From: Pelosinus fermentans JBW45
GTDB lineage: Bacteria; Bacillota; Negativicutes; DSM-13327
Direction of reading: 5' to 3'
DNA length: 64,000 bases
Assembly: GCF_000271665.2 (NCBI RefSeq)
Contig: NZ_CP010978.1
Coordinates: 1,272,501-1,336,500, forward strand
Under the pieces are notes generated by a model that was given only the letters and a program-made list of their open reading frames with translations, did not search any database and was not told where the DNA came from. Below, in pieces: positions 1 through 64,000 of this stretch. Within the stretch, counting starts at the first letter, position 1; every line of letters begins with the position of its first letter. Position numbers and translations under genes: made by a program.

Positions 1-1668
1 CAGGAATTCAATAAGTTGAAAATAATACAAGGTAAGTGGAGCGTTATTTTGGATGAAGTATTACGTCTTATCCAAGCAGGAGATAATCAGGCTGCTTATG
101 CTATTTATGCCGGGCAAGGCAATCAATTTTCATTAGAACTCACTCAGCTTATTGATCGATTAATTGATTTACAAATGCTACATGCAGGTGAAACGGCAAG
201 AAGTAACTCGGCAGAAGCAGAAGCGACAATTAAGAATATGGCAATTTTACTTGGTATAGGCTTTTTGGCAGCTATGAGTTTAGCTGTATTTATAACTAGG
301 AAAATTACAGAGCCAGTGAAGGAACTGCAAACTCTTATGTCCCAGGTAGAAGACGGTAATCTTACCATAACGGGAAAAGCAAGTTCTCAAGATGAAATAG
401 GGCAGCTGACTTTGTCTTTTAATAAACTCATTGAGACGATGCACCAAATGACGAAAGAAATCTATGACACCGTCATTGTTTTGAATCAATCTTCCAATAG
501 CATGTTGATGGTTGCGGAGGTGGTAGCATCGAATAGCGAAGAAATGAGTGCTGTTATTAACAGTGCCAGTGAGTCTACAGAGGAAATCAATATAAGTGTG
601 ACTCATGAAGCGAATGCATCTTTGGAGTTAAACGGAAATATCCATTCCATCTCTGTCGCCACAGAAGAAATTTCTTCAACTATTCATAGTCTGGCTTCTG
701 CCTCTGAACAGGCATCTGTTAGTTTGGATCAAGTAAGTAATCTAATTGAGAAAATATCTAGGGGCATCAGCCTAGTTGCTGGTTCTGGCAAAGATGTATC
801 AAGCTCTGTATCCGATGTGGTAATTGCCGTAAAGGAAATTAATCTTTCTTTAAATGAAGTCGGAAAAAATTGTCAGCAATCCATTACCGTAGCCAAAGAT
901 GCAGAGTTGCGAGCACAGGAAACTACAATAATTATTCAGAATTTAAGCGGTGTATCAAAACAAATTGGTAAGGTAGTTAATTTGATCAATGACATTGCTG
1001 ACCAGACCAATATGCTGGCGCTAAATGCAGCTATTGAAGCTGCAGGTGCTGGTGATGCAGGCAGAGGATTTGCTGTTGTGGCTAATGAAGTCAAAGAATT
1101 AGCTAAGCAAACATCAGGAGCAACGGATGAGATAAGGGCCCAGATCGAGGCGATGCAAGATAAAATGCAAGAGGCAGTACAAGCGGTGTGCGGTATTACC
1201 CAGGTTATTGATGTGATGAATACGAATAGCAATAACATTGCAGCAGCTGTAACAGAACAATCTACCGTGGTGGGAGATATATCCTCTGCTGTAATTGTCG
1301 CTTCTGATAAGATACATCTGATATCCAATGAAATTGGCGATATTGCAGAGAAATCTCGCCATGTAGCCCGAGGGGCTGGGGAAAGTACACAGGGAGTGAA
1401 AGAAATTGCTCATTCTGTTAGCGAGCTTTCCTTGACAGCAGGGGAGTTGGCTAAAAATACAGAAGGTGCGTCGATAAAAATGAGTGAGGTAGCTAATACT
1501 TCCCAGAAAATCGCTGCCAATGTTGAAGAGATAGCCATTAGTATGAATGAGATCAATAAAGCCTCACATAACACAGCCAGTAAGGGAGTGGAGACCACCC
1601 AGGCTGCCGATGAGCTTGTCTTGGTTTCTGGGAAATTAGAAGCGTTAGCAAAACGCTTTCGAGTATAA
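1..1668 (+). CDS. Methyl-accepting chemotaxis protein, 5' end cut by window
   Basis: The reading frame is open at base 1 with no convincing start or Shine-Dalgarno, so the N-terminus lies outside the window. What remains has the end of a periplasmic helical sensor region, one membrane segment at about nt 235-300, a HAMP linker (nt 300-450) and a long cytoplasmic coiled-coil signalling domain. The conserved hairpin tip is clear at about nt 990-1060 ([14 protein letters not shown], then [11 protein letters not shown]). Proteins of this family relay ligand binding to CheA through CheW and are adapted by CheR methylation. The next three genes are CheR, CheY-like and CheX-like, so this is a local chemotaxis or chemosensory cluster. 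The ligand cannot be told from the sequence. Confidence 0.93.
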
Positions 1669-1729
1669 GAATCAACCTTAAAAGCCACATAAAGAGATAA
1701 TAAAAAGACATATATTAGGGGGGATGATG

Positions 1730-2605
1730 ATGAATGGACACCTATCTTCCCAGGCATTTCAATTATTTCAGAAATATATTGAAGAACACTGCGGCATTGT
1801 AATTCGAGATGAAAAAGCGTATTTGATTGAGAGCCGACTTTCCAAATTCTTAATACGATTTGGCCTATCAAGCTTTGAAGAATTATATAACATGCTGCGT
1901 CAGCAGAAGCAAGCCGCTTTGACAGAAGAAATCATTGATGCGATTACAACAAATGAAACATTATGGTTTCGAGATAAAACGCCTTGGGAAGTTCTAGAAG
2001 ATCAGTTGCTGCCGAAATACATTGCAGCAATCAGGCAAGGTATGGGCGGAAAGATTCGTATCTGGAGTGCTGCCTGTGCTACTGGGCAAGAGCCCTATTC
2101 GATTGCAATGTGTATTGATCGTTATCTCCTGCGACATGGAATTGTTGATATTACATTGAATCACTTCGAGATCGTAGCCACCGATATTTCACATACAGTT
2201 TTGCAGCTTGCCAAACTAGGAAAGTATGACAATATAACGATGGCTCGTGGAATGACTTTGGGTTATCGAGAACAATATTTTCGCCAAGAAGGACGTACAT
2301 GGCTGCTAGATGAGAAGATCAAAAACAGCGTTCAATTCAGGCAGTTTAATTTGCAAAATAGTTTTATAGGGTTAGGATTCTTTGATTTGATCTTTTTTAG
2401 GTATGTAGCAATTTACTTTTCAGAAGCATTAAAAAGGGAAATTGTCAAGAAAATTACGAACTCTTTAACTAAAAAGGGTGTGTTAATTTTAGGAAATTCA
2501 GAAGTATTCCTGGATTATAACGAATACTTTGAAGCCGAGTATTATAAAAATGCTAACTTTTATACTGTGAGGGGTGGATGTTATGAAAATATTATCCGTA
2601 GATGA
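1730..2605 (+). CDS. cheR: CheR-type chemoreceptor methyltransferase
   Basis: A 291-residue protein with the all-alpha CheR N-domain (residues about 5-65) followed by the SAM-dependent methyltransferase domain. The SAM loop reads SAACATGQEPYS. The later CheR signature, usually RNVLIYF, reads RYVAIYF here, so the usual Asn is Tyr. It should methylate glutamates on chemoreceptors such as the upstream MCP. Three ATGs are in frame at 1724, 1727 and 1730; the last sits six bases after the AGGGGGG ribosome site and is preferred. The 3' end overlaps the start of the response-regulator gene, so translation is probably coupled. Confidence 0.9.
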   Translation: MNGHLSSQAFQLFQKYIEEHCGIVIRDEKAYLIESRLSKFLIRFGLSSFEELYNMLRQQKQAALTEEIIDAITTNETLWFRDKTPWEVLEDQLLPKYIAAIRQGMGGKIRIWSAACATGQEPYSIAMCIDRYLLRHGIVDITLNHFEIVATDISHTVLQLAKLGKYDNITMARGMTLGYREQYFRQEGRTWLLDEKIKNSVQFRQFNLQNSFIGLGFFDLIFFRYVAIYFSEALKREIVKKITNSLTKKGVLILGNSEVFLDYNEYFEAEYYKNANFYTVRGGCYENIIRR

Positions 2606-2957
2606 CTCGGCCATCATTCGAAAAATTATACGCAGTGGCGTAGAGGTACTTGATTATGAATTGGTGGAAGCCGCAGATGGGATAGAGGCCTTAACCATTT
2701 TAGAGAGAGCTTCTGAAGATATTATTCTAATATTATTAGATTGGAATATGCCTGGTATGGATGGATTAGTTTTTCTAGAGAAAATTAAAAATACAGCATC
2801 TCTTAATCATATACCCGTAATGATGGTTACTACAGAGAGTGAAAAAGAAAATATTATAAGAGCAATTCAGGCTGGAGCCATTAATTACTTAGTAAAACCC
2901 TTTACCATTGAGGAACTAATGAAGAAAGTATTAGAATGTATGGGAGAAGGGAGGTAG
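2583..2957 (+). CDS. CheY-like single-domain response regulator
   Basis: A 124-residue stand-alone receiver domain with no output domain. The acidic pair near the N-terminus (SVDDS), the phosphoacceptor Asp in LLDWNMPGMDG, the Thr of MMVTTES and the Lys of YLVKPF are all present, so it should be phosphorylatable by a CheA-type kinase. The ATG at 2583 follows GAGGGGTGG at good spacing; the in-frame GTG at 2574 lies inside that ribosome site. It overlaps cheR by 23 bases and ends 3 bases before the CheX-like gene, which fits a phosphorylation and dephosphorylation pair. It could be cheY itself or a paralogue for a non-flagellar pathway. Confidence 0.9.
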   Translation: MKILSVDDSAIIRKIIRSGVEVLDYELVEAADGIEALTILERASEDIILILLDWNMPGMDGLVFLEKIKNTASLNHIPVMMVTTESEKENIIRAIQAGAINYLVKPFTIEELMKKVLECMGEGR

Positions 2958-2960
2958 CCT

Positions 2961-3434
2961 ATGGAGTCGCAAAAAAAAATATTTTTGCAAAAATGTTTAG
3001 CAGAGTCTGTTTCTGATGTATTTAGTACTATGGTTGGAGTAGAACTCTGCCCAATACAAGAAAAAGTAGCTGCTCCTAAAGGGTATAAAAGCGAAATTAC
3101 AGGAGTGATGATGATTTTAAGTACCCATAATGCCTTGCTTTCCATAGCACTAAGCAAAGAAAATGCGGCGATGATTGTTTCCTTTATGACAGGCGTTGCC
3201 TCTGTTGAATTGGCAGATGAAGAACTGTATGATGGCGTTGCTGAATTAGTAAATATGATAGCTGGCAGGGCAAAAGCCTTATTAGCAGGAACAGATTATC
3301 ATTATCAAATCACACCTCCTCTTACCATTGTTGGCGAAAATCATTTCATTCTGTATAAAAAGAACGTATCTCAGCTCAGTATGGAATTTGAAGCCGAAGA
3401 AATAAAACTTCATTTAGATTTGACCTATTTATGA
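2961..3434 (+). CDS. CheX-like chemotaxis phosphatase
   Basis: A 157-residue protein of the CheC/CheX/FliY fold. The family's phosphatase helix is visible as DGVAELVNMIAGRAK, with the conserved Glu and Asn three residues apart that position water for attack on phospho-CheY. Only one such helix is seen, as in CheX rather than CheC. A strong GGGAGG ribosome site precedes the ATG by 7 bases. It directly follows the receiver-domain gene, which is the likely substrate. It is the last gene of the cluster; a palindromic intergenic repeat follows. Confidence 0.8.
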   Translation: MESQKKIFLQKCLAESVSDVFSTMVGVELCPIQEKVAAPKGYKSEITGVMMILSTHNALLSIALSKENAAMIVSFMTGVASVELADEELYDGVAELVNMIAGRAKALLAGTDYHYQITPPLTIVGENHFILYKKNVSQLSMEFEAEEIKLHLDLTYL

Positions 3435-3470
3435 ATAGAGGAAGTATAAGTTTCTATTAAGGAGAACGCT

Positions 3471-3572
3471 AAACACAGAGGGCACAGAGTTCCACGGAGA
3501 ACACAGAGACGTGTTTATCCTACACCTTTGTGTTCTTTGTGTCCGCGTAAGCGGCTTTGTGTCTTTGTGTTT
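3471..3572. repeat. Intergenic palindromic repeat, copy 1 (aaacacag type)
   Basis: Ends are inverted: AAACACAGAG at the left and CTTTGTGTTT at the right, with further internal complementarity (CACAGAG against CTTTGTG). It is longer than the related copy at 20784-20837 and resembles the GAACCACAAAG family elsewhere in the window. It lies between genes and has no coding content. Confidence 0.75.
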
Positions 3573-3620
3573 CAAAACGGCTATGTTAAAAAAACACGCA
3601 GGGTTTTTCTTACTTTTTTA

Positions 3621-3649
3621 TTGACAGGAAAGAATCTTATTGATAGAAT
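3621..3649 (+). promoter_or_regulatory. Sigma-70-type promoter upstream of flavodoxin
   Basis: TTGACA at 3621-3626, a 17-base spacer and TAGAAT at 3644-3649. It would give a 5' leader of about 250 bases to the flavodoxin gene, containing the Fur-like palindrome at 3771-3817. Nothing else is recognised in the leader. Confidence 0.6.
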
Positions 3650-3770
3650 ATAGTCATTGAATTGAGAATTAATATCATAAACTCAATTACATGCATCATT
3701 GGTTAAGTAACTATAAACTTCTTACGTACAGCAACTTATGAACGTTTGAACAGCCCATTAGGGTATTTTT

Positions 3771-3817
3771 TTCAGTTCCAACATGATAATGAATATCGTT
3801 ATCATGTTGGAACTGAA
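3771..3817. promoter_or_regulatory. Perfect inverted repeat containing a Fur-box-like 19-mer
   Basis: Two perfect 19-base arms (3771-3789 and 3799-3817) are separated by 9 bases. The centre, 3785-3803 (GATAATGAATATCGTTATC), agrees with the classical Fur box GATAATGATAATCATTATC at 16 of 19 positions. It is about 90 bases before flavodoxin, a gene that is iron-regulated in many bacteria as a ferredoxin substitute. The long arms could also form an RNA hairpin, so a purely structural role is possible. Confidence 0.6.
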
Positions 3818-3908
3818 TACAGGATGTATTCTCCATAAAGAATCAAAAGAATAAGCGAGTGTAAGTAAGAGGTTAAAGCAATCAAATAAAAAATGGGGGA
3901 ATGAGTGT

Positions 3909-4346
3909 ATGAAGAAGATTTCCGTTATTTATTGGAGTGGGACAGGGAATACTGAAGAAATGGCTAAAGCCATTGCAGCAGGCGCTGGGGTAGATGGAAT
4001 TTCGGTGAATTTACTTTCTGTGGATAAAGCGAGTAAAGATGATGTACTAAAATCTGATGCAGTAGCATTGGGTTGTTCAGCAATGGGCAATGAAGTATTG
4101 GAAGAAGGCGAATTCGATCCTTTTATTACCTCATTAGAAGGGGAAAATCTATCTGGGATTCCTTTAGTTTTATTTGGCTCTTTTGACTGGGGAGATGGTC
4201 AATGGATGAGAGACTGGGTGGAACGAATGGAAGGGCAAGGGGCTAAACTTGTGGAAGAAGCTTTGACAATCCAAAACGCTCCTGACGATGAAGGACTTGC
4301 ATCATGCAAAGAACTTGGAGCAAAACTTGCATCCGCCATCGCTTAA
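3909..4346 (+). CDS. Flavodoxin (short-chain)
   Basis: A 145-residue cytoplasmic FMN electron carrier. The phosphate-binding loop WSGTGNTEEMA is at residues 9-19, and aromatic FMN-stacking regions follow around residues 57-62 (CSAMGNE) and 90-100 (FGSFDWGDGQW). Length is typical of short-chain flavodoxins. The gene stands alone between a Fur-box-like palindrome and a terminator, which suggests iron-responsive expression as a replacement for ferredoxin. The start is the only good ATG after GGGGGAATG. Confidence 0.95.
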   Translation: MKKISVIYWSGTGNTEEMAKAIAAGAGVDGISVNLLSVDKASKDDVLKSDAVALGCSAMGNEVLEEGEFDPFITSLEGENLSGIPLVLFGSFDWGDGQWMRDWVERMEGQGAKLVEEALTIQNAPDDEGLASCKELGAKLASAIA

Positions 4347-4370
4347 GGATAAAAGCAGAAATCAAAGAGT

Positions 4371-4412
4371 AACAGTAATGCCTTGCAATTTAAAATTGCA
4401 GGGCATTACTGT
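4371..4412 (+). terminator. Hairpin terminator after flavodoxin
   Basis: A long stem (ACAGTAATGCC with GGCATTACTGT, plus an inner TTGCAATT/AATTGCA pairing) lies 25 bases after the flavodoxin stop. The downstream T-run is weak (TTATTCT). Confidence 0.7.
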
Positions 4413-4452
4413 TATTCTATAGTATTATTAGTGGAAAAATATAAGATTTTAT

Positions 4453-4518
4453 GAACCACAAAGGAGTACACAAAAAAATATAATTAAGCCCTTTGTGTCC
4501 TTTACGTCTTTGTGGTTC
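4453..4518. repeat. Intergenic palindromic repeat, copy 2 (shortened)
   Basis: Terminal arms GAACCACAAAG and CTTTGTGGTTC. Compared with the copies at 43806 and 62285 it lacks the inner GCCGC...GCGGC side stem, apparently by a deletion of about 30 bases. Confidence 0.85.
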
Positions 4519-4600
4519 AATTCGTTCTATTTTTTAAAGGGCACATCAGCACTTTTTTTATGATTCAATAGCTACTAAAAAATTACGATATAAAATATTG

Positions 4601-4629
4601 TTGACGGATATTAATTCCTCTGCTATAAT
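4601..4629 (+). promoter_or_regulatory. Promoter of the tRNA operon
   Basis: TTGACG at 4601-4606, a 17-base spacer and TGCTATAAT (extended -10) ending at 4629. It is the strongest promoter-like sequence in the region and lies about 140 bases before tRNA-Pro. The 423-base gap from 4347 otherwise holds only the terminator and repeat copy 2. Confidence 0.75.
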
Positions 4630-4769
4630 TAGAACTCGTCACCACAGTTTAAATTTTAACGATATTAACGGTCGTTTTTATCAATAAATTGCTGGTATAG
4701 CGGCATAAAGAAGACCATTGAAGATCGTTCTTCGAGGTTATGTTCTGCTGGTGATCAGACCATTTTAAA

Positions 4770-4846
4770 CGGGGCGTGGCTCAGCTTGGTAGAGCACCTG
4801 GCTTGGGACCAGGGGGTCGCAGGTTCGAATCCTGCCGCTCCGACCA
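4770..4846 (+). tRNA. tRNA-Pro (UGG)
   Basis: A cloverleaf with a 7-bp acceptor stem (CGGGGCG with CGCTCCG), anticodon loop CTTGGGA giving anticodon UGG, T-loop GGTTCGAATCC, and an encoded CCA. First of four tRNAs in a row. Confidence 0.95.
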
Positions 4847-4869
4847 GTTTTATTTTCTAATATGTTATT

Positions 4870-4944
4870 GCGGGAATAGCTCAGCGGTAGAGCATCGCCT
4901 TGCCAAGGCGAGGGTCGCGAGTTCGAATCTCGTTTCCCGCTCCA
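4870..4944 (+). tRNA. tRNA-Gly (GCC)
   Basis: Acceptor stem GCGGGAA with TTCCCGC, anticodon loop TTGCCAA giving anticodon GCC, T-loop GTTCGAATC, encoded CCA. It is 23 bases after tRNA-Pro. Confidence 0.95.
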
Positions 4945-4949
4945 ATTAT

Positions 4950-5024
4950 GGCGACATAGCCAAGTGGTAAGGCAGAGGTTTGCAAAACCTTTATTCCCTA
5001 GTTCAAATCTAGGTGTCGCCTCCA
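4950..5024 (+). tRNA. tRNA-Cys (GCA)
   Basis: Acceptor stem GGCGACA with TGTCGCC, anticodon GCA in the loop TTTGCAAAA, T-arm CTAGTTCAAATCTAG, encoded CCA. Only 5 bases separate it from tRNA-Gly. Confidence 0.95.
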
Positions 5025-5072
5025 AAAATAGTTTACTACACTGCCTTTAACAGTTTGGCATATGATGAATAT

Positions 5073-5161
5073 GCCGGGGTGGCGGAACTGGCAGACGCAA
5101 CGGACTTAAAATCCGTCGGAGAGAAATCTCCGTACCGGTTCGATTCCGGTCCTCGGCACCA
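5073..5161 (+). tRNA. tRNA-Leu (UAA)
   Basis: A class II tRNA with a long variable arm (CGGAGAGAAATCTCCG region). Acceptor stem GCCGGGG pairs with CCTCGGC and CCA is encoded. Anticodon loop CTTAAAA gives UAA. Its last bases are repeated at 6576-6590 (see the att-like repeat). Confidence 0.95.
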
Positions 5162-5163
5162 AC
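5149..5163 (+). repeat. att-like direct repeat, left copy (tRNA-Leu 3' end)
   Basis: GTCCTCGGCACCAAC covers the 3' end of tRNA-Leu plus two bases. The identical 15-mer recurs at 6576-6590. Such duplication of a tRNA 3' end is the usual footprint of an integrated element. Confidence 0.6.
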
Positions 5164-5337
5164 CAAATCAACATACACTTTAAGAATGACCTTAACTTCA
5201 TCTTTCCAGATGATAACGTGGTCAAGAAAAGTGTTGATTAGCACCTGAAGAGATTCGGGTGCTTTATTATTTTCCAATGCCTTATATGATTCAATTACTT
5301 CTATTACCTGTTCTTCGTTAAGGTAGTTTGATTTTAT
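5162..5337 (-). pseudogene. C-terminal relic of a serine recombinase (putative)
   Basis: On the minus strand a frame of about 58 codons, with no start and closed upstream by a stop at 5338-5340, encodes a helix-rich tail containing LINTFLDHVIIWKDEVKVI. That pattern (I/L-x-T-F-hydrophobic-x-x-V, then alternating charged beta strand) is typical of the extreme C-terminus of large serine recombinases. The frame has no stop of its own before it runs antisense into the tRNA-Leu gene. I read it as the leftover end of an integrase that was deleted or interrupted. The match is by eye only. Confidence 0.5.
5240..5272 (+). terminator. Terminator of the tRNA operon
   Basis: AGCACCTGAA and TTCGGGTGCT form a 10-bp stem with a GAGA loop, followed by TTATTATTTT. 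It lies about 80 bases after tRNA-Leu, inside the recombinase relic on the other strand. Confidence 0.75.
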
Positions 5338-5433
5338 TTAACTAGGTGGACGGCTCTTTTTATAAGTCCCTATAGTACCTTTATAGTTAAATTACATAAT
5401 ATACAGTGAACGCGATCATAGGAGGTGCAAATA

Positions 5434-5568
5434 ATGTATCGTAACTGTGGTGGTTGGCGTCCATTTATTGGTCCTGGTTTGGGAGGATTCGGTCATAGTT
5501 TAGAAGGTTTTGGACATAGTTTCGGAAGCTTTCGTTTCAGCTTTTGTCTTGGTCTATATGATAAATGA
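5434..5568 (+). CDS. Small Gly/Phe/His-rich peptide (44 aa)
   Basis: A 44-codon gene with a strong AGGAGGT site eight bases before the ATG. The product starts MYRNCGGWRPFIGPG and then has repeated GFGHS units (GGFGHS, GFGHS, FGSF). It has two Cys and is rich in Gly, Phe and His, without a clear signal peptide or long hydrophobic segment. I do not recognise a family. A second Gly/Cys-rich microprotein follows 130 bases later, so these may be spore- or envelope-associated peptides like those common in spore formers. The ribosome site and the biased composition argue that it is real. Confidence 0.65.
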   Translation: MYRNCGGWRPFIGPGLGGFGHSLEGFGHSFGSFRFSFCLGLYDK

Positions 5569-5700
5569 TGATTGATACTAAACTTGTCGCAATAGGGATA
5601 TGAGATAAGTTATTTTTCCTATTTTGATATCTCGTAACAAAAAACTTCTAAGAAGCATAAACTATAATAAAAATCAGTCATGCAGAAAGGAGGAAAATTT

Positions 5701-5814
5701 ATGGGATTTGGTGGTTGGGGTGGCGGACGTGGAGGATCATGCTTTATCATTATTATCATTATTCTTCTTCTATTTTTCTGCTGCTGTGAAGATGACTGTA
5801 GTTCTACCTGCTAA
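5701..5814 (+). CDS. YjcZ-like Gly-rich membrane microprotein (37 aa)
   Basis: A 37-codon gene preceded by AAAGGAGGA. The product has a Gly-rich head (MGFGGWGGGRGGS), a single membrane segment of Ile, Leu and Phe (residues 15-26), and a short Cys- and Asp-rich tail (CCCEDDCSSTC). This head-plus-one-helix layout resembles the small YjcZ-type sporulation-associated peptides of Firmicutes, though the acidic Cys-rich tail is not part of that family's usual pattern. It probably inserts in a membrane. A terminator follows at 5852. It is shorter than most gene finders accept. Confidence 0.65.
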   Translation: MGFGGWGGGRGGSCFIIIIIILLLFFCCCEDDCSSTC

Positions 5815-5851
5815 AACCTAAACCTGCCTGCCGCTTAGCAAGTATTCCTTA

Positions 5852-5894
5852 AAAGGCGCATTACTCTTATTGAGTGAGGCGCCTTTGTTATTTT
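5852..5894 (+). terminator. Terminator after the microprotein gene
   Basis: AAAGGCGC and GGCGCCTTT form the closing stem, followed by GTTATTTTTA. Confidence 0.75.
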
Positions 5895-6081
5895 TATACT
5901 ATCCAAAATTCAGCTTATATGTACGGATAAAGAATGAGAAATAAATTTGCATTCAGTAGTTTAATTTGTAGTTACTACGGAATGTGTATTAGTGAAAGCC
6001 GATATACAGGATACACACGCAACGAAAAGAAAGGTCCTTAGCTATGTCGGTTTTTAAAAAAAATAAATGGGGGTATGTTTT

Positions 6082-6426
6082 ATGGCATGGTATAAAAAAA
6101 TTGAAGTGGGTGGAACTGCTTCACCGTCATCTGCGTATGTGACGGATGCTTTTGATGGTGGGAAAGATTTCAATTATATGGTCGAATTTGATTATGATTG
6201 GTGGGGTACTAGTAGTCGTATCAATATATTGCATATTGACTTAATTGATACAAATGGGTCAACTGTAATCGAAACGAAAAATATTGAATGTACACCTGAT
6301 AGCTCAGCTAAAAAATATAAAGTATTTTTCACATTTCCTAAATCTAGTTACTATGTTTTGAAATTTACAGTAACTTGTTCTTCTGGAACAAAATGTAATG
6401 TTTTTGGTGGAGTATATGTACAGTAA
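6082..6426 (+). CDS. Orphan 114-residue protein, probably beta-rich
   Basis: A 114-residue protein that I do not recognise. The ATG at 6082 follows GGGGGTA at about 8 bases and is preferred over the GTG-rich sequence upstream. There is no signal peptide or membrane segment. The sequence alternates hydrophobic and polar residues with many aromatic, Thr, Ser and Gly residues (FNYMVEFDYDWWG, then YYVLKFTVTCSSGTKC), which suggests a small beta-sandwich. It has three Cys. It is the last gene before the right copy of the att-like repeat, so it may be cargo left by a mobile element. A terminator follows directly. Confidence 0.7.
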   Translation: MAWYKKIEVGGTASPSSAYVTDAFDGGKDFNYMVEFDYDWWGTSSRINILHIDLIDTNGSTVIETKNIECTPDSSAKKYKVFFTFPKSSYYVLKFTVTCSSGTKCNVFGGVYVQ

Positions 6427-6442
6427 ATAATACCGCACACAC

Positions 6443-6482
6443 TAAATCGCCGTCTGCCTTAACTGGTGGACGGTGATTTTTA
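6443..6482 (+). terminator. Terminator after the orphan gene
   Basis: AAATCGCCGTC pairs with GACGGTGATTT around a TTAACT loop, followed by a T-run. Similar AGCCGTC...GGCT hairpins occur at 7301, and a right half alone at about 5341-5360. Confidence 0.75.
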
Positions 6483-6575
6483 TTACGCATTTTCAGATAT
6501 TTCAATAATTCCAGCTTTAACTGTTTTCCTGTCTGTATTATAGTGATAATAATGTGTCGGTATAGTGTTATTAGT

Positions 6576-6590
6576 GTCCTCGGCACCAAC
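6576..6590 (+). repeat. att-like direct repeat, right copy
   Basis: Identical to the 15 bases at 5149-5163 that end tRNA-Leu, including the CCA. No tRNA structure surrounds this copy, so it looks like the displaced attachment half-site. The two copies bound a 1.4-kb segment. Confidence 0.6.
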
Positions 6591-6661
6591 TCTAAACAAA
6601 CCAGCTTTAGCTGGATTAATACAGAATAATCAGGATTTACAACAACTTTACTTATTACGTT

Positions 6662-6898
6662 TTGCAGCATGGCTTGGACTCTGTCCAGGTCTTTTTGTTT
6701 TATAGCCAGGGACTAATCCTGAATGACTTCGCGAATCATGGATTCCGGTACAGTAATATTTTATGATTATGCGAAGCACAGGACAAGAACGTCCTGCAAA
6801 ACAAGTTTGACCGTAGTAATCAAAATGCTGAGATGTTGGCCAACTTTATAAATAAGGCTCAAACAGGGGGGATAGTTCAGGATGGGAAGTTGTTTTAA
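6662..6898 (+). pseudogene. Possible decayed coding sequence
   Basis: One frame is open without a start from before 6662 to a TAA at 6896-6898, broken by a single TGA at 6764-6766. The segment after the TGA reads like a natural C-terminus (NQNAEMLANFINKAQTGG, then VQDGKLF). I cannot name the family. The 588-base gap from 6427 to 7014 otherwise holds only the terminator, the att-like repeat and the start hairpin of the next gene. Confidence 0.3.
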
Positions 6899-6979
6899 AT
6901 CGTTGGTCGGCTACATCATCTGCCAAGTGATTATTACTATATGAAGCTTAATTGTATAAAATGGTGAGTAAATAGAGAT

Positions 6980-7017
6980 CATATAAGTATCACTTATGAA
7001 AGGATGATACTTATATG
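6980..7017 (+). promoter_or_regulatory. Hairpin enclosing the start of the GlsB-type gene
   Basis: Perfect 13-base arms (6980-6992 and 7005-7017) enclose a 12-base loop. The loop carries the AAAGGA ribosome site and the right arm contains the ATG at 7015. In RNA this would hide the start codon, so translation control is possible. Confidence 0.55.
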
Positions 7018-7281
7018 CAAATGCTTTGGTTTTTATTAATCGGATTGGTCTCTGGCTGGTTGGCTGGTATGATTTCACGGGGTGGAGGTTTTGGTATTTG
7101 GGGTGACTTAGTAACTGGCGTTGTTGGTTCTTTTATTGGTGGCTATTTATTTAGTCTCATAGGCATCTCTGCTTATGGTACGATAGGAACGATAATTTCA
7201 AGTACTATAGGAGCTATTATACTTCTCTGGATTATGCGGATGTTTTCTCATGTAGCACCTGCTGCACATAAGAAAGAATGA
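7015..7281 (+). CDS. GlsB/YeaQ/YmgE-family membrane protein
   Basis: An 88-residue integral membrane protein with three hydrophobic segments (about residues 3-20, 30-52 and 58-77) and Gly-rich helix contacts such as GVVGSFIGGYLF. This is the transglycosylase-associated family, common as stress- or envelope-associated small proteins; no catalytic activity is established. The start codon is locked in a perfect hairpin with the ribosome site in the loop, which is unusual. It is monocistronic and ends in two successive hairpins. Confidence 0.88.
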   Translation: MQMLWFLLIGLVSGWLAGMISRGGGFGIWGDLVTGVVGSFIGGYLFSLIGISAYGTIGTIISSTIGAIILLWIMRMFSHVAPAAHKKE

Positions 7282-7300
7282 AGTTTTCATTCTTTCCATT

Positions 7301-7346
7301 AGCCGTCTACTTTTAATTAGGTGGATGGCTCTTTTGTCTTTTTACT
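7301..7346 (+). terminator. Terminator after the GlsB-type gene
   Basis: AGCCGTCTAC and GTGGATGGCT form a stem with wobble pairs, followed by CTTTTGTCTTTTT. A shorter hairpin (7272-7296) overlaps the stop codon. The rest of the 391-base gap to 7672 holds the small hairpin at 7608. Confidence 0.75.
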
Positions 7347-7607
7347 TCAAATTGTTTCATAACCGATAACATCGGCTTTCAGTTTTAGTATATTTTAGTG
7401 TTTTCTTGTTATTTTTTTGACTGAGGTTTTGCAAGCTCCCAAAGTCATCTATTTTATTTCTTCAACTACTGTTAGACTTTCATTGAGAAGAGATGATAAT
7501 AAGGGATTTTCCTATAACTCCCACTTATAAAAAGATACAGGTTGAAAATAATAATATGTATGTCCCAATGATTCAAAGGCTAATATTGAGGAACAATGGC
7601 CAAAATA

Positions 7608-7633
7608 GAGAGGTAGGAATAACTACCTCTTTC
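7608..7633 (+). terminator. Hairpin just before the dehydratase-like cluster
   Basis: GAGAGGTAG and CTACCTCTT pair around GAATAA, followed by TCTAAT. It sits about 40 bases before the first gene and could be a terminator or attenuator. The T-run is poor. Confidence 0.4.
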
Positions 7634-7672
7634 TAATGATGTACTAATTTTCTTCTGCAAAGGATGATAGAT

Positions 7673-8584
7673 GTGCATGTTCATGTTGGTATTCCCCAGG
7701 CTATGCTATATCACGAATTTGGCAGCCTGTGGGCTGATTTTTTTCGGTATGCGGATATACCTGTTTCTATTTCCGGTGAAACCAATAAACAAATTTTAGA
7801 TCGAGGCACATTACTAGGTATAGATGAATCTTGCCTGCCTTTAAAAGTGTATTTGGGGCATGTTGACTCTTTACTCTCGGAGTGCACCCATATATTTGTA
7901 CCTCGTGTCGTCCAATACCATCGTAACTTCCTTTTCTGTGCTAAATTTGCCGGTTTACCTGATGTCGTTAGAAATACGTTTAGGTTGTCTCCGGAACAGA
8001 TTATTTCTCCCAATGTCGAGTATAAGTCGTCGGTGAATCAACTGCAGTCCCTATATACCACTTGTCAAGCGATTGGATTATCGGCTGTCCCTGGGTATTT
8101 AGCCTATCGACGAGCACTTAAATCATGGCGAGCTGATGTGCCTGGTGATATTGGATCTTCAACCCCCAAAATAGCTGTTATTGGTCATAGTTATTTATTA
8201 AAGGATGCCTTTTTCTGCGGCAATATAATGAACTTCTTAGCCTCGCGTGGGGTTCAAGTTATTACTCCTAATCATGTGGCGAGAAAAGTACTATATGATG
8301 AGGCTAAAGTCTTTGAGCCGGATATCTACTGGCAGCTATCGGCGAAAATTGCCGGGGCGGCTCACTACTTCTGTCGCCAGCCTGATATTGCGGGTATTAT
8401 TATGGTATCAAGCTTTGGCTGTGGCCCAGATTCACTTGTTAATGAATACGTAGAGCATCATGTATTCAAAAAAAGCGATAAACCCTACATAATCATCAAT
8501 ATTGATGAGCACATGGGAAGCGCCGGTCTCATAACACGGATTGAAGCATTTTGGGATTTGGTGGAATGGAGGCAGAAATATTGA
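7673..8584 (+). CDS. DUF2229-type acyl-CoA dehydratase activase-related protein, module 1
   Basis: A 303-residue soluble protein of the DUF2229 family, related to 2-hydroxyacyl-CoA dehydratase systems. It opens with the family pattern HVGIPQAMLYHEFGSLW and has conserved Cys in DESCLPLKVYLGH and SSFGCGPDS, likely Fe-S ligands. The C-terminus has the family motif NIDEHMGSAGLITRIEAF. The GTG at 7673 is chosen because the in-frame ATG at 7664 lies inside the AAAGGATGA ribosome site. It overlaps the next gene by four bases (TTGA), exactly as its homologue at 10822 does with 11727. Substrate unknown. Confidence 0.85.
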   Translation: MHVHVGIPQAMLYHEFGSLWADFFRYADIPVSISGETNKQILDRGTLLGIDESCLPLKVYLGHVDSLLSECTHIFVPRVVQYHRNFLFCAKFAGLPDVVRNTFRLSPEQIISPNVEYKSSVNQLQSLYTTCQAIGLSAVPGYLAYRRALKSWRADVPGDIGSSTPKIAVIGHSYLLKDAFFCGNIMNFLASRGVQVITPNHVARKVLYDEAKVFEPDIYWQLSAKIAGAAHYFCRQPDIAGIIMVSSFGCGPDSLVNEYVEHHVFKKSDKPYIIINIDEHMGSAGLITRIEAFWDLVEWRQKY

Positions 8585-9657
8585 AGGTAACATACCCTCA
8601 TATGGGATATTTAAACATGCCGGTTTCAAAAATGCTAAATAACCTAGGAGTTGAAGTCATCGAGGCGCCGCCAATTTCCAAGAAAACGATAGAATTGGGC
8701 TCTCTTTATTCTCCAGAGGGCGTATGTTTACCATATAAAATTAATATGGGTAATTTTATAGAAAGTATCGACCAAGGGGCAGATACCTTAGTAAGCGTAT
8801 GTGGCGCAGGGAAATGCCGCTTGGGCTTTTACAATGCTGTACAAAAAATTTATCTCGCAGAAAAAGGACAAATACAATTTTATATGCTGGATACAAATCA
8901 TTTATTTAGTGACTTGTACCGTTTTTTACGGACAGTGGCGCCTCGTGCAAGTCGTTTGGTGATTCTTAAGAATATGGCAATGGGGATAAAATTGTTAAAA
9001 GCTCTTGATGCTATGAACGAAGCTAAAAATTTTTATGGGGCACGAACGAATAGCCCAGAACAAATCATAGATATATGCAGAGGCGGTACACAGGAACTTG
9101 CCAATTCTACTTACAAGAAAATTAATTTTATCCGGGATTTTACGATTAGCTCAATAGGGGCTATCTGCAACAATAACCAATGTCGACCGCCCAGAATAGC
9201 CCTAATCGGTGAATTCTATCTTTTATTAGAACCCTATGTAAACCATAGTATTGAAGACTTATTAATTAAGCAAGGGATAGAGGTCAAAAAATTTGTTTAT
9301 ACCGGAAATTGGGTTTATTCGAATACTTTACTACAAGCTTTGGGATTATATAGTGAAGAAAAGGCGTATCTTGACCAAGCTAAGCCATATCTCAACTATC
9401 ATGTAGGTGGTGATGGCTTAAAATCAGTAGGAAGTGCTTTGCAGTGCGCCCGGGATGGGTATGATGGGATCATTCACATATATCCTTTCGGCTGCATGCC
9501 TGAGGTGGTCGCCCAATCTGCATTAAAGAATATCGCCAATGACTATAATTTACCTTTACTAACGCTAAGTATCGACGAGCATTCCAGCGATGTGGGCATT
9601 ATTACCCGTATTGAAGCTTTTGCTGATTGTATTAAACGTAAGAAATATCAACATTAA
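8581..9657 (+). CDS. HgdB-like dehydratase-related protein, module 1
   Basis: A 358-residue partner of the preceding gene. It starts LKVTYPHMGYLNM, aligned with MIITFPHMGDMSI of the second module, which supports the TTG at 8581 with GGAGG eight bases upstream. Conserved Cys are in PEGVCLPYKINMGNF, CGAGKCRLGFY and YPFGCMPEVV; these are likely [4Fe-4S] ligands. In fused homologues this region follows DUF2229 in one long activase protein, so the two genes probably make one complex. The central part (about residues 95-200) is weakly conserved relative to the second copy. Confidence 0.82.
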   Translation: MKVTYPHMGYLNMPVSKMLNNLGVEVIEAPPISKKTIELGSLYSPEGVCLPYKINMGNFIESIDQGADTLVSVCGAGKCRLGFYNAVQKIYLAEKGQIQFYMLDTNHLFSDLYRFLRTVAPRASRLVILKNMAMGIKLLKALDAMNEAKNFYGARTNSPEQIIDICRGGTQELANSTYKKINFIRDFTISSIGAICNNNQCRPPRIALIGEFYLLLEPYVNHSIEDLLIKQGIEVKKFVYTGNWVYSNTLLQALGLYSEEKAYLDQAKPYLNYHVGGDGLKSVGSALQCARDGYDGIIHIYPFGCMPEVVAQSALKNIANDYNLPLLTLSIDEHSSDVGIITRIEAFADCIKRKKYQH

Positions 9658-9755
9658 CGAGAAAATAAGAAGGCATATTTCCGTAAGGAAACCATTGGAG
9701 TTGCTACAATATCATTTGACTTATAGGGTGCCCTTTTATCAAATTCATACATTTA

Positions 9756-9773
9756 TTTACCAAAATTGGTAAA
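9756..9773. promoter_or_regulatory. Palindromic operator over the -35 of the activase promoter
   Basis: TTTACCAA and TTGGTAAA, two 8-base perfect arms with 2 bases between, cover the -35 hexamer TTGGTA. The position suggests a repressor site. No regulator gene lies next to it. Confidence 0.5.
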
Positions 9774-9794
9774 ATGTAAGAAATGTGGTATACT
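9766..9794 (+). promoter_or_regulatory. Internal promoter of the activase gene
   Basis: TTGGTA at 9766-9771, a 17-base spacer and TATACT at 9789-9794, about 35 bases before the start of the activase gene. It would let the activase and module 2 be expressed apart from module 1. Confidence 0.65.
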
Positions 9795-9828
9795 ACTAAA
9801 AGTGAATGTTATATGGGAGGCATTATTG

Positions 9829-10791
9829 ATGCATGTATATTTAGGTATTGACGTGGGGTCAGTAAGTACTAACATTGCTGTTCTTGACGAATTTGGCAAG
9901 GTAATCGATTCGTTATATATACGTACGCAAGGGAGACCAATTGAAGCAGTACAAAATGGCTTACGTCAAATTAAAGAGCGTAACCCTGAAATAAAGGTGA
10001 AAGGTGTCGGTACTACTGGTAGTGGTCGCCACCTCACGGGAGTAATAGTAGGAGCGGATAGCATAAAGAATGAAATCACCGCCCATGCAGTAGCGGCGAT
10101 GCATATCATGCCGGATGTGAAAACTGTACTAGAAATTGGTGGACAAGACTCTAAAATGATTATTATTCGTAACGGAGTAGTTACTGATTTCGCTATGAAC
10201 ACCGTATGCGCAGCCGGTACGGGGTCTTTTTTGGACCAGCAGGCTGCTCGTCTTAATATAGGAATCGAGGATTTTGGAGACAAGGCTTTAGAGTCAACAA
10301 CACCAGTCCGGATTGCGGGACGCTGTGCAGTTTTTGCCGAATCTGACATGATTCATAAACAGCAGACTGGTCATGTAACTTCAGATATTATTAACGGATT
10401 ATGTCAGGCTTTAGTAAGAAACTATCTCAATAATATAGGTAAAGGAAAGCAAATCCAAAGTCCTATTCTCTTCCAAGGCGGGGTAGCGGCAAACAAGGGA
10501 ATCAAAAGAGCTTTTGAAGAAGCGTTAGGCTGTCCTGTAGTGGTTTCACCCTACCATAATGTTATGGGAGCCATTGGTTCCGCTTTATTAGCCAAGGAAG
10601 AAGTTACTCAGACGAAACCAACTGTCTTCCGAGGTTTTGATGTAATTGATTTTGTCTACACACCACGAAGCTTTGAGTGCAGTGGCTGCGCTAATATGTG
10701 TGAAGTCGTTGAAATTAAAATGAACGGTAATGTAGCAGCGCGTTGGGGGGACCAATGTGGTAAATGGAGTAATAGTGTAACAGTTGCTTGA
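9829..10791 (+). CDS. CoA-substrate-specific enzyme activase (HgdC/BcrA-BadF type)
   Basis: A 320-residue ASKHA-fold ATPase. The phosphate-1 loop is GIDVGSVSTNIAV, followed by GTTGSGR, the motif EIGGQDSK, and NTVCAAGTGSFLDQQ plus GRCAVF, whose two Cys bind the bridging [4Fe-4S] cluster of a homodimer. The extra C-terminal stretch has three Cys (SFECSGCANMCE). Such activases use ATP to inject one electron into a dehydratase Fe-S cluster. Here a single activase sits between two pairs of dehydratase-like genes, so it may serve both. The ATG at 9829 follows GGGAGG. No acyl-CoA transferase or classic HgdA/B pair is nearby. Confidence 0.92.
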   Translation: MHVYLGIDVGSVSTNIAVLDEFGKVIDSLYIRTQGRPIEAVQNGLRQIKERNPEIKVKGVGTTGSGRHLTGVIVGADSIKNEITAHAVAAMHIMPDVKTVLEIGGQDSKMIIIRNGVVTDFAMNTVCAAGTGSFLDQQAARLNIGIEDFGDKALESTTPVRIAGRCAVFAESDMIHKQQTGHVTSDIINGLCQALVRNYLNNIGKGKQIQSPILFQGGVAANKGIKRAFEEALGCPVVVSPYHNVMGAIGSALLAKEEVTQTKPTVFRGFDVIDFVYTPRSFECSGCANMCEVVEIKMNGNVAARWGDQCGKWSNSVTVA

Positions 10792-10821
10792 GAAAAGGCT
10801 AAAAAAGGATGATGATGTTTC

Positions 10822-11730
10822 TTGGCGATAAGAATTGGGTTACCACGGGGGCTACTATATTACCAATATGGATCAATTTGGGAAAGATTTTTGCAAGAAC
10901 TGGGGGCCGAGGTAGTTATTACTGGCGATACGTCTAAAGCGACGCTAAATTGCGGAAGTGGATTGGACGAGGTATGCCTGCCTGCTAAAGTATACTTTGG
11001 ACATATTTATGAGTTGTACAAGCAAGTGGATTACCTATTTACACCACGAATAATCAGCGTTGCAACCGGACAATATACGTGTCCCAAAATTATTGGTATG
11101 CCGGATATGCTGCGCAGTAATATTGACAACTTACCGCCGCTCATTGATGTCAACTTAAATCTTCGCCAGAATAATCGCAGTTTGTATCAGGCGATTGTGA
11201 CGGTAGGACATATGCTTGGCAGAAATGCGATTAGCAGTCTTTATGCATGGTATCATGCTTGGCAGTATCGGCGTCTGGAACAAGCAATCCATTGTAGTAA
11301 ACCTAACGGGCAGCGTATAGGCTTAATTGGTCACCCCTACATTATTTATGACCAACAAATTAGCATGAATATTATTGATAAATTGAATCACTTTGGTATT
11401 CATGTTATAACCCCTGAGATGGTTAGTAATCGCCAAGCCGCTATTGCCGCTAAGACTCTTGGCAAAAAAATATTTTGGTCTAATGGCGATCATATGGCAG
11501 GTGCGGCATTAGCCTTAATACAATCAAGGCAACCCGTTGACGGGCTGATTTTTATAACTTCTTTTAGCTGTGGACCTGATGCCTTAATAGGTGAATTGAT
11601 CAATCAGCGTGCCCAAGCGCTTAACATCCCGTGCATGCTCTTAACAGTAGACGAACATACGGCTGAGGCGGGCTTTGTGACAAGGCTGGAGGCGTTTACG
11701 GATATGTTAATTCGGAGGAAACAGTCATGA
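10822..11730 (+). CDS. DUF2229-type acyl-CoA dehydratase activase-related protein, module 2
   Basis: A 302-residue homologue of the gene at 7673. It begins IRIGLPRGLLYYQYGSIW and has LDEVCLPAKVYFGH, YTCPKIIGMPDM (an extra Cys that module 1 lacks at this point), TSFSCGPDA and TVDEHTAEAGFVTRLEAF. TTG at 10822 is the only usable start, since a stop in frame lies just upstream; an AAGGATGATG site precedes it. The stop overlaps the next start as ATGA. The function is inferred to be an electron-transfer or substrate-binding partner of the activase. Confidence 0.85.
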   Translation: MAIRIGLPRGLLYYQYGSIWERFLQELGAEVVITGDTSKATLNCGSGLDEVCLPAKVYFGHIYELYKQVDYLFTPRIISVATGQYTCPKIIGMPDMLRSNIDNLPPLIDVNLNLRQNNRSLYQAIVTVGHMLGRNAISSLYAWYHAWQYRRLEQAIHCSKPNGQRIGLIGHPYIIYDQQISMNIIDKLNHFGIHVITPEMVSNRQAAIAAKTLGKKIFWSNGDHMAGAALALIQSRQPVDGLIFITSFSCGPDALIGELINQRAQALNIPCMLLTVDEHTAEAGFVTRLEAFTDMLIRRKQS

Positions 11731-12809
11731 TTATTACTTTTCCCCATATGGGAGATATGAGTATAGCCCTTAAGGCACTCTTCACCGGTCTCGGACGACA
11801 AGTGGTGCTTCCTCCGCCCATTTCTAAAAGGACGTTGGAATTGGGTATGAAATATTCTCCAGAGACTACTTGTTTACCCTTTAAAGTCAATTTAGGAAAT
11901 TTTATTGAAGCCCTTGAACAAGGTGCGAATACAATTGTAACTTGTGGAGGGGTAGGTCCATGCCGCTTAGGTTACTATGCTGAAATTCAACAGGGCATTC
12001 TTCAAAATTTAGGTTATAGATTTGATATGATAGTTGTTGAACCTGATATTGTTGATATTATAAAGCAATTACACCGGGTTGCTTTTAAACGTAATTTTTG
12101 GGAGGTTTATTTAGCATTTCGCTTGGCTTTAGCAAAAATAAACGCGATGGATAGTATTCAGCGAAAAGTGAATATGATACGACCGCGGGAGGTATCTGTA
12201 GGTGAATCCGATTTCATCTGGCGGCAAACTGTTGATGTGATTGATGCCGCAGAAAATCTTTCTACATTAAGAACCGCTTGGCATAAGGCTGAAAGCGAAC
12301 TGGACGGAGTTAAACTCAAGTCTAGCGTTAGACCGCTGCGTATTGGTGTAGTTGGTGAAATTTATGTTATGCTTGAGCCGTCGATTAACCAAAACATAGA
12401 TTGGCGTTTAGGAAATATGGGAGTTGAAGTGTATAAAACCATGTATTTAAGTGACTACATAAACGGGCATTTGTTTAGAAAGCGAGAATATCTTGAGAAA
12501 TTTAAATATTTAGCCGACTTGGCTCATCCCTATCTTGGTCATTATGTAGGTGGCCACGGCATAAAAAGTATCGCCCATACGGTTAATATGGGACAGGAAA
12601 ACTATGACGGCATTATTCATATGTTCCCGTTTACTTGTATGCCTGAAATTGTTGCTAAAAATATTCTACCTAAGGTTAGCAATGATGTGGACATCCCGGT
12701 ATTATCGTTAGCTTTTGATGAACAATCAGGTGAAGCCGGCATAGTGACTCGATTGGAAGCCTTCATTGACTTATTAAAGTACCGCCGTTTAAAACATCAC
12801 TTGGCTTAA
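11727..12809 (+). CDS. HgdB-like dehydratase-related protein, module 2
   Basis: A 360-residue homologue of the gene at 8581. Cys motifs TTCLPFKVNLGNF, CGGVGPCRLGYY and FPFTCMPEIV match the module 1 positions and probably hold an Fe-S cluster. It starts at ATG 11727 behind CGGAGG and overlaps the previous stop. It is the last gene of the cluster, with a strong terminator 35 bases on. The duplicated pairs are diverged enough to suggest different substrates or a heteromeric complex rather than a recent copy. Confidence 0.82.
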   Translation: MIITFPHMGDMSIALKALFTGLGRQVVLPPPISKRTLELGMKYSPETTCLPFKVNLGNFIEALEQGANTIVTCGGVGPCRLGYYAEIQQGILQNLGYRFDMIVVEPDIVDIIKQLHRVAFKRNFWEVYLAFRLALAKINAMDSIQRKVNMIRPREVSVGESDFIWRQTVDVIDAAENLSTLRTAWHKAESELDGVKLKSSVRPLRIGVVGEIYVMLEPSINQNIDWRLGNMGVEVYKTMYLSDYINGHLFRKREYLEKFKYLADLAHPYLGHYVGGHGIKSIAHTVNMGQENYDGIIHMFPFTCMPEIVAKNILPKVSNDVDIPVLSLAFDEQSGEAGIVTRLEAFIDLLKYRRLKHHLA

Positions 12810-12844
12810 AAAAATGGTGAAATTCTAATAACCACGTACATTTG

Positions 12845-12874
12845 AAGCTTCGCAAATCACGCGAAGCTTTTTTG
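12845..12874 (+). terminator. Terminator of the dehydratase-like cluster
   Basis: AAGCTTCGC and GCGAAGCTT pair around AAATCAC, followed by TTTTT. Confidence 0.85.
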
Positions 12875-12893
12875 CTGTTCTAGAATGTATATA

Positions 12894-12937
12894 AGCCACA
12901 AAGTTGTTTGTGCTCTTCGCGCCTTTGCGGATCAAAG
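12894..12937. repeat. Intergenic palindromic repeat, copy 3 (degenerate)
   Basis: GCCACAAAG and a worn right arm (CTTTGCGGATC) recall the GAACCACAAAG family. The remainder of the 375-base gap before kimA has an imperfect hairpin at about 13063-13099 and no recognisable c-di-AMP (ydaO) riboswitch. Confidence 0.45.
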
Positions 12938-13184
12938 GCTTTATTTTTTAGTATATTCAGCGTTTTTCTTACTGTTTATTAAAAGGTCATGAAAATTTAA
13001 TCTTTCCTGAAAAATAATAGGATATATAATCTCATAAAAAGCGTATAATAAATTCTGTGACCTGCATCTAGTATTCAGATTAGGCAGTACTTGATGCAAG
13101 TGGAGTTTGAAAAGAAGGGACGGACTTATTACTATATTTAGTGGCGTATAAAGAAAAAGGATATTAAGGAGGTCTAGATTAAAG

Positions 13185-15029
13185 TTGATCAACATTGCTC
13201 GCCGCCTTCTCATTGGCAAGCCCCTTCATAATAAGGAAATGATGCATGAACGGTTACCAAAGTGGAAAGCGCTGTCCATATTTTCCTCAGATGCCCTATC
13301 ATCGGTGGCTTATGGACCAGAACAAGCCTTACTCGTGCTGGTTGCCGCTCAAGGGATTATCGCTTATGGATATTTATCCCCCATCATTATTGCAGTATCG
13401 ATTCTATTAATTATTGTGGCATTATCCTATGTGCAAGTTTCCCGAGCAAATCCTGGGGGCGGAGGTGCCTATGCCGTTGCCAAAAAGAACATTGGCGAGT
13501 TTCCCGCTCTAGTAGCTGCGGGTGCGGTTTTTGCTGACTATGTTCTAACGGCGGCTGTAAGTGTAGCCGCAGGAACAGCAGCCATTGTATCGGCTTTTCC
13601 CAGCTTAGTGGGTAAAGAAGTGGGAATTGATTTAGGTATTTTATTTTTCATATTGATGCTGGTGAACCTGCGTGGTATGCGAGAATCCTCCAACATGTTT
13701 GTATATCCGACCTATGCCTTTTTATTAGGGATGGTCGCGCTCATTCTAACAGGAATGTATCAAGCCGTTACCCAGGATGGAGCCTTACTGCCTGCTGCCT
13801 CCTTAGAAAGACAGCCCCTCAACATGGCAATGCTGTACATAGTACTAAGAGCCTTTGCCAATGGCTGCAGTTCCATGACGGGTGTGGAGGCAATTGCAGA
13901 TAGTGTACCCTTATTTAAAAAACCCGAAGCGAAAAATGCAATCATTACAACCTATTGGATGGCAGGTATTTTGGTAGTGATGCTAAGTGGAGTTACTTTT
14001 ATGATGATGCATTTTCATGTCATCCCCATACTGGAAGTGACAGCTTTATCCCAGCTTGCAGAACATGTCTTCGGCAGATCCTTTGTCTATTATTACATTC
14101 AGGTTACGACGATGATCGTGTTATACTTGGCGGCCAATACAGCCTATAATGGTTTACCTGTATTATTGTCAATTGTAGCCAGAGATGGATATCTTCCAAG
14201 GTATCTTAGCTCTCGTGGCGAGCGTCTGACCTTTTCCAATGGCATTATCGTGATCACTGTTTCCGCTGCGGCATTAATCGTGATCTTCGGAGGACATCTA
14301 GACCACTTAATCGCCTTATATGCAATTGGTGTATTTATCTCTTTTACCATTGCGCAATGCAGTATGGTTGTTCATTGGAAGAGAGAAAAGGGAAGCGGTT
14401 GGCTGATTCGGGCAGCTGTAAATGGCATAGGAGCCGTTGCTACCGGATTGGTTGTTATCATCATTACCCTCACGAAGTTTTCCCATGGTGCTTGGGCAGT
14501 ATTAGTGTTCATTCCGGTGATGGTGTTCGTATTTAAGAAGATCCGCTCCCATTATGATGATATGGCAGAGCAGCTGCATCTTCCCTTAGAAGAAAACGTA
14601 CAATATGATGATACCCTGGTGGTGCGCAATTATGTAATCGTACCCATCTCATCCCCGACACGGGTGGTATATGAATCCTTAAAATTTGCGAAAACCTTGA
14701 GTAAAGACATTATTGTATTACATATTGCCAAAGACGAGGAGAGCGCTGCCAAAGTACAAATGAAGTGGGAGCAATGGAACCCGGGAATGGATCTAGAGAT
14801 CATTCAATCCCCGTATCGCCTGACCATTCAGCCTTTGCTGGATTATGTAGAAGCATTAAAAAAGAGAAAAAACCCGCAGGACTATATTACAGTTGTCATC
14901 CCTGAATTTGAGACAAGGAAATGGTGGCACAGGCTGCTGCATAATCAAACAGGCTGGCTATTACACGCCATGCTGGTCATAAAAGAAAATGTAAGTGTGA
15001 CAACCATTCCTTATCACTTAAATAAATAA
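13185..15029 (+). CDS. kimA: KimA-type potassium importer (APC superfamily)
   Basis: A 614-residue membrane protein close in length and motif to Bacillus subtilis KimA (607 aa). It opens ARRLLIGKPLHNKE, then ALSIFSSDALSSVAYG, a run of about twelve membrane segments (residues 50-455) and a soluble C-terminal domain of UspA-like type. The end (LLHNQTGWLLHAML, then TIPYHLNK) matches the KimA tail well. KimA imports K+ with protons and is inhibited by c-di-AMP. The TTG start follows AAGGAGGT. The alternative label, generic amino-acid permease, fits less well because of the KimA-specific ends. No riboswitch is seen upstream. Confidence 0.85.
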   Translation: MINIARRLLIGKPLHNKEMMHERLPKWKALSIFSSDALSSVAYGPEQALLVLVAAQGIIAYGYLSPIIIAVSILLIIVALSYVQVSRANPGGGGAYAVAKKNIGEFPALVAAGAVFADYVLTAAVSVAAGTAAIVSAFPSLVGKEVGIDLGILFFILMLVNLRGMRESSNMFVYPTYAFLLGMVALILTGMYQAVTQDGALLPAASLERQPLNMAMLYIVLRAFANGCSSMTGVEAIADSVPLFKKPEAKNAIITTYWMAGILVVMLSGVTFMMMHFHVIPILEVTALSQLAEHVFGRSFVYYYIQVTTMIVLYLAANTAYNGLPVLLSIVARDGYLPRYLSSRGERLTFSNGIIVITVSAAALIVIFGGHLDHLIALYAIGVFISFTIAQCSMVVHWKREKGSGWLIRAAVNGIGAVATGLVVIIITLTKFSHGAWAVLVFIPVMVFVFKKIRSHYDDMAEQLHLPLEENVQYDDTLVVRNYVIVPISSPTRVVYESLKFAKTLSKDIIVLHIAKDEESAAKVQMKWEQWNPGMDLEIIQSPYRLTIQPLLDYVEALKKRKNPQDYITVVIPEFETRKWWHRLLHNQTGWLLHAMLVIKENVSVTTIPYHLNK

Positions 15030-15047
15030 GAAAAAGATGTTTTTTGT

Positions 15048-15074
15048 CATTGCGAACAGAGTGAGGCAATCTCT
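15048..15074. repeat. Short interspersed repeat half (TCATTGCGAA...GGCAATCTC)
   Basis: TCATTGCGAA and GGCAATCTC flank an AGTGA core. I recall similar short palindromic fragments between genes in many anaerobes, but only one copy is in this window. Confidence 0.3.
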
Positions 15075-15125
15075 AACAGGGGGTTGATTCACTTTGACAG
15101 AACAGTAAAACATATAAAACGAATT

Positions 15126-15221
15126 CAACCACAAAGACGCAAAGGACACAAAGGGTTTTATTTATATTTTTCGTGTACTCCTTTGTGTGCCGCATCAGCG
15201 GCATTGTGCCTTTGTGGTTCA
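15126..15221. repeat. Intergenic palindromic repeat, copy 4 (inverted orientation)
   Basis: Full-length copy with arms AACCACAAAG and CTTTGTGGTT. The GCCGC(ATCA)GCGGC side stem is near the right end, so it is in opposite orientation to the copies at 43806 and 62285. Confidence 0.9.
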
Positions 15222-15272
15222 ATCATCGTTCCTTGCTCTCTTTCACAAGAGTATATACTTTCTATGACAATA

Positions 15273-15300
15273 AAAAACCTCGCATTTTGGCGAGGTTTTT
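15273..15300. terminator. Bidirectional terminator between kimA and the pseudouridine synthase
   Basis: AAAAACCTCGC and GCGAGGTTTTT form a perfect 11-bp stem with A- and T-runs on both sides. It can end the minus-strand gene and anything coming from kimA. Confidence 0.88.
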
Positions 15301-15312
15301 GCTTTTAATGGT

Positions 15313-16218
15313 TTAGGAATTTTTTTCGCTTCGGCAAAAGTCGATAGCCCGGGTCAGGTCTGGGGGAAGAGGAGCTTGTACTATAATTTCATGCTGATCT
15401 TTTATATGATTAAAGGTTACAGAAGATGCGTGCAAGGCTTGTCTGGTTAACCAAGAAGTGCGTATGCCATACATACCGTCTCCTAGAAGGGGGTAGCCGA
15501 TATGAGCAAGATGTACTCGAATCTGATGGGTTCTTCCTGTATCCAACCGTAGCTCTACTAATGATGTCTCTGAAAAGTTATGGAGAGTATGATAATGGGT
15601 AATAGCCGGATCTCCTTTTTCCCTTACTGCACGGCGATTTGCCATAGTAGGATGAAAACCAATGGGAAAATCAATGGTAGCGGCAGGGGGATGAACAATT
15701 CCCTTTACCAAAGCCCAGTAAACACGCTTTAACGTTCTGTCTTTTAACTGTTGTTCTAAGATGAACTGGCTGCGATCGTCTTTAGCAAAAATTACGCATC
15801 CAGAAGTTTCCCGATCTAATCTGTGTACAGGGCGGATGGTAGTGATTACGCCTTGCTGTTGTAGGTGGTATGCCAGATAATTTGCTAATGTGCCCTTAGT
15901 AGTTTGCCCAGTGGGGTGGACAAGCTGGTAGGCGGGCTTATTAACGACTAGCATATAATCATCTTCATATAGAATCTCAATGCTTCCTTCCTCTGGCTCA
16001 ACTCCGTAAGTCATATCCTGAGCCATAAGGATGCGTAAAACATCTTGGGATTTTACCTTTCTTTGGAGAAAAACTTTCTTTCCGTTTAAAAAAATCCCCT
16101 TTTGTCTTGTTAGTTTTTGAATTTTTCTTCCAGAATACTGCAAAATAGTTTTCAAATATTCTTCAAGGGTCAGACCCTCATGTTCCTTAATAACTTTATA
16201 GGTTGCAAATGATTTCAT
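15313..16218 (-). CDS. RluA/RluD-family pseudouridine synthase
   Basis: A 301-residue enzyme with an N-terminal S4-like RNA-binding segment (residues about 14-75) and the catalytic domain. The catalytic Asp is in the signature HRLDRETSG, followed by the family motifs KRVYWALVKG and GRTHQIRVHLAHIGYPLLGD. It would isomerise uridines in rRNA or tRNA; which site cannot be told, since RluA, RluC and RluD members share these motifs. Convergent with kimA. The 272 bases to the divergent ggt gene hold no other feature I can support. Confidence 0.9.
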   Translation of the reverse strand: MKSFATYKVIKEHEGLTLEEYLKTILQYSGRKIQKLTRQKGIFLNGKKVFLQRKVKSQDVLRILMAQDMTYGVEPEEGSIEILYEDDYMLVVNKPAYQLVHPTGQTTKGTLANYLAYHLQQQGVITTIRPVHRLDRETSGCVIFAKDDRSQFILEQQLKDRTLKRVYWALVKGIVHPPAATIDFPIGFHPTMANRRAVREKGDPAITHYHTLHNFSETSLVELRLDTGRTHQIRVHLAHIGYPLLGDGMYGIRTSWLTRQALHASSVTFNHIKDQHEIIVQAPLPPDLTRAIDFCRSEKNS

Positions 16219-16490
16219 ATAGTAAGCCTTCTTTCTCTTGTAAGCAATTTGCTGGGAAGTTTAGTCATACTTATGTGCAATGATACAATATTTATTATCA
16301 AAATACAATCATGAAGGAAAATAGGAAGATCGTAAGCTACGCAAACTCCAGAAGAAGGAAGATGCATATCAGGGTAGAATGAATAAGGTACAGGGATCGT
16401 CGGAATATAGTTACGCTCATCTTTTGCCTGTTTACGGCTATATAGGATTGTTTTCCAAGAGTACACTATAATATCCAGGAGGATGAACAT

Positions 16491-18098
16491 ATGGATTTTG
16501 ATGCTCTTTCTTATCCTTTTCCTTCAAAGCGTACCGTGGTTTTTGCGAAAAATGGAATGGTTGCTGCTTCCCAGCATTTGGCTGCGCAATCTGGACTGGA
16601 TATTCTCAAAGTAGGCGGAAATGCCATTGATGCGGCAATCGCAGCTGCTGCCTGCCTAACAGTAGTGGAACCTACCTCTAATGGAATTGGTGGTGATGCT
16701 TTTGCCCAGGTTTGGATAAAAGGCAAATTATATGGACTAAATTCCAGCGGACCTTCGCCCCAAAGCATCTCTCTTGAGGCAGTGCGAAGACAAGGTTTTA
16801 AAGAGATGCCCCGATATGGTTTTACCCCAGTGACGGTTCCCGGTGTGCCAGCTGCATGGGCAGAGCTGTCAGCGCGTTTTGGCAGACTTCCTCTAAGTGA
16901 GGTGCTAAAGCCTGCAATTTCTTATGCTCAAGCAGGATATCCTGTCTCTCCTATTGTGAGTAAATATTGGGCAATTGCATTTAAGAATTTTTCGGAATTT
17001 CTAAAGGGAAAAGAGTTTGCATCCTGGTTTACTACCTTTGCTCCCTTGGGCAGAGCTCCTTATGCTGGCGAGATTGTCCAATTATTAGATCATGCTGCTA
17101 CCTTACAGGAAATTGGTGATACAAAGGGAGAGTCCTTTTATCGGGGTTCTTTAGCAGAAAAAATAGGTGAGTTCTCTCGAAGTTTTGGCGGATATTTACA
17201 AGCTGATGATTTGGCTGCGTATAAAGCAGAGTGGGTTCAGCCAATTAAAGTTGCCTATCGAGGTTATGAGGTATGGGAAATACCGCCTAATGGTCATGGA
17301 TTGGTTGCCCTTATGGCATTAAATATATTAAATGGTTTACAGCTTAAAGGGCAAAATCCTATAGATGCTTATCATAAACAAATCGAAGCCATAAAAATTG
17401 CATTTGCTGATGGACAAAAATATATTGCCGATCCTAAGAATATGACTGTAAAGGTTTCTGATTTACTTTCAGAGGGCTACGGCCTGGAACGAAGAAAGTT
17501 GATTGGAGATGCTGCCATACTGCCAGAAGCAGGCAGACCCGATTCTGGAGGAACGGTATATTTAGCGACAGCTGATAAGGAAGGCAATATGGTATCGTAT
17601 ATCCAAAGTAACTATATGGGCTTTGGCTCCGGTCTTGTTGTGCCAGGAACCGGGATTAGTCTGCATAATCGTGGCAAACAATTTTCCTTAGATCCCTTTC
17701 ATGTCAATTGCCTAGAAGCTGGAAAAAAACCGTATCACACCATTATTCCAGGTTTTCTTACGAAAGATAACAAAGCTCTAGGTCCTTTTGGTGTTATGGG
17801 AGCCTTTATGCAGCCCCAGGGACATGTTCAGCTGCTGGTAAATATGATCGACTATAAATTAAATCCGCAAGCTGCTTTAGATGCACCTCGCTGGCAGTGG
17901 AAGGAAGGCAAAAGCATTGATTTAGAGCCGGGTTTCCCAATGTATATGGCAGAAGCATTACTGCAAAAAGGTCATATTGTTAATCTGTCTCTTGAAACTG
18001 GCAGCTTTGGACGGGGACAAGTCATCATAAGACAAGAAAATGGCACGTTTGCTGGAGGTACGGAAGGTCGTGCCGACAGTGCAATAGCTGCGTGGTGA
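16491..18098 (+). CDS. Gamma-glutamyltransferase, cytoplasmic YwrD-like
   Basis: A 535-residue GGT-family Ntn-hydrolase. The N-terminal half has GGNAIDAAIAAAACLTVVEP and NGIGGDAF; the self-cleavage point and nucleophile Thr should be in DSGGTVYLATAD (about residue 354), and the downstream GFGSGLVVPGTGISLHNRG is the family substrate loop. There is no signal peptide, so it probably acts in the cytoplasm, as YwrD is thought to. Canonical secreted GGTs read TTH at the nucleophile; here it is TVY. It could cleave glutathione-like or gamma-glutamyl compounds. RBS AGGAGG precedes the ATG. Confidence 0.88.
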   Translation: MDFDALSYPFPSKRTVVFAKNGMVAASQHLAAQSGLDILKVGGNAIDAAIAAAACLTVVEPTSNGIGGDAFAQVWIKGKLYGLNSSGPSPQSISLEAVRRQGFKEMPRYGFTPVTVPGVPAAWAELSARFGRLPLSEVLKPAISYAQAGYPVSPIVSKYWAIAFKNFSEFLKGKEFASWFTTFAPLGRAPYAGEIVQLLDHAATLQEIGDTKGESFYRGSLAEKIGEFSRSFGGYLQADDLAAYKAEWVQPIKVAYRGYEVWEIPPNGHGLVALMALNILNGLQLKGQNPIDAYHKQIEAIKIAFADGQKYIADPKNMTVKVSDLLSEGYGLERRKLIGDAAILPEAGRPDSGGTVYLATADKEGNMVSYIQSNYMGFGSGLVVPGTGISLHNRGKQFSLDPFHVNCLEAGKKPYHTIIPGFLTKDNKALGPFGVMGAFMQPQGHVQLLVNMIDYKLNPQAALDAPRWQWKEGKSIDLEPGFPMYMAEALLQKGHIVNLSLETGSFGRGQVIIRQENGTFAGGTEGRADSAIAAW

Positions 18099-18195
18099 AT
18101 GAGCTATTGGGGAATGTATGATGGATGTTATTAGCGATCATCTGGCAAAAATCGGTATCGTGTAAATCCTGATTAATTTATGGTTGAGAGGGAGA

Positions 18196-18238
18196 CAGCC
18201 TGTGGAAATGATGATTTAAAGTCATTTTCACAGACTGC
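18196..18238 (+). terminator. Hairpin after gamma-glutamyltransferase
   Basis: CTGTGGAAATGA and TCATTTTCACAG form a 12-bp stem with one wobble, about 100 bases after the stop. The T-run is poor (CTGCTTTGCTT). Confidence 0.55.
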
Positions 18239-18267
18239 TTTGCTTCAATAGAATGCTTCACCTGTAT

Positions 18268-18297
18268 TTGACATGGAGCCACTGTTGCTTATATAAT
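18268..18297 (+). promoter_or_regulatory. Promoter of the symporter-hutP leader
   Basis: TTGACA at 18268-18273, an 18-base spacer and TATAAT at 18292-18297. It starts a leader of about 135 bases that contains a terminator before the first gene. Confidence 0.75.
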
Positions 18298-18303
18298 CAT
18301 TAT

Positions 18304-18405
18304 GTAGAATAGTAGTATTGAAAACTAGTAAGATGAAGTTGTAGGATGGCAAAATGGTGAATGAAACGATGTGCACTCCTAATTGGGGTGTTTTTTTGTT
18401 TTTTC
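18304..18405 (+). promoter_or_regulatory. Candidate HutP antitermination leader
   Basis: The predicted transcript start is close to five UAG triplets (18305, 18310, 18313, 18326, 18342), then an intrinsic terminator (CACTCC/GGGGTG stem at 18374-18390 plus a run of seven T). In Bacillus the HutP protein binds spaced UAG triplets in the hut leader and prevents termination. The operon behind this leader encodes a HutP homologue, so autoregulated antitermination is likely. The triplet spacing is less regular than in Bacillus. Confidence 0.6.
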
Positions 18406-18438
18406 CCGAATTTTGCACATTAGTAGTAGGAAGGTAGG

Positions 18439-19854
18439 ATGGAAAAGATGAATATTCAATTGGTTATTATTATTAGTTACATTTTTGTTTTGTTCGGAAT
18501 TAGTTTTTATGTAAAGCGAAGGACCGAAAGTAGTACAGGTTTTCTATTTGCAGGGCGAAAGCTCACTACTTTGCTGGTTGCGACAAATATTGCGGGTACA
18601 GCGATTGGCGCTGCTTCGACAATTGGCGTTGCAGAAAATGCATATCAGTTTGGTATTGCTGCTGGATGGTATAATGTCGCTTGGGCTGCAGGAGCCGTAT
18701 TGATGGCAATGGTAGCAGCTGAAAAATACAGAGAAATGGATTGTACTACGATTCCGGAATTATTTGAACGATATTATGATAAAAAAGGGCGAGCTATTAG
18801 TGTATTAGGGATGATTACCATTCAATTAGTTATTACATCTCTGCAGTACATTGCTGGCGGAGCGATTTTGTCTTCTCTTCTGCCTGGTATATTTTCTTTT
18901 CAAGGTGGCATGATAACCAGTGCCATAGTTTTTATTGGAACGACTCTAATCGGTGGATTATGGTCGTCTGGCTTGTCGAATATTTTAAGTGTAACTCTGA
19001 TTTATATTGGTGTATTAATCAGTACGGTGACGACTGTTTCCAATCAAGGCGGTTTGAGCAGTATGGCTGCTGCTTTACCTGCTAATATTGACTGGTTCAG
19101 CCCTCTTGGAGGCTTGGGGCTGGCTACTATTATTGGCTGGTTTGCCGTCATGATGACTCAGACGATTACTGCTCAGGGACCAGTACAGGTTGCTTGTTCA
19201 GCCGTTGATGGCAAGGCTGCGAAGAGAGGATTCTTGTGGGGAGCTCTTTTGATGTTCCCTGTTGGCTTCTCCTGCGCTATTATGGGAATGGCTGCTAGAG
19301 TTGCCCATCCAGGTATGAACGCTACATTGGCTCTTCCCCAGATGATTATGGGGCTGGATCCTATCGTGTCTGGTTTGACGCTGGCGGCACTTTGGGCAGC
19401 AGATGTTGCTACTGCTTGTCATATTTTGCTTGCAGCAGGAACATTATTTTCTCAGGATATTTACAAACGTTTTATCAATTCTAGTGTGAGTGATAAGAAA
19501 TATACGATTGTGAATCGCTACTCCATTCTAGGATTGGGGATTCTTACCTTATGGTTTGCATTTAATGCCGTAGGTATTGTTAAGACGATGCTGATTGGTC
19601 TAAGTCTGACTACCGCTTTTACATTGGTGTTTTTGTTTACCATGTTTGCACCGAGTCTTTGCCGTCGTAATTCAGCATTTTATACTACGCTGGCAGGTAT
19701 GATCGCATTGTTCGCTTGGCAAATGTTCCCGGCAGTTCAGATTTTTGCACATCCCATTTATATGGAATGGCTGGTTTGTCTAATTACGTTCTTTATCGTA
19801 GCTGCAGTTGATAAGGGAAAAATTAAAGTTGTTGAAAAGAAGGCGGTTGCATAA
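18439..19854 (+). CDS. Sodium:solute symporter (SSS family)
   Basis: A 471-residue inner-membrane transporter with about thirteen hydrophobic segments from residue 5 onwards. SSS-family features include FAGRKLTTLLVATNIAGTAIG in the first two helices (Na+ site region) and WYNVAWAAGA. These carriers couple Na+ to uptake of amino acids, sugars or carboxylates. The substrate cannot be read from sequence. Co-transcription with a HutP-like antiterminator behind a UAG-rich leader suggests histidine or a related compound, as inference only. It ends one base before the hutP start. Confidence 0.88.
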   Translation: MEKMNIQLVIIISYIFVLFGISFYVKRRTESSTGFLFAGRKLTTLLVATNIAGTAIGAASTIGVAENAYQFGIAAGWYNVAWAAGAVLMAMVAAEKYREMDCTTIPELFERYYDKKGRAISVLGMITIQLVITSLQYIAGGAILSSLLPGIFSFQGGMITSAIVFIGTTLIGGLWSSGLSNILSVTLIYIGVLISTVTTVSNQGGLSSMAAALPANIDWFSPLGGLGLATIIGWFAVMMTQTITAQGPVQVACSAVDGKAAKRGFLWGALLMFPVGFSCAIMGMAARVAHPGMNATLALPQMIMGLDPIVSGLTLAALWAADVATACHILLAAGTLFSQDIYKRFINSSVSDKKYTIVNRYSILGLGILTLWFAFNAVGIVKTMLIGLSLTTAFTLVFLFTMFAPSLCRRNSAFYTTLAGMIALFAWQMFPAVQIFAHPIYMEWLVCLITFFIVAAVDKGKIKVVEKKAVA

Positions 19855-19855
19855 A

Positions 19856-20281
19856 GTGGAAATTACGAGTATTGATGTGGGGAGAGCGGCGATGGCTATG
19901 GCAATTAGTGAAGATCGACAAGATGAACAAGAAATTCGTCAGCGCCTAAGTGCTCGTGGTATCTCTTCTGTAGCTGTTGATTTTGGCGGCGAATATTTAC
20001 TATCTGTCAAGAAAATTATTGAACGTGCAGTAGTAGCAGCCCAGCGTCAGAGGCTGGTGAGTGCCAATCATATAGGAGAAGGTGCGGTGGCTGGTGCGAC
20101 TCATGCCGCTCTAGAACAAATTACGTCGAAAGCCGCTGGACTGAATGTGGGCGGAAAAATCGGAATTGCCCGTTATGGAGAACATATTTGCGTAGCAATT
20201 TACTTTGGTGTAGGTGTATTGAATCTTAATGAAGTAGTGGTAGGATTGGCCCATCGTTCTTTGCCATTAGGAGAAGCATAA
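19856..20281 (+). CDS. hutP: HutP-family RNA-binding antiterminator
   Basis: A 141-residue protein whose second half matches the HutP fold: HIGEGAVAGATHAALEQI, then GLNVGGKIGIARYGEHICVA and GVGVLNLNEVVVGLAHR. In Bacillus HutP binds L-histidine and Mg2+ and then hut leader RNA. Conserved His residues are present around the histidine and metal pocket. Start GTG 19856 follows AAGGCGG; the longer reading frame upstream would overlap the symporter by 49 bases and is unlikely. No histidine-degradation genes are nearby, so its target is most likely its own leader at 18304-18405. Confidence 0.85.
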   Translation: MEITSIDVGRAAMAMAISEDRQDEQEIRQRLSARGISSVAVDFGGEYLLSVKKIIERAVVAAQRQRLVSANHIGEGAVAGATHAALEQITSKAAGLNVGGKIGIARYGEHICVAIYFGVGVLNLNEVVVGLAHRSLPLGEA

Positions 20282-20436
20282 GAAAAATATTGTGTTTCTA
20301 CAAAATTTACGAAATGTTTACAAGACAGTGCTAAGAATACGTGGTACTATGATAGTGGACAATCTATTAGCTGGTTTGTTTAAAAAGTGAACTTTACTTA
20401 GTCCTAAAAGATGGATAGAAAAAAGGAGTGTGTATT

Positions 20437-20682
20437 ATGTGTGGTTGTGAAGAAAAAGATCCTGAATTAACGGATGAGATTCCAGTGTTGTTTACGGATG
20501 ACATCGAAATTCTCGAAGATCGTATAGCGGATGTTATTATTGCTATGGGTCTGCCAGAAGAGCAGACTGGAGCAGTGCTAAGACTAATGAGTGACGCGTT
20601 AGAAGAACATCATTCCAATATTCTTGACACCTTTGAATACATTATAGCAGACGAAGATGATGAGGAAGAAATCAGCGAATAA
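20437..20682 (+). CDS. Small acidic protein of unknown function (81 aa)
   Basis: An 81-residue strongly acidic protein, MCGCEEKDPEL at the start and IIADEDDEEEISE at the end, with a helical middle (EDRIADVIIAMGLPEEQTG). No signal peptide or membrane segment. The two Cys near the N-terminus could bind metal. I do not recognise a family. AAGGAG lies eight bases before ATG 20437, and a strong terminator follows, so it is a real monocistronic gene. Confidence 0.75.
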   Translation: MCGCEEKDPELTDEIPVLFTDDIEILEDRIADVIIAMGLPEEQTGAVLRLMSDALEEHHSNILDTFEYIIADEDDEEEISE

Positions 20683-20708
20683 ACTCGTTGGTTAACTGCA
20701 TCGTTACG

Positions 20709-20755
20709 AAGCCCCTCTATAACCACAATGTGGTTATAGAGGGGCTTTTTTTTGT
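20709..20755 (+). terminator. Strong terminator after the acidic protein
   Basis: A perfect 18-bp stem (AAGCCCCTCTATAACCAC and its complement) with an AAT loop and a run of eight T. Confidence 0.93.
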
Positions 20756-20783
20756 AGTATCAGATCGTTTTAAAAAGAGCGTT

Positions 20784-20837
20784 AAACACAGAGACGTGTT
20801 TATTCTACGCCTTTACGTTTTTTGTGTCTTTGTGTTT
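20784..20837. repeat. Intergenic palindromic repeat, copy 5 (aaacacag type, short)
   Basis: AAACACAGAG and CTTTGTGTTT ends as in copy 1, with the first 40 bases of the copy 1 interior missing. Confidence 0.7.
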
Positions 20838-20904
20838 CAAAAATGGCTATATTTTAAGGACACGAACTGTTTCTCTTAGATCTAAAAAAGAAGCTTAGTA
20901 TGCG

Positions 20905-20947
20905 AAATAATGTTTTTATTCCACTTAGTGGAATAAAAACATTATTT
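20905..20947. promoter_or_regulatory. 20-bp perfect inverted repeat upstream of kduI
   Basis: Two perfect 20-base arms around TTA, with core ATTCCACTTAGTGGAAT. It lies about 95 bases before kduI and has no T-run. It could be the operator of the IclR regulator encoded at 25167, or a hairpin in the leader. Confidence 0.5.
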
Positions 20948-21039
20948 ATGAGAAAAAAGAAGGAATTAGAATCTGATGCACGAATATAATTTGTGTAAAA
21001 TGAAAAATAAGTCCACATAGTGAGAAAAGGAGGGTTTTT

Positions 21040-21867
21040 ATGGATGTCAGACATAACGTTCATCCAGAAGATGCAAAACATTATACCACGGAGGAGCTGC
21101 GAAACCGTTTCTTAATTCAAGAGTTATTTGTGAAAAATGAAGTAAAGATGGTTTACAGTCATATTGATCGGATGATAACTGGTGGTGTATATCCAGCCGA
21201 GCCTGTAGTACTTCAAGCAGGAGCTGGTATGGGGGTTGATTATTTCCTTGAACGACGAGAAATCGGAATCATCAACGTTGGCAATGTCGGTTCTGTCGTG
21301 GTTGATGGTGTGAAATATGACCTTAATACTACTGATGGTTTATACATTGGTATGGGTTCAAAAGAAGTTAGCTTCTCTAGTGCAGATGCCAAGCAGCCAG
21401 CTAAATTTTATTTTAATAGTGCGCCGGCTCATAAGACGTATCCAACTGTAAAAATTGAAAAAAGCAAAATTACTCCGAATCATCTAGGTTCCATAAACCA
21501 GTCAAATGAACGTAACATATATAAATATATTCATCCAGAAGGGGTAAAAAGCTGCCAGGTGGTAATGGGAATGACTGTTCTTGAACCCGGCAACATGTGG
21601 AATTCCATGCCTTGTCATACACACGATCGTCGTATGGAAGTATATTTTTATTTTAATCTTCCAGAAGATGCTATTGTATTTCATTATATGGGTGAGCCAA
21701 CAGAGACTAGACATGTAGTGATAAAAAATGAAGAGGCGATTCTTTCTCCAAGCTGGTCGATTCATTCTGGTGTAGGTACACACTGTTATACATTCATTTG
21801 GGGTATGGCAGGAGAAAATCAAACCTTCAATGATATGGATCATGTTGATATGAAAACATTGAAATGA
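21040..21867 (+). CDS. kduI: 5-dehydro-4-deoxy-D-glucuronate isomerase
   Basis: A 275-residue cupin enzyme, the usual KduI length. It converts 5-keto-4-deoxyuronate to 2,5-diketo-3-deoxygluconate in pectin or uronate catabolism. The zinc ligands are visible in MPCHTHDRRMEVY (His, His, Glu) and SIHSGVGTH. RBS AAAGGAGGG precedes the ATG. It heads the kduI-kduD-kdgT-kdgK series, which covers isomerisation, reduction, KDG uptake and phosphorylation. A perfect palindrome lies upstream. Confidence 0.95.
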   Translation: MDVRHNVHPEDAKHYTTEELRNRFLIQELFVKNEVKMVYSHIDRMITGGVYPAEPVVLQAGAGMGVDYFLERREIGIINVGNVGSVVVDGVKYDLNTTDGLYIGMGSKEVSFSSADAKQPAKFYFNSAPAHKTYPTVKIEKSKITPNHLGSINQSNERNIYKYIHPEGVKSCQVVMGMTVLEPGNMWNSMPCHTHDRRMEVYFYFNLPEDAIVFHYMGEPTETRHVVIKNEEAILSPSWSIHSGVGTHCYTFIWGMAGENQTFNDMDHVDMKTLK

Positions 21868-21925
21868 TGCTTTTGGTAAGAAGACACCATGAGTATGAAT
21901 GAAAGCAATAAATGGAGGTTTACAC

Positions 21926-22684
21926 ATGAATACGATATTTGATTTAACAGGAAAAGTAGCGATTGTTACTGGTGCAGCCATGGGGCTTGGTCAAGGAATG
22001 GCTTTTGCCTTAGCTAATGCAGGAGCAGATATTGTAAGCGTAGGTTTAGGTGATAATACCCAGACTCAGGCATTAATCGAAAGTGCTGGCAGAAAGTTCT
22101 TAGCAGTGGATGCGAACTTAATGAGCATTGAAGTCATTGCTCCTGTAATTGAAAAAGTGGTTGCAGCTTTTGGAAAGATTGATATCTTGGTTAATTGTGC
22201 AGGTACTATTCGACGTGCGGATGCCATTGACTTTACAGAAAAAGATTGGGATGATGTTATGGATCTTAATCTTAAAACCGTATTTTTCTTTAGCCAAGCG
22301 GCAGCAAAACAATTTATTAAACAAGGACATGGCGGTAAAATTATTAATATCGCTTCCATGTTGTCTTTCCAAGGTGGTATCCGAGTGCCTTCTTATACTG
22401 GCAGTAAAAGTGGCGTAATGGGTGTTACTCGCCTGATGGCTAATGAATGGGCTAAGTATAACATTAATGCCAATGCAATCGCGCCTGGTTATATGGCAAC
22501 TGCCAACACTGCTCCGATTCGTGCTGATGAACAACGTAATGCTGAAATCGTGAGCCGTATTCCGGCTGGACGCTGGGGATTGCCAGAAGATTTGGCTGGT
22601 CCAGTAGTATTCTTGGCGGCGCCTGCTTCTGATTACGTGAATGGCTATACAGTGGCTGTTGACGGTGGATGGTTAGCTCGTTAA
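21926..22684 (+). CDS. kduD: 2-dehydro-3-deoxy-D-gluconate 5-dehydrogenase
   Basis: A 252-residue short-chain dehydrogenase. The nucleotide motif is TGAAMGLGQG, the NNAG equivalent is VNCAGT, and the catalytic Ser-Tyr-Lys set is ASMLSF with YTGSK. It reduces 2,5-diketo-3-deoxygluconate to 2-keto-3-deoxygluconate. Start ATG 21926 follows TGGAGGT; the longer frame from 21899 lacks a ribosome site. Its place directly after kduI supports KduD over a generic SDR. Confidence 0.93.
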   Translation: MNTIFDLTGKVAIVTGAAMGLGQGMAFALANAGADIVSVGLGDNTQTQALIESAGRKFLAVDANLMSIEVIAPVIEKVVAAFGKIDILVNCAGTIRRADAIDFTEKDWDDVMDLNLKTVFFFSQAAAKQFIKQGHGGKIINIASMLSFQGGIRVPSYTGSKSGVMGVTRLMANEWAKYNINANAIAPGYMATANTAPIRADEQRNAEIVSRIPAGRWGLPEDLAGPVVFLAAPASDYVNGYTVAVDGGWLAR

Positions 22685-22704
22685 TTGCAAAAAAGGATTT
22701 GATT

Positions 22705-22761
22705 AGGTAGCCATAGTTAGTACCTCATATGCATTAACGTAGATGAGATACTTGGCTGCCT
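22705..22761 (+). promoter_or_regulatory. Imperfect hairpin between kduD and kdgT
   Basis: AGGTAGCC...GTACCTCAT pairs imperfectly with ATGAGATACTTGGCTGCCT. No T-run. It may be a partial terminator or an mRNA stability element that sets the expression of kdgT. Confidence 0.4.
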
Positions 22762-22856
22762 GATCCTGATTGCTGTTGAATTCCGAATTTTCTCAGATAA
22801 TTAAATATTTCATGTAGATACGCAATTATAAATATTATGAAAAAGGAAGGTATGTT

Positions 22857-23825
22857 ATGAAAATCAAACAATCCATTGATAAAATTCCTGGTGGACTGAT
22901 GTTGGTTCCCTTATTTATAGGAGCTATTTGTCACACCTTTTTCCCTGGATCGGGTAAATATTTTGGCTCCTTTACCAATGGTTTAATCACGGGTACAGTC
23001 CCCATTCTGGCAGTATGGTTTTTCTGCATGGGTGCTGGTATCGATATTAGAGCAACAGGCACAGTACTGCGAAAATCCGGTACCTTAGTATTAACTAAAA
23101 TTGCCGTTGCCTGGGTTGTTGCCGTTATAGCCGCTAGAATATTGCCAGGGGATGGGATACAAACAGGTTTTTTTGCAGGGTTATCTACCCTTGCTTTAAT
23201 TGCTGCAATGGATATGACTAATGGCGGTTTGTATGCCTCTATTATGCAGCAATATGGCAGCAAAGAAGAAGCCGGGGCCTTTGTATTAATGTCCATTGAA
23301 TCAGGTCCTTTGGTGACGATGCTCATTATGGGGACTTCTGGTTTAGCAACATTCGAGCCTCGTTTGTTCGTTGGGGCTGTTCTTCCTTTCATAATTGGTT
23401 TTGCCTTAGGAAATTTGGATAGTGAGCTGCGAGAATATTTCGGTAAAGCATCCAATGTTATGATTCCATTTTTTGCTTTTGCATTAGGTAACACCATTGA
23501 TCTGAATGTAATTGGAAAGACTGGCTTTTTAGGGATTATGCTGGGGATTTCTGTGATTATAGTTACAGGTATTCCATTAATACTGGCGGATAAATTTATT
23601 GGCGGTGGAAATGGCACTGCAGGACTGGCAGCATCGAGTACGGCAGGTGCAGCCGTTACCAATCCTCTCATAATCGGTGAGATGCTTCCAGAGTTTAAAG
23701 CTGTTGCACAAGCTGCAACGGCGTTAGTTGCTACATCTGTAATTGTGACCTCCATACTGGTACCTGTGTTGACTGCTTGGTGGAGTAACTATATGAAGGG
23801 CAAAGAACAATCTGTAAAAGTATAA
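22857..23825 (+). CDS. kdgT: 2-keto-3-deoxygluconate permease
   Basis: A 322-residue inner-membrane carrier with about ten hydrophobic segments, close to the 327 residues of E. coli KdgT. Family stretches include [15 protein letters not shown] at the N-terminus, [19 protein letters not shown] in the middle and [19 protein letters not shown] near the C-terminus. It imports KDG with protons. RBS AAGGAAGG precedes ATG 22857. It sits between KDG-producing and KDG-kinase genes, which fits. Confidence 0.93.
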
Positions 23826-23835
23826 ATTGTGACGG

Positions 23836-23868
23836 TGAGAAGAGGCATGCTTTGTACGCCTCTTCTCA
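23836..23868 (+). terminator. Hairpin after kdgT
   Basis: TGAGAAGAGGC and GCCTCTTCTCA form a perfect 11-bp stem. The downstream T content is low (TTAGATATTCTT). Confidence 0.6.
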
Positions 23869-23958
23869 TTAGATATTCTTGAAAGAGGGGAAGTTCCTTA
23901 AACAAATACAACAGGCTAATCAATTATGAGGATTTAGTCTGAAAGCAGGAGGTAGAAC

Positions 23959-24891
23959 ATGAGCAAGATTCTTACAATTGGTGAGCCGATGGCACTTTTT
24001 GTAGCAGACCAGGAAGGTGATTTAAAAGATGTAGAGCATTTTTCCCGTTTTGTTGCAGGGGCAGAAGTCAACTTTTCAATTGGTATGGTACGTCTGGAGC
24101 ATGCAGTCACTTATATTAGTAAACTAGGTGATGATCCTTTTGGTAAAATGATAGAAGAATTTTTACGGAAAAATGGAATTGATACTTCTTATATATCCTA
24201 TGATGCCCAATATTTTACCGGTATGCAGTGGAAGCAAAAGGTTACCAGCGGTGATCCTCACGTTTTTTCTCTGCGTAGAAATTCAGCGGCCTCACATATG
24301 GATGTAAGTACCATTGTAAAATTCAATTGGGATGGATTTGATCATATTCATTTAACGGGTATTCCGCCAGCCTTATCCGCGGGATGTCGACAACTGGTGT
24401 ATGAACTAATTGAACAAGCTAGGGGAAAAGGCATATCCATATCCTACGATCCAAACCTACGCCCTGGCCTTTGGCCAGATAAAAAAGAAATGGCCCAGGT
24501 AGTTAACGATTTGGCGTGCCTGGCAGATATTGTGATTCCAGGCATTTCAGAAGGCAAATTGCTTACTGGAAAAGAAGGCGTACAGGAAATTGCGAATGCC
24601 TATCATGCTGCTGGTGTGAAGACTGTTGTCATCAAACTAGGTGCAGAGGGTGCTTATACCAGTTCGGAGGGGCAGCAATTTTATACACCTGGTTTCCCCG
24701 TAACAAAAGTGGTAGACACGGTGGGGGCAGGGGACGGCTTTGCTGTTGGTTTAGTAAGCGGGATTTTAGAAGGCTTATCCTTGCAAGAGGCTGTAAGACG
24801 TGGTACTGCAATTGGAGCTTTGGCAGTGATGTCTCCTGGCGATAATGATGGACTGCCAGACAGAGAAAGTCTGGCCGCTTTCATCCGATAA
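23959..24891 (+). CDS. kdgK: 2-dehydro-3-deoxygluconokinase
   Basis: A 310-residue PfkB/ribokinase-fold sugar kinase. The N-terminal GEPMALFVADQEG and the glycine pair region VAGAEVNFSIG fit KDG kinases; the C-terminal catalytic signature is DTVGAGDGFAVGL with the base Asp. It makes 2-keto-3-deoxy-6-phosphogluconate. The aldolase (kdgA/eda) that would split this product is not in the window. RBS AGGAGG before ATG 23959. Confidence 0.93.
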   Translation: MSKILTIGEPMALFVADQEGDLKDVEHFSRFVAGAEVNFSIGMVRLEHAVTYISKLGDDPFGKMIEEFLRKNGIDTSYISYDAQYFTGMQWKQKVTSGDPHVFSLRRNSAASHMDVSTIVKFNWDGFDHIHLTGIPPALSAGCRQLVYELIEQARGKGISISYDPNLRPGLWPDKKEMAQVVNDLACLADIVIPGISEGKLLTGKEGVQEIANAYHAAGVKTVVIKLGAEGAYTSSEGQQFYTPGFPVTKVVDTVGAGDGFAVGLVSGILEGLSLQEAVRRGTAIGALAVMSPGDNDGLPDRESLAAFIR

Positions 24892-25166
24892 GTAAAATCG
24901 CCTAAAATTATTTTGGTTGCGCAGTATTTCTTATTGTATAGACGTTATAAGCTTAGGGGAATAGTGGTTTTTCTTTACTGCGTTAGATACATTCATGTCA
25001 TTCCATCCTTTTTAAATCGTGGTCAGTAGCAAAAAAGACAAGAGTACTCATCAATAAGCTGTGTTTGTTATGGTTCAATTCTTTATTATATTAGCTATAT
25101 TCTATGAAAAAGTGATATAATAATACAATCATTATTGCTGTTGCATGATAAGGAAGGGGTATTGGC

Positions 25167-25934
25167 ATGGCTGGCAAGATAGAAGTTCAATCACTGCATA
25201 GGGCATTTGACATATTAGAAACGATTGGAAATAGTCAAATACCCATGAGTATTAAGAAAATTACAGAAGAAACGGGACTGCCTAAATCGACAGTATACCG
25301 TTTGTTAAATAACCTGGAAAATAGAAATTATGCTTTTTGTGATACTAATGGAAATTACCGGCTAGGATATCAACTTTTGATGATGAGCCAATGGGCAGAA
25401 AAAGATTTTGAAATTAAAAATTTAGCTAAAGCTTCCTTAGAATCTTTGAATGCATTCACAAAAGAAACAGTACATTTAGCCATTTTGCAGGGAAAACGAG
25501 TTTTATATGTGGATACGGTGGAAAGTCCTTATTCTTCCCGTTTAGTTGCCAAACTGGGAACGACCAATTCTGTTCATTGCACTGCTCTTGGCAAAGCGCT
25601 GTTAATTAATCATAAAGATGCTGAGATATTAGAGATTCTAGAGGCGGAAGGCATGGAAAAAAGAACAGAACATACAGTAACAAAACCTCTTGATTATCTC
25701 AAGGAGATGGAAGTTGTTCGCAAGTTAGGTTATGCTTTAGATCAGCAGGAAAGCGAAATGGAAGGCAGATGTATCGGAGCCCCCATTTACGATAAATCAG
25801 GGAAAGTGGTTGCAGCGATTAGTGTCTCAGGAATAGCTACTCGATTCTCCTTGGATTTCATTGTAAAAGAAGTAGTCAGTAAACTATTAGATAGCACATT
25901 GCGAATTTCTCGTATTTTAGGTTATGTGGGCTAA
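25167..25934 (+). CDS. IclR-family transcriptional regulator (KdgR-like)
   Basis: A 255-residue IclR protein. The N-terminal winged helix reads SLHRAFDILETIG, then TEETGLPKSTVYRLLNNLE; the C-terminal effector domain has VHCTALGKALL and CIGAPIYDKSGKVVAAISVSG. It follows the kdu/kdg genes on the same strand and is the obvious candidate to repress them in response to KDG. The 275 bases upstream have an AT-rich promoter region but no clear palindrome. Terminator follows. Confidence 0.88.
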   Translation: MAGKIEVQSLHRAFDILETIGNSQIPMSIKKITEETGLPKSTVYRLLNNLENRNYAFCDTNGNYRLGYQLLMMSQWAEKDFEIKNLAKASLESLNAFTKETVHLAILQGKRVLYVDTVESPYSSRLVAKLGTTNSVHCTALGKALLINHKDAEILEILEAEGMEKRTEHTVTKPLDYLKEMEVVRKLGYALDQQESEMEGRCIGAPIYDKSGKVVAAISVSGIATRFSLDFIVKEVVSKLLDSTLRISRILGYVG

Positions 25935-25946
25935 CGATAAAATGAG

Positions 25947-25994
25947 AAAAAATCACTCCTTACTTTGTACAGTAAGAAGTGATTTTTTTTTTTT
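25947..25994 (+). terminator. Terminator after the IclR gene
   Basis: AAAAAATCACTCCTTAC pairs with GTAAGAAGTGATTTTTT with a small mismatch, followed by a run of T. Confidence 0.9.
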
Positions 25995-26075
25995 GAAAGA
26001 GTATCTGCTATGATTGCAGGTTTCAGTAAAGTAATGGCGAAATTCATCACTATAATATTGATGAGGGTGGTTGCC

Positions 26076-28088
26076 ATGAATATTAATAATAGTTATCATG
26101 ATGATACTCTTCCTAGCTGGGAAAGATTTATTAATGGAGATAAGAGACAATATTCTACGCGTCCCCAAATTATTGCATCATGGGTTCGATGCTATCAAGC
26201 CAGTATAAACCCCTATGATTATAATACTCATAGCAAATTAGATGATGCTTCAATGGCGACCATGTTATTAGAGAAGCAAGAATTTATAAAGATTGCCAAG
26301 CCTTTTATGATGAATCTTTATAAATTTGTTGAGGGTTCGGGTTTTGTGGTTGTTTTAACCGATGACCGCGGCTATATTGTAGAAATGTTTGGAGATGAGG
26401 ATACTCTAAATAATGCGATGACCAGCAATTTCTTCCAGGGTGCTTTATGGAGCGAGCAAGCAGGTACAAATGCCATTGGAACTTCATTGGTGATGAAGGA
26501 ACCCATCCAAGTCTCAGGTGCTGAACATTATTGCCAGAGACTTCATTGTTTGACTTGTTCAGCAGCTCCGATTTTTGATTATCAGGGGAAAATTATCGGC
26601 ATATTGAATATGTCAGGTGCATCGTACCGATCTCATTTACATACTTTGGGAATGGTGGTAGCAGCTGCTGAGGCCATCATGGCACAGCTTAACATTCAGC
26701 GTAAAAATAAAGAGTTATCATATGCCAACAGCTGGTTAACCAATATATTTAATACAATGTCAGATGGAGTATTGATGGTGGATGACAGTGGTATTGTCAG
26801 CCAATTAAATCCAGCAGCCCAGGAAATTCTAAATACAACAGAGCAGGAAGTATTAGGAATGTCTATTGACCGGATATTTGGAAGCAAAACAGTTGTTACA
26901 CAGCGTATGTTAAAAAATAAAGAACCCTATGAAGATATGGAATTTATGGTAAATACTAAAAAAAATAGGTTTCATTGTTTAGCCTCTGGTGAACCTTTGA
27001 CAAATGAGCAAGGAAAAGTGATTGGCGGCGTTATTATTCTACGTCCCATCAAACAAATACAAAAGTTAGTCAATCGTTATAGTGGTTATTGTGCAACCTT
27101 GCAATTTAGTGACATTGTAGGAGAAAGTTTAGAGATACTAGAGGTTATAAGGGTGTCTTCTCTTGCCGCGGTAACATCATCTAGCATTTTACTGCAAGGT
27201 GAAAGCGGAACTGGTAAGGAAATCTTTGCTCAAGCTATTCATAATCGAAGCGAACAGCGCAATGGACCTTTTGTAGCTGTGAATTGTGGTGTAATCCCAC
27301 GGGAGCTAATCGGCAGCGAGCTATTCGGCTATGTTGAAGGTGCCTTTACGGGAGCGATACGGGGAGGAAAACCAGGAAAATTTGAATTGGCTTCAGGAGG
27401 TACGCTATTCCTTGACGAGATTGGTGATATGCCTTTGGAACAGCAAATCGCTCTTCTTAGAGTGTTACAAGAAAAAAAAGTAATGCGTATTGGCAGTGAT
27501 AAAGTAATTCCTGTCAGTGTACGGGTAATTTGTGCAACTAATAAAAATTTATCACAAGCGGTAGAAAAAGGAGACTTTCGTCAAGACTTGTATTATCGTT
27601 TAAATGTGATCTCAATTACGATTCCGCCTTTGCGTAATCGCGTGAAGGACATTCCTTTATTGTTTAAATATTTTTTAGATAAAATAGCAAAAGATCGGGG
27701 TATTACATATTATGTTGATCCAGCCGTCATAACCTGTTTAGAGAAATTTGATTGGCCTGGAAATGTGCGAGAGCTTCAGAACGTTGTCGAACGGGCAGTG
27801 AGCTTAGCAGAGTCAGAATTCATAACGATAGCGCATCTTCCCATAGAAGTGTATGCTCCTCAAAGAGTAGTTCGGAGTCAGGCTCAATTACAATTATCAC
27901 TGCTTCCATCATTGAATGAACATTTTGGACGTGAACAGCGACGGCAATTATTAGCTGAAGCGGAGCGTCAGGAAATTTTAGCGCTATTATCCAAGTGTGG
28001 CGGTAATGTAAGTGTAGTAGCACGGCAATTAAGGATTTCACGTAACACTCTCTATCGTAAAATGCACCTATATGCGATACAGAACTAA
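26076..28088 (+). CDS. Sigma-54-dependent transcriptional activator (AcoR/DhaR type)
   Basis: A 670-residue enhancer-binding protein. Order: N-terminal GAF-type sensor (about residues 60-215), PAS domain (about 225-340, MSDGVLMVDDSGIVSQLN), AAA+ domain with Walker A GESGTGKE, the sigma-54 contact loop GAFTGA and the GGTLFLDEIGDMP Walker B region, then a FIS-type helix-turn-helix ending in NVSVVARQLRISRNTLYRK. Several Cys in the GAF domain (HYCQRLHCLTCS) could sense redox or metal. ATG 26076 follows GAGGGTGG. It lies directly before a consensus -24/-12 promoter, so it most likely activates the Mop operon. Confidence 0.92.
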   Translation: MNINNSYHDDTLPSWERFINGDKRQYSTRPQIIASWVRCYQASINPYDYNTHSKLDDASMATMLLEKQEFIKIAKPFMMNLYKFVEGSGFVVVLTDDRGYIVEMFGDEDTLNNAMTSNFFQGALWSEQAGTNAIGTSLVMKEPIQVSGAEHYCQRLHCLTCSAAPIFDYQGKIIGILNMSGASYRSHLHTLGMVVAAAEAIMAQLNIQRKNKELSYANSWLTNIFNTMSDGVLMVDDSGIVSQLNPAAQEILNTTEQEVLGMSIDRIFGSKTVVTQRMLKNKEPYEDMEFMVNTKKNRFHCLASGEPLTNEQGKVIGGVIILRPIKQIQKLVNRYSGYCATLQFSDIVGESLEILEVIRVSSLAAVTSSSILLQGESGTGKEIFAQAIHNRSEQRNGPFVAVNCGVIPRELIGSELFGYVEGAFTGAIRGGKPGKFELASGGTLFLDEIGDMPLEQQIALLRVLQEKKVMRIGSDKVIPVSVRVICATNKNLSQAVEKGDFRQDLYYRLNVISITIPPLRNRVKDIPLLFKYFLDKIAKDRGITYYVDPAVITCLEKFDWPGNVRELQNVVERAVSLAESEFITIAHLPIEVYAPQRVVRSQAQLQLSLLPSLNEHFGREQRRQLLAEAERQEILALLSKCGGNVSVVARQLRISRNTLYRKMHLYAIQN

Positions 28089-28116
28089 AAGAATGTATTT
28101 ATGTCACATTTGATTA

Positions 28117-28149
28117 ACACAAATAGGACATAAATAGGACACAAATAAG
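28117..28149 (+). repeat. Three tandem 11-bp repeats, possible activator sites
   Basis: ACACAAATAGG, ACATAAATAGG and ACACAAATAAG follow each other exactly, one helical turn each. An inverted TATTTATGT lies at 28095. They are about 150 bases upstream of the sigma-54 promoter, a normal distance for enhancer sites, and lie between the activator gene and its terminator. Confidence 0.5.
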
Positions 28150-28187
28150 AATACCATCTCTTAATTATCTTAGAGGTGGTATTTTTC
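28150..28187 (+). terminator. Terminator of the sigma-54 activator gene
   Basis: AATACCATCTC and GAGGTGGTATT form a stem with one wobble, followed by TTTTCTAT. Confidence 0.85.
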
Positions 28188-28289
28188 TATTGCTCGAGAA
28201 AAAAAAGTTTAGCATTCCAGATACGTATATTCAATGTTCTTACTGAATCATGAGACTTAGTTTATTAATAGTGATTGATAAAACGATAA

Positions 28290-28306
28290 TTGGCACACTA
28301 TTTGCA
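28290..28306 (+). promoter_or_regulatory. Sigma-54 (-24/-12) promoter of the Mop operon
   Basis: TTGGCAC, five bases, then TTGCA matches the consensus TGGCAC-N5-TTGC exactly, with GG and GC 12 bases apart. Transcription would begin at about 28316, 200 bases before the first gene. The activator gene is immediately upstream. Confidence 0.85.
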
Positions 28307-28331
28307 TTATTTATAAAAATAACACTAAAGT

Positions 28332-28475
28332 TGAGATCTTGGAATAGGTAAGTCTCAGTTGTTCATGACCTTATTCAATGGGTCAGGTGAAAAAAGGAAT
28401 ACAGTGCTGCCAGAGGGGTAAAATATGCAAAGCGCTGTCTTTCTTTTTACGCTTTGCTTTGCTGCGTGCGCAAAG
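28332..28475 (+). promoter_or_regulatory. Structured 5' leader with competing hairpins
   Basis: Stems seen: TGAGA/TCTCA (28332-28357), TGACC/GGGTCA (28366-28385), ACAGTGCT/AGCGCTGT (28401-28438) and GCAAAGCG/CGCTTTGC (28427-28457). The last two share 28431-28434, so they cannot form together; CTTTGC/GCAAAG (28457-28475) is a further alternative. This is the layout of a switch or attenuator. It does not match a riboswitch consensus that I can recall; a molybdenum or tungsten cofactor sensor would suit the operon. Confidence 0.45.
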
Positions 28476-28517
28476 ATATTGTGGGTTGGTCTACTTATAG
28501 CATGAGGATGTGAGAAG

Positions 28518-29543
28518 ATGAGAGTCATACCAGTATGGGAGGCGGAAGGTACAGTATTGTGTCATGACATTACAGAAATTATTCCAGGTAAAGTAGCTGG
28601 GCGAGCATTTAAGAAAGGTCATGTTGTAAAAAAAGAAGATATATCCAAACTATTAAAATTGGGAAAAGAGCATCTTTATGTTTGGGAAGTAAATCAGAAT
28701 GTTATACATGAAAATGATGCAGCTATGAGAATTGCTAAAGCCGTAGCAGGTCCGGGAATTATTTTAACAGCACCAATAGAAGGCAAGGTGGAACTAAAAG
28801 CGCAAATCCCTGGGATGTTAAAAATTAATCTCGATGCCTTGGAAGAATTGAATGATATTAATGAAGTGATTGTTGCTTCTATCCATTCCCATCAGTTAGT
28901 TTCTGTTGGAGAAATAGTTGCAGGCTGTCGCGTGGTGCCGCTGGTTATCGAAGCTAACAAAATAAAAAATGTGGAAAATATCGGTAGATTATCCTTTCCA
29001 GTCATGGAAATCAAACCTCTTAAACCTCTTAAAGTAGGAATTGTTACAACAGGCAGTGAGGTCTATCATGGACGTATTCAAGATCAATTTGGTCCCGTTT
29101 TAGATAGGAAAATAACCGCATTGGGCAGCCGGGTGGTAAGGCAGATCATTGTTGACGATGCTATAGACATGATTGATAATGCCATCAAAACATTAATACA
29201 AGATGGAGCTGAGATGATCATAACGACTGGGGGGATGTCAGTAGATCCCGATGATGTAACCCCAGCAGGAATTCGCTCGGCTGGGGGACGAGTTGTTGCT
29301 TATGGAGCGCCAGTACTTCCAGGTTCCATGTTTATGCTGGCCTATATTGGCAGCATTCCAGTATTAGGCTTGCCAGGTTGTGTAATGTATCGTAAAACTA
29401 CTATTTTTGATTTAGTCATTCCTCGCATTCTAGCAGGAGACGAGCTTAACCGCAAAGACATTGTACGTTTAGCTCATGGTGGATTATGTACCAATTGTGA
29501 TCCTTGTCGATATCCTCACTGTGCTTTTGGTAAAGGTAACTAA
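28518..29543 (+). CDS. MoeA/MogA-like molybdopterin-binding protein
   Basis: A 341-residue protein with a divergent N-terminal region (residues 1-165) and a MoCF/MogA-type domain (about 170-300) carrying GIVTTGSEVYHGR and TTGGMSVDPDDVTP, the molybdopterin-binding signature. The tail has a four-Cys cluster, GLCTNCDPCRYPHCAFGKG, probably binding metal. Proteins like this occur beside xanthine dehydrogenase-type enzymes and are thought to help molybdate insertion or cofactor handling. First gene behind the sigma-54 promoter, 90 bases before the aldehyde oxidoreductase gene. It is shorter than true MoeA (about 400 residues). Confidence 0.82.
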   Translation: MRVIPVWEAEGTVLCHDITEIIPGKVAGRAFKKGHVVKKEDISKLLKLGKEHLYVWEVNQNVIHENDAAMRIAKAVAGPGIILTAPIEGKVELKAQIPGMLKINLDALEELNDINEVIVASIHSHQLVSVGEIVAGCRVVPLVIEANKIKNVENIGRLSFPVMEIKPLKPLKVGIVTTGSEVYHGRIQDQFGPVLDRKITALGSRVVRQIIVDDAIDMIDNAIKTLIQDGAEMIITTGGMSVDPDDVTPAGIRSAGGRVVAYGAPVLPGSMFMLAYIGSIPVLGLPGCVMYRKTTIFDLVIPRILAGDELNRKDIVRLAHGGLCTNCDPCRYPHCAFGKGN

Positions 29544-29630
29544 GATTAGTATTAGACGTTTTTGATGATAAGGGATTTTAGGGGGGATATTTCCTCTGAA
29601 ATAATATGAAATCATAAAGGAGAGTAGGAA

Positions 29631-32369
29631 ATGCAAAAGAAGGTATTGCATGTTAATGGACTACCGCGAGTTTTAATCGTAGATCCAGAAACCAGTCTGG
29701 CAAGTGTACTTCGAGAGCAGCTCTTATTAACGGGCTGCAAAGTAGGCTGCAATCAGGGGCAATGTGGCACTTGTTCGATTATCATGGATGGAAAAGTAGT
29801 TCGCTCCTGCATTGTCAAGATGAAGAGAGTACCGGATGAAGCGAACATTACTACCATTGAAGGTTTGGCTAAACCAGAGAATCTCCATCCCTTGCAGGTA
29901 GCTTGGATGGCATACGGCTGTGCCCAATGTGGTTTCTGCAGCCCCGGGTTCATTCTATCGGCTAAAGTATTGCTGGATACTAACTCGGCTCCGACGAGAG
30001 AAGATGTCCGTGAGTGGTTTCAAAAGAACCGTAATGCATGTCGATGTACAGGCTACAAGCCATTGGTTGATGCTGTTATGGCAGCAGCTAAGGTAATGCG
30101 GGGCGAAATGCTCAAAGAAGATTTACTATATAAACCTGTTGGCAATAAAATTTATGGAACGACATATCATCGTCCTTCTGCTTTGCGTAAAGTTACTGGT
30201 ACTTGGGATTATGGTGCTGATGTTGCGCTGCAAATGCCCCCAGGTACATTGCGAATGGCTTTGGTGCAAGCGGAAGTATCCCATGCCAATATTATGGGTA
30301 TTGATACTGTAGAAGCTGAAAATATGCCCGGAGTATATAAGGTAATTACTCATAAAGATGTTAAAGGTAAAAATCGCATTACCGGTTTGATTACGTTTCC
30401 AACCAATAAAGGGGATGGCTGGGATCGGCCCATTCTTTGCGATGAAAAAGTATTCCAGTTTGGCGATGCTATCGCAATTATTTGCGCTGATACGGAAGAA
30501 CATGCTAAAGCTGCAGCCAAGAAAGTTAAAGTTGATTTAGAAATTCTGCCCTCTTACATGAGTGCACCTGCGGCAATGGCTGCGGATGCGATTGAAATAC
30601 ATCCCGGCGTACCTAATATTTATTTTGAACAGGGTATTATAAAAGGCGAAGATACAGAGCCCATTATGAAACAATCAGATGTTGTAACTGTAGAAGTGGA
30701 TACCTATTGTAGTCGTCAGCCCCATCTGCCTCTTGAACCGGATTGTGGATGTGCTTATTTTGATGAAGAAGGTCGTTTGACCATTCATTCTAAGAGTATC
30801 GGCCTTCATTTACATCATGCCATGATTGTTGCTGGGATTGGCATTGAACCAGAAAAATGCCGCATTGTTCAAAACCCTACCGGCGGGACCTTTGGCTACA
30901 AATTCAGCCCGACCATTGAAGCATTGCTTGGTGTTGCCTGCATGGCAACAGGTAAACCTGTTTCCCTTAATTTCACCATGTATCAGAATATTACGTATAC
31001 GGGTAAGCGATCTCCTGGCTTTGTTAAATGTAAGCTTGCTGCTGATAAAACAGGGAAACTTCTTGCTATGGAAACGGACTGGTTTATTGATCACGGTCCT
31101 TATTCTGAGTTCGGTGATTTGCTGACTCTGCGTCAAGCTCAATTTACTGGTGCTGGCTATGATATACCCCGGATACGGGGCAAAGGTCGTACCGTCTGCA
31201 CCAATCATGCCTGGGGATCGGCATTTCGTGGATATGGTTCGCCTCAAGCCTTTTTAGCCTCTGAAATAGCTATGGATGAACTGGCCGAAAAACTTGGCTT
31301 AGATCCATTAGAACTGCGCTTTAAGAATATTTACCGTCCAGGAGCTACTACACCTACAGGGCAAGTGCCTGAAGTATTTTGCTTTGAAGACATGATTAAT
31401 ACTCTCCGTCCTTTATGGGAAGAAGCTAAAAAGCGGTGTAAAGAGCTCTCAACGTCGGAGAAAAAACGTGGCGTGGGTTTATCTCTTGGTATTTACGGCT
31501 GTGGTCTTGATGGTCCAGATAGTTCAGAAGCTTGGGTCGAATTGACAAAGAACGGCATAACCGTCGGGGATTCTTGGCAAGATCATGGGCAAGGTGCAGA
31601 TATCGGAACCTTAAGCCATGCTCATGAAACTCTGCGTCCTCTTGGTATTAAAGCAGAGCAAATCAAGCTTGTGATGAACGACACTGCCTTTACCCCTAAC
31701 AGTGGACCGTCTGGCGGCAGCCGATCCAACGTCATGACTGGTAATGCGATAAAAGTTGCTTGTGAAATGCTATTAAATGCTATGCGTAAGCCGGACGGTA
31801 CTTACCGCTCCTATGATGAAATGGTAGCCGAAAATCTTCCTCTACACTACGATGGTAAATGGACAGCATCGATGTGTACTGACTGTGACCCAGTTACGGG
31901 TCAAGGAAAACCTTTCCCTATCTACATGTATGAACTATTTATGCCTGAAGTGGAAGTTGACATGAAGACAGGAAAGGCTAAAGTCGTTAAGTTTACCACT
32001 GTTGCTGACATGGGAACGATTACGAATAAAACAGCTTGTGATGGCCAGATATATGGTGGTTTAGCGCAAGGTATTGGTCTTGCTCTTACAGAAGACTTCG
32101 AAGATCTTAAGAAACACACAAACCTGGTTAATTGTGGTTTGCCCTTCATTTATGATGTACCAGATGATATTCAAATTATTTATAATATTACTCCTCGTGA
32201 GCATGGACCTCACGGTGCAGCAGGTGCAGGCGAAGGTCCCCTGAGTGCTCCTCATCCTGCGATTCTTAATGCCATTTATAATGCATGTGGTGTACGTATT
32301 TATGCAGTTCCTGCACTGCCCGAAAAAATAAAAGCCGGACTGGCAGCACTATCCACAAGGAAGAAATAA
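29631..32369 (+). CDS. mop: Aldehyde oxidoreductase, molybdenum hydroxylase (Mop type)
   Basis: A 912-residue fusion like Desulfovibrio gigas MOP (907 aa). The N-terminus has the plant-type [2Fe-2S] domain (GCKVGCNQGQCGTCS) and the second [2Fe-2S] helical domain (GCAQCGFCSPG, then ACRCTGYKPLVDA). The molybdopterin domains follow with no FAD domain in between. The catalytic Glu near the molybdenum is in GAGEGPLSAPH. It would oxidise aldehydes to acids with water, passing electrons out through the clusters. With no FAD domain it needs a partner; the Fe-S flavoprotein encoded next is the candidate. No signal peptide is seen, so it is cytoplasmic. Confidence 0.95.
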   Translation: MQKKVLHVNGLPRVLIVDPETSLASVLREQLLLTGCKVGCNQGQCGTCSIIMDGKVVRSCIVKMKRVPDEANITTIEGLAKPENLHPLQVAWMAYGCAQCGFCSPGFILSAKVLLDTNSAPTREDVREWFQKNRNACRCTGYKPLVDAVMAAAKVMRGEMLKEDLLYKPVGNKIYGTTYHRPSALRKVTGTWDYGADVALQMPPGTLRMALVQAEVSHANIMGIDTVEAENMPGVYKVITHKDVKGKNRITGLITFPTNKGDGWDRPILCDEKVFQFGDAIAIICADTEEHAKAAAKKVKVDLEILPSYMSAPAAMAADAIEIHPGVPNIYFEQGIIKGEDTEPIMKQSDVVTVEVDTYCSRQPHLPLEPDCGCAYFDEEGRLTIHSKSIGLHLHHAMIVAGIGIEPEKCRIVQNPTGGTFGYKFSPTIEALLGVACMATGKPVSLNFTMYQNITYTGKRSPGFVKCKLAADKTGKLLAMETDWFIDHGPYSEFGDLLTLRQAQFTGAGYDIPRIRGKGRTVCTNHAWGSAFRGYGSPQAFLASEIAMDELAEKLGLDPLELRFKNIYRPGATTPTGQVPEVFCFEDMINTLRPLWEEAKKRCKELSTSEKKRGVGLSLGIYGCGLDGPDSSEAWVELTKNGITVGDSWQDHGQGADIGTLSHAHETLRPLGIKAEQIKLVMNDTAFTPNSGPSGGSRSNVMTGNAIKVACEMLLNAMRKPDGTYRSYDEMVAENLPLHYDGKWTASMCTDCDPVTGQGKPFPIYMYELFMPEVEVDMKTGKAKVVKFTTVADMGTITNKTACDGQIYGGLAQGIGLALTEDFEDLKKHTNLVNCGLPFIYDVPDDIQIIYNITPREHGPHGAAGAGEGPLSAPHPAILNAIYNACGVRIYAVPALPEKIKAGLAALSTRKK

Positions 32370-32389
32370 GAGTTTCTATATAAATGTAA

Positions 32390-32428
32390 CCTAAAACGAA
32401 TTGAAACGTAAATTCAATTCGTTTTAGG
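32390..32428 (+). terminator. Hairpin after the aldehyde oxidoreductase gene
   Basis: CCTAAAACGAATTGA and TCAATTCGTTTTAGG form a perfect 15-bp stem. There is no T-run after it, so it may act as an mRNA 3' stabiliser that sets Mop expression above the downstream genes. Confidence 0.6.
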
Positions 32429-32480
32429 CTTTCCAATATACGAATTTTATTGGCGTATATCTAAAGGAAAGGGAGATAGT

Positions 32481-34817
32481 ATGGAACAAAAAGCCTTAAA
32501 AGAAAGAGAACAGCAATGTATTCAAGAGCAGCCTCCAGGATGTACAGCTGCCTGCCCAGTTCATGTTGATGTAAGAGGCATGGTTGCTGCTATTCAAAAA
32601 GAGGACTATAAAGCTGGAGGCCAATTATTATATAACATGGTACCCTTTCCGCGAATCATTAGTAGAATTTGTGATCAACCCTGTCAGCAGGCCTGTAAGC
32701 GGCAAGAAATAGATGAGGCTATTGCAGTGAATGAGCTGGAAAAAAGCTGCGTGGATAATAGTAAGGAATTGACTCTTAAAATCACACCAATGCCGCCTAA
32801 GGATAAAACCATTGCAATTATTGGAGCTGGATTAAGTGGCTTAACAGCGGCAGTTGAACTAGGCAAAAAGGGCTATAATGTTGTGATTTTTGAGGCGAAA
32901 AAATTAGTAGGCGGGAGTATATGGGACATTTCCGAACATCGGCTGCCTAGGCAGAATATTGCTGAAGATTTTGCCATATTAAAAAGAATACCATTAGAAA
33001 TTAACTTACATGTTATCGTGAATAATCATAAGAACTCAAAGATGTCGTTAGATCATATAAGTGCAGCTTTTGATGCTGTTTATTTAGCGACAGGCTGCAT
33101 AGAAGCAAATACCCATTATTGGGGACTTGCTCTTGACGTAGGTGGAAGGATTGCCATTCATCCTGCAACGCTGGCAACGAGCGTGCCCAACGTTTTTGCT
33201 GGGGGCAGTCTTTACTTGGGACCTGATCGTAAGTCACCAATAACCTCAATCTCTCATGGGAAAATAGCTGCAAATTCAATCGATCGTTTCTTACAAAATG
33301 CTTCTCTCACGGCCAGTCGGGAAAAGGAAGGACCTTTTACTTCTTTACTTTATACAAATATTGCTGGAGTAGAACCGCAAACGAAGGTACGAAGTGCTGA
33401 TCCCAATCAAGGCTATACGACAGAAGAAGCAGTAAAGGAGGCAAAGCGCTGCCTATTATGTGAGTGTTTGGAGTGTGTTAAGGTTTGTGAATATCTAGCC
33501 CATTTTCACGCTTATCCAAAGCGGTATGTACGGGAAGTTTATAATAATTTATCCATTGTGATGGGCGTTCACCATGCTAATAAAATGATTAATGCCTGTA
33601 ATTTATGCGGTTTATGTGAGCAGGTTTGCCCGGGAAATTTGAATATGGGAGAAATTTGCCAAGAAGCAAGACGGATTATGGTCAAAAAAGGGAAAATGCC
33701 ACCAAGAGTCCATGATTTTGCTTTACGAGACATGCAGTTTAGTACCAGTGAGAAGTTTGCATTTAGCAGACATCAACCAGGTTTTGCATCCAGCAGTACC
33801 GTATTCTTTCCCGGTTGCCAGCTCAGTGCCTCTTCGCCGGAACATGTAAAAAGCATGTACCAATTCCTTTGCAAAAAAATAACTGATGGCGTGGGTTTAA
33901 TGCTGGGCTGTTGCGGTATTCCAGCTGACTGGGCAGGACAAGAAAATTTATTTAAAGAAACAATTAAGGCCATCGAAGATAGTTGGCGGAAGTTGGGTTC
34001 TCCCAGGGTCATCACAGGCTGTCCCACTTGCTATAGTATTTTTAAGCGTGAATGGCCTTCCATGGATGTTGAGTCAATATGGACAGTCTTAGATAAAATT
34101 GGACTACCAGATCAAAAGAAAGAGCCGCATACGTCATTAAAATTGGTGGTACATGATACTTGCACCACAAGGCATGAAGCTGCCCTACAGCAAAGTATAC
34201 GAAAAATTTTGCATACACTTGGGCACCAAGTGGAGGAACTGGAAAACAGTAATGAATTTACAGAGTGTTGTGGTTATGGAGGTCTTATGCTGTTTGCTAA
34301 TAAAGAAATTGCACATAAGATGATAAAAAAACGCAGTCAACAGAGTGAAAACGATTTTCTTACTTACTGTGCAATGTGCCGTGATAATTTTGCCAGTCAA
34401 GGAAAGCGGAGCTATCACCTTTTAGACTTGATTTTTCCAACAAGGCAGCAAGATGTGGCTAGCAAAAAAGGTCCCGGCTATTCTGAGCGACAGGAGAATA
34501 GGGCAAGGCTCAAAAGGACGCTGCAAAAAGAGGTGTGGGGAGAATTGGCAGACAAAGAACAGTGCAACGTTAAATTGATCATTTCAGAAAAGGTACAGCA
34601 GGTCTTGGAAGAACTGATGATTCTTGATAGTGATATTATAGCTGTGATTTCACATGCAGAACATACTGGTAATAAATTTAAAAACATGGAAAATAACTCT
34701 TATATTGCATCTTTTAAACCTGCCAGTGTAACGTATTGGGTAGAGTATTCTCCTCAGGAAGATAGCTTCCTGGTGCATAATGCCTATAGCCACAGATTAG
34801 AGATAAAAGGATCATGA
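32481..34817 (+). CDS. Fe-S flavoprotein: GltD-like plus HdrB-like (CCG) fusion
   Basis: A 778-residue multidomain redox protein. Order: GltD-type N-terminal cluster domain (PPGCTAACPVHVDVRG, CDQPCQQACKR), an FAD-binding Rossmann region from residue about 112 (IIGAGLSGLTAA) ending with VPNVFAGGSLYLG, Cys-rich ferredoxin-like segments (CLLCECLECVKVC, CNLCGLCEQVCPG), and two CCG domains as in heterodisulfide reductase HdrB (LGCCGIPADW, CPTCYSIF, ECCGYGGL). The NAD(P)-binding part seems shortened. The last 80 residues form an extra domain (VTYWVEY, HNAYSHRLEI). It probably takes electrons from Mop and passes them to a pyridine nucleotide or a thiol carrier. Confidence 0.85.
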   Translation: MEQKALKEREQQCIQEQPPGCTAACPVHVDVRGMVAAIQKEDYKAGGQLLYNMVPFPRIISRICDQPCQQACKRQEIDEAIAVNELEKSCVDNSKELTLKITPMPPKDKTIAIIGAGLSGLTAAVELGKKGYNVVIFEAKKLVGGSIWDISEHRLPRQNIAEDFAILKRIPLEINLHVIVNNHKNSKMSLDHISAAFDAVYLATGCIEANTHYWGLALDVGGRIAIHPATLATSVPNVFAGGSLYLGPDRKSPITSISHGKIAANSIDRFLQNASLTASREKEGPFTSLLYTNIAGVEPQTKVRSADPNQGYTTEEAVKEAKRCLLCECLECVKVCEYLAHFHAYPKRYVREVYNNLSIVMGVHHANKMINACNLCGLCEQVCPGNLNMGEICQEARRIMVKKGKMPPRVHDFALRDMQFSTSEKFAFSRHQPGFASSSTVFFPGCQLSASSPEHVKSMYQFLCKKITDGVGLMLGCCGIPADWAGQENLFKETIKAIEDSWRKLGSPRVITGCPTCYSIFKREWPSMDVESIWTVLDKIGLPDQKKEPHTSLKLVVHDTCTTRHEAALQQSIRKILHTLGHQVEELENSNEFTECCGYGGLMLFANKEIAHKMIKKRSQQSENDFLTYCAMCRDNFASQGKRSYHLLDLIFPTRQQDVASKKGPGYSERQENRARLKRTLQKEVWGELADKEQCNVKLIISEKVQQVLEELMILDSDIIAVISHAEHTGNKFKNMENNSYIASFKPASVTYWVEYSPQEDSFLVHNAYSHRLEIKGS

Positions 34818-34826
34818 GGTGACTTT

Positions 34827-35027
34827 ATGGATAAGCAAGTTCAAAAAATCATTATATGTAATACTTGCAATATTCCTCTCGCCTTAGGAAAGGTAACATT
34901 ATCCTACTTGGGGAATGAGTTCCCTGTTGAACTTTTTAAATGCCCGCAATGCGGGCTGGTATATATTCCTGAAGAGTTAGCAAAGGGGAAGATGGATCAG
35001 GTGGAAAAAGCATTGGAGGACAAATGA
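34827..35027 (+). CDS. Rubredoxin-like zinc-ribbon protein (DVU_1557-like)
   Basis: A 66-residue protein with two CxxC knuckles (CNTC at 11-14, CPQC around 40-43) that would bind one zinc or iron. The short spacing and aromatic residues fit a rubredoxin-like redox or structural ribbon. It follows the flavoprotein by 9 bases and overlaps the methyltransferase start (ATGA), so it is made with them. I recall the name DVU_1557 family redox protein for such products in Mop clusters; the match is from memory. Confidence 0.7.
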   Translation: MDKQVQKIIICNTCNIPLALGKVTLSYLGNEFPVELFKCPQCGLVYIPEELAKGKMDQVEKALEDK

Positions 35028-35731
35028 TGGGCCAACATAATGATCGTATTACTACAGATCTGCATGAATGTAGTTCCAATGTATTTGAAAATAAGATTTT
35101 TGCTAACATGGCCGAAGGAGCTCGCCCAGGGGGATTAGAATTAACACGGAGAATTATTGATTACTGTAATTTTGACCATCGTTCTATAGTTGTTGATATG
35201 GGGTGTGGCACGGGAACTACTGTAGAGTATCTACGGGATGTACGGGGAGTGTATGCCCTGGGTGTCGACTTGTCTACTCCATTATTGCAACAGGGAAAAG
35301 AACGCAAGCCTGATTTACGGCTCATTCAGTCACCGGGTGCAGACATGCCTTTTGCTGATCATTCTATTGATGGTGTTTTGGCTGAGTGTAGTTTATCAGT
35401 TATGCCTGATATTTCTAAGGTTTTAATTGAAATCAATCGTATTCTTGTTTCTGGAGGAAAGCTTGCCATAACAGATCTTTATATCCGAGAAGGGGACTCT
35501 GATGTACCCAACATCATGACTCATAGTGAGCTTTTTCAGACATTGCAGAAGCATGATTTTAATATACTCATCTTTGAGGATCAGACGGTTTTTCTAAGAG
35601 AATTTGTCGCAAGTTTTATTATGGAGCATGGATCAATAGAAGGACTCTGGGAATGTATGGGGAAAAAGAAACTGAATAATAAAATACCTGGGTTAGGCTA
35701 CTATTTGCTGATAGCAGAAAAAGGATCGTGA
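35024..35731 (+). CDS. SAM-dependent methyltransferase (DVU_1556-like)
   Basis: A 235-residue class I methyltransferase. The SAM motif is VDMGCGTGTTVEYL at about residue 57, followed by the acidic LGVDLS at the second strand and the post-I region ECSLSVM. The sequence ahead of the SAM motif (RPGGLELTRRIIDYC) looks specific to members in Mop-type clusters. The substrate is unknown; a pathway intermediate or cofactor is possible. Translation is coupled to its neighbours on both sides by overlapping stop/start codons. Confidence 0.8.
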   Translation: MMGQHNDRITTDLHECSSNVFENKIFANMAEGARPGGLELTRRIIDYCNFDHRSIVVDMGCGTGTTVEYLRDVRGVYALGVDLSTPLLQQGKERKPDLRLIQSPGADMPFADHSIDGVLAECSLSVMPDISKVLIEINRILVSGGKLAITDLYIREGDSDVPNIMTHSELFQTLQKHDFNILIFEDQTVFLREFVASFIMEHGSIEGLWECMGKKKLNNKIPGLGYYLLIAEKGS

Positions 35732-35745
35732 GAAAGAGGTGCAAT

Positions 35746-35934
35746 TTGAATACTCAAACATGTCCCCGATGTAAGAATGAGCTGATAGATACTCTTCTTT
35801 ATAAATGTGTGCGCTGTTTTACCGTATATTGCAGGGAATGTACAGAAACCAGTGAAGGACGCCTTTGTCCGAATTGTAAAATGTCTCAGCGCATGTTACT
35901 GCCTTTAGAGCAATCAAAGATAAAAAAAGAATAA
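35746..35934 (+). CDS. Small double zinc-ribbon protein
   Basis: A 62-residue protein (from TTG 35746) with four CxxC pairs: CPRC, CVRC, CREC and CPNC, plus a single Cys, enough for two zinc or Fe-S sites. The GTG at 35728, which overlaps the methyltransferase stop, is an alternative start giving 68 residues; GAGGTG lies close before the TTG. The function is unknown. It closes the first part of the operon, before the divergent gene. Confidence 0.65.
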   Translation: MNTQTCPRCKNELIDTLLYKCVRCFTVYCRECTETSEGRLCPNCKMSQRMLLPLEQSKIKKE

Positions 35935-35954
35935 ACATCTCACTTGAGATGTTT
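35933..35954 (+). terminator. Hairpin after the zinc-ribbon gene
   Basis: AAACATCTCA and TGAGATGTTT form a 10-bp stem with a two-base loop overlapping the stop codon. No T-run. Confidence 0.5.
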
Positions 35955-35970
35955 AACATGCCGAGCAGGA

Positions 35971-36423
35971 TTAAGATGTATCGCCGCAGCGAGGAATATC
36001 TGGTCCTTTGCCTAAGAGATCATTTACTTTGGTGATGGCTGTTTCTGAAAGAAAAACGATTTGGGAAGGATTGCCTTCCATTGTTTCGCCTGTCAAAAGT
36101 AAGCCATTGTCCGTTTCAAGATAGTTGATTGGCAGGCTGCGCCTAAAAACCCTGCCCGTACTATTGTCGATGATTTCGACAACAACGGAATCGGCTTCGA
36201 TTTTGTCTAAAAGATTACTTTCATCGGGAGTGGCTGAACCATATTTTTGGGACCATTGCTCAAGATGTTTAGCGGTGGTTTCAAGATATATAGTATGTAA
36301 TTCCTGCTGCAGACTCAGTAGTTCACCATAACTTTCCCTATGATGATCAGCTAGTTGGTTTAGCATATCATTATAAAAAGTAGTGAATTTTTCTTTCCAC
36401 TGGGGGTCATTGCTGTTATTCAT
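35971..36423 (-). CDS. Uncharacterised 150-residue protein, opposite strand inside the cluster
   Basis: A 150-residue soluble protein that I do not recognise. It has a predicted helical N-terminal half (MLNQLADHHRESYGELLSLQQ) and a beta-rich C-terminal half (VVVEIIDNSTGRVFRRSLP, then GNPSQIVFLSE). ATG 36423 follows GGGAGGT on the minus strand, so translation is well supported. It is the only gene on the minus strand in the Mop cluster, between the zinc ribbon and the XdhC gene. It may be an accessory or regulator, or a later insertion. Confidence 0.7.
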   Translation of the reverse strand: MNNSNDPQWKEKFTTFYNDMLNQLADHHRESYGELLSLQQELHTIYLETTAKHLEQWSQKYGSATPDESNLLDKIEADSVVVEIIDNSTGRVFRRSLPINYLETDNGLLLTGETMEGNPSQIVFLSETAITKVNDLLGKGPDIPRCGDTS

Positions 36424-36555
36424 TGTATCAACCTCCCAAAAAATAAATTCGTTGGCACTCATCTATATGGTAATCGAATCCTAATGCAATTTCAAGATAA
36501 ATATGGTGAAGATTCAGTGGAGGATGATTTACCTTCAGGATAAAGGAGGATTTAT

Positions 36556-37338
36556 ATGATATTTAGTAGCCTGCTTTCGGCTCAAAATAGTGGCAGAACC
36601 GTTGACTGCTTCACTGTTATTGCTAGTAGTTTTGCTAGTGACATTGGAAAAATGCTGATCATCCATCAAGACGGAAGAGTAGAAAGTCAGTTGGAAGGGA
36701 TGATTGGGCAGCATGTGCTAGATACGGTGAAAAATCTGCCATGGAGTAAAGCCATGACACTTTCCCTTGAAGATCAATCAGGAGAAAAGTATCGGATTTT
36801 TTGGGATAGGATGACAACTAAATACCATGCGATTGTATTTGGTGGCGGGCATATAAGTCAACCCTTAGTCCAAATGCTTATCCAATTGGATTTTATTGTG
36901 ACAATAGTGGATGATCGCCCTGAATTTGCAAATCAGGCCAGATTTCCAGGAGCTCATACTATCATTTGCGAAAACTTCCACCAAGCTTTTAAGAAATTGG
37001 TCATAAGCAGTGATACCGCTGTGATTATTGTAACTCGCGGGCATAGATATGATCTGGAATGTTTGCGTGCTACCATGAATAGTAAAGCTCGATATTTGGG
37101 GATGATTGGCAGCAAGAAACGAGTAAAAGAAGTATTTGCTGTTTTGCGGGAGGAAGGAAGAGCAGAGGACCTTGAAGGGCGTCTAAAGGCTCCGATTGGT
37201 CTTGACATTCGAGCAGAAACGCCCGTAGAAATAGCTGTGAGTATTGTTGCCGAAGTAATTGGAGTTTTTCGCGGCGGTGGTTCTGGTCGATCATTAAGTG
37301 GATGCAGGGAGGGAGACCATGGACTCAGAAATCCTTAA
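36556..37338 (+). CDS. XdhC-like protein, Rossmann part
   Basis: A 260-residue protein with the XdhC C-terminal Rossmann domain (VFGGGHISQPLVQML at about residue 94, then TRGHRYDLECLRATM, YLGMIGSKKR and APIGLDIRAETPVEIAVSI). XdhC binds molybdenum cofactor and loads it, after sulfuration, into xanthine-dehydrogenase-type enzymes. The usual N-terminal CoxI motif is absent here and is found instead in the next gene, so the protein is split and its order reversed. The C-terminus overlaps the next gene by 20 bases. Confidence 0.87.
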   Translation: MIFSSLLSAQNSGRTVDCFTVIASSFASDIGKMLIIHQDGRVESQLEGMIGQHVLDTVKNLPWSKAMTLSLEDQSGEKYRIFWDRMTTKYHAIVFGGGHISQPLVQMLIQLDFIVTIVDDRPEFANQARFPGAHTIICENFHQAFKKLVISSDTAVIIVTRGHRYDLECLRATMNSKARYLGMIGSKKRVKEVFAVLREEGRAEDLEGRLKAPIGLDIRAETPVEIAVSIVAEVIGVFRGGGSGRSLSGCREGDHGLRNP

Positions 37339-37630
37339 CCGAATTTGCGAAATACAGCATGAGGGTGAAAAAGCAGTCTTAGTCACTATTGTTGAAACTC
37401 GTGGATCAACGCCTCGCAAGGCAGGAAGTAAAATGCTGATTTTACCAGATGGTACCTCTTATGGAACCATTGGCGGCGGATGCGCAGAAGGGGAGGTTAG
37501 GCGCCAAGCGTTAACGGCACTGGATGTGAATTGCTCCAGATTATATACAGTGAGCATGCTAAATGATATGGCTGCAGACGAGGGAATGGTATGTGGGGGT
37601 ATCATGGAGGTATTTATTCAAATCATCTGA
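37319..37630 (+). CDS. XdhC/CoxI N-terminal-domain protein
   Basis: A 103-residue protein made of the XdhC_CoxI N-terminal domain only: VETRGSTPRKAGSKML, then GTIGGGCAEGEV and MVCGGIMEVFI. In single-chain XdhC this part precedes the Rossmann domain. Start ATG 37319 follows GGGAGGGAG inside the end of the upstream gene, so the two are translationally coupled and should form one complex. It probably takes part in cofactor sulfuration or insertion into Mop. Confidence 0.87.
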   Translation: MDSEILNRICEIQHEGEKAVLVTIVETRGSTPRKAGSKMLILPDGTSYGTIGGGCAEGEVRRQALTALDVNCSRLYTVSMLNDMAADEGMVCGGIMEVFIQII

Positions 37631-37660
37631 GGAAAAGAAGTAAAGCGCAGGTGAAATAGG

Positions 37661-38788
37661 ATGTGGAATAAAGATAAAATGGGCGCAGTATTATTGGCAG
37701 CGGGCTATTCATCTCGTATGGTGAAATGTAAGTCGCTGCTGCCTTTAGGTGGTTTACGAGTGATTGAAAGAGGAATCAATACATTTAGACAAGCCGGTAT
37801 AATGGATATCACAGTGGTGGTGGGGCATCGAGCTGATAAATTGATACCTATATTGGATGAACTAAAAGTGTCCTATGTTTTTAATGAAAAGTATAGCGAG
37901 GGAATGTTCTCTTCTATTGTCAAGGGAGTGCAGTCCCTGCCGGCAGAAACCAAAGCCTTTTTCCTGCTGCCGTCAGATATGCCTTTAGTAAAAAGTCATA
38001 CGGTGAGACTGTTGGGGCGGGCTTTTAATAAGGTTAAGGCAGATATTATTTACCCTGTCTTCCAGAAACATCGGGGGCATCCTCCTCTAATTAGTGCAAA
38101 TTGCTTTCCTGAAATTTTGTTGGGTAATACAAGTGGAGGCTTGCGTCAAATTCTAGAAAGGCGTGAGGGGAATGCATATGAAGTAGAGGTATTTGATGAA
38201 GGCATATTGTTGGATATTGATACTCACGAGGATTATCAGAAGATTATGACAGGATATTATCGTCGGGATATTCCGACGCAGGCTGAGTGTGAAGCAATTT
38301 TTAAAAAAATGAATGTGTCAGAAGCGATTGTGAATCATGGCAGGATGGTAGCAGAGATCGCAAGGAATTTGGCTCTTCGTTTGAATGAAATCGGTCTAAA
38401 TATTGATGTTCACGCTGTTACAGCTGCTGGAAAGCTGCATGATTTAGCTAAAGGGAAGCCTAATCATGCTCAAATTGGTGGTAGAATACTAAAAAAATAT
38501 GGATATTATAAGGTGGCACAGATCGTTGCTGCACATACTGATATGGAACTGAATGAAAAAGCGTTGCCAGATGAGGCGGCAGTAGTATATTTAGCAGATA
38601 AGCTGGTGAAAGGAGGCGGCATTGTGTCCATTGATGAACGGTTTTCTGCTTCTATGGACGAATATGCAGCAAGTGCAGAGGCGGTTGCTGTTATTAGAGA
38701 GCGCCGCTTGCGAGCTGAAAAGATAGAACAAACTGTTGAACAGCTGCTAGGCATTAGTCTAGTAATGGCAGCTAGAGACTTATGTTGA
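37661..38788 (+). CDS. MocA-like nucleotidyltransferase fused to an HD domain
   Basis: A 375-residue fusion. Residues 1-200 are a GT-A nucleotidyltransferase like MocA or MobA (GAVLLAAGYSSRM, then KSLLPLGG, LLPSDMPLV and HRGHPPLI), which attaches CMP or GMP to molybdopterin. Residues about 225-340 are an HD phosphohydrolase domain (VNHGRMVAEIA, GKLHDLAKG, AAHTDME). Molybdenum hydroxylases of this type carry the cytosine dinucleotide, so a CTP role is likely. The HD part might recycle the cofactor or a by-product. I recall the label DVU_1551 family for this architecture. Confidence 0.85.
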   Translation: MWNKDKMGAVLLAAGYSSRMVKCKSLLPLGGLRVIERGINTFRQAGIMDITVVVGHRADKLIPILDELKVSYVFNEKYSEGMFSSIVKGVQSLPAETKAFFLLPSDMPLVKSHTVRLLGRAFNKVKADIIYPVFQKHRGHPPLISANCFPEILLGNTSGGLRQILERREGNAYEVEVFDEGILLDIDTHEDYQKIMTGYYRRDIPTQAECEAIFKKMNVSEAIVNHGRMVAEIARNLALRLNEIGLNIDVHAVTAAGKLHDLAKGKPNHAQIGGRILKKYGYYKVAQIVAAHTDMELNEKALPDEAAVVYLADKLVKGGGIVSIDERFSASMDEYAASAEAVAVIRERRLRAEKIEQTVEQLLGISLVMAARDLC

Positions 38789-38820
38789 ATAAAAGTTAAG
38801 CTTAGAAAGGCGGCACAGAT

Positions 38821-40203
38821 ATGCAGGATAAGGAAACTATATTAGGAATAACGGAAAGTCTTTGCCCGGAGTGCCTGCAGCGTATAAAGGCAAAAAGAGT
38901 TGAAGTAAGTCATAATGTTTACCTAAAGAAAACATGTAAAGATCACGGGGATTTTTGCACTGTAATTTGGCGGGGACAGCCATCTTATACATCCTGGTCT
39001 GTTGCCAAGCTTCCTTCTAGGCCGCCTGTATGTGCAACCAATATTAGCCAAGGCTGCCCTTTTGATTGCGGTTTGTGCCCAGACCATCGTCAGCACACAT
39101 GCTGTGTTCTGCTTGAAGTTACTAAGCGGTGTAATTTGCACTGTCCTATATGTTTTGCCACATCAGGTTCCGAGGAAAGTGATCCAGATAGAACGACAAT
39201 TGAAAACTGGTATCGCCTATTATTAAAGAGTGGCGGTCCCTATAATATTCAGTTATCTGGAGGTGAGCCGACCTTAAGGGATGACCTGCCAGAAATAATA
39301 GCCTCAGGACGAAGTTTAGGATATGATTTTATTCAAGTAAATACCAATGGCCTAAGGCTGGCAAGGGACTATAGCTACGTTAAAAGGCTAAAAGAAGCTG
39401 GATTATCCTGTGTATTTTTACAGTTTGACGGAACCAATGATGAAATTTATGAGAAGCTACGAGGAACGGCCTTGCTGGCAGAAAAGCAGGCGGCTATTAC
39501 TAATTGTGCTAAGCTGCAGTTAGGGGTAGTTCTTGTGCCGACATTAGTTCCTGGCGTGAATACACAAAATATCGGATCCATTATCCAATATGCTGTTGAA
39601 CAAATGCCGACAGTACGCGGCGTTCATTTTCAGCCTGTCAGCTATTTTGGCAGATATCCTCAAGAGCCTTCGGATAGAGAACGGATTACCATTCCAGAGG
39701 TTATAAACAAGATTGTAAAGCAGACCGGAGGAAAATTTCAGATAGAAGATTTTCGGCCCCCTAGGGGAGAAAATGCATATTGTTCTTTTCATGGCAATTT
39801 TGTATTAATGAATAATGGAGAATTAAAAGCGTGGTCAAATACAGGTTCAAAGGGATGCTGCCAGCCCCAAGTAGCAGCTGTGGAAGCAAGGAAAGCTCGC
39901 ACGTTTGTTGCTAAACGCTGGTCTGCGCCCCAAAAAGCAGAGAGGAGAGAGACAGACAATAAAGAGGAGAAATATGGTGACAACATTAACGTTGGCAGTA
40001 TGGATGCTTTTTTAGATCGTGTGGAAAAGTATTCCTTCTGCATATCGGGCATGGCATTTCAGGATGTCTGGAATTTGGATCTGGATCGTTTAAGAGAGTG
40101 TTTCATTCATGTGGTCAGCCCAGACAGCCGAATAATCCCCTTCTGTGCTTATAACTTAACGGATAAACAGGGGAATCCTCTTTATCGTCCCTTAAAGAGG
40201 TGA
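38821..40203 (+). CDS. Radical SAM enzyme, TrsS/MJ0619/Tes-like
   Basis: A 460-residue radical SAM protein. The [4Fe-4S] SAM motif is TKRCNLHCPICFA, preceded by GCPFDCGLCPDHRQHTCC, an extra Cys-rich motif typical of MJ0619 (pterin methylase) and tetraether-synthase relatives. An N-terminal zinc-like pair (CPEC) and the ELKAWSNTGSKGCC segment near residue 340 are further features. Related proteins in Mop clusters are called TrsS and some are selenoproteins; this copy has only Cys and no in-frame UGA. It may alkylate a pterin or lipid-like precursor. A poorly conserved, charged loop (residues about 365-395) looks like a spacer. Confidence 0.85.
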   Translation: MQDKETILGITESLCPECLQRIKAKRVEVSHNVYLKKTCKDHGDFCTVIWRGQPSYTSWSVAKLPSRPPVCATNISQGCPFDCGLCPDHRQHTCCVLLEVTKRCNLHCPICFATSGSEESDPDRTTIENWYRLLLKSGGPYNIQLSGGEPTLRDDLPEIIASGRSLGYDFIQVNTNGLRLARDYSYVKRLKEAGLSCVFLQFDGTNDEIYEKLRGTALLAEKQAAITNCAKLQLGVVLVPTLVPGVNTQNIGSIIQYAVEQMPTVRGVHFQPVSYFGRYPQEPSDRERITIPEVINKIVKQTGGKFQIEDFRPPRGENAYCSFHGNFVLMNNGELKAWSNTGSKGCCQPQVAAVEARKARTFVAKRWSAPQKAERRETDNKEEKYGDNINVGSMDAFLDRVEKYSFCISGMAFQDVWNLDLDRLRECFIHVVSPDSRIIPFCAYNLTDKQGNPLYRPLKR

Positions 40204-40212
40204 CTGTAAGTA

Positions 40213-41547
40213 ATGAGGGCAACAGTACAACAAAACAAATTATTTGAGGCTTGGAACGCAAAAAAAATGGGAGTGGGCTCGAATTTAACCCGAGAGCAAA
40301 TTGCTCACTATCAATTGCATAAAGTACGGCAAACTATCAAGTTGGCCTACGGGAACAGTCCTTTTTACCGTAAGCTATTAAAAAATTTTGTCAGCAAAGA
40401 AATAAATTGTATGGAAGATCTGCAGCAATTTCCTTTTACTACTGCGGATCATATCAGAGAACAGGCACGGCAGTTTCTCTGTGTATCCCAAAGTGATATC
40501 AGCCGGATTGTGACATTAAATAGTTCCGGGACAACAGGTGAGGCCAAACGCATATATTTTACCGATTTTGATCAAGAACTAACGATTGATTTCTTTCAAC
40601 AAGGCATGTCTACTTTTTTGGAAAGGGGAGATCGGGTTCTGATTTTGCTGCCAGGTGAACGTGTCGGCAGTGTTGGTGATTTACTGATTAAGGCACTGGA
40701 GCGGGCAGGAATGGTACCTATTCTTCATGGTCTTGTGCAAAATATTCCTAAAACAGTAGAATTTATGACACAGGCAAGAATTGACTCCTTAGTTGGAATT
40801 CCCACGCAAGTACTAGCATTAGCTCGCTATGGTGAAATGACAAAGAAAACAATTCAGCTTAAGAGCGCACTGCTCAGCACGGATCATGTGCCTGACGCGA
40901 TTATCCAAGAATTGGTTCGCGTGTGGGGCTGTCAGGTATTTGAACACTATGGCATGACTGAAATGGGTTTGGGGGGCGGCCTAGACTGTGAAACCCATAA
41001 GGGATATCATCTACGGGAAGCGGATTTGTATTTCGAAATCGTTGATCAAAGAGGAATACCAGTACCTGATGGGCAGGAAGGGGAAGTTGTTTTTACTACG
41101 CTGACTAGACAGGGAATGCCGTTTATTCGTTATCGGACAGGGGATCTATCAAGGTTTCTTCCTGATCCCTGTTCTTGTGGTACCATACTTAAAAGATTAG
41201 AACGGATCATCAAAAGAAAGGATGGTCTGATTTTTCTCAAAAGTGATACATTTTTCACCATGTCGGATCTGGATGAAAAAATATTTGCGGTGGATAGAGT
41301 AATTGATTATACAGTTACTGTTGATAGCCTGCAGCAGGCAACACAATTGACTGTTTCTGTTTGGTTATTAGGTCAGTCTAATGAGGCTGCTGAGCGTGCA
41401 CTTTGGGATGCACTGTATCGTGTGCCAGCGCTAGTTCAGGCAAGACAAGCGGGGCAGCTCTCCGTAAGTATAAAAATAATTTACAGTAAAGATACTTTTT
41501 TCCCCAGTGCCTCTAAAAGAAGAATTATGGAGTTGAAAGACAGCTGA
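40213..41547 (+). CDS. AMP-forming CoA ligase-like enzyme (DVU_1553-like)
   Basis: A 444-residue ANL-superfamily protein like phenylacetate-CoA ligases. ATP loop: LNSSGTTGEAKRIYFT; A5 motif: EHYGMTEMG; A7 motif: YRTGDLSRF; and a Cys pair (PDPCSCGTILKR) as in phenylacetate-CoA ligases. It would adenylate a carboxylate, perhaps the acid made by Mop or a pathway precursor. It overlaps the phosphatase gene by one base (stop/start TGATGG). Confidence 0.85.
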   Translation: MRATVQQNKLFEAWNAKKMGVGSNLTREQIAHYQLHKVRQTIKLAYGNSPFYRKLLKNFVSKEINCMEDLQQFPFTTADHIREQARQFLCVSQSDISRIVTLNSSGTTGEAKRIYFTDFDQELTIDFFQQGMSTFLERGDRVLILLPGERVGSVGDLLIKALERAGMVPILHGLVQNIPKTVEFMTQARIDSLVGIPTQVLALARYGEMTKKTIQLKSALLSTDHVPDAIIQELVRVWGCQVFEHYGMTEMGLGGGLDCETHKGYHLREADLYFEIVDQRGIPVPDGQEGEVVFTTLTRQGMPFIRYRTGDLSRFLPDPCSCGTILKRLERIIKRKDGLIFLKSDTFFTMSDLDEKIFAVDRVIDYTVTVDSLQQATQLTVSVWLLGQSNEAAERALWDALYRVPALVQARQAGQLSVSIKIIYSKDTFFPSASKRRIMELKDS

Positions 41548-42158
41548 TGGAAAACAGGACGGTGTATTTGATTAGGCATGGAAAAATTAAGTTTGAAGAT
41601 AATCAGCGAAGGTATATTGGCCAACTCGATTTGCCATTAAGCCTGGAAGGCATACAGCAAGCTCAATGTTTAGAAACAATCTTAAAAGATATAGACATTG
41701 GTAAGGTATACTGTAGTGATCTTTTGCGTTCTCAGCAGACAGCTCAGATAATAGCTGGTAACAAAGCTATTCCAGTTATTGTGCGAAAAGATCTTAGGGA
41801 GATACATATGGGAAATTGGGAGGGGCGTACATTCTCCCATATTGTGAAGGAATATCCGGAGGAGTTTAAGGCACGTGGAGCTGATATTGGCTATTATCGA
41901 GTGGCAGGGGGAGAAAGTTTTGCTGATTGTTACAAGCGTGTGATTGACGCGTTTCATGAGATTATGAATTCTTCGTCAGGTACTATTTTGCTTGTCGGGC
42001 ATGCTGGAGTCAATCGGTTGCTGCTGTGCTATGTACTGGGAATGCCTTTGGCAAACCTTTTTAGAATGAATCAAGATTATGGTTCTTTGAATATCATCGC
42101 TACAAGGAAATCTGGTTGGCAGGTAAAGTTAGTAAATGAAACAACCTGTAGAAGATAA
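41547..42158 (+). CDS. Histidine phosphatase family protein (CobC/PhoE-like)
   Basis: A 203-residue phosphatase. The catalytic LIRHGKIKF is at the N-terminus, with DLREIHMGNWEGR in the middle and GHAGVNRLLLCYVLG carrying the second His. Cobalamin-pathway alpha-ribazole phosphatases look alike, but the operon has no other cobalamin gene. In this setting it probably removes a phosphate from a pathway intermediate. It starts one base inside the previous stop. Confidence 0.83.
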   Translation: MENRTVYLIRHGKIKFEDNQRRYIGQLDLPLSLEGIQQAQCLETILKDIDIGKVYCSDLLRSQQTAQIIAGNKAIPVIVRKDLREIHMGNWEGRTFSHIVKEYPEEFKARGADIGYYRVAGGESFADCYKRVIDAFHEIMNSSSGTILLVGHAGVNRLLLCYVLGMPLANLFRMNQDYGSLNIIATRKSGWQVKLVNETTCRR

Positions 42159-42187
42159 GGATGCTTTTTTGGAAGGGGGAATTTTTA

Positions 42188-42628
42188 ATGTCAGGGGATG
42201 TAGCTGCTCGTATAACTAAGCTGCATATGCAAGGATTTCACTGTAGTCAGATTATGATCATGTTAGGGCTAGAAGAGCAGGAAAAAAACAATCCTGATTT
42301 AATACGAGCAATGACGGGATTAGCTGGTGGATTAGGCTTTAGCGGCAAAAACTGTGGAACCTTAACGGGGGCGGTTTGTTTATTAGGCTTATATGGAGGT
42401 CGGGGCGAGCTGGAAGAGCGGGAAAATCATCAATTAAATACGATGATTCAGGAATTGGTAGTATGGTTTGAAGAAACATTTGCCAAAGAGTATGGCGGCA
42501 TTGATTGTCAGCACATTATGAATAATGATCCTTGGAATCGTTTGACCCGCTGCCCGGATGTAGTGATAAAGACATATTTAAAAGCTACGGAAATTCTTGA
42601 GGATAATGGCTTCCTCTCAGGTTCCTAA
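42188..42628 (+). CDS. C-GCAxxG-C-C family protein (DVU_1555-like)
   Basis: A 146-residue redox-type protein with the family pattern: one Cys in GFHCSQ, then KNCGTLTGAVCLLG (the CG-x4-G-x2-C variant of GCAxxG), Cys in GIDCQHI and a last Cys in LTRCPDV. The Cys probably bind an Fe-S cluster or form disulfides. ATG 42188 follows GGAAGGGGGA; the in-frame ATG at 42161 lacks a site. Function unknown. Confidence 0.83.
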   Translation: MSGDVAARITKLHMQGFHCSQIMIMLGLEEQEKNNPDLIRAMTGLAGGLGFSGKNCGTLTGAVCLLGLYGGRGELEERENHQLNTMIQELVVWFEETFAKEYGGIDCQHIMNNDPWNRLTRCPDVVIKTYLKATEILEDNGFLSGS

Positions 42629-42679
42629 CAATAGAAAGGTTAGAACCGTTAAAATTCAACGGTGAGAGGAGTGAAAAAG

Positions 42680-43660
42680 ATGCAGGACAGTTTTGGTCGT
42701 ATCATTGACTATTTGCGAATTTCCATTACGGATCGTTGTAATTTTCGCTGCAGCTATTGTATGCCCCCGGAAGGAGTTCCTTTACTTGAACACTCTGAAA
42801 TATTGTCTTACGAAGAGTTGCTTCGTGTCATTCGGATATTGGGACAATATGGCGTGAATAAGATCCGTATTACTGGTGGTGAGCCATTAATTCGCAAGGG
42901 AATATTGGATTTCATTCGTGCTATTAGAGAAATAGAAACGGTTACAGATTTGGCAATGACAACAAACGGCAGCTTACTTGCAGATAGAGCTTATCAGCTT
43001 AAAAAGGCTGGTTTAGATCGAGTAAATATCAGCATTGACACTCTTAATCCAAAAGAATTTTCCCGTATTACAGGTGGCGGCCAATTGTCAGATGTACTAC
43101 AAGGAATTGAAAGTGCTATGAATGCTGGCTTGACTCCCGTTAAGCTAAATGTAGTTGTGACGGAAGTTTTTTCCATGGAAGATCTGTCTTATTTCATAAA
43201 ACAAACCTATGAGTTTCCTATTGCAGTACGATTTATTGAATACATGCCTGTTGGACGCTGCGGTGTGAAAGCAGGATATAGTATTAAGGCAATAAAAAAC
43301 AGCATTAATACAGCAGGGTATGGTATGTTGGAAAAAGCGTTCAGTATAAAGGGAAATGGACCCGCCCATTATTATCGACTGCCACGGGCAATGGGCGTAT
43401 TTGGCTTTATTACGCCTATGACAGAGCATTTTTGTCATACCTGCAACCGCATTCGTTTGACAGCCGATGGGAAAATTAAACCTTGTTTACTTGCAAACAA
43501 AGAATTTGATATTAAGCATGCCTTACGCAGTGGTACGAGTGACAGTAAAGTCGCTGAGCTGTTTATAAAAGCGCTGCAAGGGAAGCCCCTTCATCATATT
43601 TGGGGCAATGAGCGAGAAGGGACGAATTTGATACGAAATATGTCTCAAGTTGGTGGTTAA
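42680..43660 (+). CDS. moaA: GTP 3',8-cyclase MoaA
   Basis: A 326-residue radical SAM enzyme for the first step of molybdopterin synthesis. SAM cluster motif DRCNFRCSYCMPPEG, the GTP-side cluster CHTCNRIRL with the third Cys in KPCLL, ITGGEP, and the essential C-terminal Gly-Gly (QVGG) are all present. Length is near E. coli MoaA (329). ATG 42680 follows GAGAGGAG. Last gene of the Mop cluster, so cofactor supply is tied to the oxidoreductase operon. MoaC, MoaD and MoaE are not in the window. Confidence 0.95.
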   Translation: MQDSFGRIIDYLRISITDRCNFRCSYCMPPEGVPLLEHSEILSYEELLRVIRILGQYGVNKIRITGGEPLIRKGILDFIRAIREIETVTDLAMTTNGSLLADRAYQLKKAGLDRVNISIDTLNPKEFSRITGGGQLSDVLQGIESAMNAGLTPVKLNVVVTEVFSMEDLSYFIKQTYEFPIAVRFIEYMPVGRCGVKAGYSIKAIKNSINTAGYGMLEKAFSIKGNGPAHYYRLPRAMGVFGFITPMTEHFCHTCNRIRLTADGKIKPCLLANKEFDIKHALRSGTSDSKVAELFIKALQGKPLHHIWGNEREGTNLIRNMSQVGG

Positions 43661-43715
43661 AGATAACGCAAAAAAAAGTTCAGCGATAGTATCTATCTCT
43701 AAGCCGCAGCATAAC

Positions 43716-43755
43716 AAAAAAACATCATTTATCTTAACAATAAATGATGTTTTTT
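43716..43755 (+). terminator. Terminator after moaA
   Basis: AAAAAAACATCATTTA and TAAATGATGTTTTTT form a long stem with A- and T-runs. Confidence 0.9.
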
Positions 43756-43805
43756 GTAAGCATAGAAAGTATAAGTTTTTAGGTGCGGAAAAGGTGAGAT
43801 ATTAT

Positions 43806-43900
43806 GAACCACAAAGGCACAATGCCGCTAACGCGGCACACAAAGGAGTGCACGAAAAAATAAATAAAACCCCTTTGTGTCCTTTGCGTCTTTGTGGTTC
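43806..43900. repeat. Intergenic palindromic repeat, copy 6 (full length)
   Basis: Arms GAACCACAAAG and CTTTGTGGTTC; inner side stem ATGCCGC(TAAC)GCGGCA; second stem CACAAAGG/CCTTTGTG. Convergent gap between moaA and lepB. Confidence 0.92.
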
Positions 43901-43940
43901 CTTTTCCGTTTTTATATGTTTAAAAGGACGCACAGCGTTT

Positions 43941-44507
43941 TTATAGTTTATAAACAACCTTGCCTAGAACTTGATTCTTTGGCACAGGGCCGATGTAGCG
44001 ACTGTCACTGCTGTTGTTACGATTATCGCCCATGACAAATACATGGTTCTCCGGAACGATTATCTTAGTATCTGAAGTATAGCTCATGGGTTCTTTCGTA
44101 TACGGTTCATCCAAGGCCATTCCATTTCGATATACTTTATGATCTTTGAATTCTAACGTATCGCCTGGCTTGCCAATGACTCTTTTTACCCATACATGAT
44201 GATCAGGCTCAGTGACCAGTTTTGTCATTGTTAAATATGTATGCATAGGATCGATTAAATCGTCTTTCCAGGTCCGTTCTCGCTGCACGCGGCTGTCGAT
44301 GATAATAATATCGCCATATTCAGGCAATTGACCTAGGGTATGAGGTATTTTAGAAACCAATAAATAGTTATTGCTTTGCAAGGTAGGTTCCATAGAACTG
44401 CCTTGTACTCTCGTAGGGTGGAACAAAAAGGCATTAATGAGCAATGCGCAGGTAAAGGCAATGACAATACTGTAGAGCCAGTCAAAAAGTTCTTCTTTTA
44501 CATTCAT
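43941..44507 (-). CDS. lepB: Signal peptidase I
   Basis: A 188-residue type I signal peptidase with one N-terminal membrane helix (residues about 11-30). The nucleophile Ser is in VQGSSMEPTL, the general base Lys in VKRVIGKPGDTLEF, and the box E motif is FVMGDNRNNSSDSR. Its active site should face the periplasm and cleave Sec and Tat signal peptides. Start ATG 44507 follows GAGGAG on the minus strand. It is short, like the Gram-positive SipS type, although the organism seems to have an outer membrane. Confidence 0.93.
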   Translation of the reverse strand: MNVKEELFDWLYSIVIAFTCALLINAFLFHPTRVQGSSMEPTLQSNNYLLVSKIPHTLGQLPEYGDIIIIDSRVQRERTWKDDLIDPMHTYLTMTKLVTEPDHHVWVKRVIGKPGDTLEFKDHKVYRNGMALDEPYTKEPMSYTSDTKIIVPENHVFVMGDNRNNSSDSRYIGPVPKNQVLGKVVYKL

Positions 44508-44681
44508 AGGGTTACTCCTCATTTTGATAGGTATAGTAAAATGATAATATACTGTTTAATCCAATAGCAAACAATCTATATAGCAACACAATACTACTAT
44601 AGAATGTTACAAAAAACAATAGTAAGCAAAGAATCCTGCTGCCTTTGTAAATTTTCAGTCAAATGCTGTGATTTATAGCTA

Positions 44682-44710
44682 TGGACGATGTAGAGCAGGA
44701 ATGATATACT
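44682..44710 (+). promoter_or_regulatory. Possible promoter of the ASCH-like gene
   Basis: TGGACG at 44682, 17 bases, TATACT at 44705-44710; a second TATAAT overlaps at 44710. The -35 is only fair. Confidence 0.4.
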
Positions 44711-44757
44711 ATAATAAATAAATAGCAAAGATGATGCTGAGATTTCATCAACAAAGC

Positions 44758-44797
44758 AATGGCGCTAAAGACATAAGTTTTTAGTGCCATTTTTAAA
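44758..44797 (+). terminator. Leader terminator ahead of the ASCH-like gene
   Basis: AATGGCGCTAAA and TTTAGTGCCATT pair with one bulge, followed by TTTAAAAG. It lies between the possible promoter at 44682 and the gene at 44863, so it may be an attenuator. The 355-base gap contains nothing else that I can support. Confidence 0.6.
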
Positions 44798-44862
44798 AGA
44801 AATGCTCAGTGTAATCAAGAGAAATAAGTGAGTCAAGTTTTTTTAGATGAAGGAGGAAAAAT

Positions 44863-45210
44863 ATGTTTGCATTAAACTTTCAGTCATCACATCATGAGGA
44901 GCTGCTGCAGAATCGGGTTAAGAACTGTACCGTTCGACTAGGGGATTTAAGGGATGTCTATGCGGAGAATTCTTTAGTTTGGATCACTTTTGGCAAAAAA
45001 TTAAGTCCGAGAAGAAAATTGTACCAAGCTATTATTGATAAGATACTGATAAAGAAATTTTCTCAATTAACTGCTGATGATTTAATACATCAAAATCCCA
45101 GTATCACTACTACAGAGGAATTAATTAAATTCTTTGAAACCTTATATTGTAAATCGATATCACCTAACGATATTGTAAGTGTAATTTATTTTTCAGAAGT
45201 AACCGAATAA
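44863..45210 (+). CDS. ASCH/PUA-like putative RNA-binding protein
   Basis: A 115-residue protein opening MFALNFQSSHHEELLQNRVK with NCTVRLGD, then VWITFGKKLSPRRKLYQAII and a helical part followed by IVSVIYFSEV. This beta-barrel pattern suggests an ASCH or PUA-like domain, which usually binds RNA or acts on nucleosides. GGAGGA lies seven bases before the ATG. No neighbouring gene hints at its substrate. The family assignment is by eye. Confidence 0.65.
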   Translation: MFALNFQSSHHEELLQNRVKNCTVRLGDLRDVYAENSLVWITFGKKLSPRRKLYQAIIDKILIKKFSQLTADDLIHQNPSITTTEELIKFFETLYCKSISPNDIVSVIYFSEVTE

Positions 45211-45227
45211 AGAGATTTATTCAGTTA

Positions 45228-45485
45228 ATGGGTATTGTACCAAGCAGCAATTCAACTTGGTATAATGCTGAAGTGAGAAAGTACCTTTGTCTACGGTCTG
45301 GAACGATTATAAATCGTTTTAAATTGATCGCTCAGCTAGAACTTAAATAGAAATTATCTCTTGCCGAAATTGAATTCCTTTGCATTCAAACAATTCCACT
45401 TTATTCAAAATGTAAAAAGAGCTTTGATATTATTGAAAGGCATTGTAAGGTAGCTAATTTACTTAGTAAATCGCTTATTTTATGA
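45228..45485 (+). pseudogene. Interrupted small reading frame (in-frame TAG)
   Basis: An 85-codon frame from ATG 45228 to TGA 45483-45485 with one TAG at 45348-45350. Both halves read like protein (SGTIINRFKLIAQLELK before the stop and KLSLAEIEFLCIQTIPLYS after it). There is no ribosome binding site. It may be a decayed gene or a chance opening. The 573-base gap to the TetR gene otherwise holds only the terminator at 45532. Confidence 0.3.
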
Positions 45486-45531
45486 TACTTGTGACATGCG
45501 AGCCATGTAAATAACTTTGCAAAGTGATATC

Positions 45532-45584
45532 AAAAAAAAGCGCAAGCAAACACTTTATTGAGTGTAAGGCTTGCGCTTTTTTTT
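45532..45584. terminator. Strong bidirectional terminator
   Basis: AAAAAAAAGCGCAAGC and GCTTGCGCTTTTTTTT form a perfect 16-bp stem, with an inner ACACTT/GAGTGT stem. Confidence 0.92.
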
Positions 45585-45783
45585 ATTAGTTCTGTTACCA
45601 GCTTCGGTAAAAAAAGAAATAATTAGGATTGTTTGTGATTTACTCAGTGGGTAATTTTTACATGTTGATATTGGGCCCGGAAAACCAAATGATAAAACCT
45701 ACGTTCCCATTTGTTTACAAACTATACAACCAAGGGATGTATTCGAGATCTAGGGTATTTCGATCTTAAGGTTCTTCAAATAG

Positions 45784-46383
45784 CTAGTTTTGGACAGGAT
45801 TGCATATTGGTTCTAAATAAATAGTGTATAAGTTGTTCTTTATCTGCTCTATAGTATATTTATTATTACGTAGAAAGATGTAAGCCTCAATACCAATTAT
45901 CGTCAATAGAGTATGCGTAATAAATTTTATTTCTAAATAAATCGGACTTTGTTTGTTTAGATGATTCTCAAGTAATTTATGTAATGTTTGATCCAACCAA
46001 GAGTAAATGGGCGATGAATAATAATTATAATTCATGGAAGGCTTGATTATTGCAGAGTTCTTAAAATATTGATATCCTTTTTCGTTGAATTCAATAAAAC
46101 ACTCGAAGAAAAATTTTATTTGATTGAAAGTAGAATTGTTAGAATCTTCAATAAAAGTTGTTATTTCTGCTTTTAATAATTTGATATCCTCCATAAGTAA
46201 GTCTAGAAAAATCTCATCCATACTCTTATAGCGACGATAAAGAGTAGCTTGCCCTATACCTGTTTTCTTAGCAATCTGGTACATCTTGACGTTAGATATT
46301 CCGCCGCTTTCGAAAATTAGTTTATGAGCAGTCTGTAAGATACGAGTATTTATTTGGTCTTTTTTTTTAATATCATCTGACAT
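45784..46383 (-). CDS. TetR/AcrR-family repressor of the efflux operon
   Basis: A 199-residue TetR protein. The helix-turn-helix is at residues about 30-52 (MYQIAKKTGIGQATLYRRYKS), and the remaining helices form the ligand domain. It is divergent from the MATE-TolC-RND genes, and two palindromes of TetR style (CGGACAATTGTCCG) lie in the shared 383-base gap. It probably represses the pumps until it binds one of their substrates. The C-terminal part is rich in Asn, Lys and Ile and has no clear family relative by eye. Confidence 0.9.
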   Translation of the reverse strand: MSDDIKKKDQINTRILQTAHKLIFESGGISNVKMYQIAKKTGIGQATLYRRYKSMDEIFLDLLMEDIKLLKAEITTFIEDSNNSTFNQIKFFFECFIEFNEKGYQYFKNSAIIKPSMNYNYYSSPIYSWLDQTLHKLLENHLNKQSPIYLEIKFITHTLLTIIGIEAYIFLRNNKYTIEQIKNNLYTIYLEPICNPVQN

Positions 46384-46594
46384 ATGGCAATAATCCTCCT
46401 TAATTTATATTTATAACACGTGAAAATAATTCCAAGCTATTGCAGAAAAATAGTATTATTTTTTGATTTGTTTCATCATTATAACATATTTTAAAGATTA
46501 ATTTAAAAATCTCCTTATACGAAATCGAGTAAATATAACGTTTTGACAAAGAGTGCAGTAAATAATATTAATTGTTATTATAAGAAAATATCAA

Positions 46595-46623
46595 TTGATT
46601 ATCGGACAATTGTCCGGTATAAT
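46595..46623 (+). promoter_or_regulatory. Promoter of the efflux operon
   Basis: TTGATT at 46595-46600, 17-base spacer, TATAAT at 46618-46623. Operator 1 fills the spacer and operator 2 starts eight bases after the -10, so repressor binding would block RNA polymerase. Confidence 0.8.
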
Positions 46624-46644
46624 ATATTACGGGACAGTTGTCCG
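46603..46644. promoter_or_regulatory. Two palindromic TetR-type operators
   Basis: CGGACAATTGTCCG (46603-46616, perfect) and GGGACAGTTGTCCG (46631-46644, two changes). Centres are 28 bases apart. They flank the -10 of the efflux promoter and lie in the gap shared with the divergent TetR gene. Confidence 0.8.
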
Positions 46645-46766
46645 ACGTGAACTTTATCGCTTAATTGAAGAGTGTAAAAAATAGCGAGGATGTCACTACA
46701 TAAAACATATGGAATAGTAGTTGCTTTTTTTAGCTGGATTTCTATGCAATAGTAATGGAGGTTGCA

Positions 46767-48113
46767 ATGAAAAATGATATTTTTGAAAATCAGTCAATCC
46801 CTAAGGCGGTAGGAAGCTTAGCATTACCGACTATAATGGGAATGCTAGTTATGATTGTTTATAATTTGGCAGGGACTTTTTTTGTCGGACAGCTACATGA
46901 TGCTAATCAGGTAGCTGCTATTACAATTACTATGCCAGTTTTTCTGTTACTTATGGCATTTGGCAGTTTATTCGGTGTTGGTGGTGGCAGCTATATATCT
47001 ATTCTTTTAGGAAAAAAGGAAGGTGAAGAGGCAAAACAAGCAGCGTCCGTTGCTTTTTATGGGAGCCTCGCAATAGGAGTAATCTGTATGCTGGCAGGCC
47101 TGCTATTTATGCCCCAGATCTTGCACTTGTCAGGAGCAAGTGATAATACATATGAGTATGCTAAAGGTTATTTAATGATTATTGCCGTTGGATCTCCCGC
47201 TATTGTAGCGAGTTTTGCCCTAGGACAGATTATTCGTGCCGAAGGGGCGGCAAAGCAAGCAATGGCAGGAATGATGATTGGGACGGTCATCAATATAGCT
47301 CTTGATCCTATTTTCATTTTATGGCTGGGAATGGGTGTAACAGGTGCTGCCATTGCTACTGTTATTGCCAATATTATTTCAGTTTCTTATTATATTTACT
47401 ATTTTGTAAAAAACGATAGTCAACTGTCTATTTCTTTTAAAAAGTTTGTATTGAATAAGGCGATCCTGAAGGCCATTTTTTCAATCGGAACTCCTGCGTC
47501 TATCAATTCCCTGTTAATGAGCACTTCTAATATTATTTTGAATAATTTCGCCGTACATTACGGGGATAATGTTGTGGCCGCTTTAGGAGTAGTAAGTAGA
47601 GTAGTTTTGATTCCGATTATGCTGTTATTTGGTTTATGCCAGGGAGTACAGCCGCTTATCGGCTATAACTATGCGGCAAACAATAGGAAGCGTATGATTA
47701 GTATTATAAATTTTACAGCCTTATGGGGTACTGCTATAGGAACTATTTTTGCATTATTGTTCTATTGGATGGGGAAAAGAACAATCGAGGTATTTATTAA
47801 TGATCCTGTGGTAGTGGATTTAGGAGAAAACTTTTTGCAAGTCATTCTACTATCAATTCCCTTTTTAGGAATTCAGTTTTTGCTGACGACTAGTTTTCAG
47901 GCCATGGGAGAAGGGATTCCTTCACTTTGGCTTTCTATTTCGAGACAAGGAATACTGTTTATTCCAATTTTAATTATTGCTAATGCATGGGGAGGATTAA
48001 AGGGGGTTATTTATGCTCAGCCAATGGCTGACATTATGACAACAGTTTTGGCTGTAGTCTTGTTTTATAGGGAAGTAAGAAAAGAACAGGTACTGCTTGG
48101 TAAAAAACAATAA
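46767..48113 (+). CDS. MATE-family multidrug efflux transporter
   Basis: A 448-residue inner-membrane protein with twelve hydrophobic segments in two related halves, the MATE layout (SLALPTIMGMLVMIVYNLAG at the start and GTPASINSLLMSTSNIILNN in the second half). It exports cationic drugs with Na+ or H+. ATG 46767 follows TGGAGG; the in-frame ATG at 46755 is part of that site. It is the first gene behind the TetR-controlled promoter and 77 bases before tolC. A MATE pump in one array with a complete RND pump is uncommon. Confidence 0.92.
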   Translation: MKNDIFENQSIPKAVGSLALPTIMGMLVMIVYNLAGTFFVGQLHDANQVAAITITMPVFLLLMAFGSLFGVGGGSYISILLGKKEGEEAKQAASVAFYGSLAIGVICMLAGLLFMPQILHLSGASDNTYEYAKGYLMIIAVGSPAIVASFALGQIIRAEGAAKQAMAGMMIGTVINIALDPIFILWLGMGVTGAAIATVIANIISVSYYIYYFVKNDSQLSISFKKFVLNKAILKAIFSIGTPASINSLLMSTSNIILNNFAVHYGDNVVAALGVVSRVVLIPIMLLFGLCQGVQPLIGYNYAANNRKRMISIINFTALWGTAIGTIFALLFYWMGKRTIEVFINDPVVVDLGENFLQVILLSIPFLGIQFLLTTSFQAMGEGIPSLWLSISRQGILFIPILIIANAWGGLKGVIYAQPMADIMTTVLAVVLFYREVRKEQVLLGKKQ

Positions 48114-48190
48114 AATGTGCACAGGAGAATTTTTTAAAGTTAGAGGGAAGGTCAGGATTATATTTTACTATGATAATTAGGAGGTTCTTT

Positions 48191-49474
48191 ATGAAATTAA
48201 AGCGTCAATGGATTGTTGGGCTAATTCCACTCATTATAGTAATGATAGCCAATCAATCTGTGTTTGCAGCCCCAGTTACGCTATCACTAGATGACAGCAT
48301 AAAAATGGCATTGGAAAATAATCATGATATTAAATATGCGAAATCGTCCAGAGAAAAGTCTTATTGGGCTCTGGAGGAAACAAAAAAAAATAAGAAGGTT
48401 TCCGTGGATTACAACCATACAAGTGAACGTTACAAGACTTCAACATCATCTGGGGATACATACACGAACGATTTTGATAACCAGGTAACGCTCACTCTTC
48501 CTATTTACTCTGGTGGTAAATTAGAAGGAGAAATTGATCAGGCCAAATTTGATCTAAAAGTAGCGGACCTTGAGATTGCTGCAACCAAGCAGCAACTTAA
48601 ACTAGATGTTGTTAAGGATTATTTTACAGTACTAGAATATCGTAATGAAGTCCAAGTAGACCAGGAAACAGTAAACAACTATGTAGATCATCTAAATTTA
48701 GTAAAGGTCAAGTATGATCAAGGTTTGGTAGCTAAGACGGATATTTTGTCAAGTCAGGTTGATTTGGCAAAGGCTCAGGATACCTTAATAATAGCCCAAA
48801 ACAACTACAATAATGCTGTAGCTACTCTTAATAATGCGATTGGGTTACCCCATCACACGGAACTGCAACTGAAGGACGACTTTACATATGAAAAATATTC
48901 CCTGCCACTTGAGGAGTGCATTCAATATGCAAAGGACCATCGACCCGAAATTGTTCAATATGAGGCGAAAGTTGCCAGTGCCCATTCTGGTGTAAAAATC
49001 GCTAAGAGCGGTTATTTGCCTACGGTTGATTTTACCGCTCAGGAAGGTTGGAATGATAGCCATACTCCTGGTTTAGATAACAACAATTGGACGGTGAAAC
49101 TGACGGCTTCATTTAATGTATTCGATTCCGGTATCAACAATGCCAAAGTTAAACAAGCACAGCATAATGTTGATATGGTGGGGGATCAGGCAGAGAAGGA
49201 ACAGGATTCAATATTGTTGGATGTTCGCCAATACTATTTTAGCATGCAAGAAGCAGAAAAACGGATTGATACCAATAAGGTATCGGTGAATTATGCCCAA
49301 GAAAGCCTGATGATTCAGCAAGCTCGTTATGCTGTGGGAATAGGTACAAATCTTGATCTTCTGGATGCTGTATTGTCCCTTGCTACCGCTAAAAAGGACC
49401 TCATCCAGGCTCTATATGACTATAATACAAATAAAGCTAAGTTAGAAAAGGCAATGGGTTTGTCAGTGGAGTAA
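48191..49474 (+). CDS. tolC: TolC-family outer-membrane efflux channel
   Basis: A 427-residue outer-membrane factor. A signal peptide covers residues 1-26 (cleavage after VFAA). Two OEP repeats follow, each beginning with a paired helical stretch (LSLDDSIKMALENNHDIKYA, then LPLEECIQYAKDHRPEIVQY). It should form a trimeric channel across the outer membrane for the RND pump and adaptor encoded next. Its presence is direct evidence that the cell has two membranes. ATG 48191 follows TAGGAGG. Confidence 0.93.
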   Translation: MKLKRQWIVGLIPLIIVMIANQSVFAAPVTLSLDDSIKMALENNHDIKYAKSSREKSYWALEETKKNKKVSVDYNHTSERYKTSTSSGDTYTNDFDNQVTLTLPIYSGGKLEGEIDQAKFDLKVADLEIAATKQQLKLDVVKDYFTVLEYRNEVQVDQETVNNYVDHLNLVKVKYDQGLVAKTDILSSQVDLAKAQDTLIIAQNNYNNAVATLNNAIGLPHHTELQLKDDFTYEKYSLPLEECIQYAKDHRPEIVQYEAKVASAHSGVKIAKSGYLPTVDFTAQEGWNDSHTPGLDNNNWTVKLTASFNVFDSGINNAKVKQAQHNVDMVGDQAEKEQDSILLDVRQYYFSMQEAEKRIDTNKVSVNYAQESLMIQQARYAVGIGTNLDLLDAVLSLATAKKDLIQALYDYNTNKAKLEKAMGLSVE

Positions 49475-49532
49475 GGTATCTAACGAAGTGAAAGTATTAA
49501 ATTTGAGAATTTTCCAATTAGGAGGAATATAA

Positions 49533-50699
49533 GTGAGTGTTAAACTTTCCAGCAAAATGTATTTTGGACTCATCGTTCTAGCCGTTGTGGTAGCGCTTGG
49601 TGCTGTACGTTATATTTCGGCACTCAAACCAACGATGCAAATGTCCCAAACAGTAGAAGTAAAAGCTATGCAGGTAATGAAGCAAGATATTACCACTAAC
49701 TACGATTTTGTAGGGCAGGTTAAATCTAAAAATGAAATAAAAGTGATGTCTAAAGTGTCTGGCAATATTGTAGAGAAAATGGTGAATGGTGGCGATACAG
49801 TTTATAAGGGGCAGCCATTGTTTCGCATTGACAATAAGCAATATCGGTCAGCGGTGAATTCTGCCAGGGCAACACTGGGTAAGTCGCAAGCGACACTGAA
49901 TAATACCCAAAAAGATGTGGAAAGATACAGGCAATTAGCAGCTATTAATGGTGTTGCTCAGCAAACCTTAGACGCTCAGATTGCTCAAGCAGAAGAAGAT
50001 GCTGCTGAAGTGGAAGCCAACCGGGCTAATTTACAACAGGCGCAAGAAGATGAACAGGATACTTTAATCCTCTCACCTGTTGACGGCCGAATTGATTTAA
50101 ATGACTTAAGCCTTGGAGATTATGTGACAGCAGGATCAACTAAACTAGCCACGTTATCGTCAGTTGACCCGCTTTGGGTTCAATTCAGTATGAGTGAAAA
50201 TGAATACTTAGATCTTGTCCACTTGGGAAATGGTACCTTACCAAGTGGTTTTAAAGAGAATCTTAAACTTATTCTTAGTAATGGCAGCGAATATCCTTTG
50301 CTAGGTCATATTGAGCAAATTGATAAAGGCATTACTGATGCAGCAGGGACAATTACGATAAAAGCTTCTTTTGACAATCCCCAAAACATACTCATGCCTG
50401 GTATGTTTGCTAAAATCGTAGCACCGGGAGGGTTGCATCAGGGAGCATTGCTAATCCCGCAGCGAGCGGTAACCAAATTATTAAATAAAACCTTTGTTTC
50501 TGTTGTAACAGATGATAATAAGGCAGAAAGCCGTATTGTGACGCTGGGAGAAAAGGCAGGAAATCTATGGATCGTAAAAGATGGCTTGACGATTAATGAT
50601 CGTATTATTGTAGAGGGTATTAATAAGGTTAAAGACGGATCTGCATTATCAGTAATTATGGTACAACCGGATGAATTGCAGATTCCGGCTAAGCAATAG
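49533..50699 (+). CDS. acrA: RND efflux periplasmic adaptor (AcrA family)
   Basis: A 388-residue membrane fusion protein. An N-terminal membrane anchor or signal (residues 9-29) is followed by the lipoyl-like half (VMSKVSGNIVEKMVNGGDTV), a helical hairpin with many Ala and Gln, the beta-barrel domain (TLSSVDPLWVQFSMSENEY) and the membrane-proximal domain. No lipobox Cys is seen, unlike E. coli AcrA. It links the RND pump to TolC. GTG start behind TAGGAGG. Confidence 0.92.
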   Translation: MSVKLSSKMYFGLIVLAVVVALGAVRYISALKPTMQMSQTVEVKAMQVMKQDITTNYDFVGQVKSKNEIKVMSKVSGNIVEKMVNGGDTVYKGQPLFRIDNKQYRSAVNSARATLGKSQATLNNTQKDVERYRQLAAINGVAQQTLDAQIAQAEEDAAEVEANRANLQQAQEDEQDTLILSPVDGRIDLNDLSLGDYVTAGSTKLATLSSVDPLWVQFSMSENEYLDLVHLGNGTLPSGFKENLKLILSNGSEYPLLGHIEQIDKGITDAAGTITIKASFDNPQNILMPGMFAKIVAPGGLHQGALLIPQRAVTKLLNKTFVSVVTDDNKAESRIVTLGEKAGNLWIVKDGLTINDRIIVEGINKVKDGSALSVIMVQPDELQIPAKQ

Positions 50700-50711
50700 G
50701 GGGGATCTTGA

Positions 50712-53700
50712 ATGGCTAATTTCTTTATTAATCGCCCTGTTTTTGCGATTGTTTTATCAATGATAATAACAATAATAGGTGTAATGGCTGCATTTAATTT
50801 ACCGATAGCTCAGTATCCTCAAATATCTCCGCCAACCGTTTCGGTTAGTACAACCTATCAAGGTGCGAACGCGGAAGTTATTGATCAGACTGTAGCTCAG
50901 GTTATTGAACAACAAGTCAATGGCGTGGAAGGAATGACCTATATGTCTTCCACGAGTACCGATTCAGGGTCCTATTCGTTAAGTGTTCAGTTTGAGTCTG
51001 GAACTGATGCAGATACTGCCGCTGTACAGACGCAAAATCGAGTATCAGAGGCAACTTCATCATTGCCTAGTGATGTTCAGACCGTTGGTGTCACGACTCG
51101 AAAATCATCCCAGGATATGTCCTTGATTTTTAATCTCTGGTCGCCAAATGATACTTATGATGTAAATTTCTTGAAAAATTATGGAAGTATTTATCTTTTG
51201 GATGATATAAAACGCGTCAAAGGTGTCGGGGAAGTCTCGGAATTCGGTTCTGATTACAGTATGCGAATATGGCTGCAGCCTGAAAAAATGGCACAACTGG
51301 GAATTTCAGTAAATCAGGTAACGGAGGCTATTACAAAGCAGAATGTCCAAGCACCTGCTGGTGCTGTGGGAGAAATGCCTGCTGATTCTCAGCAAGAGTT
51401 TCAATATACTACTAGAGTAAAAGGACGTTTAACGAGCCCTAAAGAATTTGGTAATATTATTGTCAGCTCAAAAGGAGACGGCTCGTTTATTCGTATCAAA
51501 GATATAGCTCGAGTGGAATTAGGCAGCAAATCGTATAGTTATGACATCATGGTGAATGATCATATTAGCACTGGCTTTGCGGTTAAATTAACAAGTGATG
51601 CAAATTCTCTGGAAACGATCGGCAACGTAAAGACGGTTCTTGAGAATGCATCAAAGAAATTTCCTGTTGGATTACAATATAACGTTGTTGTGGACAGTAC
51701 TAAATTTGTTAAGGCATCGATGATTGAAGTTGTTAAAACTCTCGCTGAAGCAATGTTACTGGTTTTAATTGTTGTATTTCTTTTCTTACAGAGCTGGCGT
51801 GCCACATTAATTCCTATGCTAGCGATTCCAGTATCCTTAATAGGGACATTTGGAGCTTTTATTGCATTAGGGTTTACAATTAACACATTAACCTTATTTG
51901 CGATGGTACTTGCGATTGGTCTTGTAGTGGATGATGCGATTGTTGTTATTGAGGCAGTCGAACACCACATGCGATACTCAGGACTTACGCCATTAGAAGC
52001 TACTAAGCGGGCGATGAATGAAGTTTCCGGACCCGTAATCGCAATTGCCTTTGTATTAGCTTCCGTATTTATTCCTGTAGCATTTTTTGGCGGTATGATG
52101 GGGATTCTATACAAGCAATTTGCCTTAACCATTGCGGTATCAATGGCTTTATCCGCGATTGTCGCTTTGTCCCTTACGCCGGCACTTTGCATATTATTAT
52201 TAAAGCCCCATGATCCCAATGCTCATAGTGGACTTATGGGTAAATTTTTTGAAAAGTTCAATCACTGGTTTGAAGATAATATTGAAAAATACGGGAATGG
52301 ATTGACGACTATCATTGCTAAAGCACGCTTATGTATGGTTCTATTAGTTATTTTAGGCATTTCAATTGGAGGACTATATAAATTAGTTCCTACTTCTTTT
52401 GTGCCTGATGAGGATCAAGGATACTACATCACAACTCTTTCTTTACCTGAGGCATCGAGTCTAAATCGTACAAAGACGGTGATGAAAGACCTTAGAAGCA
52501 AGGTTGGATCTCAAGCAGGAGTTTTAGATGTGATGTCCATAAATGGGCTAGATTTATTGGGTGGGGGAATTAAGTCCAGTGCAGGAGCCATGTTTGTTTC
52601 ATTGGACACGTGGGAGAAGCGCAATAGCCCTATGTTAGCAGTAGGGCCACAAATTGGCCAAACCTTTGGGAGTGGCGCTCATTTGCCTGAAGGAACAGTA
52701 ATTGCTTTTGCTCCTCCATCCCTTCCAGGACTTGGAAATGTAGGTGGATTGACCTTAATGTTGGAAGACCAAAGCGGAGGTGCATTAACAGACTTGGATC
52801 GTGTAGCGAAGGATTTTATCGCTGCAGCGAAGCAACGTCCTGAGGTTGGGTCAATTATCTCCAATTTTAACGCCGATACTCCGGGCTATGAATTCGAGGT
52901 TGATCGGGACAAAGCTGAGAATATGGGCGTCGAAGTGGACGATGTATTTACTGCCTTACAAGTATTTCTTGGCGGATCTCAGGTGAATGATTTTAATGAG
53001 TTTGGTCGTAGTTATAAGGTTATCGTACAAGCAGAACAAAGCTTTCGCAAAGATATTAATGCGACACGATATCTGTTTGTAAAAAGCTCTAATGGTACCA
53101 TGGTGCCATTGAATACTCTGTTAAAACCTAAGAATATCAATGCTCCTGCAACTATTACAAGATATAATGGTGTCAAGGCAGTTCAAATCAACGTAACACA
53201 GGCATCGGGGTATAGTTCCGGTCAGACGATGACTGCCCTAGAGGAAGTTGCCAAGACATTACCTAGTGGTTATTCATATGAATGGTCTGGCCAAAGTCGA
53301 GAAGAAAAAGTTTCAGGTAATCGGACCCCCATCATATTTGGCATGGCTATTACATTTGCATTTTTATGTTTAGCTGCGCTTTACGAAAGTTGGAGTGTTC
53401 CTTTTGCAGTTTTACTTACCGTTCCAACAGGAATATTTGGCGCATTTCTATTTCAGTATGTGCGCAATTTGGATAATAGCGTATATATGCAAATTGCTTT
53501 AGTTATGCTCATTGGTTTGGCAGCAAAGAACGCCATATTAATTGTAGAATTTGCTAAAATACGGGTGGATAATGGTATGGGTATCGTTCAAGCCGCCATT
53601 GAAGCGGCAAAGATTCGGTTACGCCCTATCATTATGACCTCATTAGCTTTTATTATCGGCTGTGTTCCCTTGGCGATTGCTACTGGTGCTGGCGCAGGTG

Positions 53701-53858
53701 CCAGAAATTCTATGGGAACAGCAGTGGTCGGCGGTATGCTTGTAGCTACATCTATTGGGATATTCTTAATTCCCGTTTTGTTTGTAGTGGTAGAAAAAAT
53801 AACGAAAAAAATCAATAAAAAAGACGAGATATCTAGAAATGTTAATTTGCCAAAGTAA
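50712..53858 (+). CDS. acrB: RND multidrug efflux pump (AcrB/HAE1 family)
   Basis: A 1048-residue inner-membrane pump, matching AcrB (1049). Twelve membrane segments flank two large periplasmic domains. The proton-relay Asp pair is in GLVVDDAIVVIE (TM4) and the relay Lys in LAAKNAILIVEF (TM10). The N-terminus ANFFINRPVFAIVLS is the HAE1 family start. It exports hydrophobic drugs through the acrA and tolC products, using the proton gradient. RBS GGGGGGA overlaps the end of acrA. Confidence 0.95.
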   Translation: MANFFINRPVFAIVLSMIITIIGVMAAFNLPIAQYPQISPPTVSVSTTYQGANAEVIDQTVAQVIEQQVNGVEGMTYMSSTSTDSGSYSLSVQFESGTDADTAAVQTQNRVSEATSSLPSDVQTVGVTTRKSSQDMSLIFNLWSPNDTYDVNFLKNYGSIYLLDDIKRVKGVGEVSEFGSDYSMRIWLQPEKMAQLGISVNQVTEAITKQNVQAPAGAVGEMPADSQQEFQYTTRVKGRLTSPKEFGNIIVSSKGDGSFIRIKDIARVELGSKSYSYDIMVNDHISTGFAVKLTSDANSLETIGNVKTVLENASKKFPVGLQYNVVVDSTKFVKASMIEVVKTLAEAMLLVLIVVFLFLQSWRATLIPMLAIPVSLIGTFGAFIALGFTINTLTLFAMVLAIGLVVDDAIVVIEAVEHHMRYSGLTPLEATKRAMNEVSGPVIAIAFVLASVFIPVAFFGGMMGILYKQFALTIAVSMALSAIVALSLTPALCILLLKPHDPNAHSGLMGKFFEKFNHWFEDNIEKYGNGLTTIIAKARLCMVLLVILGISIGGLYKLVPTSFVPDEDQGYYITTLSLPEASSLNRTKTVMKDLRSKVGSQAGVLDVMSINGLDLLGGGIKSSAGAMFVSLDTWEKRNSPMLAVGPQIGQTFGSGAHLPEGTVIAFAPPSLPGLGNVGGLTLMLEDQSGGALTDLDRVAKDFIAAAKQRPEVGSIISNFNADTPGYEFEVDRDKAENMGVEVDDVFTALQVFLGGSQVNDFNEFGRSYKVIVQAEQSFRKDINATRYLFVKSSNGTMVPLNTLLKPKNINAPATITRYNGVKAVQINVTQASGYSSGQTMTALEEVAKTLPSGYSYEWSGQSREEKVSGNRTPIIFGMAITFAFLCLAALYESWSVPFAVLLTVPTGIFGAFLFQYVRNLDNSVYMQIALVMLIGLAAKNAILIVEFAKIRVDNGMGIVQAAIEAAKIRLRPIIMTSLAFIIGCVPLAIATGAGAGARNSMGTAVVGGMLVATSIGIFLIPVLFVVVEKITKKINKKDEISRNVNLPK

Positions 53859-54020
53859 TCCTTAGATAGTTATGAGTTTGCAGCTTATAACATGCAATAT
53901 TTTCCCAGTATTGTCCTTAGCGTTATAGTCCAATCTTTCCTTTTAAATAGGATTAAAGAATTTAAAAGGTCTTATTGGTATTATAAAATATAAATACATA
54001 ACAAAGGAGAGAGTTGAATT

Positions 54021-54200
54021 ATGTCCATATCATCAGTAAGCAGTAGTTCAATTAGCATGGTCAGCAAAATAAGCGAGGCAGATAAAGCTAAATTCGCAGC
54101 CGCGGCAAAAAAAGCAGGAGTAACAGTTAAGGAAGGGCAAAAACTTAGTAACGAAGATATGCAAAAATTAAAAAAGGCTGGTATTGATATAAAAGTCTAG
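54021..54200 (+). CDS. Small Ser/Lys-rich protein (59 aa)
   Basis: A 59-residue protein with a Ser-rich N-terminus (MSISSVSSSSISMVSKI) and a helical Lys/Ala-rich middle. The end (LSNEDMQKLKKAGIDIKV) resembles a short helix-turn-helix-like or peptidoglycan-type repeat, but I cannot name it. AAAGGAG lies 11 bases before the ATG. Between the RND pump and the gal relic; monocistronic. Its sequence style (low-complexity start, charged tail) fits a real cytoplasmic small protein. Confidence 0.65.
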   Translation: MSISSVSSSSISMVSKISEADKAKFAAAAKKAGVTVKEGQKLSNEDMQKLKKAGIDIKV

Positions 54201-54308
54201 TTATAAATTGGCAACTTAGAAGGTAATTGTATAATAGCAGATAATGAAAGATTGTTGGGTAGAAGTAGGAACAATGTCCTCAAAGATTAAGAGCCATACA
54301 AAATGAAT

Positions 54309-54366
54309 TGCCCCCTCTTATAAGCTGTAGTACGATATACTGTGGCTTATAAGAGGGGCAGTTTTA
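54309..54366 (+). terminator. Hairpin before the galK relic
   Basis: TGCCCCCTCTTATAAGC and GCTTATAAGAGGGGCA pair with one bulged C, followed by GTTTTA. It may end the upstream transcript. Confidence 0.7.
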
Positions 54367-54790
54367 TGCAAAAAGGAAAATCGTATCCAGAAGAATGGTC
54401 GCGATACTTGTGTCTTTCCTTGCGCGATTACTTTCGGAACCTAATGCGATTGCCTAAAAAAATGATTGATAATATCGTTCGTGTGTATTCAATAAACTTT
54501 CCAGAAAAAGGAGTTTTTGAGTTTTCTGTTGAAAGAATTAGAGTATACCAAAGGGCATGGGTGGGCGAACTATCCGAAAGGAGTTATTCGCTGACTTATT
54601 AGTAGATGCGCGTATGACTGGTGCAGGATTTGGTAGCTGTGCTATTGCAATTGTTGAGAAACAACTTACAGATTCCTTTATCATTGTAGTTGGGAAAAAA
54701 TATGAAGAACAGATTGGTTATGGGGGGACATTCTATATTGCAAGCATAGGTGATGGAGCAAGAGAAATAAACAGGGAGGTTATAATATGA
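54366..54790 (+). pseudogene. galK: Galactokinase relic (frameshifts and internal deletion)
   Basis: Pieces of GalK appear in different frames. VFPCAITFGT (about 54410-54440) is an N-terminal motif. VRVYSINFPEKGVFEFSVE (about 54480-54540) follows in another frame. ELEYTKGHGWANYPKGVIR (about 54536-54590) is in a third. The C-terminal GalK signature ARMTGAGFGSCAIAIV, then VGKKYEEQIGY, runs from about 54607 to the stop at 54790. The middle of the kinase, some 250 residues including the GHMP ATP motif, is missing. The relic overlaps the start of galE by four bases, so it once headed a galK-galE-galT operon. Confidence 0.85.
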
Positions 54791-55776
54791 GTATTTTAGT
54801 TCTCGGTGGTGCAGGCTATATTGGTTCACATGCTGTATATCAGATGATTGATCAGGGCTACCAAGTCGTAGTCGTGGACAATTTACAAACAGGTCATAAA
54901 GAAGCACTTCACCCTCAGGCTGCTTTTTACCAAGGGGATATTCGCGAAAAAACATTTCTACAAGGTGTATTTGCCAAAGAGAAGATTGAAACCGTCATTC
55001 ATTTTGCGGCTAATTCCATTGTTGGAGAATCTATGACAAATCCAATTCAGTATTTTGATAATAATGTATATGGAACACAAGTACTGCTAGAAGTTATGAA
55101 TGAATTTGGTGTTAAAAATATTGTCTTTTCTTCTACAGCAGCTACCTATGGCGAACCTAAGCAAATTCCAATTACGGAGGATATGCCAACAAACCCCACG
55201 AATACTTATGGTGAAACCAAGGTGACGATGGAAAAATTAATGAAATGGTGCGATCATGCCTATGGCATGAAGTATGTATCGCTGCGTTATTTCAACGTGG
55301 CAGGGGCAAGATCAAATGGGGAAATTGGCGAAGATCACAGTACGGAAACGCATTTGATACCATTGGTGCTGCAAGTGGCATTAGGAAAAAGGGAGTATAT
55401 TACGATTTTTGGTGAGGACTATCATACAAAAGACGGTACTTGCATTCGTGATTACATCCATGTGGAAGATTTGATTGAAGCCCATATTTTAGCAATGGAT
55501 TATTTGCGAAATCAAGGTGAAAGCAATATTTTCAATCTTGGCAGCAGCCAGGGATTTTCGGTTAAGGAAATTGTTGAAGCAGCAAGGGCAGTCACCAAAC
55601 ATCCTATTCCAATTAAAATTGGCGAGAGAAGAGCAGGCGATCCTAGTACTTTAATTGCTTCTGCGGCAAAGGCGAAAAAAATACTAGGCTGGCAGCCGAA
55701 GCGTACTTTGATTCAGCAAATTATTGCAGATGCCTGGAATTGGCATCAAAATCATCCAGCGGGCTATAATGACTAA
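54787..55776 (+). CDS. galE: UDP-glucose 4-epimerase
   Basis: A 329-residue extended SDR. NAD motif GGAGYIGSHAVY at the N-terminus, catalytic Ser-Thr in FSSTAATYG and Tyr-Lys in TYGETKVTMEK, and the sugar-binding FNVAGA and RDYIHVEDL. It interconverts UDP-glucose and UDP-galactose. Start ATG overlaps the galK relic stop; GGGAGG precedes it. The gene is intact, so supply of UDP-galactose for envelope polysaccharide may be its remaining task. Confidence 0.95.
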   Translation: MSILVLGGAGYIGSHAVYQMIDQGYQVVVVDNLQTGHKEALHPQAAFYQGDIREKTFLQGVFAKEKIETVIHFAANSIVGESMTNPIQYFDNNVYGTQVLLEVMNEFGVKNIVFSSTAATYGEPKQIPITEDMPTNPTNTYGETKVTMEKLMKWCDHAYGMKYVSLRYFNVAGARSNGEIGEDHSTETHLIPLVLQVALGKREYITIFGEDYHTKDGTCIRDYIHVEDLIEAHILAMDYLRNQGESNIFNLGSSQGFSVKEIVEAARAVTKHPIPIKIGERRAGDPSTLIASAAKAKKILGWQPKRTLIQQIIADAWNWHQNHPAGYND

Positions 55777-55790
55777 ATAAGGAGATCAAG

Positions 55791-57284
55791 ATGAATATCT
55801 GTCAAGTAATCCAGCAATTAATTGATTATGCAATAGCATTAGAATTTATTGAGCAGGAAGATGAGATATATGTAAGAAATCAAATACTATATCTTCTGGG
55901 ACTAAATGATTTTATTGTACCTGAAAAAACAGAAAATGAAGATAAAATACCTGATTTGCTAGAAAAATTGGTAGATTATGCGTGGCAAAATGGTGTCATT
56001 GAAGACTTATTTGATGAAAAAGAAATCTTATCAAGTCATATCGTAAATTGCTTTATGCCGAAGCCGTCTACGGTTAATCGATGTTTCTATGAAAAGTATC
56101 ACCAGAATCCAGCAAAGGCAACGGATTACTTTTATGCGCTGAGTAGAAATAGTAATTATATCCAAACCAAACGGATTGCAAAAAACATTAATTATCAATC
56201 TCAAACGGATTATGGAATATTAGACATTACTATCAACTTATCGAAACCTGAGAAAAACCCTAAAGATATTATGAAGGAAAAGGAAATCAAAAGCACAAAC
56301 TACCCGAAATGCTTATTATGTGTCGAAAATGAAGGTTATGCAGGGCGAATCGGACATCCTGCTCGTTCTAATCATCGCTTGATTCATTTGAATTTGGCTG
56401 GCGAACCCTGGTATCTGCAATATTCACCTTATGTTTATTATAATGAGCATTGCATTGTACTTTCTAAAGAACATCGTGATATGAAGATTGATCGCCAAGG
56501 ATTATTGCGGTTGGTATCTTTTGTAGAGCAATTTCCGCATTATTTTGTCGGTTCTAATGCGGACTTGCCAATTGTAGGAGGATCTATTTTATCCCATGAT
56601 CATTATCAAGGCGGCAGATATGAATTTGCTATGGCAAAAGCAGCGGATGAGTATCTCTTTGCATTACAGCTGTTCCCCAATGTGAAAGGTGCAATTGTGA
56701 AATGGCCCATGTCTGTTATTCGTTTAAAAAGTGAAAAGGCTGAGGAGTTGGTAGCTGCTGCTAACTGTATTCTAGAGTCTTGGAGAGAATATGATGATCC
56801 AACTGCAGATATTTATGCATATACAGGAAAAACGCCACATAATACGATTACACCCATAGCTAGAAAGCGGTATGATGTACTGGAATTGGATCTTGTATTA
56901 CGCAATAATCGTACCAGTGACGAACATGTCTTAGGAATTTTTCATCCTCACAGCGATGTGCAGCATATAAAAAAAGAGAATATTGGCTTAATTGAAGTGA
57001 TGGGATTAGCAGTTTTGCCTGCAAGACTTATTCCAGAGTTGCAAGAAGTAGAAAAGTATGTATTAGGTAAAGAAAACAAAATTGCAGAGTATCATAGGTT
57101 TTGGGGAGAACAGTTGCAGCAAAAGTATAAAGAGCAGGTAAATCAGGATAATATTGGGGAAATTATAAAAAAAGAAGTAACGGCCAAATTCTTGCGTGTT
57201 CTAGAGGATGCTGGTGTTTTTAAAAGAAATGAACAAGGAATGAATGCTTTTAAAAAATTTATACAACAAGTAAATCCAATGTAA
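55791..57284 (+). CDS. galT: Galactose-1-phosphate uridylyltransferase, class II
   Basis: A 497-residue enzyme of the Gram-positive GalT class (B. subtilis type about 510 residues), with CLLCVENEGYAGR, the nucleophile His region GGSILSHDHYQGG, and HNTITPIARK. It swaps UMP from UDP-glucose to galactose-1-phosphate. It lies 14 bases after galE. With galK wrecked it has no local source of galactose-1-phosphate, unless another kinase exists elsewhere. Confidence 0.93.
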   Translation: MNICQVIQQLIDYAIALEFIEQEDEIYVRNQILYLLGLNDFIVPEKTENEDKIPDLLEKLVDYAWQNGVIEDLFDEKEILSSHIVNCFMPKPSTVNRCFYEKYHQNPAKATDYFYALSRNSNYIQTKRIAKNINYQSQTDYGILDITINLSKPEKNPKDIMKEKEIKSTNYPKCLLCVENEGYAGRIGHPARSNHRLIHLNLAGEPWYLQYSPYVYYNEHCIVLSKEHRDMKIDRQGLLRLVSFVEQFPHYFVGSNADLPIVGGSILSHDHYQGGRYEFAMAKAADEYLFALQLFPNVKGAIVKWPMSVIRLKSEKAEELVAAANCILESWREYDDPTADIYAYTGKTPHNTITPIARKRYDVLELDLVLRNNRTSDEHVLGIFHPHSDVQHIKKENIGLIEVMGLAVLPARLIPELQEVEKYVLGKENKIAEYHRFWGEQLQQKYKEQVNQDNIGEIIKKEVTAKFLRVLEDAGVFKRNEQGMNAFKKFIQQVNPM

Positions 57285-57291
57285 GAAGACT

Positions 57292-57332
57292 CAGATGCTC
57301 TATAAATAATCAATGGAGCATCTGTATTTTTT
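57292..57332 (+). terminator. Terminator after galT
   Basis: CAGATGCTC and GAGCATCTG form a 9-bp stem followed by TATTTTTT. Confidence 0.85.
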
Positions 57333-57407
57333 CCTGAAAATTCTTGGAATGCCAGAAAATAATCAGTAAATACTATGGATAATAACCTCATAAAGGAGGC
57401 AGTCCAG

Positions 57408-58310
57408 ATGAAGCATACGGCTCATAAGCGCATTGTACATTTTAAGAGAAGATATAAACACATTGCAGCGGCATTCGCAGGAGCTATTCTGATGTCGTCA
57501 GCATTATTACCAGGTATACCCGTTTCAACTGCTCAAGCAGCTGTTAAGTCTAATATTGGTAATACTCGAGATGCCAGTGCGCAACAAATGGAAAATGAGA
57601 ATCGAACAAAAAGCCTGGTAGGGAAGAAAGGTAAAGTGAGTAGCAGTGAAGTAAAGCATACGATTAGACAAAACCTTAAGAGTAATAAAATCCTAACAGG
57701 GACTTCCCAGCCGCCAATCCATCAAGGTAAAGCAAAGAATTCTGCTAATAAAGCTGATCCACCCGTGACAAATCCTTCTCATCCATCAAATACTTTAACT
57801 TCTAAGGAAAAAGATGCTTCCACAAGACCGAGTTCAGACAATCAACAAAACCATAAGAGAGCCCCTTCACCGTCTGCTCTTGAAGGAAATAAAGATAAAC
57901 AAGAAAAAGCAGAACGTAATTTTCAAAAACCACAGGAGGATTCTACAGCAAAGCCAGATACCGAGAAAAAGCAATCAGGTAATGCGCCTAGTAAATATGA
58001 AAAAGTTTTGGATATTAAAGCAACTGCCTATTCTCCAGGTCCTTTAGATAACGATCAGTGGGGTGACAAAACCTATTTAGGAACAACTATTCGCCCAGGA
58101 GTAGTTGCTGTAGATCCAAAGGTGATTCCCTTGGGTTCACGTTTATATGTTGAATATCCGGATGGTCATGGTGAATATGCAGTAGCGGAAGATACTGGCG
58201 GCGCTATTAAAGGAAATCGCATTGATATTGCTATAATGAATCGGGACAAAGCCACTGAGTTTGGCATAAAACCAGTAAAAGTATATGTGGTAAATACCCC
58301 AAAAGAATGA
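57408..58310 (+). CDS. Exported 3D-domain protein (YocH/MltA-like)
   Basis: A 300-residue secreted or periplasmic protein. A basic head and hydrophobic helix (residues about 20-45, AAAFAGAILMSSALLPG) act as signal. Residues 50-205 are a low-complexity linker rich in Lys, Ser, Asn and Pro. The C-terminal 3D domain (about 207-300) carries its three Asp in AVAEDTGGAIKGNRIDIAI, with ATAYSPGP at its start. Related domains in MltA and YocH hydrolyse peptidoglycan. No LysM or SH3 domain is seen, so the linker may bind the wall. ATG 57408 follows AAAGGAGG. Confidence 0.88.
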   Translation: MKHTAHKRIVHFKRRYKHIAAAFAGAILMSSALLPGIPVSTAQAAVKSNIGNTRDASAQQMENENRTKSLVGKKGKVSSSEVKHTIRQNLKSNKILTGTSQPPIHQGKAKNSANKADPPVTNPSHPSNTLTSKEKDASTRPSSDNQQNHKRAPSPSALEGNKDKQEKAERNFQKPQEDSTAKPDTEKKQSGNAPSKYEKVLDIKATAYSPGPLDNDQWGDKTYLGTTIRPGVVAVDPKVIPLGSRLYVEYPDGHGEYAVAEDTGGAIKGNRIDIAIMNRDKATEFGIKPVKVYVVNTPKE

Positions 58311-58321
58311 GGATAAATACT

Positions 58322-58365
58322 AAATAACCTGATCTTCCCTTTGGAAGTTCAGGTTATTTCTTTTT
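58322..58365 (+). terminator. Terminator after the 3D-domain gene
   Basis: AAATAACCTGATCTTCC and GGAAGTTCAGGTTATTT pair with one mismatch, followed by CTTTTTG. Confidence 0.88.
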
Positions 58366-58442
58366 GAAATGATGAAGTTTTATGTCATAATAGACTATAG
58401 AAATGGAATTGCTTTTGAACAAAAGTTAGTATGGAGGCACTA

Positions 58443-59018
58443 ATGATTCTTGTAATTGATAATTATGATTCCTTTGTGTATAATTTGGTGCAATATCTTG
58501 GTGAATTGGGACAGGAAATCCAAGTAGCACGTAATGATAAGATTACTATTTCTGAGATCGAGATGTTATCACCTAGTCATATTTTAATCTCACCAGGGCC
58601 TTGTACTCCCAATGAAGCCGGTATTAGTTTGCAAACAATTCAGCACTTTAAAGGCATTATACCTATATTAGGTGTATGTCTGGGACATCAGGCTATCGGT
58701 CAGGTATTTGGCGGCGACGTCATAAGGGCAGAGCGGCTGGTACATGGTAAAACTTCTATCGTTTATCATGATGGCAAAGGTATTTTTAAAGGCCTTACCA
58801 GTCCTGTGCGAGCTACTCGCTATCACTCTTTGATTTTAAAACGGGAAACATTGCCCGAGTGTTTTACAGTTACGGCAGAAACAAAGCAAGGCGAAATTAT
58901 GGGAGTGCGGCATAAGGAATATGCGATTGAAGGAGTGCAATTTCATCCAGAATCCATATTAACGGAGCATGGGCATAGTATGTTACAAAACTTTCTAGAT
59001 ATGAGGGGAATCGTATAG
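58443..59018 (+). CDS. pabA: Aminodeoxychorismate synthase component II (glutamine amidotransferase)
   Basis: A 191-residue class I amidotransferase. The oxyanion and nucleophile motif is [11 protein letters not shown] and the His-Glu pair is in [11 protein letters not shown]. The N-terminus [19 protein letters not shown] is the TrpG/PabA start. It supplies ammonia to the next gene product. Neighbours pabB and pabC show the p-aminobenzoate role, though PabA and TrpG can be shared. ATG 58443 follows TGGAGGCAC. Confidence 0.92.
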
Positions 59019-60418
59019 TGAAACCAATACTTCGTGAGATTACATCTGACTATTCTGCGGAAGAAGTGTATGCATTGTTCTCGAATGAGGAGAATAGTGT
59101 CTTCTTAGACAGTGCCATGGATGTTGAAAATATGGGCAGATACTCCTTTGTTGGCAGAGATCCTTTTTTATTATTTACTAGTAAAGATGCTAGGATTACA
59201 ATCCAGGATGATGCAGGAAAACGCAGCGTAGCAGGGAACTCGTTTACAATTTTGAAAGAATTATTAGCTCAATATTCTACAGAAAAGCTTCCCCATTATC
59301 CACCTCTAGCTGGTGGGATTATTGGATACTTCGGCTATGAGATGGGATATTTGCTGGAAGATATAGCGAAAAATCAGCATAAGGACAAGAATTTGCCTGA
59401 TTGCTGTTTTGGTTTTTATGACACCATACTTATCTTTGATCAACATGAGAAAAAAACATATATTGCGTCTACTGGTTTTCCAGAAAAAAATGAGAAGGAA
59501 AGGCTAGGTAGAGCCAATCGCCGCATTGATGAATGGCTTGAACTGATGCAGCAAGCTTCTTTTTTAGGCGTACCTCACCAACCGATACCGCAAGGTACTT
59601 ATACGTCCCATTTTACCAAAGAATCCTATTGCAGCATGGTGGAGAAAGCCATTGCATATATTGGTGCAGGTGATATTTTCCAAGTTAATGTATCCCAACG
59701 ATTTTCAGCGGATTTGACAGTGTCTCCTTTCGAGCTATATCGATATCTACGATATATTAATCCTGCGCCTTTTGCTTCTTATTTGAATTTTGGCGAGGTG
59801 GTGGTTGCAAGTACTTCACCTGAGCGATACTTACGATTAGAAAATAGAAGGATTGAAACAAGACCCATTAAAGGGACAAGACCTAGAGGCAGTGATAAAC
59901 ACTCTGACAGTCAATTAAGGCAGGAGCTTTTGGCTAGTGAGAAGGATCAGGCAGAACTGGTCATGATTATTGATCTAGAGCGTAATGACTTGGGACGTGT
60001 CTGTGCATTTGGCAGCGTTCATGTACCCGATCTAATTCGATTAGAAGAGTATCCTACTGTCTTTCATTTGGTGTCGACAGTGACAGGAGAATTAACAAAA
60101 GATAAAGGTATTTTAGATGCTGTCATGGCATCCTTTCCAGGAGGTTCTATCACAGGGACGCCAAAGGTTAGGGCTATGGAAATTATAGCTGAACTAGAGC
60201 CGGTAAAACGGGGAATTTATACAGGTTCTATCGGTTATATTGATTTTAATGGGGATGCTGATTTAAATATTGTTATACGAACGATTGTTATACAAGGGGG
60301 ACAGGCATATTTTCAAGTTGGCGGAGGGATTGTTGCTGACTCCGTTCCAGAACTTGAGTACATAGAGACATTGGATAAAGCACTAGCTTTGATGAAAGCT
60401 CTAGGATTTAAGGGATAA
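59018..60418 (+). CDS. pabB: Aminodeoxychorismate synthase component I
   Basis: A 466-residue chorismate-binding enzyme. The diagnostic PabB lysine is in RPIKGTRPRG; anthranilate synthase has PIAGT there. Other family motifs: FQVNVSQRF, ERNDLGRVC and FPGGSITGTPKVRAMEII. It converts chorismate and ammonia to aminodeoxychorismate for folate. GTG start shares its first base with the pabA stop, so translation is coupled. Confidence 0.93.
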   Translation: MKPILREITSDYSAEEVYALFSNEENSVFLDSAMDVENMGRYSFVGRDPFLLFTSKDARITIQDDAGKRSVAGNSFTILKELLAQYSTEKLPHYPPLAGGIIGYFGYEMGYLLEDIAKNQHKDKNLPDCCFGFYDTILIFDQHEKKTYIASTGFPEKNEKERLGRANRRIDEWLELMQQASFLGVPHQPIPQGTYTSHFTKESYCSMVEKAIAYIGAGDIFQVNVSQRFSADLTVSPFELYRYLRYINPAPFASYLNFGEVVVASTSPERYLRLENRRIETRPIKGTRPRGSDKHSDSQLRQELLASEKDQAELVMIIDLERNDLGRVCAFGSVHVPDLIRLEEYPTVFHLVSTVTGELTKDKGILDAVMASFPGGSITGTPKVRAMEIIAELEPVKRGIYTGSIGYIDFNGDADLNIVIRTIVIQGGQAYFQVGGGIVADSVPELEYIETLDKALALMKALGFKG

Positions 60419-60429
60419 GGGGAACAGAT

Positions 60430-61308
60430 ATGCATAATAGCTGGATTTATCTAAATGGCAAGTTAATATTAGGCAATGAGGCCAGTATCTCTCCCTATGA
60501 TCATGGTTTTTTATATGGTCATGGTTTATTCGAGACTATGAGAGTATATAAGGGGCGAGTATTTTACTTCGCGGAACATGTAAAGCGTTTGCATGCAGGT
60601 ATGAAAATACTGGAGTGGCCTAGCTGCCCTTCTGCAGATGAATTATCGAAGGCCATTTATCAAACGTTGCAGAAAAATGATTTGCAGGAAGCTACTGTTC
60701 GCTTAACCATATCCCGAGGGATGGGGGCTAGTCGCCCAGATCCTGGGACTTGCGGAAGTCCTACGGTGATTGTTTTTGCTGCGCCCATTCAGCCCCTTGA
60801 CGATGATGCCTATGAACGAGGGTGGAGCTTGGCGACGGTCAATATACGCCGTAATCTTACCTCGCCTTTATGTGCAGTGAAGGCCGCTAACTATCTTGAT
60901 AATATAGTGGCAAAATCGGAAGCAAAAGATAAGGGAGCTAATGAAGCATTACTGCTAAATACTATGGATCAGGTTGCAGAAGGTACAATGTGTAATCTTT
61001 TTTTAGTGGTGGAAGGCAGGTTAATTACACCTGATAAAAAAAGCGGTTTATTACCAGGTATTACTAGAAATATTGTTTTGGAACTTGCTCAGCAGGCTGA
61101 AATCACCACTGAAGAACGACAAGTAAGTCCTGAGGAACTACTAGGAGCTTCTGAAATTTTTATTACTAGTTCTTTACTGGAAATCATGGCAGTAACCACG
61201 TTGGACGGACGTAAAGTAAATCAAGGGAGAAAGGGTAAGATGACAGCCTTTTTAAGACGGCAGTATCAAAAACATATCCAGGAGTGGCTGTCAATTATAA
61301 GCGTGTAG
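60430..61308 (+). CDS. pabC: Aminodeoxychorismate lyase
   Basis: A 292-residue PLP enzyme of the class IV aminotransferase fold. The catalytic Lys is in AVKAANYLDNIVAK, and the phosphate-side motifs are GLFETMR, EGTMCNLFLV and GLLPGITR. It releases pyruvate to give p-aminobenzoate. D-amino-acid or branched-chain aminotransferases share these features, but the position after pabB settles the role. Last gene of the pab operon. Confidence 0.9.
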   Translation: MHNSWIYLNGKLILGNEASISPYDHGFLYGHGLFETMRVYKGRVFYFAEHVKRLHAGMKILEWPSCPSADELSKAIYQTLQKNDLQEATVRLTISRGMGASRPDPGTCGSPTVIVFAAPIQPLDDDAYERGWSLATVNIRRNLTSPLCAVKAANYLDNIVAKSEAKDKGANEALLLNTMDQVAEGTMCNLFLVVEGRLITPDKKSGLLPGITRNIVLELAQQAEITTEERQVSPEELLGASEIFITSSLLEIMAVTTLDGRKVNQGRKGKMTAFLRRQYQKHIQEWLSIISV

Positions 61309-61566
61309 CTGATAAAATTGGTACTGGAGCCCTGTACTTTTTGTGAGGGTTCTTATGAAGAAAATGGATAATTATCGGAAGATGAATAATGGAATATGTT
61401 ATAATTACATAAGAGCTGCGACTGGTGAGAGCTGATCGGTGATGATGGCTCAAGAAGAAAGTAAAAAGATCTTGATTTCATGAATAGAATAGTATATGAT
61501 TACAAATTGTTGAGATGTGTAAGTTATTAGCACATAGGGACTTATATGTAAAAGCAGAGGCGAAAA

Positions 61567-62187
61567 ATGAGAATGAAAAGTAATATACCCGTATATGAAT
61601 CTATTGCTATGGACGTGGCAGAACGGATTGTTAAGGGTGAGTTTGTTGTTGGTGATAAGATATCAGGACGTACATTGCTGGCCAGTCAGTACAATGTCTC
61701 TCCTGAAACCATTCGTAAGGCCATGGGGTTACTAGGGCAGGCAAATGTTGTTGCTGTATCTCAAGGAAAAGAAATTCTAGTACAATCCCAAGAGCAGGCT
61801 GAGGAATTTATACGGCATCACCTGGCTATGCATTCAGCTTATTCATTAAAACAAGAGCTAGAATTTCTAATGGAAAAGAAAAACGAAATCAATAACCGCT
61901 TTGATGAAATTATCGTTCAAATTACGCGTTATACTGATCGGCTGAGAAATTTACAACCTTTTAATCCTGTTGAGGTATATGTTTCAGAAAATGCCAGCGC
62001 AGTAGGGCGTTCTGTTGCTCAGCTTGGGCTTTGGCAGCGTACAGGTGCCACTCTTATTGCCATCAGAAGAGGAATGGAAGTAATCATATCTCCAGGAGCA
62101 GGTGCACTCCTGCAAGCTGGAGATCGTCTAATCGTGGTTGGTTCCGGCGATATTTTGGAAAAAGTGAATACAGTACTGCAAGAATGA
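61567..62187 (+). CDS. busR: BusR-like regulator: GntR helix-turn-helix plus RCK_C
   Basis: A 206-residue protein. Residues 5-75 are a GntR winged helix (VAERIVKGEFVVGDKISGR, then SPETIRKAMGLL), residues about 85-130 a coiled coil, and residues about 135-206 an RCK_C/TrkA-C domain (EVYVSENASAVGRSVAQLGL, then LQAGDRLIVVGSGDILEKV). This is the architecture of BusR, which binds c-di-AMP through RCK_C and represses osmolyte uptake genes in lactic acid bacteria. The next genes encode an OpuC-type osmoprotectant transporter, which strengthens the call. No ribosome site better than AGAGGCG lies before the ATG. Confidence 0.82.
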   Translation: MRMKSNIPVYESIAMDVAERIVKGEFVVGDKISGRTLLASQYNVSPETIRKAMGLLGQANVVAVSQGKEILVQSQEQAEEFIRHHLAMHSAYSLKQELEFLMEKKNEINNRFDEIIVQITRYTDRLRNLQPFNPVEVYVSENASAVGRSVAQLGLWQRTGATLIAIRRGMEVIISPGAGALLQAGDRLIVVGSGDILEKVNTVLQE

Positions 62188-62192
62188 ATGTT

Positions 62193-62249
62193 AAAAATCC
62201 CCTTGATAAGCAGCACATATCCTGTGCTATTTATCAAGGGGATTTTTTT
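62193..62249 (+). terminator. Terminator after busR
   Basis: AAAAATCCCCTTGATAA and TTATCAAGGGGATTTTT, with an inner AGCACA/TGTGCT stem and T-run. Confidence 0.93.
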
Positions 62250-62284
62250 ACTAGCTAAGTTTTAGGTGAAAAATAAGATTTTAT

Positions 62285-62376
62285 GAACCACAAAGGCACA
62301 ATGCCGCTGATGCGGCACACAAAGGAGTGCACAAAAAATAAATAAAACCCTTTGTGTCCTTTGCGTCTTTGTGGTT
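62285..62376. repeat. Intergenic palindromic repeat, copy 7 (full length)
   Basis: Nearly identical to copy 6 at 43806, with GATG in place of TAAC in the side-stem loop. It lies between the busR terminator and the opuC promoter. Confidence 0.92.
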
Positions 62377-62395
62377 GATTTTTCGATTCGTTATA

Positions 62396-62473
62396 CTAAC
62401 AACTTCATTAGCATGAAAAAATTGCTAGTGTCTTGCATGGCTAACAATTTTATGGTATAGTGTAAGTTGTTAG
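62396..62473. promoter_or_regulatory. Twin inverted-repeat operators around the opuC promoter
   Basis: Half-site CTAACAA occurs at 62396 and 62441 on the plus strand and at 62422 (as TTGCTAG) and 62467 (as TTGTTAG) on the minus strand. This makes two CTAACAA-N19-TTGYTAG pairs, exactly 45 bases apart. Pair 1 ends five bases before the -35 hexamer; pair 2 covers the spacer, the -10 and the start region. A tetrameric repressor such as BusR is a natural binder. Confidence 0.65.
62433..62461 (+). promoter_or_regulatory. Promoter of the opuC-type operon
   Basis: TTGCAT at 62433-62438, a 17-base spacer and TATAGT at 62456-62461. It gives a leader of about 80 bases. Confidence 0.75.
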
Positions 62474-62549
62474 TTGGAAAATGCTATGAGAATCTCTTAT
62501 AGTTTTGAAAATCTTGTACTAGCACAAGATAACGGAAGAGGGGGATTTG

Positions 62550-63707
62550 ATGATACGTTTCGAAAATATATCTAAGACGTATGAACATGGCCGAAAAGTG
62601 GTAGATGATATCAATCTACATATTAGAGAAGGTGAAATCCTAGTACTGATCGGTCCTAGTGGTTGTGGAAAAACAACAACGATGAAAATGATTAATCGTT
62701 TAGTAGAATCAACTACGGGGAAGATCTTTATAAAAGGTGAGGATATCAGTCAGTTAGATCCTGTTCAGCTGCGGAGAAATATTGGTTATGTGATACAAAA
62801 TATCGGGTTACTGCCTCATATGACAATTGCTGAGAACGTGGCTCTGGTTCCAAAACTGAAAAAATGGGATAAGAATATGTATTTGAACCGTGTTGCTGAC
62901 TTGCTCCGCATGGTTAATCTTGATCCTGATATTTATAGTAATCGCTATCCTAATGAATTAAGCGGTGGTCAACAACAGCGAATTGGAGTAATTCGTGCCA
63001 TGGCTGCTGATCCGCCAATCATATTAATGGATGAACCATTTAGTGCCTTGGACCCTATCAGTCGTGAGCAGCTGCAGGATGAGCTGGTTCGATTACAGGA
63101 AGTAATTTCTAAAACAATCATTTTCGTTACGCATGATATTGATGAAGCAATCAAAATTGCCAATCGTATTTGTATTATTAAAGACGGCAAAATTGTGCAA
63201 GTAGATACACCTGAGCAGATATTGCGTCATCCAGCGAATGAATTTGTCAAAGAGTTTATTGGCGTAAATCGGCTGCAAAAAGCAGATATATTACCATCTA
63301 TTCAGGAAATCATGGTAAGGCCCGTTACTGCACGGCCTAGTAAGGGGCTCGCAGAAGCAATTGTGCAAATGAGAAAGCAGAAAGTTGATACTCTGCTTAT
63401 TGTGGATCCTAATCGAAAATTACTTGGGAAAGTTAGTGTGTGGGATATACACAATAATTTTCAGCAGGAAGAAATTCTGCTGCAGGATGTATTAAATCCT
63501 GTTATATATAAGATAAATGTAAGTCAGTCTTTAACAGAAGCATTACAAATTATTAGCAAATATCATATTGCTTATCTTCCTGTAGTTAGTGAAGAAAATG
63601 AATTATTAGGAGTGATTACTCGGTCAAGCCTAGTAGATGTTATGGCTGAACGGTTTCAAGAAGCTGAGAGTGGCCCAATAATAGAGGGAGGGGCGATTCT
63701 ATGTTAA
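62550..63707 (+). CDS. opuCA: Osmoprotectant ABC transporter ATP-binding protein (OpuCA/ProV type)
   Basis: A 385-residue ABC ATPase. Walker [10 protein letters not shown], signature LSGGQQQR, Walker [13 protein letters not shown]-loop VTHD. The C-terminal part (from about residue 255) has two CBS domains, as in glycine betaine, carnitine and choline importers of the OpuA/OpuC type; CBS domains there sense ionic strength or c-di-AMP. ATG 62550 follows AGAGGGGG; the TTG three bases earlier is less likely. It overlaps the permease gene by 7 bases. Confidence 0.92.
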
Positions 63708-64000
63708 TTGATTTACTTGAAATTTTTCAAAATCGATATGAAGATATTTTGATGGCCTCTTGGGAACATCTGCAATTAACATTTATTTCATTGTTTATTG
63801 CTAATTTGATTGCTATTCCTCTCGGTATTTTGTTGACACGTCATAGAAAATGGGCGGAACCGATTATTGGCGTGACAGCAGTATTTCAAACGATTCCTAG
63901 TTTGGCATTGTTAGGTTTTATGATACCCTTCTTTGGTATTGGTAATGTGCCTGCTATTATTGCTTTGACCATATACGGTTTACTCCCGATTCTTCGCAAT
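63701..64000 (+). CDS. opuCB: Osmoprotectant ABC transporter permease, 3' end cut by window
   Basis: The first 100 codons of a membrane protein running out of the window. It opens [20 protein letters not shown], then [19 protein letters not shown] and the permease motif [20 protein letters not shown], typical of OpuC/ProW permeases. ATG 63701 follows GGGAGGGG and lies within the end of the ATPase gene. Whether a substrate-binding domain is fused at the C-terminus cannot be seen. Confidence 0.9.

Follow-up and report, generated by a model that had tools for sequence, protein, structure and literature searches.

Which role can a radical SAM enzyme, an AMP-forming ligase and a methyltransferase play next to the gene of a molybdenum aldehyde oxidoreductase? 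The question is raised by a locus of Pelosinus fermentans JBW45 located in the window analysed here, a 64,000-nt stretch of DNA (NZ_CP010978.1, 1,272,501-1,336,500) whose own numbering is used for all coordinates. A preliminary description had assigned these three enzymes, together with a phosphatase, to a separate pathway that either modifies the pterin of the cofactor or makes a small-molecule partner of the oxidoreductase, Mop.

The TrsS/Mop cassette of Pelosinus fermentans

Positions 28518-43660 were confirmed to hold a TrsS/Mop cassette. The features are as follows.

26010..28088, + strand: sigma-54-dependent regulator, DhaR/PrdR-like, with GAF, PAS, AAA and Fis HTH domains (DhaR score 444, below the cut-off of 551)
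28291..28305, + strand: perfect -24/-12 promoter, TGGCACACTATTTGC, some 210 bases upstream of the first gene
28518..29543, + strand: MoeA-like molybdopterin-binding protein (PF00994, 86 bits)
29631..32369, + strand: Mop, molybdopterin aldehyde oxidoreductase of D. gigas type (NF045668, 1664, cut-off 1100)
32481..34817, + strand: Diclu, Fe-S flavoprotein with Fer4_20, FAD domain, HdrC-like ferredoxin and HdrB-like double CCG (NF045663, 1048, cut-off 530)
34827..35027, + strand: DVU1557-family zinc ribbon, 66 aa (NF045645, 101, cut-off 60)
35024..35731, + strand: DVU1556-family SAM methyltransferase (NF045667, 212, cut-off 155)
35728..35934, + strand: second zinc ribbon, 68 aa (no family match above a cut-off)
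35971..36462, - strand: 163-aa protein (no family match above a cut-off)
36556..37338, + strand: XdhC C-terminal (Rossmann) half (PF13478, 144 bits; NF045664 positions 170-342, 191 bits)
37298..37630, + strand: XdhC N-terminal half (PF02625, 90 bits; NF045664 positions 1-100, 96 bits)
37661..38788, + strand: MocA-like NTP transferase-HD fusion, DVU1551 family (NF045665, 454, cut-off 315)
38821..40203, + strand: TrsS, radical SAM enzyme of Tes fold (NF045646, 704, cut-off 490)
40213..41547, + strand: DVU1553-family AMP-forming ligase, PaaK-like (NF045666, 474, cut-off 300)
41547..42158, + strand: CobC-like histidine phosphatase (TIGR03162, 173, cut-off 163)
42161..42628, + strand: DVU1555-family C-GCAxxG-C-C protein (NF045669, 172, cut-off 103)
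42662..43660, + strand: MoaA, GTP 3',8-cyclase (TIGR02666, 357, cut-off 284)

Every gene named in the preliminary description was found where it had been placed. The 163-aa minus-strand gene (35971-36462) was missing from that list.

Ten proteins of the window passed curated NCBIfam cut-offs, eight of them with models of the DVU_155x/TrsS set, and a single neighbourhood holds Mop, Diclu, DVU1557, the methyltransferase, the NTP transferase, TrsS, the ligase and the C-GCAxxG-C-C protein, all above cut-off. The cassette is an already known set, covered by these curated models, and the match to DVU1551-DVU1559 of Desulfovibrio, given in the preliminary description, agrees with the NCBIfam family names. 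Compared with the DVU_1551-DVU_1559 set of Desulfovibrio vulgaris, over whose cut-offs the eight proteins lie, the window has XdhC and the NTP transferase upstream of TrsS and the C-GCAxxG-C-C protein after the phosphatase, carries MoaA inside the array and adds the extra zinc ribbon and the 163-aa gene. XdhC is split, its halves standing in reversed order (C-terminal half first) in genes that overlap by 41 bases, and neither half alone reaches the NF045664 cut-off of 350 (191 and 96 bits). Conserved residues are found in the MocA-HD fusion (H226, H260, D261, H292 and D313 in 100% of 62 rows) and in the C-GCAxxG-C-C protein (C28, C65 and C116 in 100%, C131 in 99% of 110 rows). Rfam gave no match at gathering score between 23000 and 46000.

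The sigma-54-dependent regulator (26010..28088) is a probable activator of the cassette, which is probably under sigma-54 control. The -24/-12 promoter at 28291..28305 is the sole zero-mismatch match in the 64-kb window; with up to 2 mismatches the motif gave 65 matches there versus 52 expected.

TrsS was credited to Haft and Tolstoy 2025 in a 2026 review, in the part of it that concerns this protein. That work aside, our literature search returned no account of the product of the TrsS pathway; two papers include the DVU1551-DVU1559 proteins, in their relevant sections as abundance tables only.

Conservation of the gene set

We confirmed 553 TrsS matches and collected the loci of the best 80, the lowest of which is 48% identical to the query, so that locus counts speak for close relatives only. 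Forty of these loci cover at least 21 kb and constitute the full-flank set. In this set (from the best 80 of 553 matches), Diclu was present at 40/40 loci, Mop at 39 (the exception is L076), DVU1557 and the C-GCAxxG-C-C protein at 39 each, the ligase at 38, the methyltransferase at 37, the histidine phosphatase at 26, the MoeA-like protein at 17 and MoaA at 4. A DhaR-profile match, which may include other sigma-54 activators, was found in 15/40. The 68-aa ribbon and the 163-aa gene, often neighbours and paired again in L283, occurred in 3/40 each, the profiles behind these counts comprising no more than one and two sequences; both therefore look non-core, though possibly under-counted, and the ribbon is probably lineage-specific.

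When all 80 loci (best 80 of 553) are considered, 56 have Mop in the fetched stretch; among the 40 loci outside the full-flank set, Mop is absent from L087, L089, L096, L099 and L144 despite some 9-10 kb upstream of TrsS. Ligase, TrsS and methyltransferase accompany mop in loci of seven named phyla among these best 80 of 553 matches, and a similar gene set is present in acetogens, in sulfate reducers and in Chloroflexota, among others. The grouping of radical SAM enzyme, ligase and methyltransferase with mop is thus conserved (Mop at 39/40 full-flank loci, best 80 of 553), and it extends across phyla, as had been proposed.

Co-occurrence was observed also at the genome level. Within the phylum of the window (219 genomes), TrsS and Mop were associated beyond chance (Fisher p 3e-16): 12 genomes had both over cut-off, three Mop only (G072, G083, G207) and one TrsS only (G076). 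The TrsS of G072 lies just under the cut-off, and G076 has a Mop fragment on its TrsS contig. Both proteins were found in 120/199 genomes of a Desulfovibrio family. In this family, which is that of G219 (L130) and presumably Desulfovibrionaceae, 13 genomes have Mop and no TrsS match at E <= 1e-120; five of them (G313, G315, G330, G342, G389) nevertheless show TrsS by our own profile in the fetched stretch and two (G388, G410) contain TrsS pieces. The remaining six are G282, G411 and four genomes whose Mop lies at a contig edge or close to one (G257, G354, G366, G419). A further four genomes of this family were scored as TrsS without Mop. Two of them (G393, G427) have Mop at contig edges and the cassette of G405 is cut by the contig end, leaving only G231 without Mop. 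DVU1557 exceeded its cut-off in 25/71 chosen genomes and in none of 32 controls lacking Mop or TrsS over cut-off. In a quick-method Mop tree of 68 rows, the five TrsS-less rows (three of G207, two of G282) stood among TrsS-bearing ones, and 4 state changes were required; this is indicative only, since TrsS was taken as present in every row except those known to lack it.

Mop and its cofactor

Mop of the window matches the 1sij/1vlb sequence with 1354 bits over nearly its full length. Cysteines 40, 45, 48, 60 and 100, 103, 137, 139 are present, which we take to be ligands of the Fe-S clusters. Judged from its sequence, the protein is of the D. gigas type, with both [2Fe-2S] cysteine sets, the MoCoBD domains and a catalytic glutamate at the position of D. 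gigas Glu869, although D. gigas belongs to another phylum. A Mop identical (100%) over 309 residues to the crystallised D. gigas protein is encoded in G245, which on this ground is presumably D. gigas. There the cassette adjoins mop, and the MoeA-like protein, Mop, Diclu, DVU1557 and methyltransferase follow in identical order to the window.

No member of the xanthine oxidase family had a crystal structure before the D. gigas enzyme; its cofactor is described as MCD whose pterin rings are very well defined at 1.28 Å, with an equatorial oxo ligand in the competent form (PMC10223205). An electron chain from Mop through flavodoxin has been reconstituted in vitro, the physiological partner is still called putative, and the section on the history of the enzyme does not discuss the genes neighbouring mop (PMC10223205). 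Since the cassette adjoins a mop whose product is identical over 309 residues to the D. gigas enzyme, whose MCD is described as well defined, the proposal that the pathway modifies the pterin is weakened, and the choice between pterin and small molecule tilts to one side.

Diclu and DVU1557, candidate partners of Mop

Mop and Diclu genes are separated by at most 500 bases in 50 of the 55 loci with both, and Diclu and DVU1557 in 64/64 (best 80 of 553 TrsS matches). In six genomes (L217-L220, L237, L316) Diclu and DVU1557 form a single open frame. DVU1557 ends with E-[D/E]-K at the exact stop in 110/110 distinct sequences; in ten other proteins of the cassette, no residue exceeds 62% at any of the final eight positions. 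These shared frames and the invariant end are new here.

Diclu joins a GltD/NfnB-type Fe-S and FAD part, an HdrC-like ferredoxin and an HdrB-like double CCG. In the predicted model, the GltD/NfnB-like part aligned over 252 residues (model 15-273 versus 5jfc_L 46-472), leaving about 170 residues of 5jfc_L, in the NAD(P)-domain region, without counterpart in Diclu. More generally, comparison of this model with NfnB, GltD and thioredoxin reductase gave no aligned NAD(P)-domain counterpart, an alignment gap that is not proof of absence. Residues 438-665 matched HdrB (8rwn_B, Z 17.0, 222 aligned) and residues 438-654 LutA (Z 17.9). Both CCG sets are complete, with cysteines C446, C477, C478, C514, C517 and C561, C596, C597, C630, C633 invariant in 38 rows; the HdrB fold is common to LutA and EtfD, whose matches are no poorer than that of HdrB and neither of which is, to our knowledge, a low-molecular-weight disulfide reductase. 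As modelled, Diclu looks like a single-chain Hdr-like enzyme without NAD(P) domain, a new observation here. It differs from HdrABC and NfnB/GltD by its single chain, by a C-terminal stretch without listed Pfam match and by the DVU1557 appended to its end in some genomes. Taken together, Diclu is a probable electron partner of Mop.

DVU1557 was also considered as a RiPP-type cofactor precursor, of the mycofactocin kind, and this idea was lowered: such a precursor would be expected always to occur together with its radical SAM maturase, and the draft G207 has two DVU1557 copies with the E-D-K end and no TrsS match at E <= 1e-40.

TrsS, ligase and methyltransferase

The TrsS model (mean pLDDT 87) matched Tes / GDGT-MAS (MJ0619, 7tol/7tom) over the whole chain (7tom, Z 45.9, rmsd 1.9, 396 residues), and the ligands of the N cluster and of the rubredoxin-like domain (C-x2-C-x20-C-x2-H) are spaced alike in both; the next fold was MoaA (Z 22). 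With respect to the radical SAM pterin methylases (HMPTM, class D), the domain matches of TrsS were confined to the general radical SAM domain and, at the N-terminus, the zinc ribbon PF23545. TrsS nonetheless scored below the cut-off of the Tes model NF045702 (366 versus 450), and as the alignment breaks at TrsS profile 312-381 versus Tes 338-444, its substrate is likely different from that of Tes.

Tes forms a C-S bond intermediate on an auxiliary cluster (PMC9433317). The same study demonstrated sp3-sp3 lipid coupling and could not corroborate pterin methylation by MJ0619, according to the sections dealing with these activities (PMC9433317). The preliminary description's premise of pterin methylation by MJ0619 relatives is therefore outdated, and pterin methylation by analogy with MJ0619 was rejected as a premise.

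The ligase resembles PaaK (4r1l, 134 bits) and has the adenylate-forming motifs SSGTTG, YGMTE and YRTGD, but it constitutes its own NCBIfam family and remains far below the cut-offs for PaaK (140 versus 646) and F390 synthetase (76 versus 459). In the methyltransferase, E121 is present in all (100%) of 104 rows and C122 in 99% of them, and similarity to an ArsM model is weak (52 bits).

Separability of the pathway

C. ragsdalei carries two cassettes. In cassette A, Mop and ligase are intact, TrsS is a remnant with stops, and neither the methyltransferase nor the C-GCAxxG-C-C protein was found. Cassette B has full-length TrsS, methyltransferase and C-GCAxxG-C-C protein, with Mop spread over two frames; its 10.6 kb contig shows no ligase, which could lie past the contig end. 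This loss pattern, new here, of two partly degenerate and complementary cassettes suggests action in trans. The TrsS of cassette B is not the sole possible source, since the same organism holds a further full-length TrsS at L096, near FmdE and ModA-/ModD-like genes (Pfam SBP_bac_11, QRPTase).

G207 (a draft of 310 contigs, 96% complete) has four mop genes and two DVU1557 copies, with DVU1557, Mop and Diclu on one contig; TrsS gave no match there at E <= 1e-40, and no ligase reached its cut-off. The pathway product is thus apparently not needed everywhere. Conversely, G231 has TrsS and ligase and no Mop match at E <= 1e-100, and G566 has a TrsS module and no Mop on its 12 kb contig. Both have proteins above the dihydrolipoyl dehydrogenase cut-off of 409 (475 and 477), the gene of G231 being on a different contig from TrsS. 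This pairing of dihydrolipoyl-dehydrogenase-type genes with two TrsS-ligase modules that have no Mop nearby, seen here for the first time, is a hint of a dithiol product, though such dehydrogenases are common. Nor is a Mop-Diclu-DVU1557 complex universal, since the drafts G282 and G411 have Mop and no DVU1557 match, G282 having no Diclu in 20 kb either. No Hdr-like partner was in view in the TrsS contexts L096 and L087, and DVU1557 adjoins TrsS in G525, whose fetched stretch contains no Mop. Of the proposed separate pathway, separability from the cofactor genes (C. ragsdalei, G231, G207) stands and the pterin alternative loses ground; the other alternative, a small-molecule partner of Mop, survives and is favoured.

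Proposed function and alternatives

On the observed gene content, co-occurrence, separability, losses, folds and shared frames, we tentatively favour an aldehyde-oxidation cassette that combines a Mop-Diclu enzyme, cofactor supply and a TrsS pathway making a diffusible, perhaps dithiol, redox partner. Mop would oxidise an aldehyde and pass the electrons via its two [2Fe-2S] clusters to Diclu, a putative single-chain Hdr-like flavoprotein with DVU1557 as C-terminal domain or subunit; gene order, shared frames and fold suggest that Diclu rather than flavodoxin may be the main physiological partner. From what is known of their families, MoaA, the MocA-HD fusion, the MoeA-like protein and the XdhC halves would make and load ordinary MCD. 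TrsS, ligase and methyltransferase, aided by the phosphatase and the C-GCAxxG-C-C protein, would then produce a diffusible small molecule and leave the pterin ring unaltered. The most likely product would be a low-molecular-weight thiol/disulfide carrier of the CoM/CoB or lipoate kind, reduced or re-oxidised by the HdrB-like half of Diclu. We infer complex formation, electron flow and product identity, the last being the weakest step. The sharper version, where a dithiol/disulfide coenzyme produced by TrsS together with the DVU1556 methyltransferase and the DVU1553 ligase serves as acceptor for Mop via a Diclu-DVU1557 docked by E-D-K, is rather unlikely to hold in all its parts.

In favour of an alteration of the molybdopterin cofactor (in its pterin, its nucleotide or its Mo ligand) by TrsS, ligase and methyltransferase is the association of this radical SAM family with Mo enzymes of two families that are unrelated to each other, Mop and the DMSO-reductase type; a TrsS relative adjoins Mo enzymes of the latter at L068, L072, L066 and L280, of which only L280 is independent, the others having prompted the search. 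The MoaA fold as second match of TrsS and the FmdE and ModA-/ModD-like neighbours at L096 point the same way. Nevertheless, the well defined MCD of a Mop whose sequence is found beside the cassette (PMC10223205), the four Mops without TrsS match in G207, TrsS and ligase without Mop match in G231, and the absence of a visible Mo-enzyme neighbour for four (three in G186, one in G105) of the seven further below-cut-off TrsS relatives among the first 219 genomes make us regard such an alteration as distinctly improbable. We give the same low credit to a pathway that matures a protein of the complex, for example the DVU1557 C-terminus or a Diclu site, with the ligase activating a carboxylate for attachment. 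The invariant DVU1557 end, against at most 62% in the ten other proteins, and the adjacency of DVU1557 and TrsS in G525 are consistent with it; yet both G207 copies keep the E-D-K end with no TrsS match, G566 and G231 have TrsS and ligase with no DVU1557 over cut-off, and the conserved tail may simply dock.

Poorer still are the chances of a catabolic route from alcohol to aldehyde, acid (by Mop) and acyl-CoA (by the ligase), TrsS and methyltransferase acting on the substrate skeleton. It would fit the PaaK-like ligase, an iron alcohol dehydrogenase in 7/80 loci (best 80 of 553; clustering, family assigned by eye) and the listing of DVU_1559 under ethanol metabolism in a D. vulgaris proteomic table (PMC10920352). 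However, Mop occurs without ligase over cut-off in G207, G083, G072 and G030 (just below in the last two), and ligase without Mop in G231. Moreover, catabolic gene sets usually vary, whereas much the same set is found in sulfate reducers, acetogens, Chloroflexota and others. Metal handling, in which the pathway makes a ligand for, or alkylates, a metal or metalloid, seems to us marginally the least probable: DUF5714 forms a fusion with TrsS in L087 and lies close to it in L288, L235, L294 and L056, CobW-type GTPases lie near TrsS in L096, L290 and L291, and the methyltransferase has its weak similarity to ArsM (52 bits), but DUF5714 and CobW are outside the core cassette, each in at most 5 fetched loci. 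Part of DUF5714 resembles MbdU, a metal-binding selenoprotein of NCBIfam, with 78 bits versus a cut-off of 600. Homology of DUF5714 to the C-GCAxxG-C-C protein was dropped, with a profile comparison probability of 0.3%.

If the sharper version above is true, an undescribed coenzyme would be widespread in anaerobic bacteria, and the classical aldehyde oxidoreductase of D. gigas would have Diclu-DVU1557, not flavodoxin, as its natural partner. For the physiological partner of that enzyme, the conserved neighbourhood, shared frames and Hdr-like fold provide a concrete candidate. In sulfate reducers, acetogens and Chloroflexota, the TrsS pathway points to a small molecule whose discovery would add a coenzyme or a new modification to anaerobic metabolism.

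Cassette content and conservation of the grouping

The gene array of the preliminary description was recovered at 28518-43660, and the match to DVU1551-DVU1559 of Desulfovibrio stated there was borne out by NCBIfam models named for the DVU_1551, 1553, 1555, 1556 and 1557 families and for TrsS. Curated NCBIfam cut-offs were passed by 10 proteins of the cassette. From these model names, the cassette belongs to a known kind, a set already recognised by NCBIfam curators, and a table in a 2026 review carries the entry 'Radical SAM selenoprotein TrsS NF045646', credited to Haft and Tolstoy 2025 (PMC13188914). The genome is 5.38 Mb in one contig; among the matches listed, which may omit the nearest records, the closest TrsS belong to Pelosinus-, Selenomonadales- and Sporomusa-named records. 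Further features are as follows.

Upstream of the cassette: DhaR-like sigma-54 activator (below the DhaR profile cut-off)
28291-28305: perfect sigma-54 -24/-12 site between this activator and the first cassette gene, the sole zero-mismatch match within the 64 kb window
35728-36462, on opposite strands: 68-aa zinc ribbon and 163-aa protein of no matched family
36556-37630: XdhC as two genes, with reversed domain order and a 41-base overlap

The 68-aa zinc ribbon also adjoins the 163-aa protein in several other loci (L075, L077, L125 and L283).

Named genomes were scanned with a TrsS alignment and the best 80 of 553 matches were taken. By the titles of their records these loci fall into Bacillota (29), Thermodesulfobacteriota (19), Chloroflexota (12), Pseudomonadota (7), Myxococcota (6), Acidobacteriota (2) and Campylobacterota (2), with 3 unassigned. 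Forty of them have full flanks (at least 21 kb), and in these we observed the Fe-S flavoprotein Diclu in 40/40, Mop, DVU1557 and C-GCAxxG-C-C each in 39/40, the ligase in 38/40, the methyltransferase in 37/40, XdhC and NTP transferase-HD each in 31/40, the phosphatase in 26/40, the MoeA-like gene in 17/40 and MoaA in 4/40. Mop lay within the fetched stretch in 56 of the best 80 loci, some of the other 24 being short; none was found in L087, L089, L096, L099 and L144, each with about 9-10 kb fetched. Of 219 genomes from the phylum to which the window belongs, 15 had Mop above the cut-off, 13 had TrsS and 11 had the ligase; Mop and TrsS occurred jointly in 12, and TrsS was present in all 11 ligase genomes. 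In the family around a Desulfovibrio MAG (199 genomes), Mop occurred in 133, TrsS in 124 and both in 120; 9 of the 17 exceptions were explained on inspection and 1 more is cut by a contig end. The grouping is thus conserved, with exceptions, and by these locus and genome counts the ligase, radical SAM and methyltransferase genes are tied to mop, as had been proposed, rather than lying mostly apart from it.

Diclu and DVU1557

Of the 55 loci among the best 80 of 553 that carry both Mop and Diclu, 50 have the two genes no more than 500 bases apart; for Diclu and DVU1557 this holds in 64 of 64. Six genomes have one open frame common to Diclu and DVU1557, the linker lacking methionine in all 5 readable cases, from which we infer synthesis as one chain in those genomes. 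The Diclu model (mean pLDDT 90) aligned with NfnB/GltD-type proteins, leaving a gap at their NAD(P) domain, and further along the chain with HdrB, LutA and EtfD; its CCG cysteines are invariant (10/10) across 38 rows. Because of the adjacency, the shared frames, the model alignments and these cysteines, we read Diclu as a putative single-chain Hdr-like electron acceptor for Mop. The published account of the D. gigas enzyme names flavodoxin as putative partner, with the electron-transfer chain reconstituted in vitro (PMC10223205). Gene order speaks for Diclu instead; against a Diclu/DVU1557 partner, two searched genomes (G282 and G411) carry Mop with no DVU1557 match.

In DVU1557 (34827-35027 in the window; loci L046-L294), the stop follows directly after E-[D/E]-K in 110/110 distinct sequences, and three copies found later, two in G207 and one in G388, likewise end in E-D-K. 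For comparison, no residue exceeded 62% within the last eight of 10 other cassette proteins, and in 9 of these, all except MoeA-like, the ends vary widely. NCBIfam names the DVU1557 family a redox protein. Such precise keeping of a free C-terminus suggests that it may fit into a pocket or be an attachment site.

TrsS compared with MJ0619 and other relatives

The premise that MJ0619 methylates pterins is outdated: that annotation could not be corroborated, and this founder of the family has since been recognised as an enzyme that couples lipids (PMC9433317). The TrsS model matches the Tes structure 7tom in whole-chain fold (Z 45.9, 396 residues) and TrsS shares the metal-ligand spacing of Tes/MJ0619 in its N-terminal part; however, the sequence alignment breaks in the region preceding the C-terminal cluster domain, and TrsS of the window falls below the Tes cut-off. 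Its substrate is therefore probably another. Among more distant radical SAM relatives, L069 and L071 have a neighbour resembling, by eye, prolipoprotein diacylglyceryl transferase, and L070 adjoins fatty-acid-synthesis-like genes, also by eye; these three are possibly lipid enzymes.

Separability and product of the TrsS pathway

In Clostridium ragsdalei, two cassettes (L198 and L199) have undergone largely reciprocal gene loss. The first holds intact Mop and ligase and a TrsS remnant interrupted by stops, neither methyltransferase nor C-GCAxxG-C-C being found there; the second holds full-length TrsS, methyltransferase and C-GCAxxG-C-C, but its Mop is divided between two frames and a ligase was not found on its contig, which ends at 10.6 kb. 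This reciprocity fits a shared, diffusible product, with the cautions of that short contig and of a further full-length TrsS at L096. In a Desulfosporosinus MAG, two cassettes retain remnants of TrsS; the sole TrsS match at E <= 1e-90 in that genome lies elsewhere, fused to DUF5714. Genome G207 has four Mops, yet no TrsS match (E <= 1e-40); G231 gave no Mop match (E <= 1e-100) but carries two TrsS-like genes along with a ligase and DUF5714. The pathway thus seems to act in trans and to be separable.

That the pathway alters the molybdopterin cofactor itself appears improbable, and we retain this alternative because of TrsS relatives near molybdenum enzymes and the surroundings of L096.

L068 9144-10463, L072 5746-7110, L066 823-2124 and L280 8788-10134: TrsS relative adjoining DMSO-reductase-family Mo enzymes
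L096 8213-18522, C. ragsdalei: TrsS with CobW-type GTPase, SBP_bac_11 protein, QRPTase-like protein, FmdE and methyltransferase

Among 398 genomes of the phylum, 4 have the sub-cut-off relative, and it adjoins such an enzyme in 4/4, although the search profile was made from three of the four, so that the fourth is the sole independent case. Three tested members of this group fall below both the TrsS and the Tes cut-offs and may belong to an unnamed family. For four further relatives, of which G186 has three and G105 one, no Mo enzyme was seen alongside. The neighbours of TrsS at L096 include FmdE and genes that we interpret as ModA- and ModD-like. The radical SAM family may therefore have a link with molybdenum itself.

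In one genome, a Mop segment of 309 residues matches the crystallised D. gigas enzyme with 100% identity, and its gene adjoins MoeA-like, Diclu, DVU1557, methyltransferase, C-GCAxxG-C-C, TrsS, ligase, XdhC and phosphatase genes; NTP transferase-HD was not found in a profile search of this locus. That enzyme is described with MCD, its metal centres and pterin rings very well defined at 1.28 A, and with an oxo replacing the sulfido ligand in the competent form (PMC10223205). Had the cassette altered the pterin, that structure should have shown it; a change may instead have been lost on purification or reside in the Mo ligand. Between the two products first envisaged, a modified pterin and a small molecule, the MCD of D. 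gigas speaks against the former, and the small molecule is the more likely.

Modules outside the cassette give a hint of the nature of this small molecule.

L087 9950-12172; L288 250-6253; L235 6640-11328: TrsS fused to DUF5714 (PF18978) and TrsS-TrsS'-ligase-DUF5714 modules

In G566, seen on a 12 kb contig alone, a G231-like TrsS-TrsS'-ligase-DUF5714 module begins with a dihydrolipoyl-dehydrogenase-type gene. In G231 such a gene lies on a different contig from the TrsS module, together with a protein scoring 98 bits for the DVU1556 methyltransferase (cut-off 155). Enzymes of the dihydrolipoyl-dehydrogenase type act on dithiols and HdrB on a disulfide; for this reason, and from two genomes and one fold, we propose that the product of the TrsS pathway may be a dithiol.
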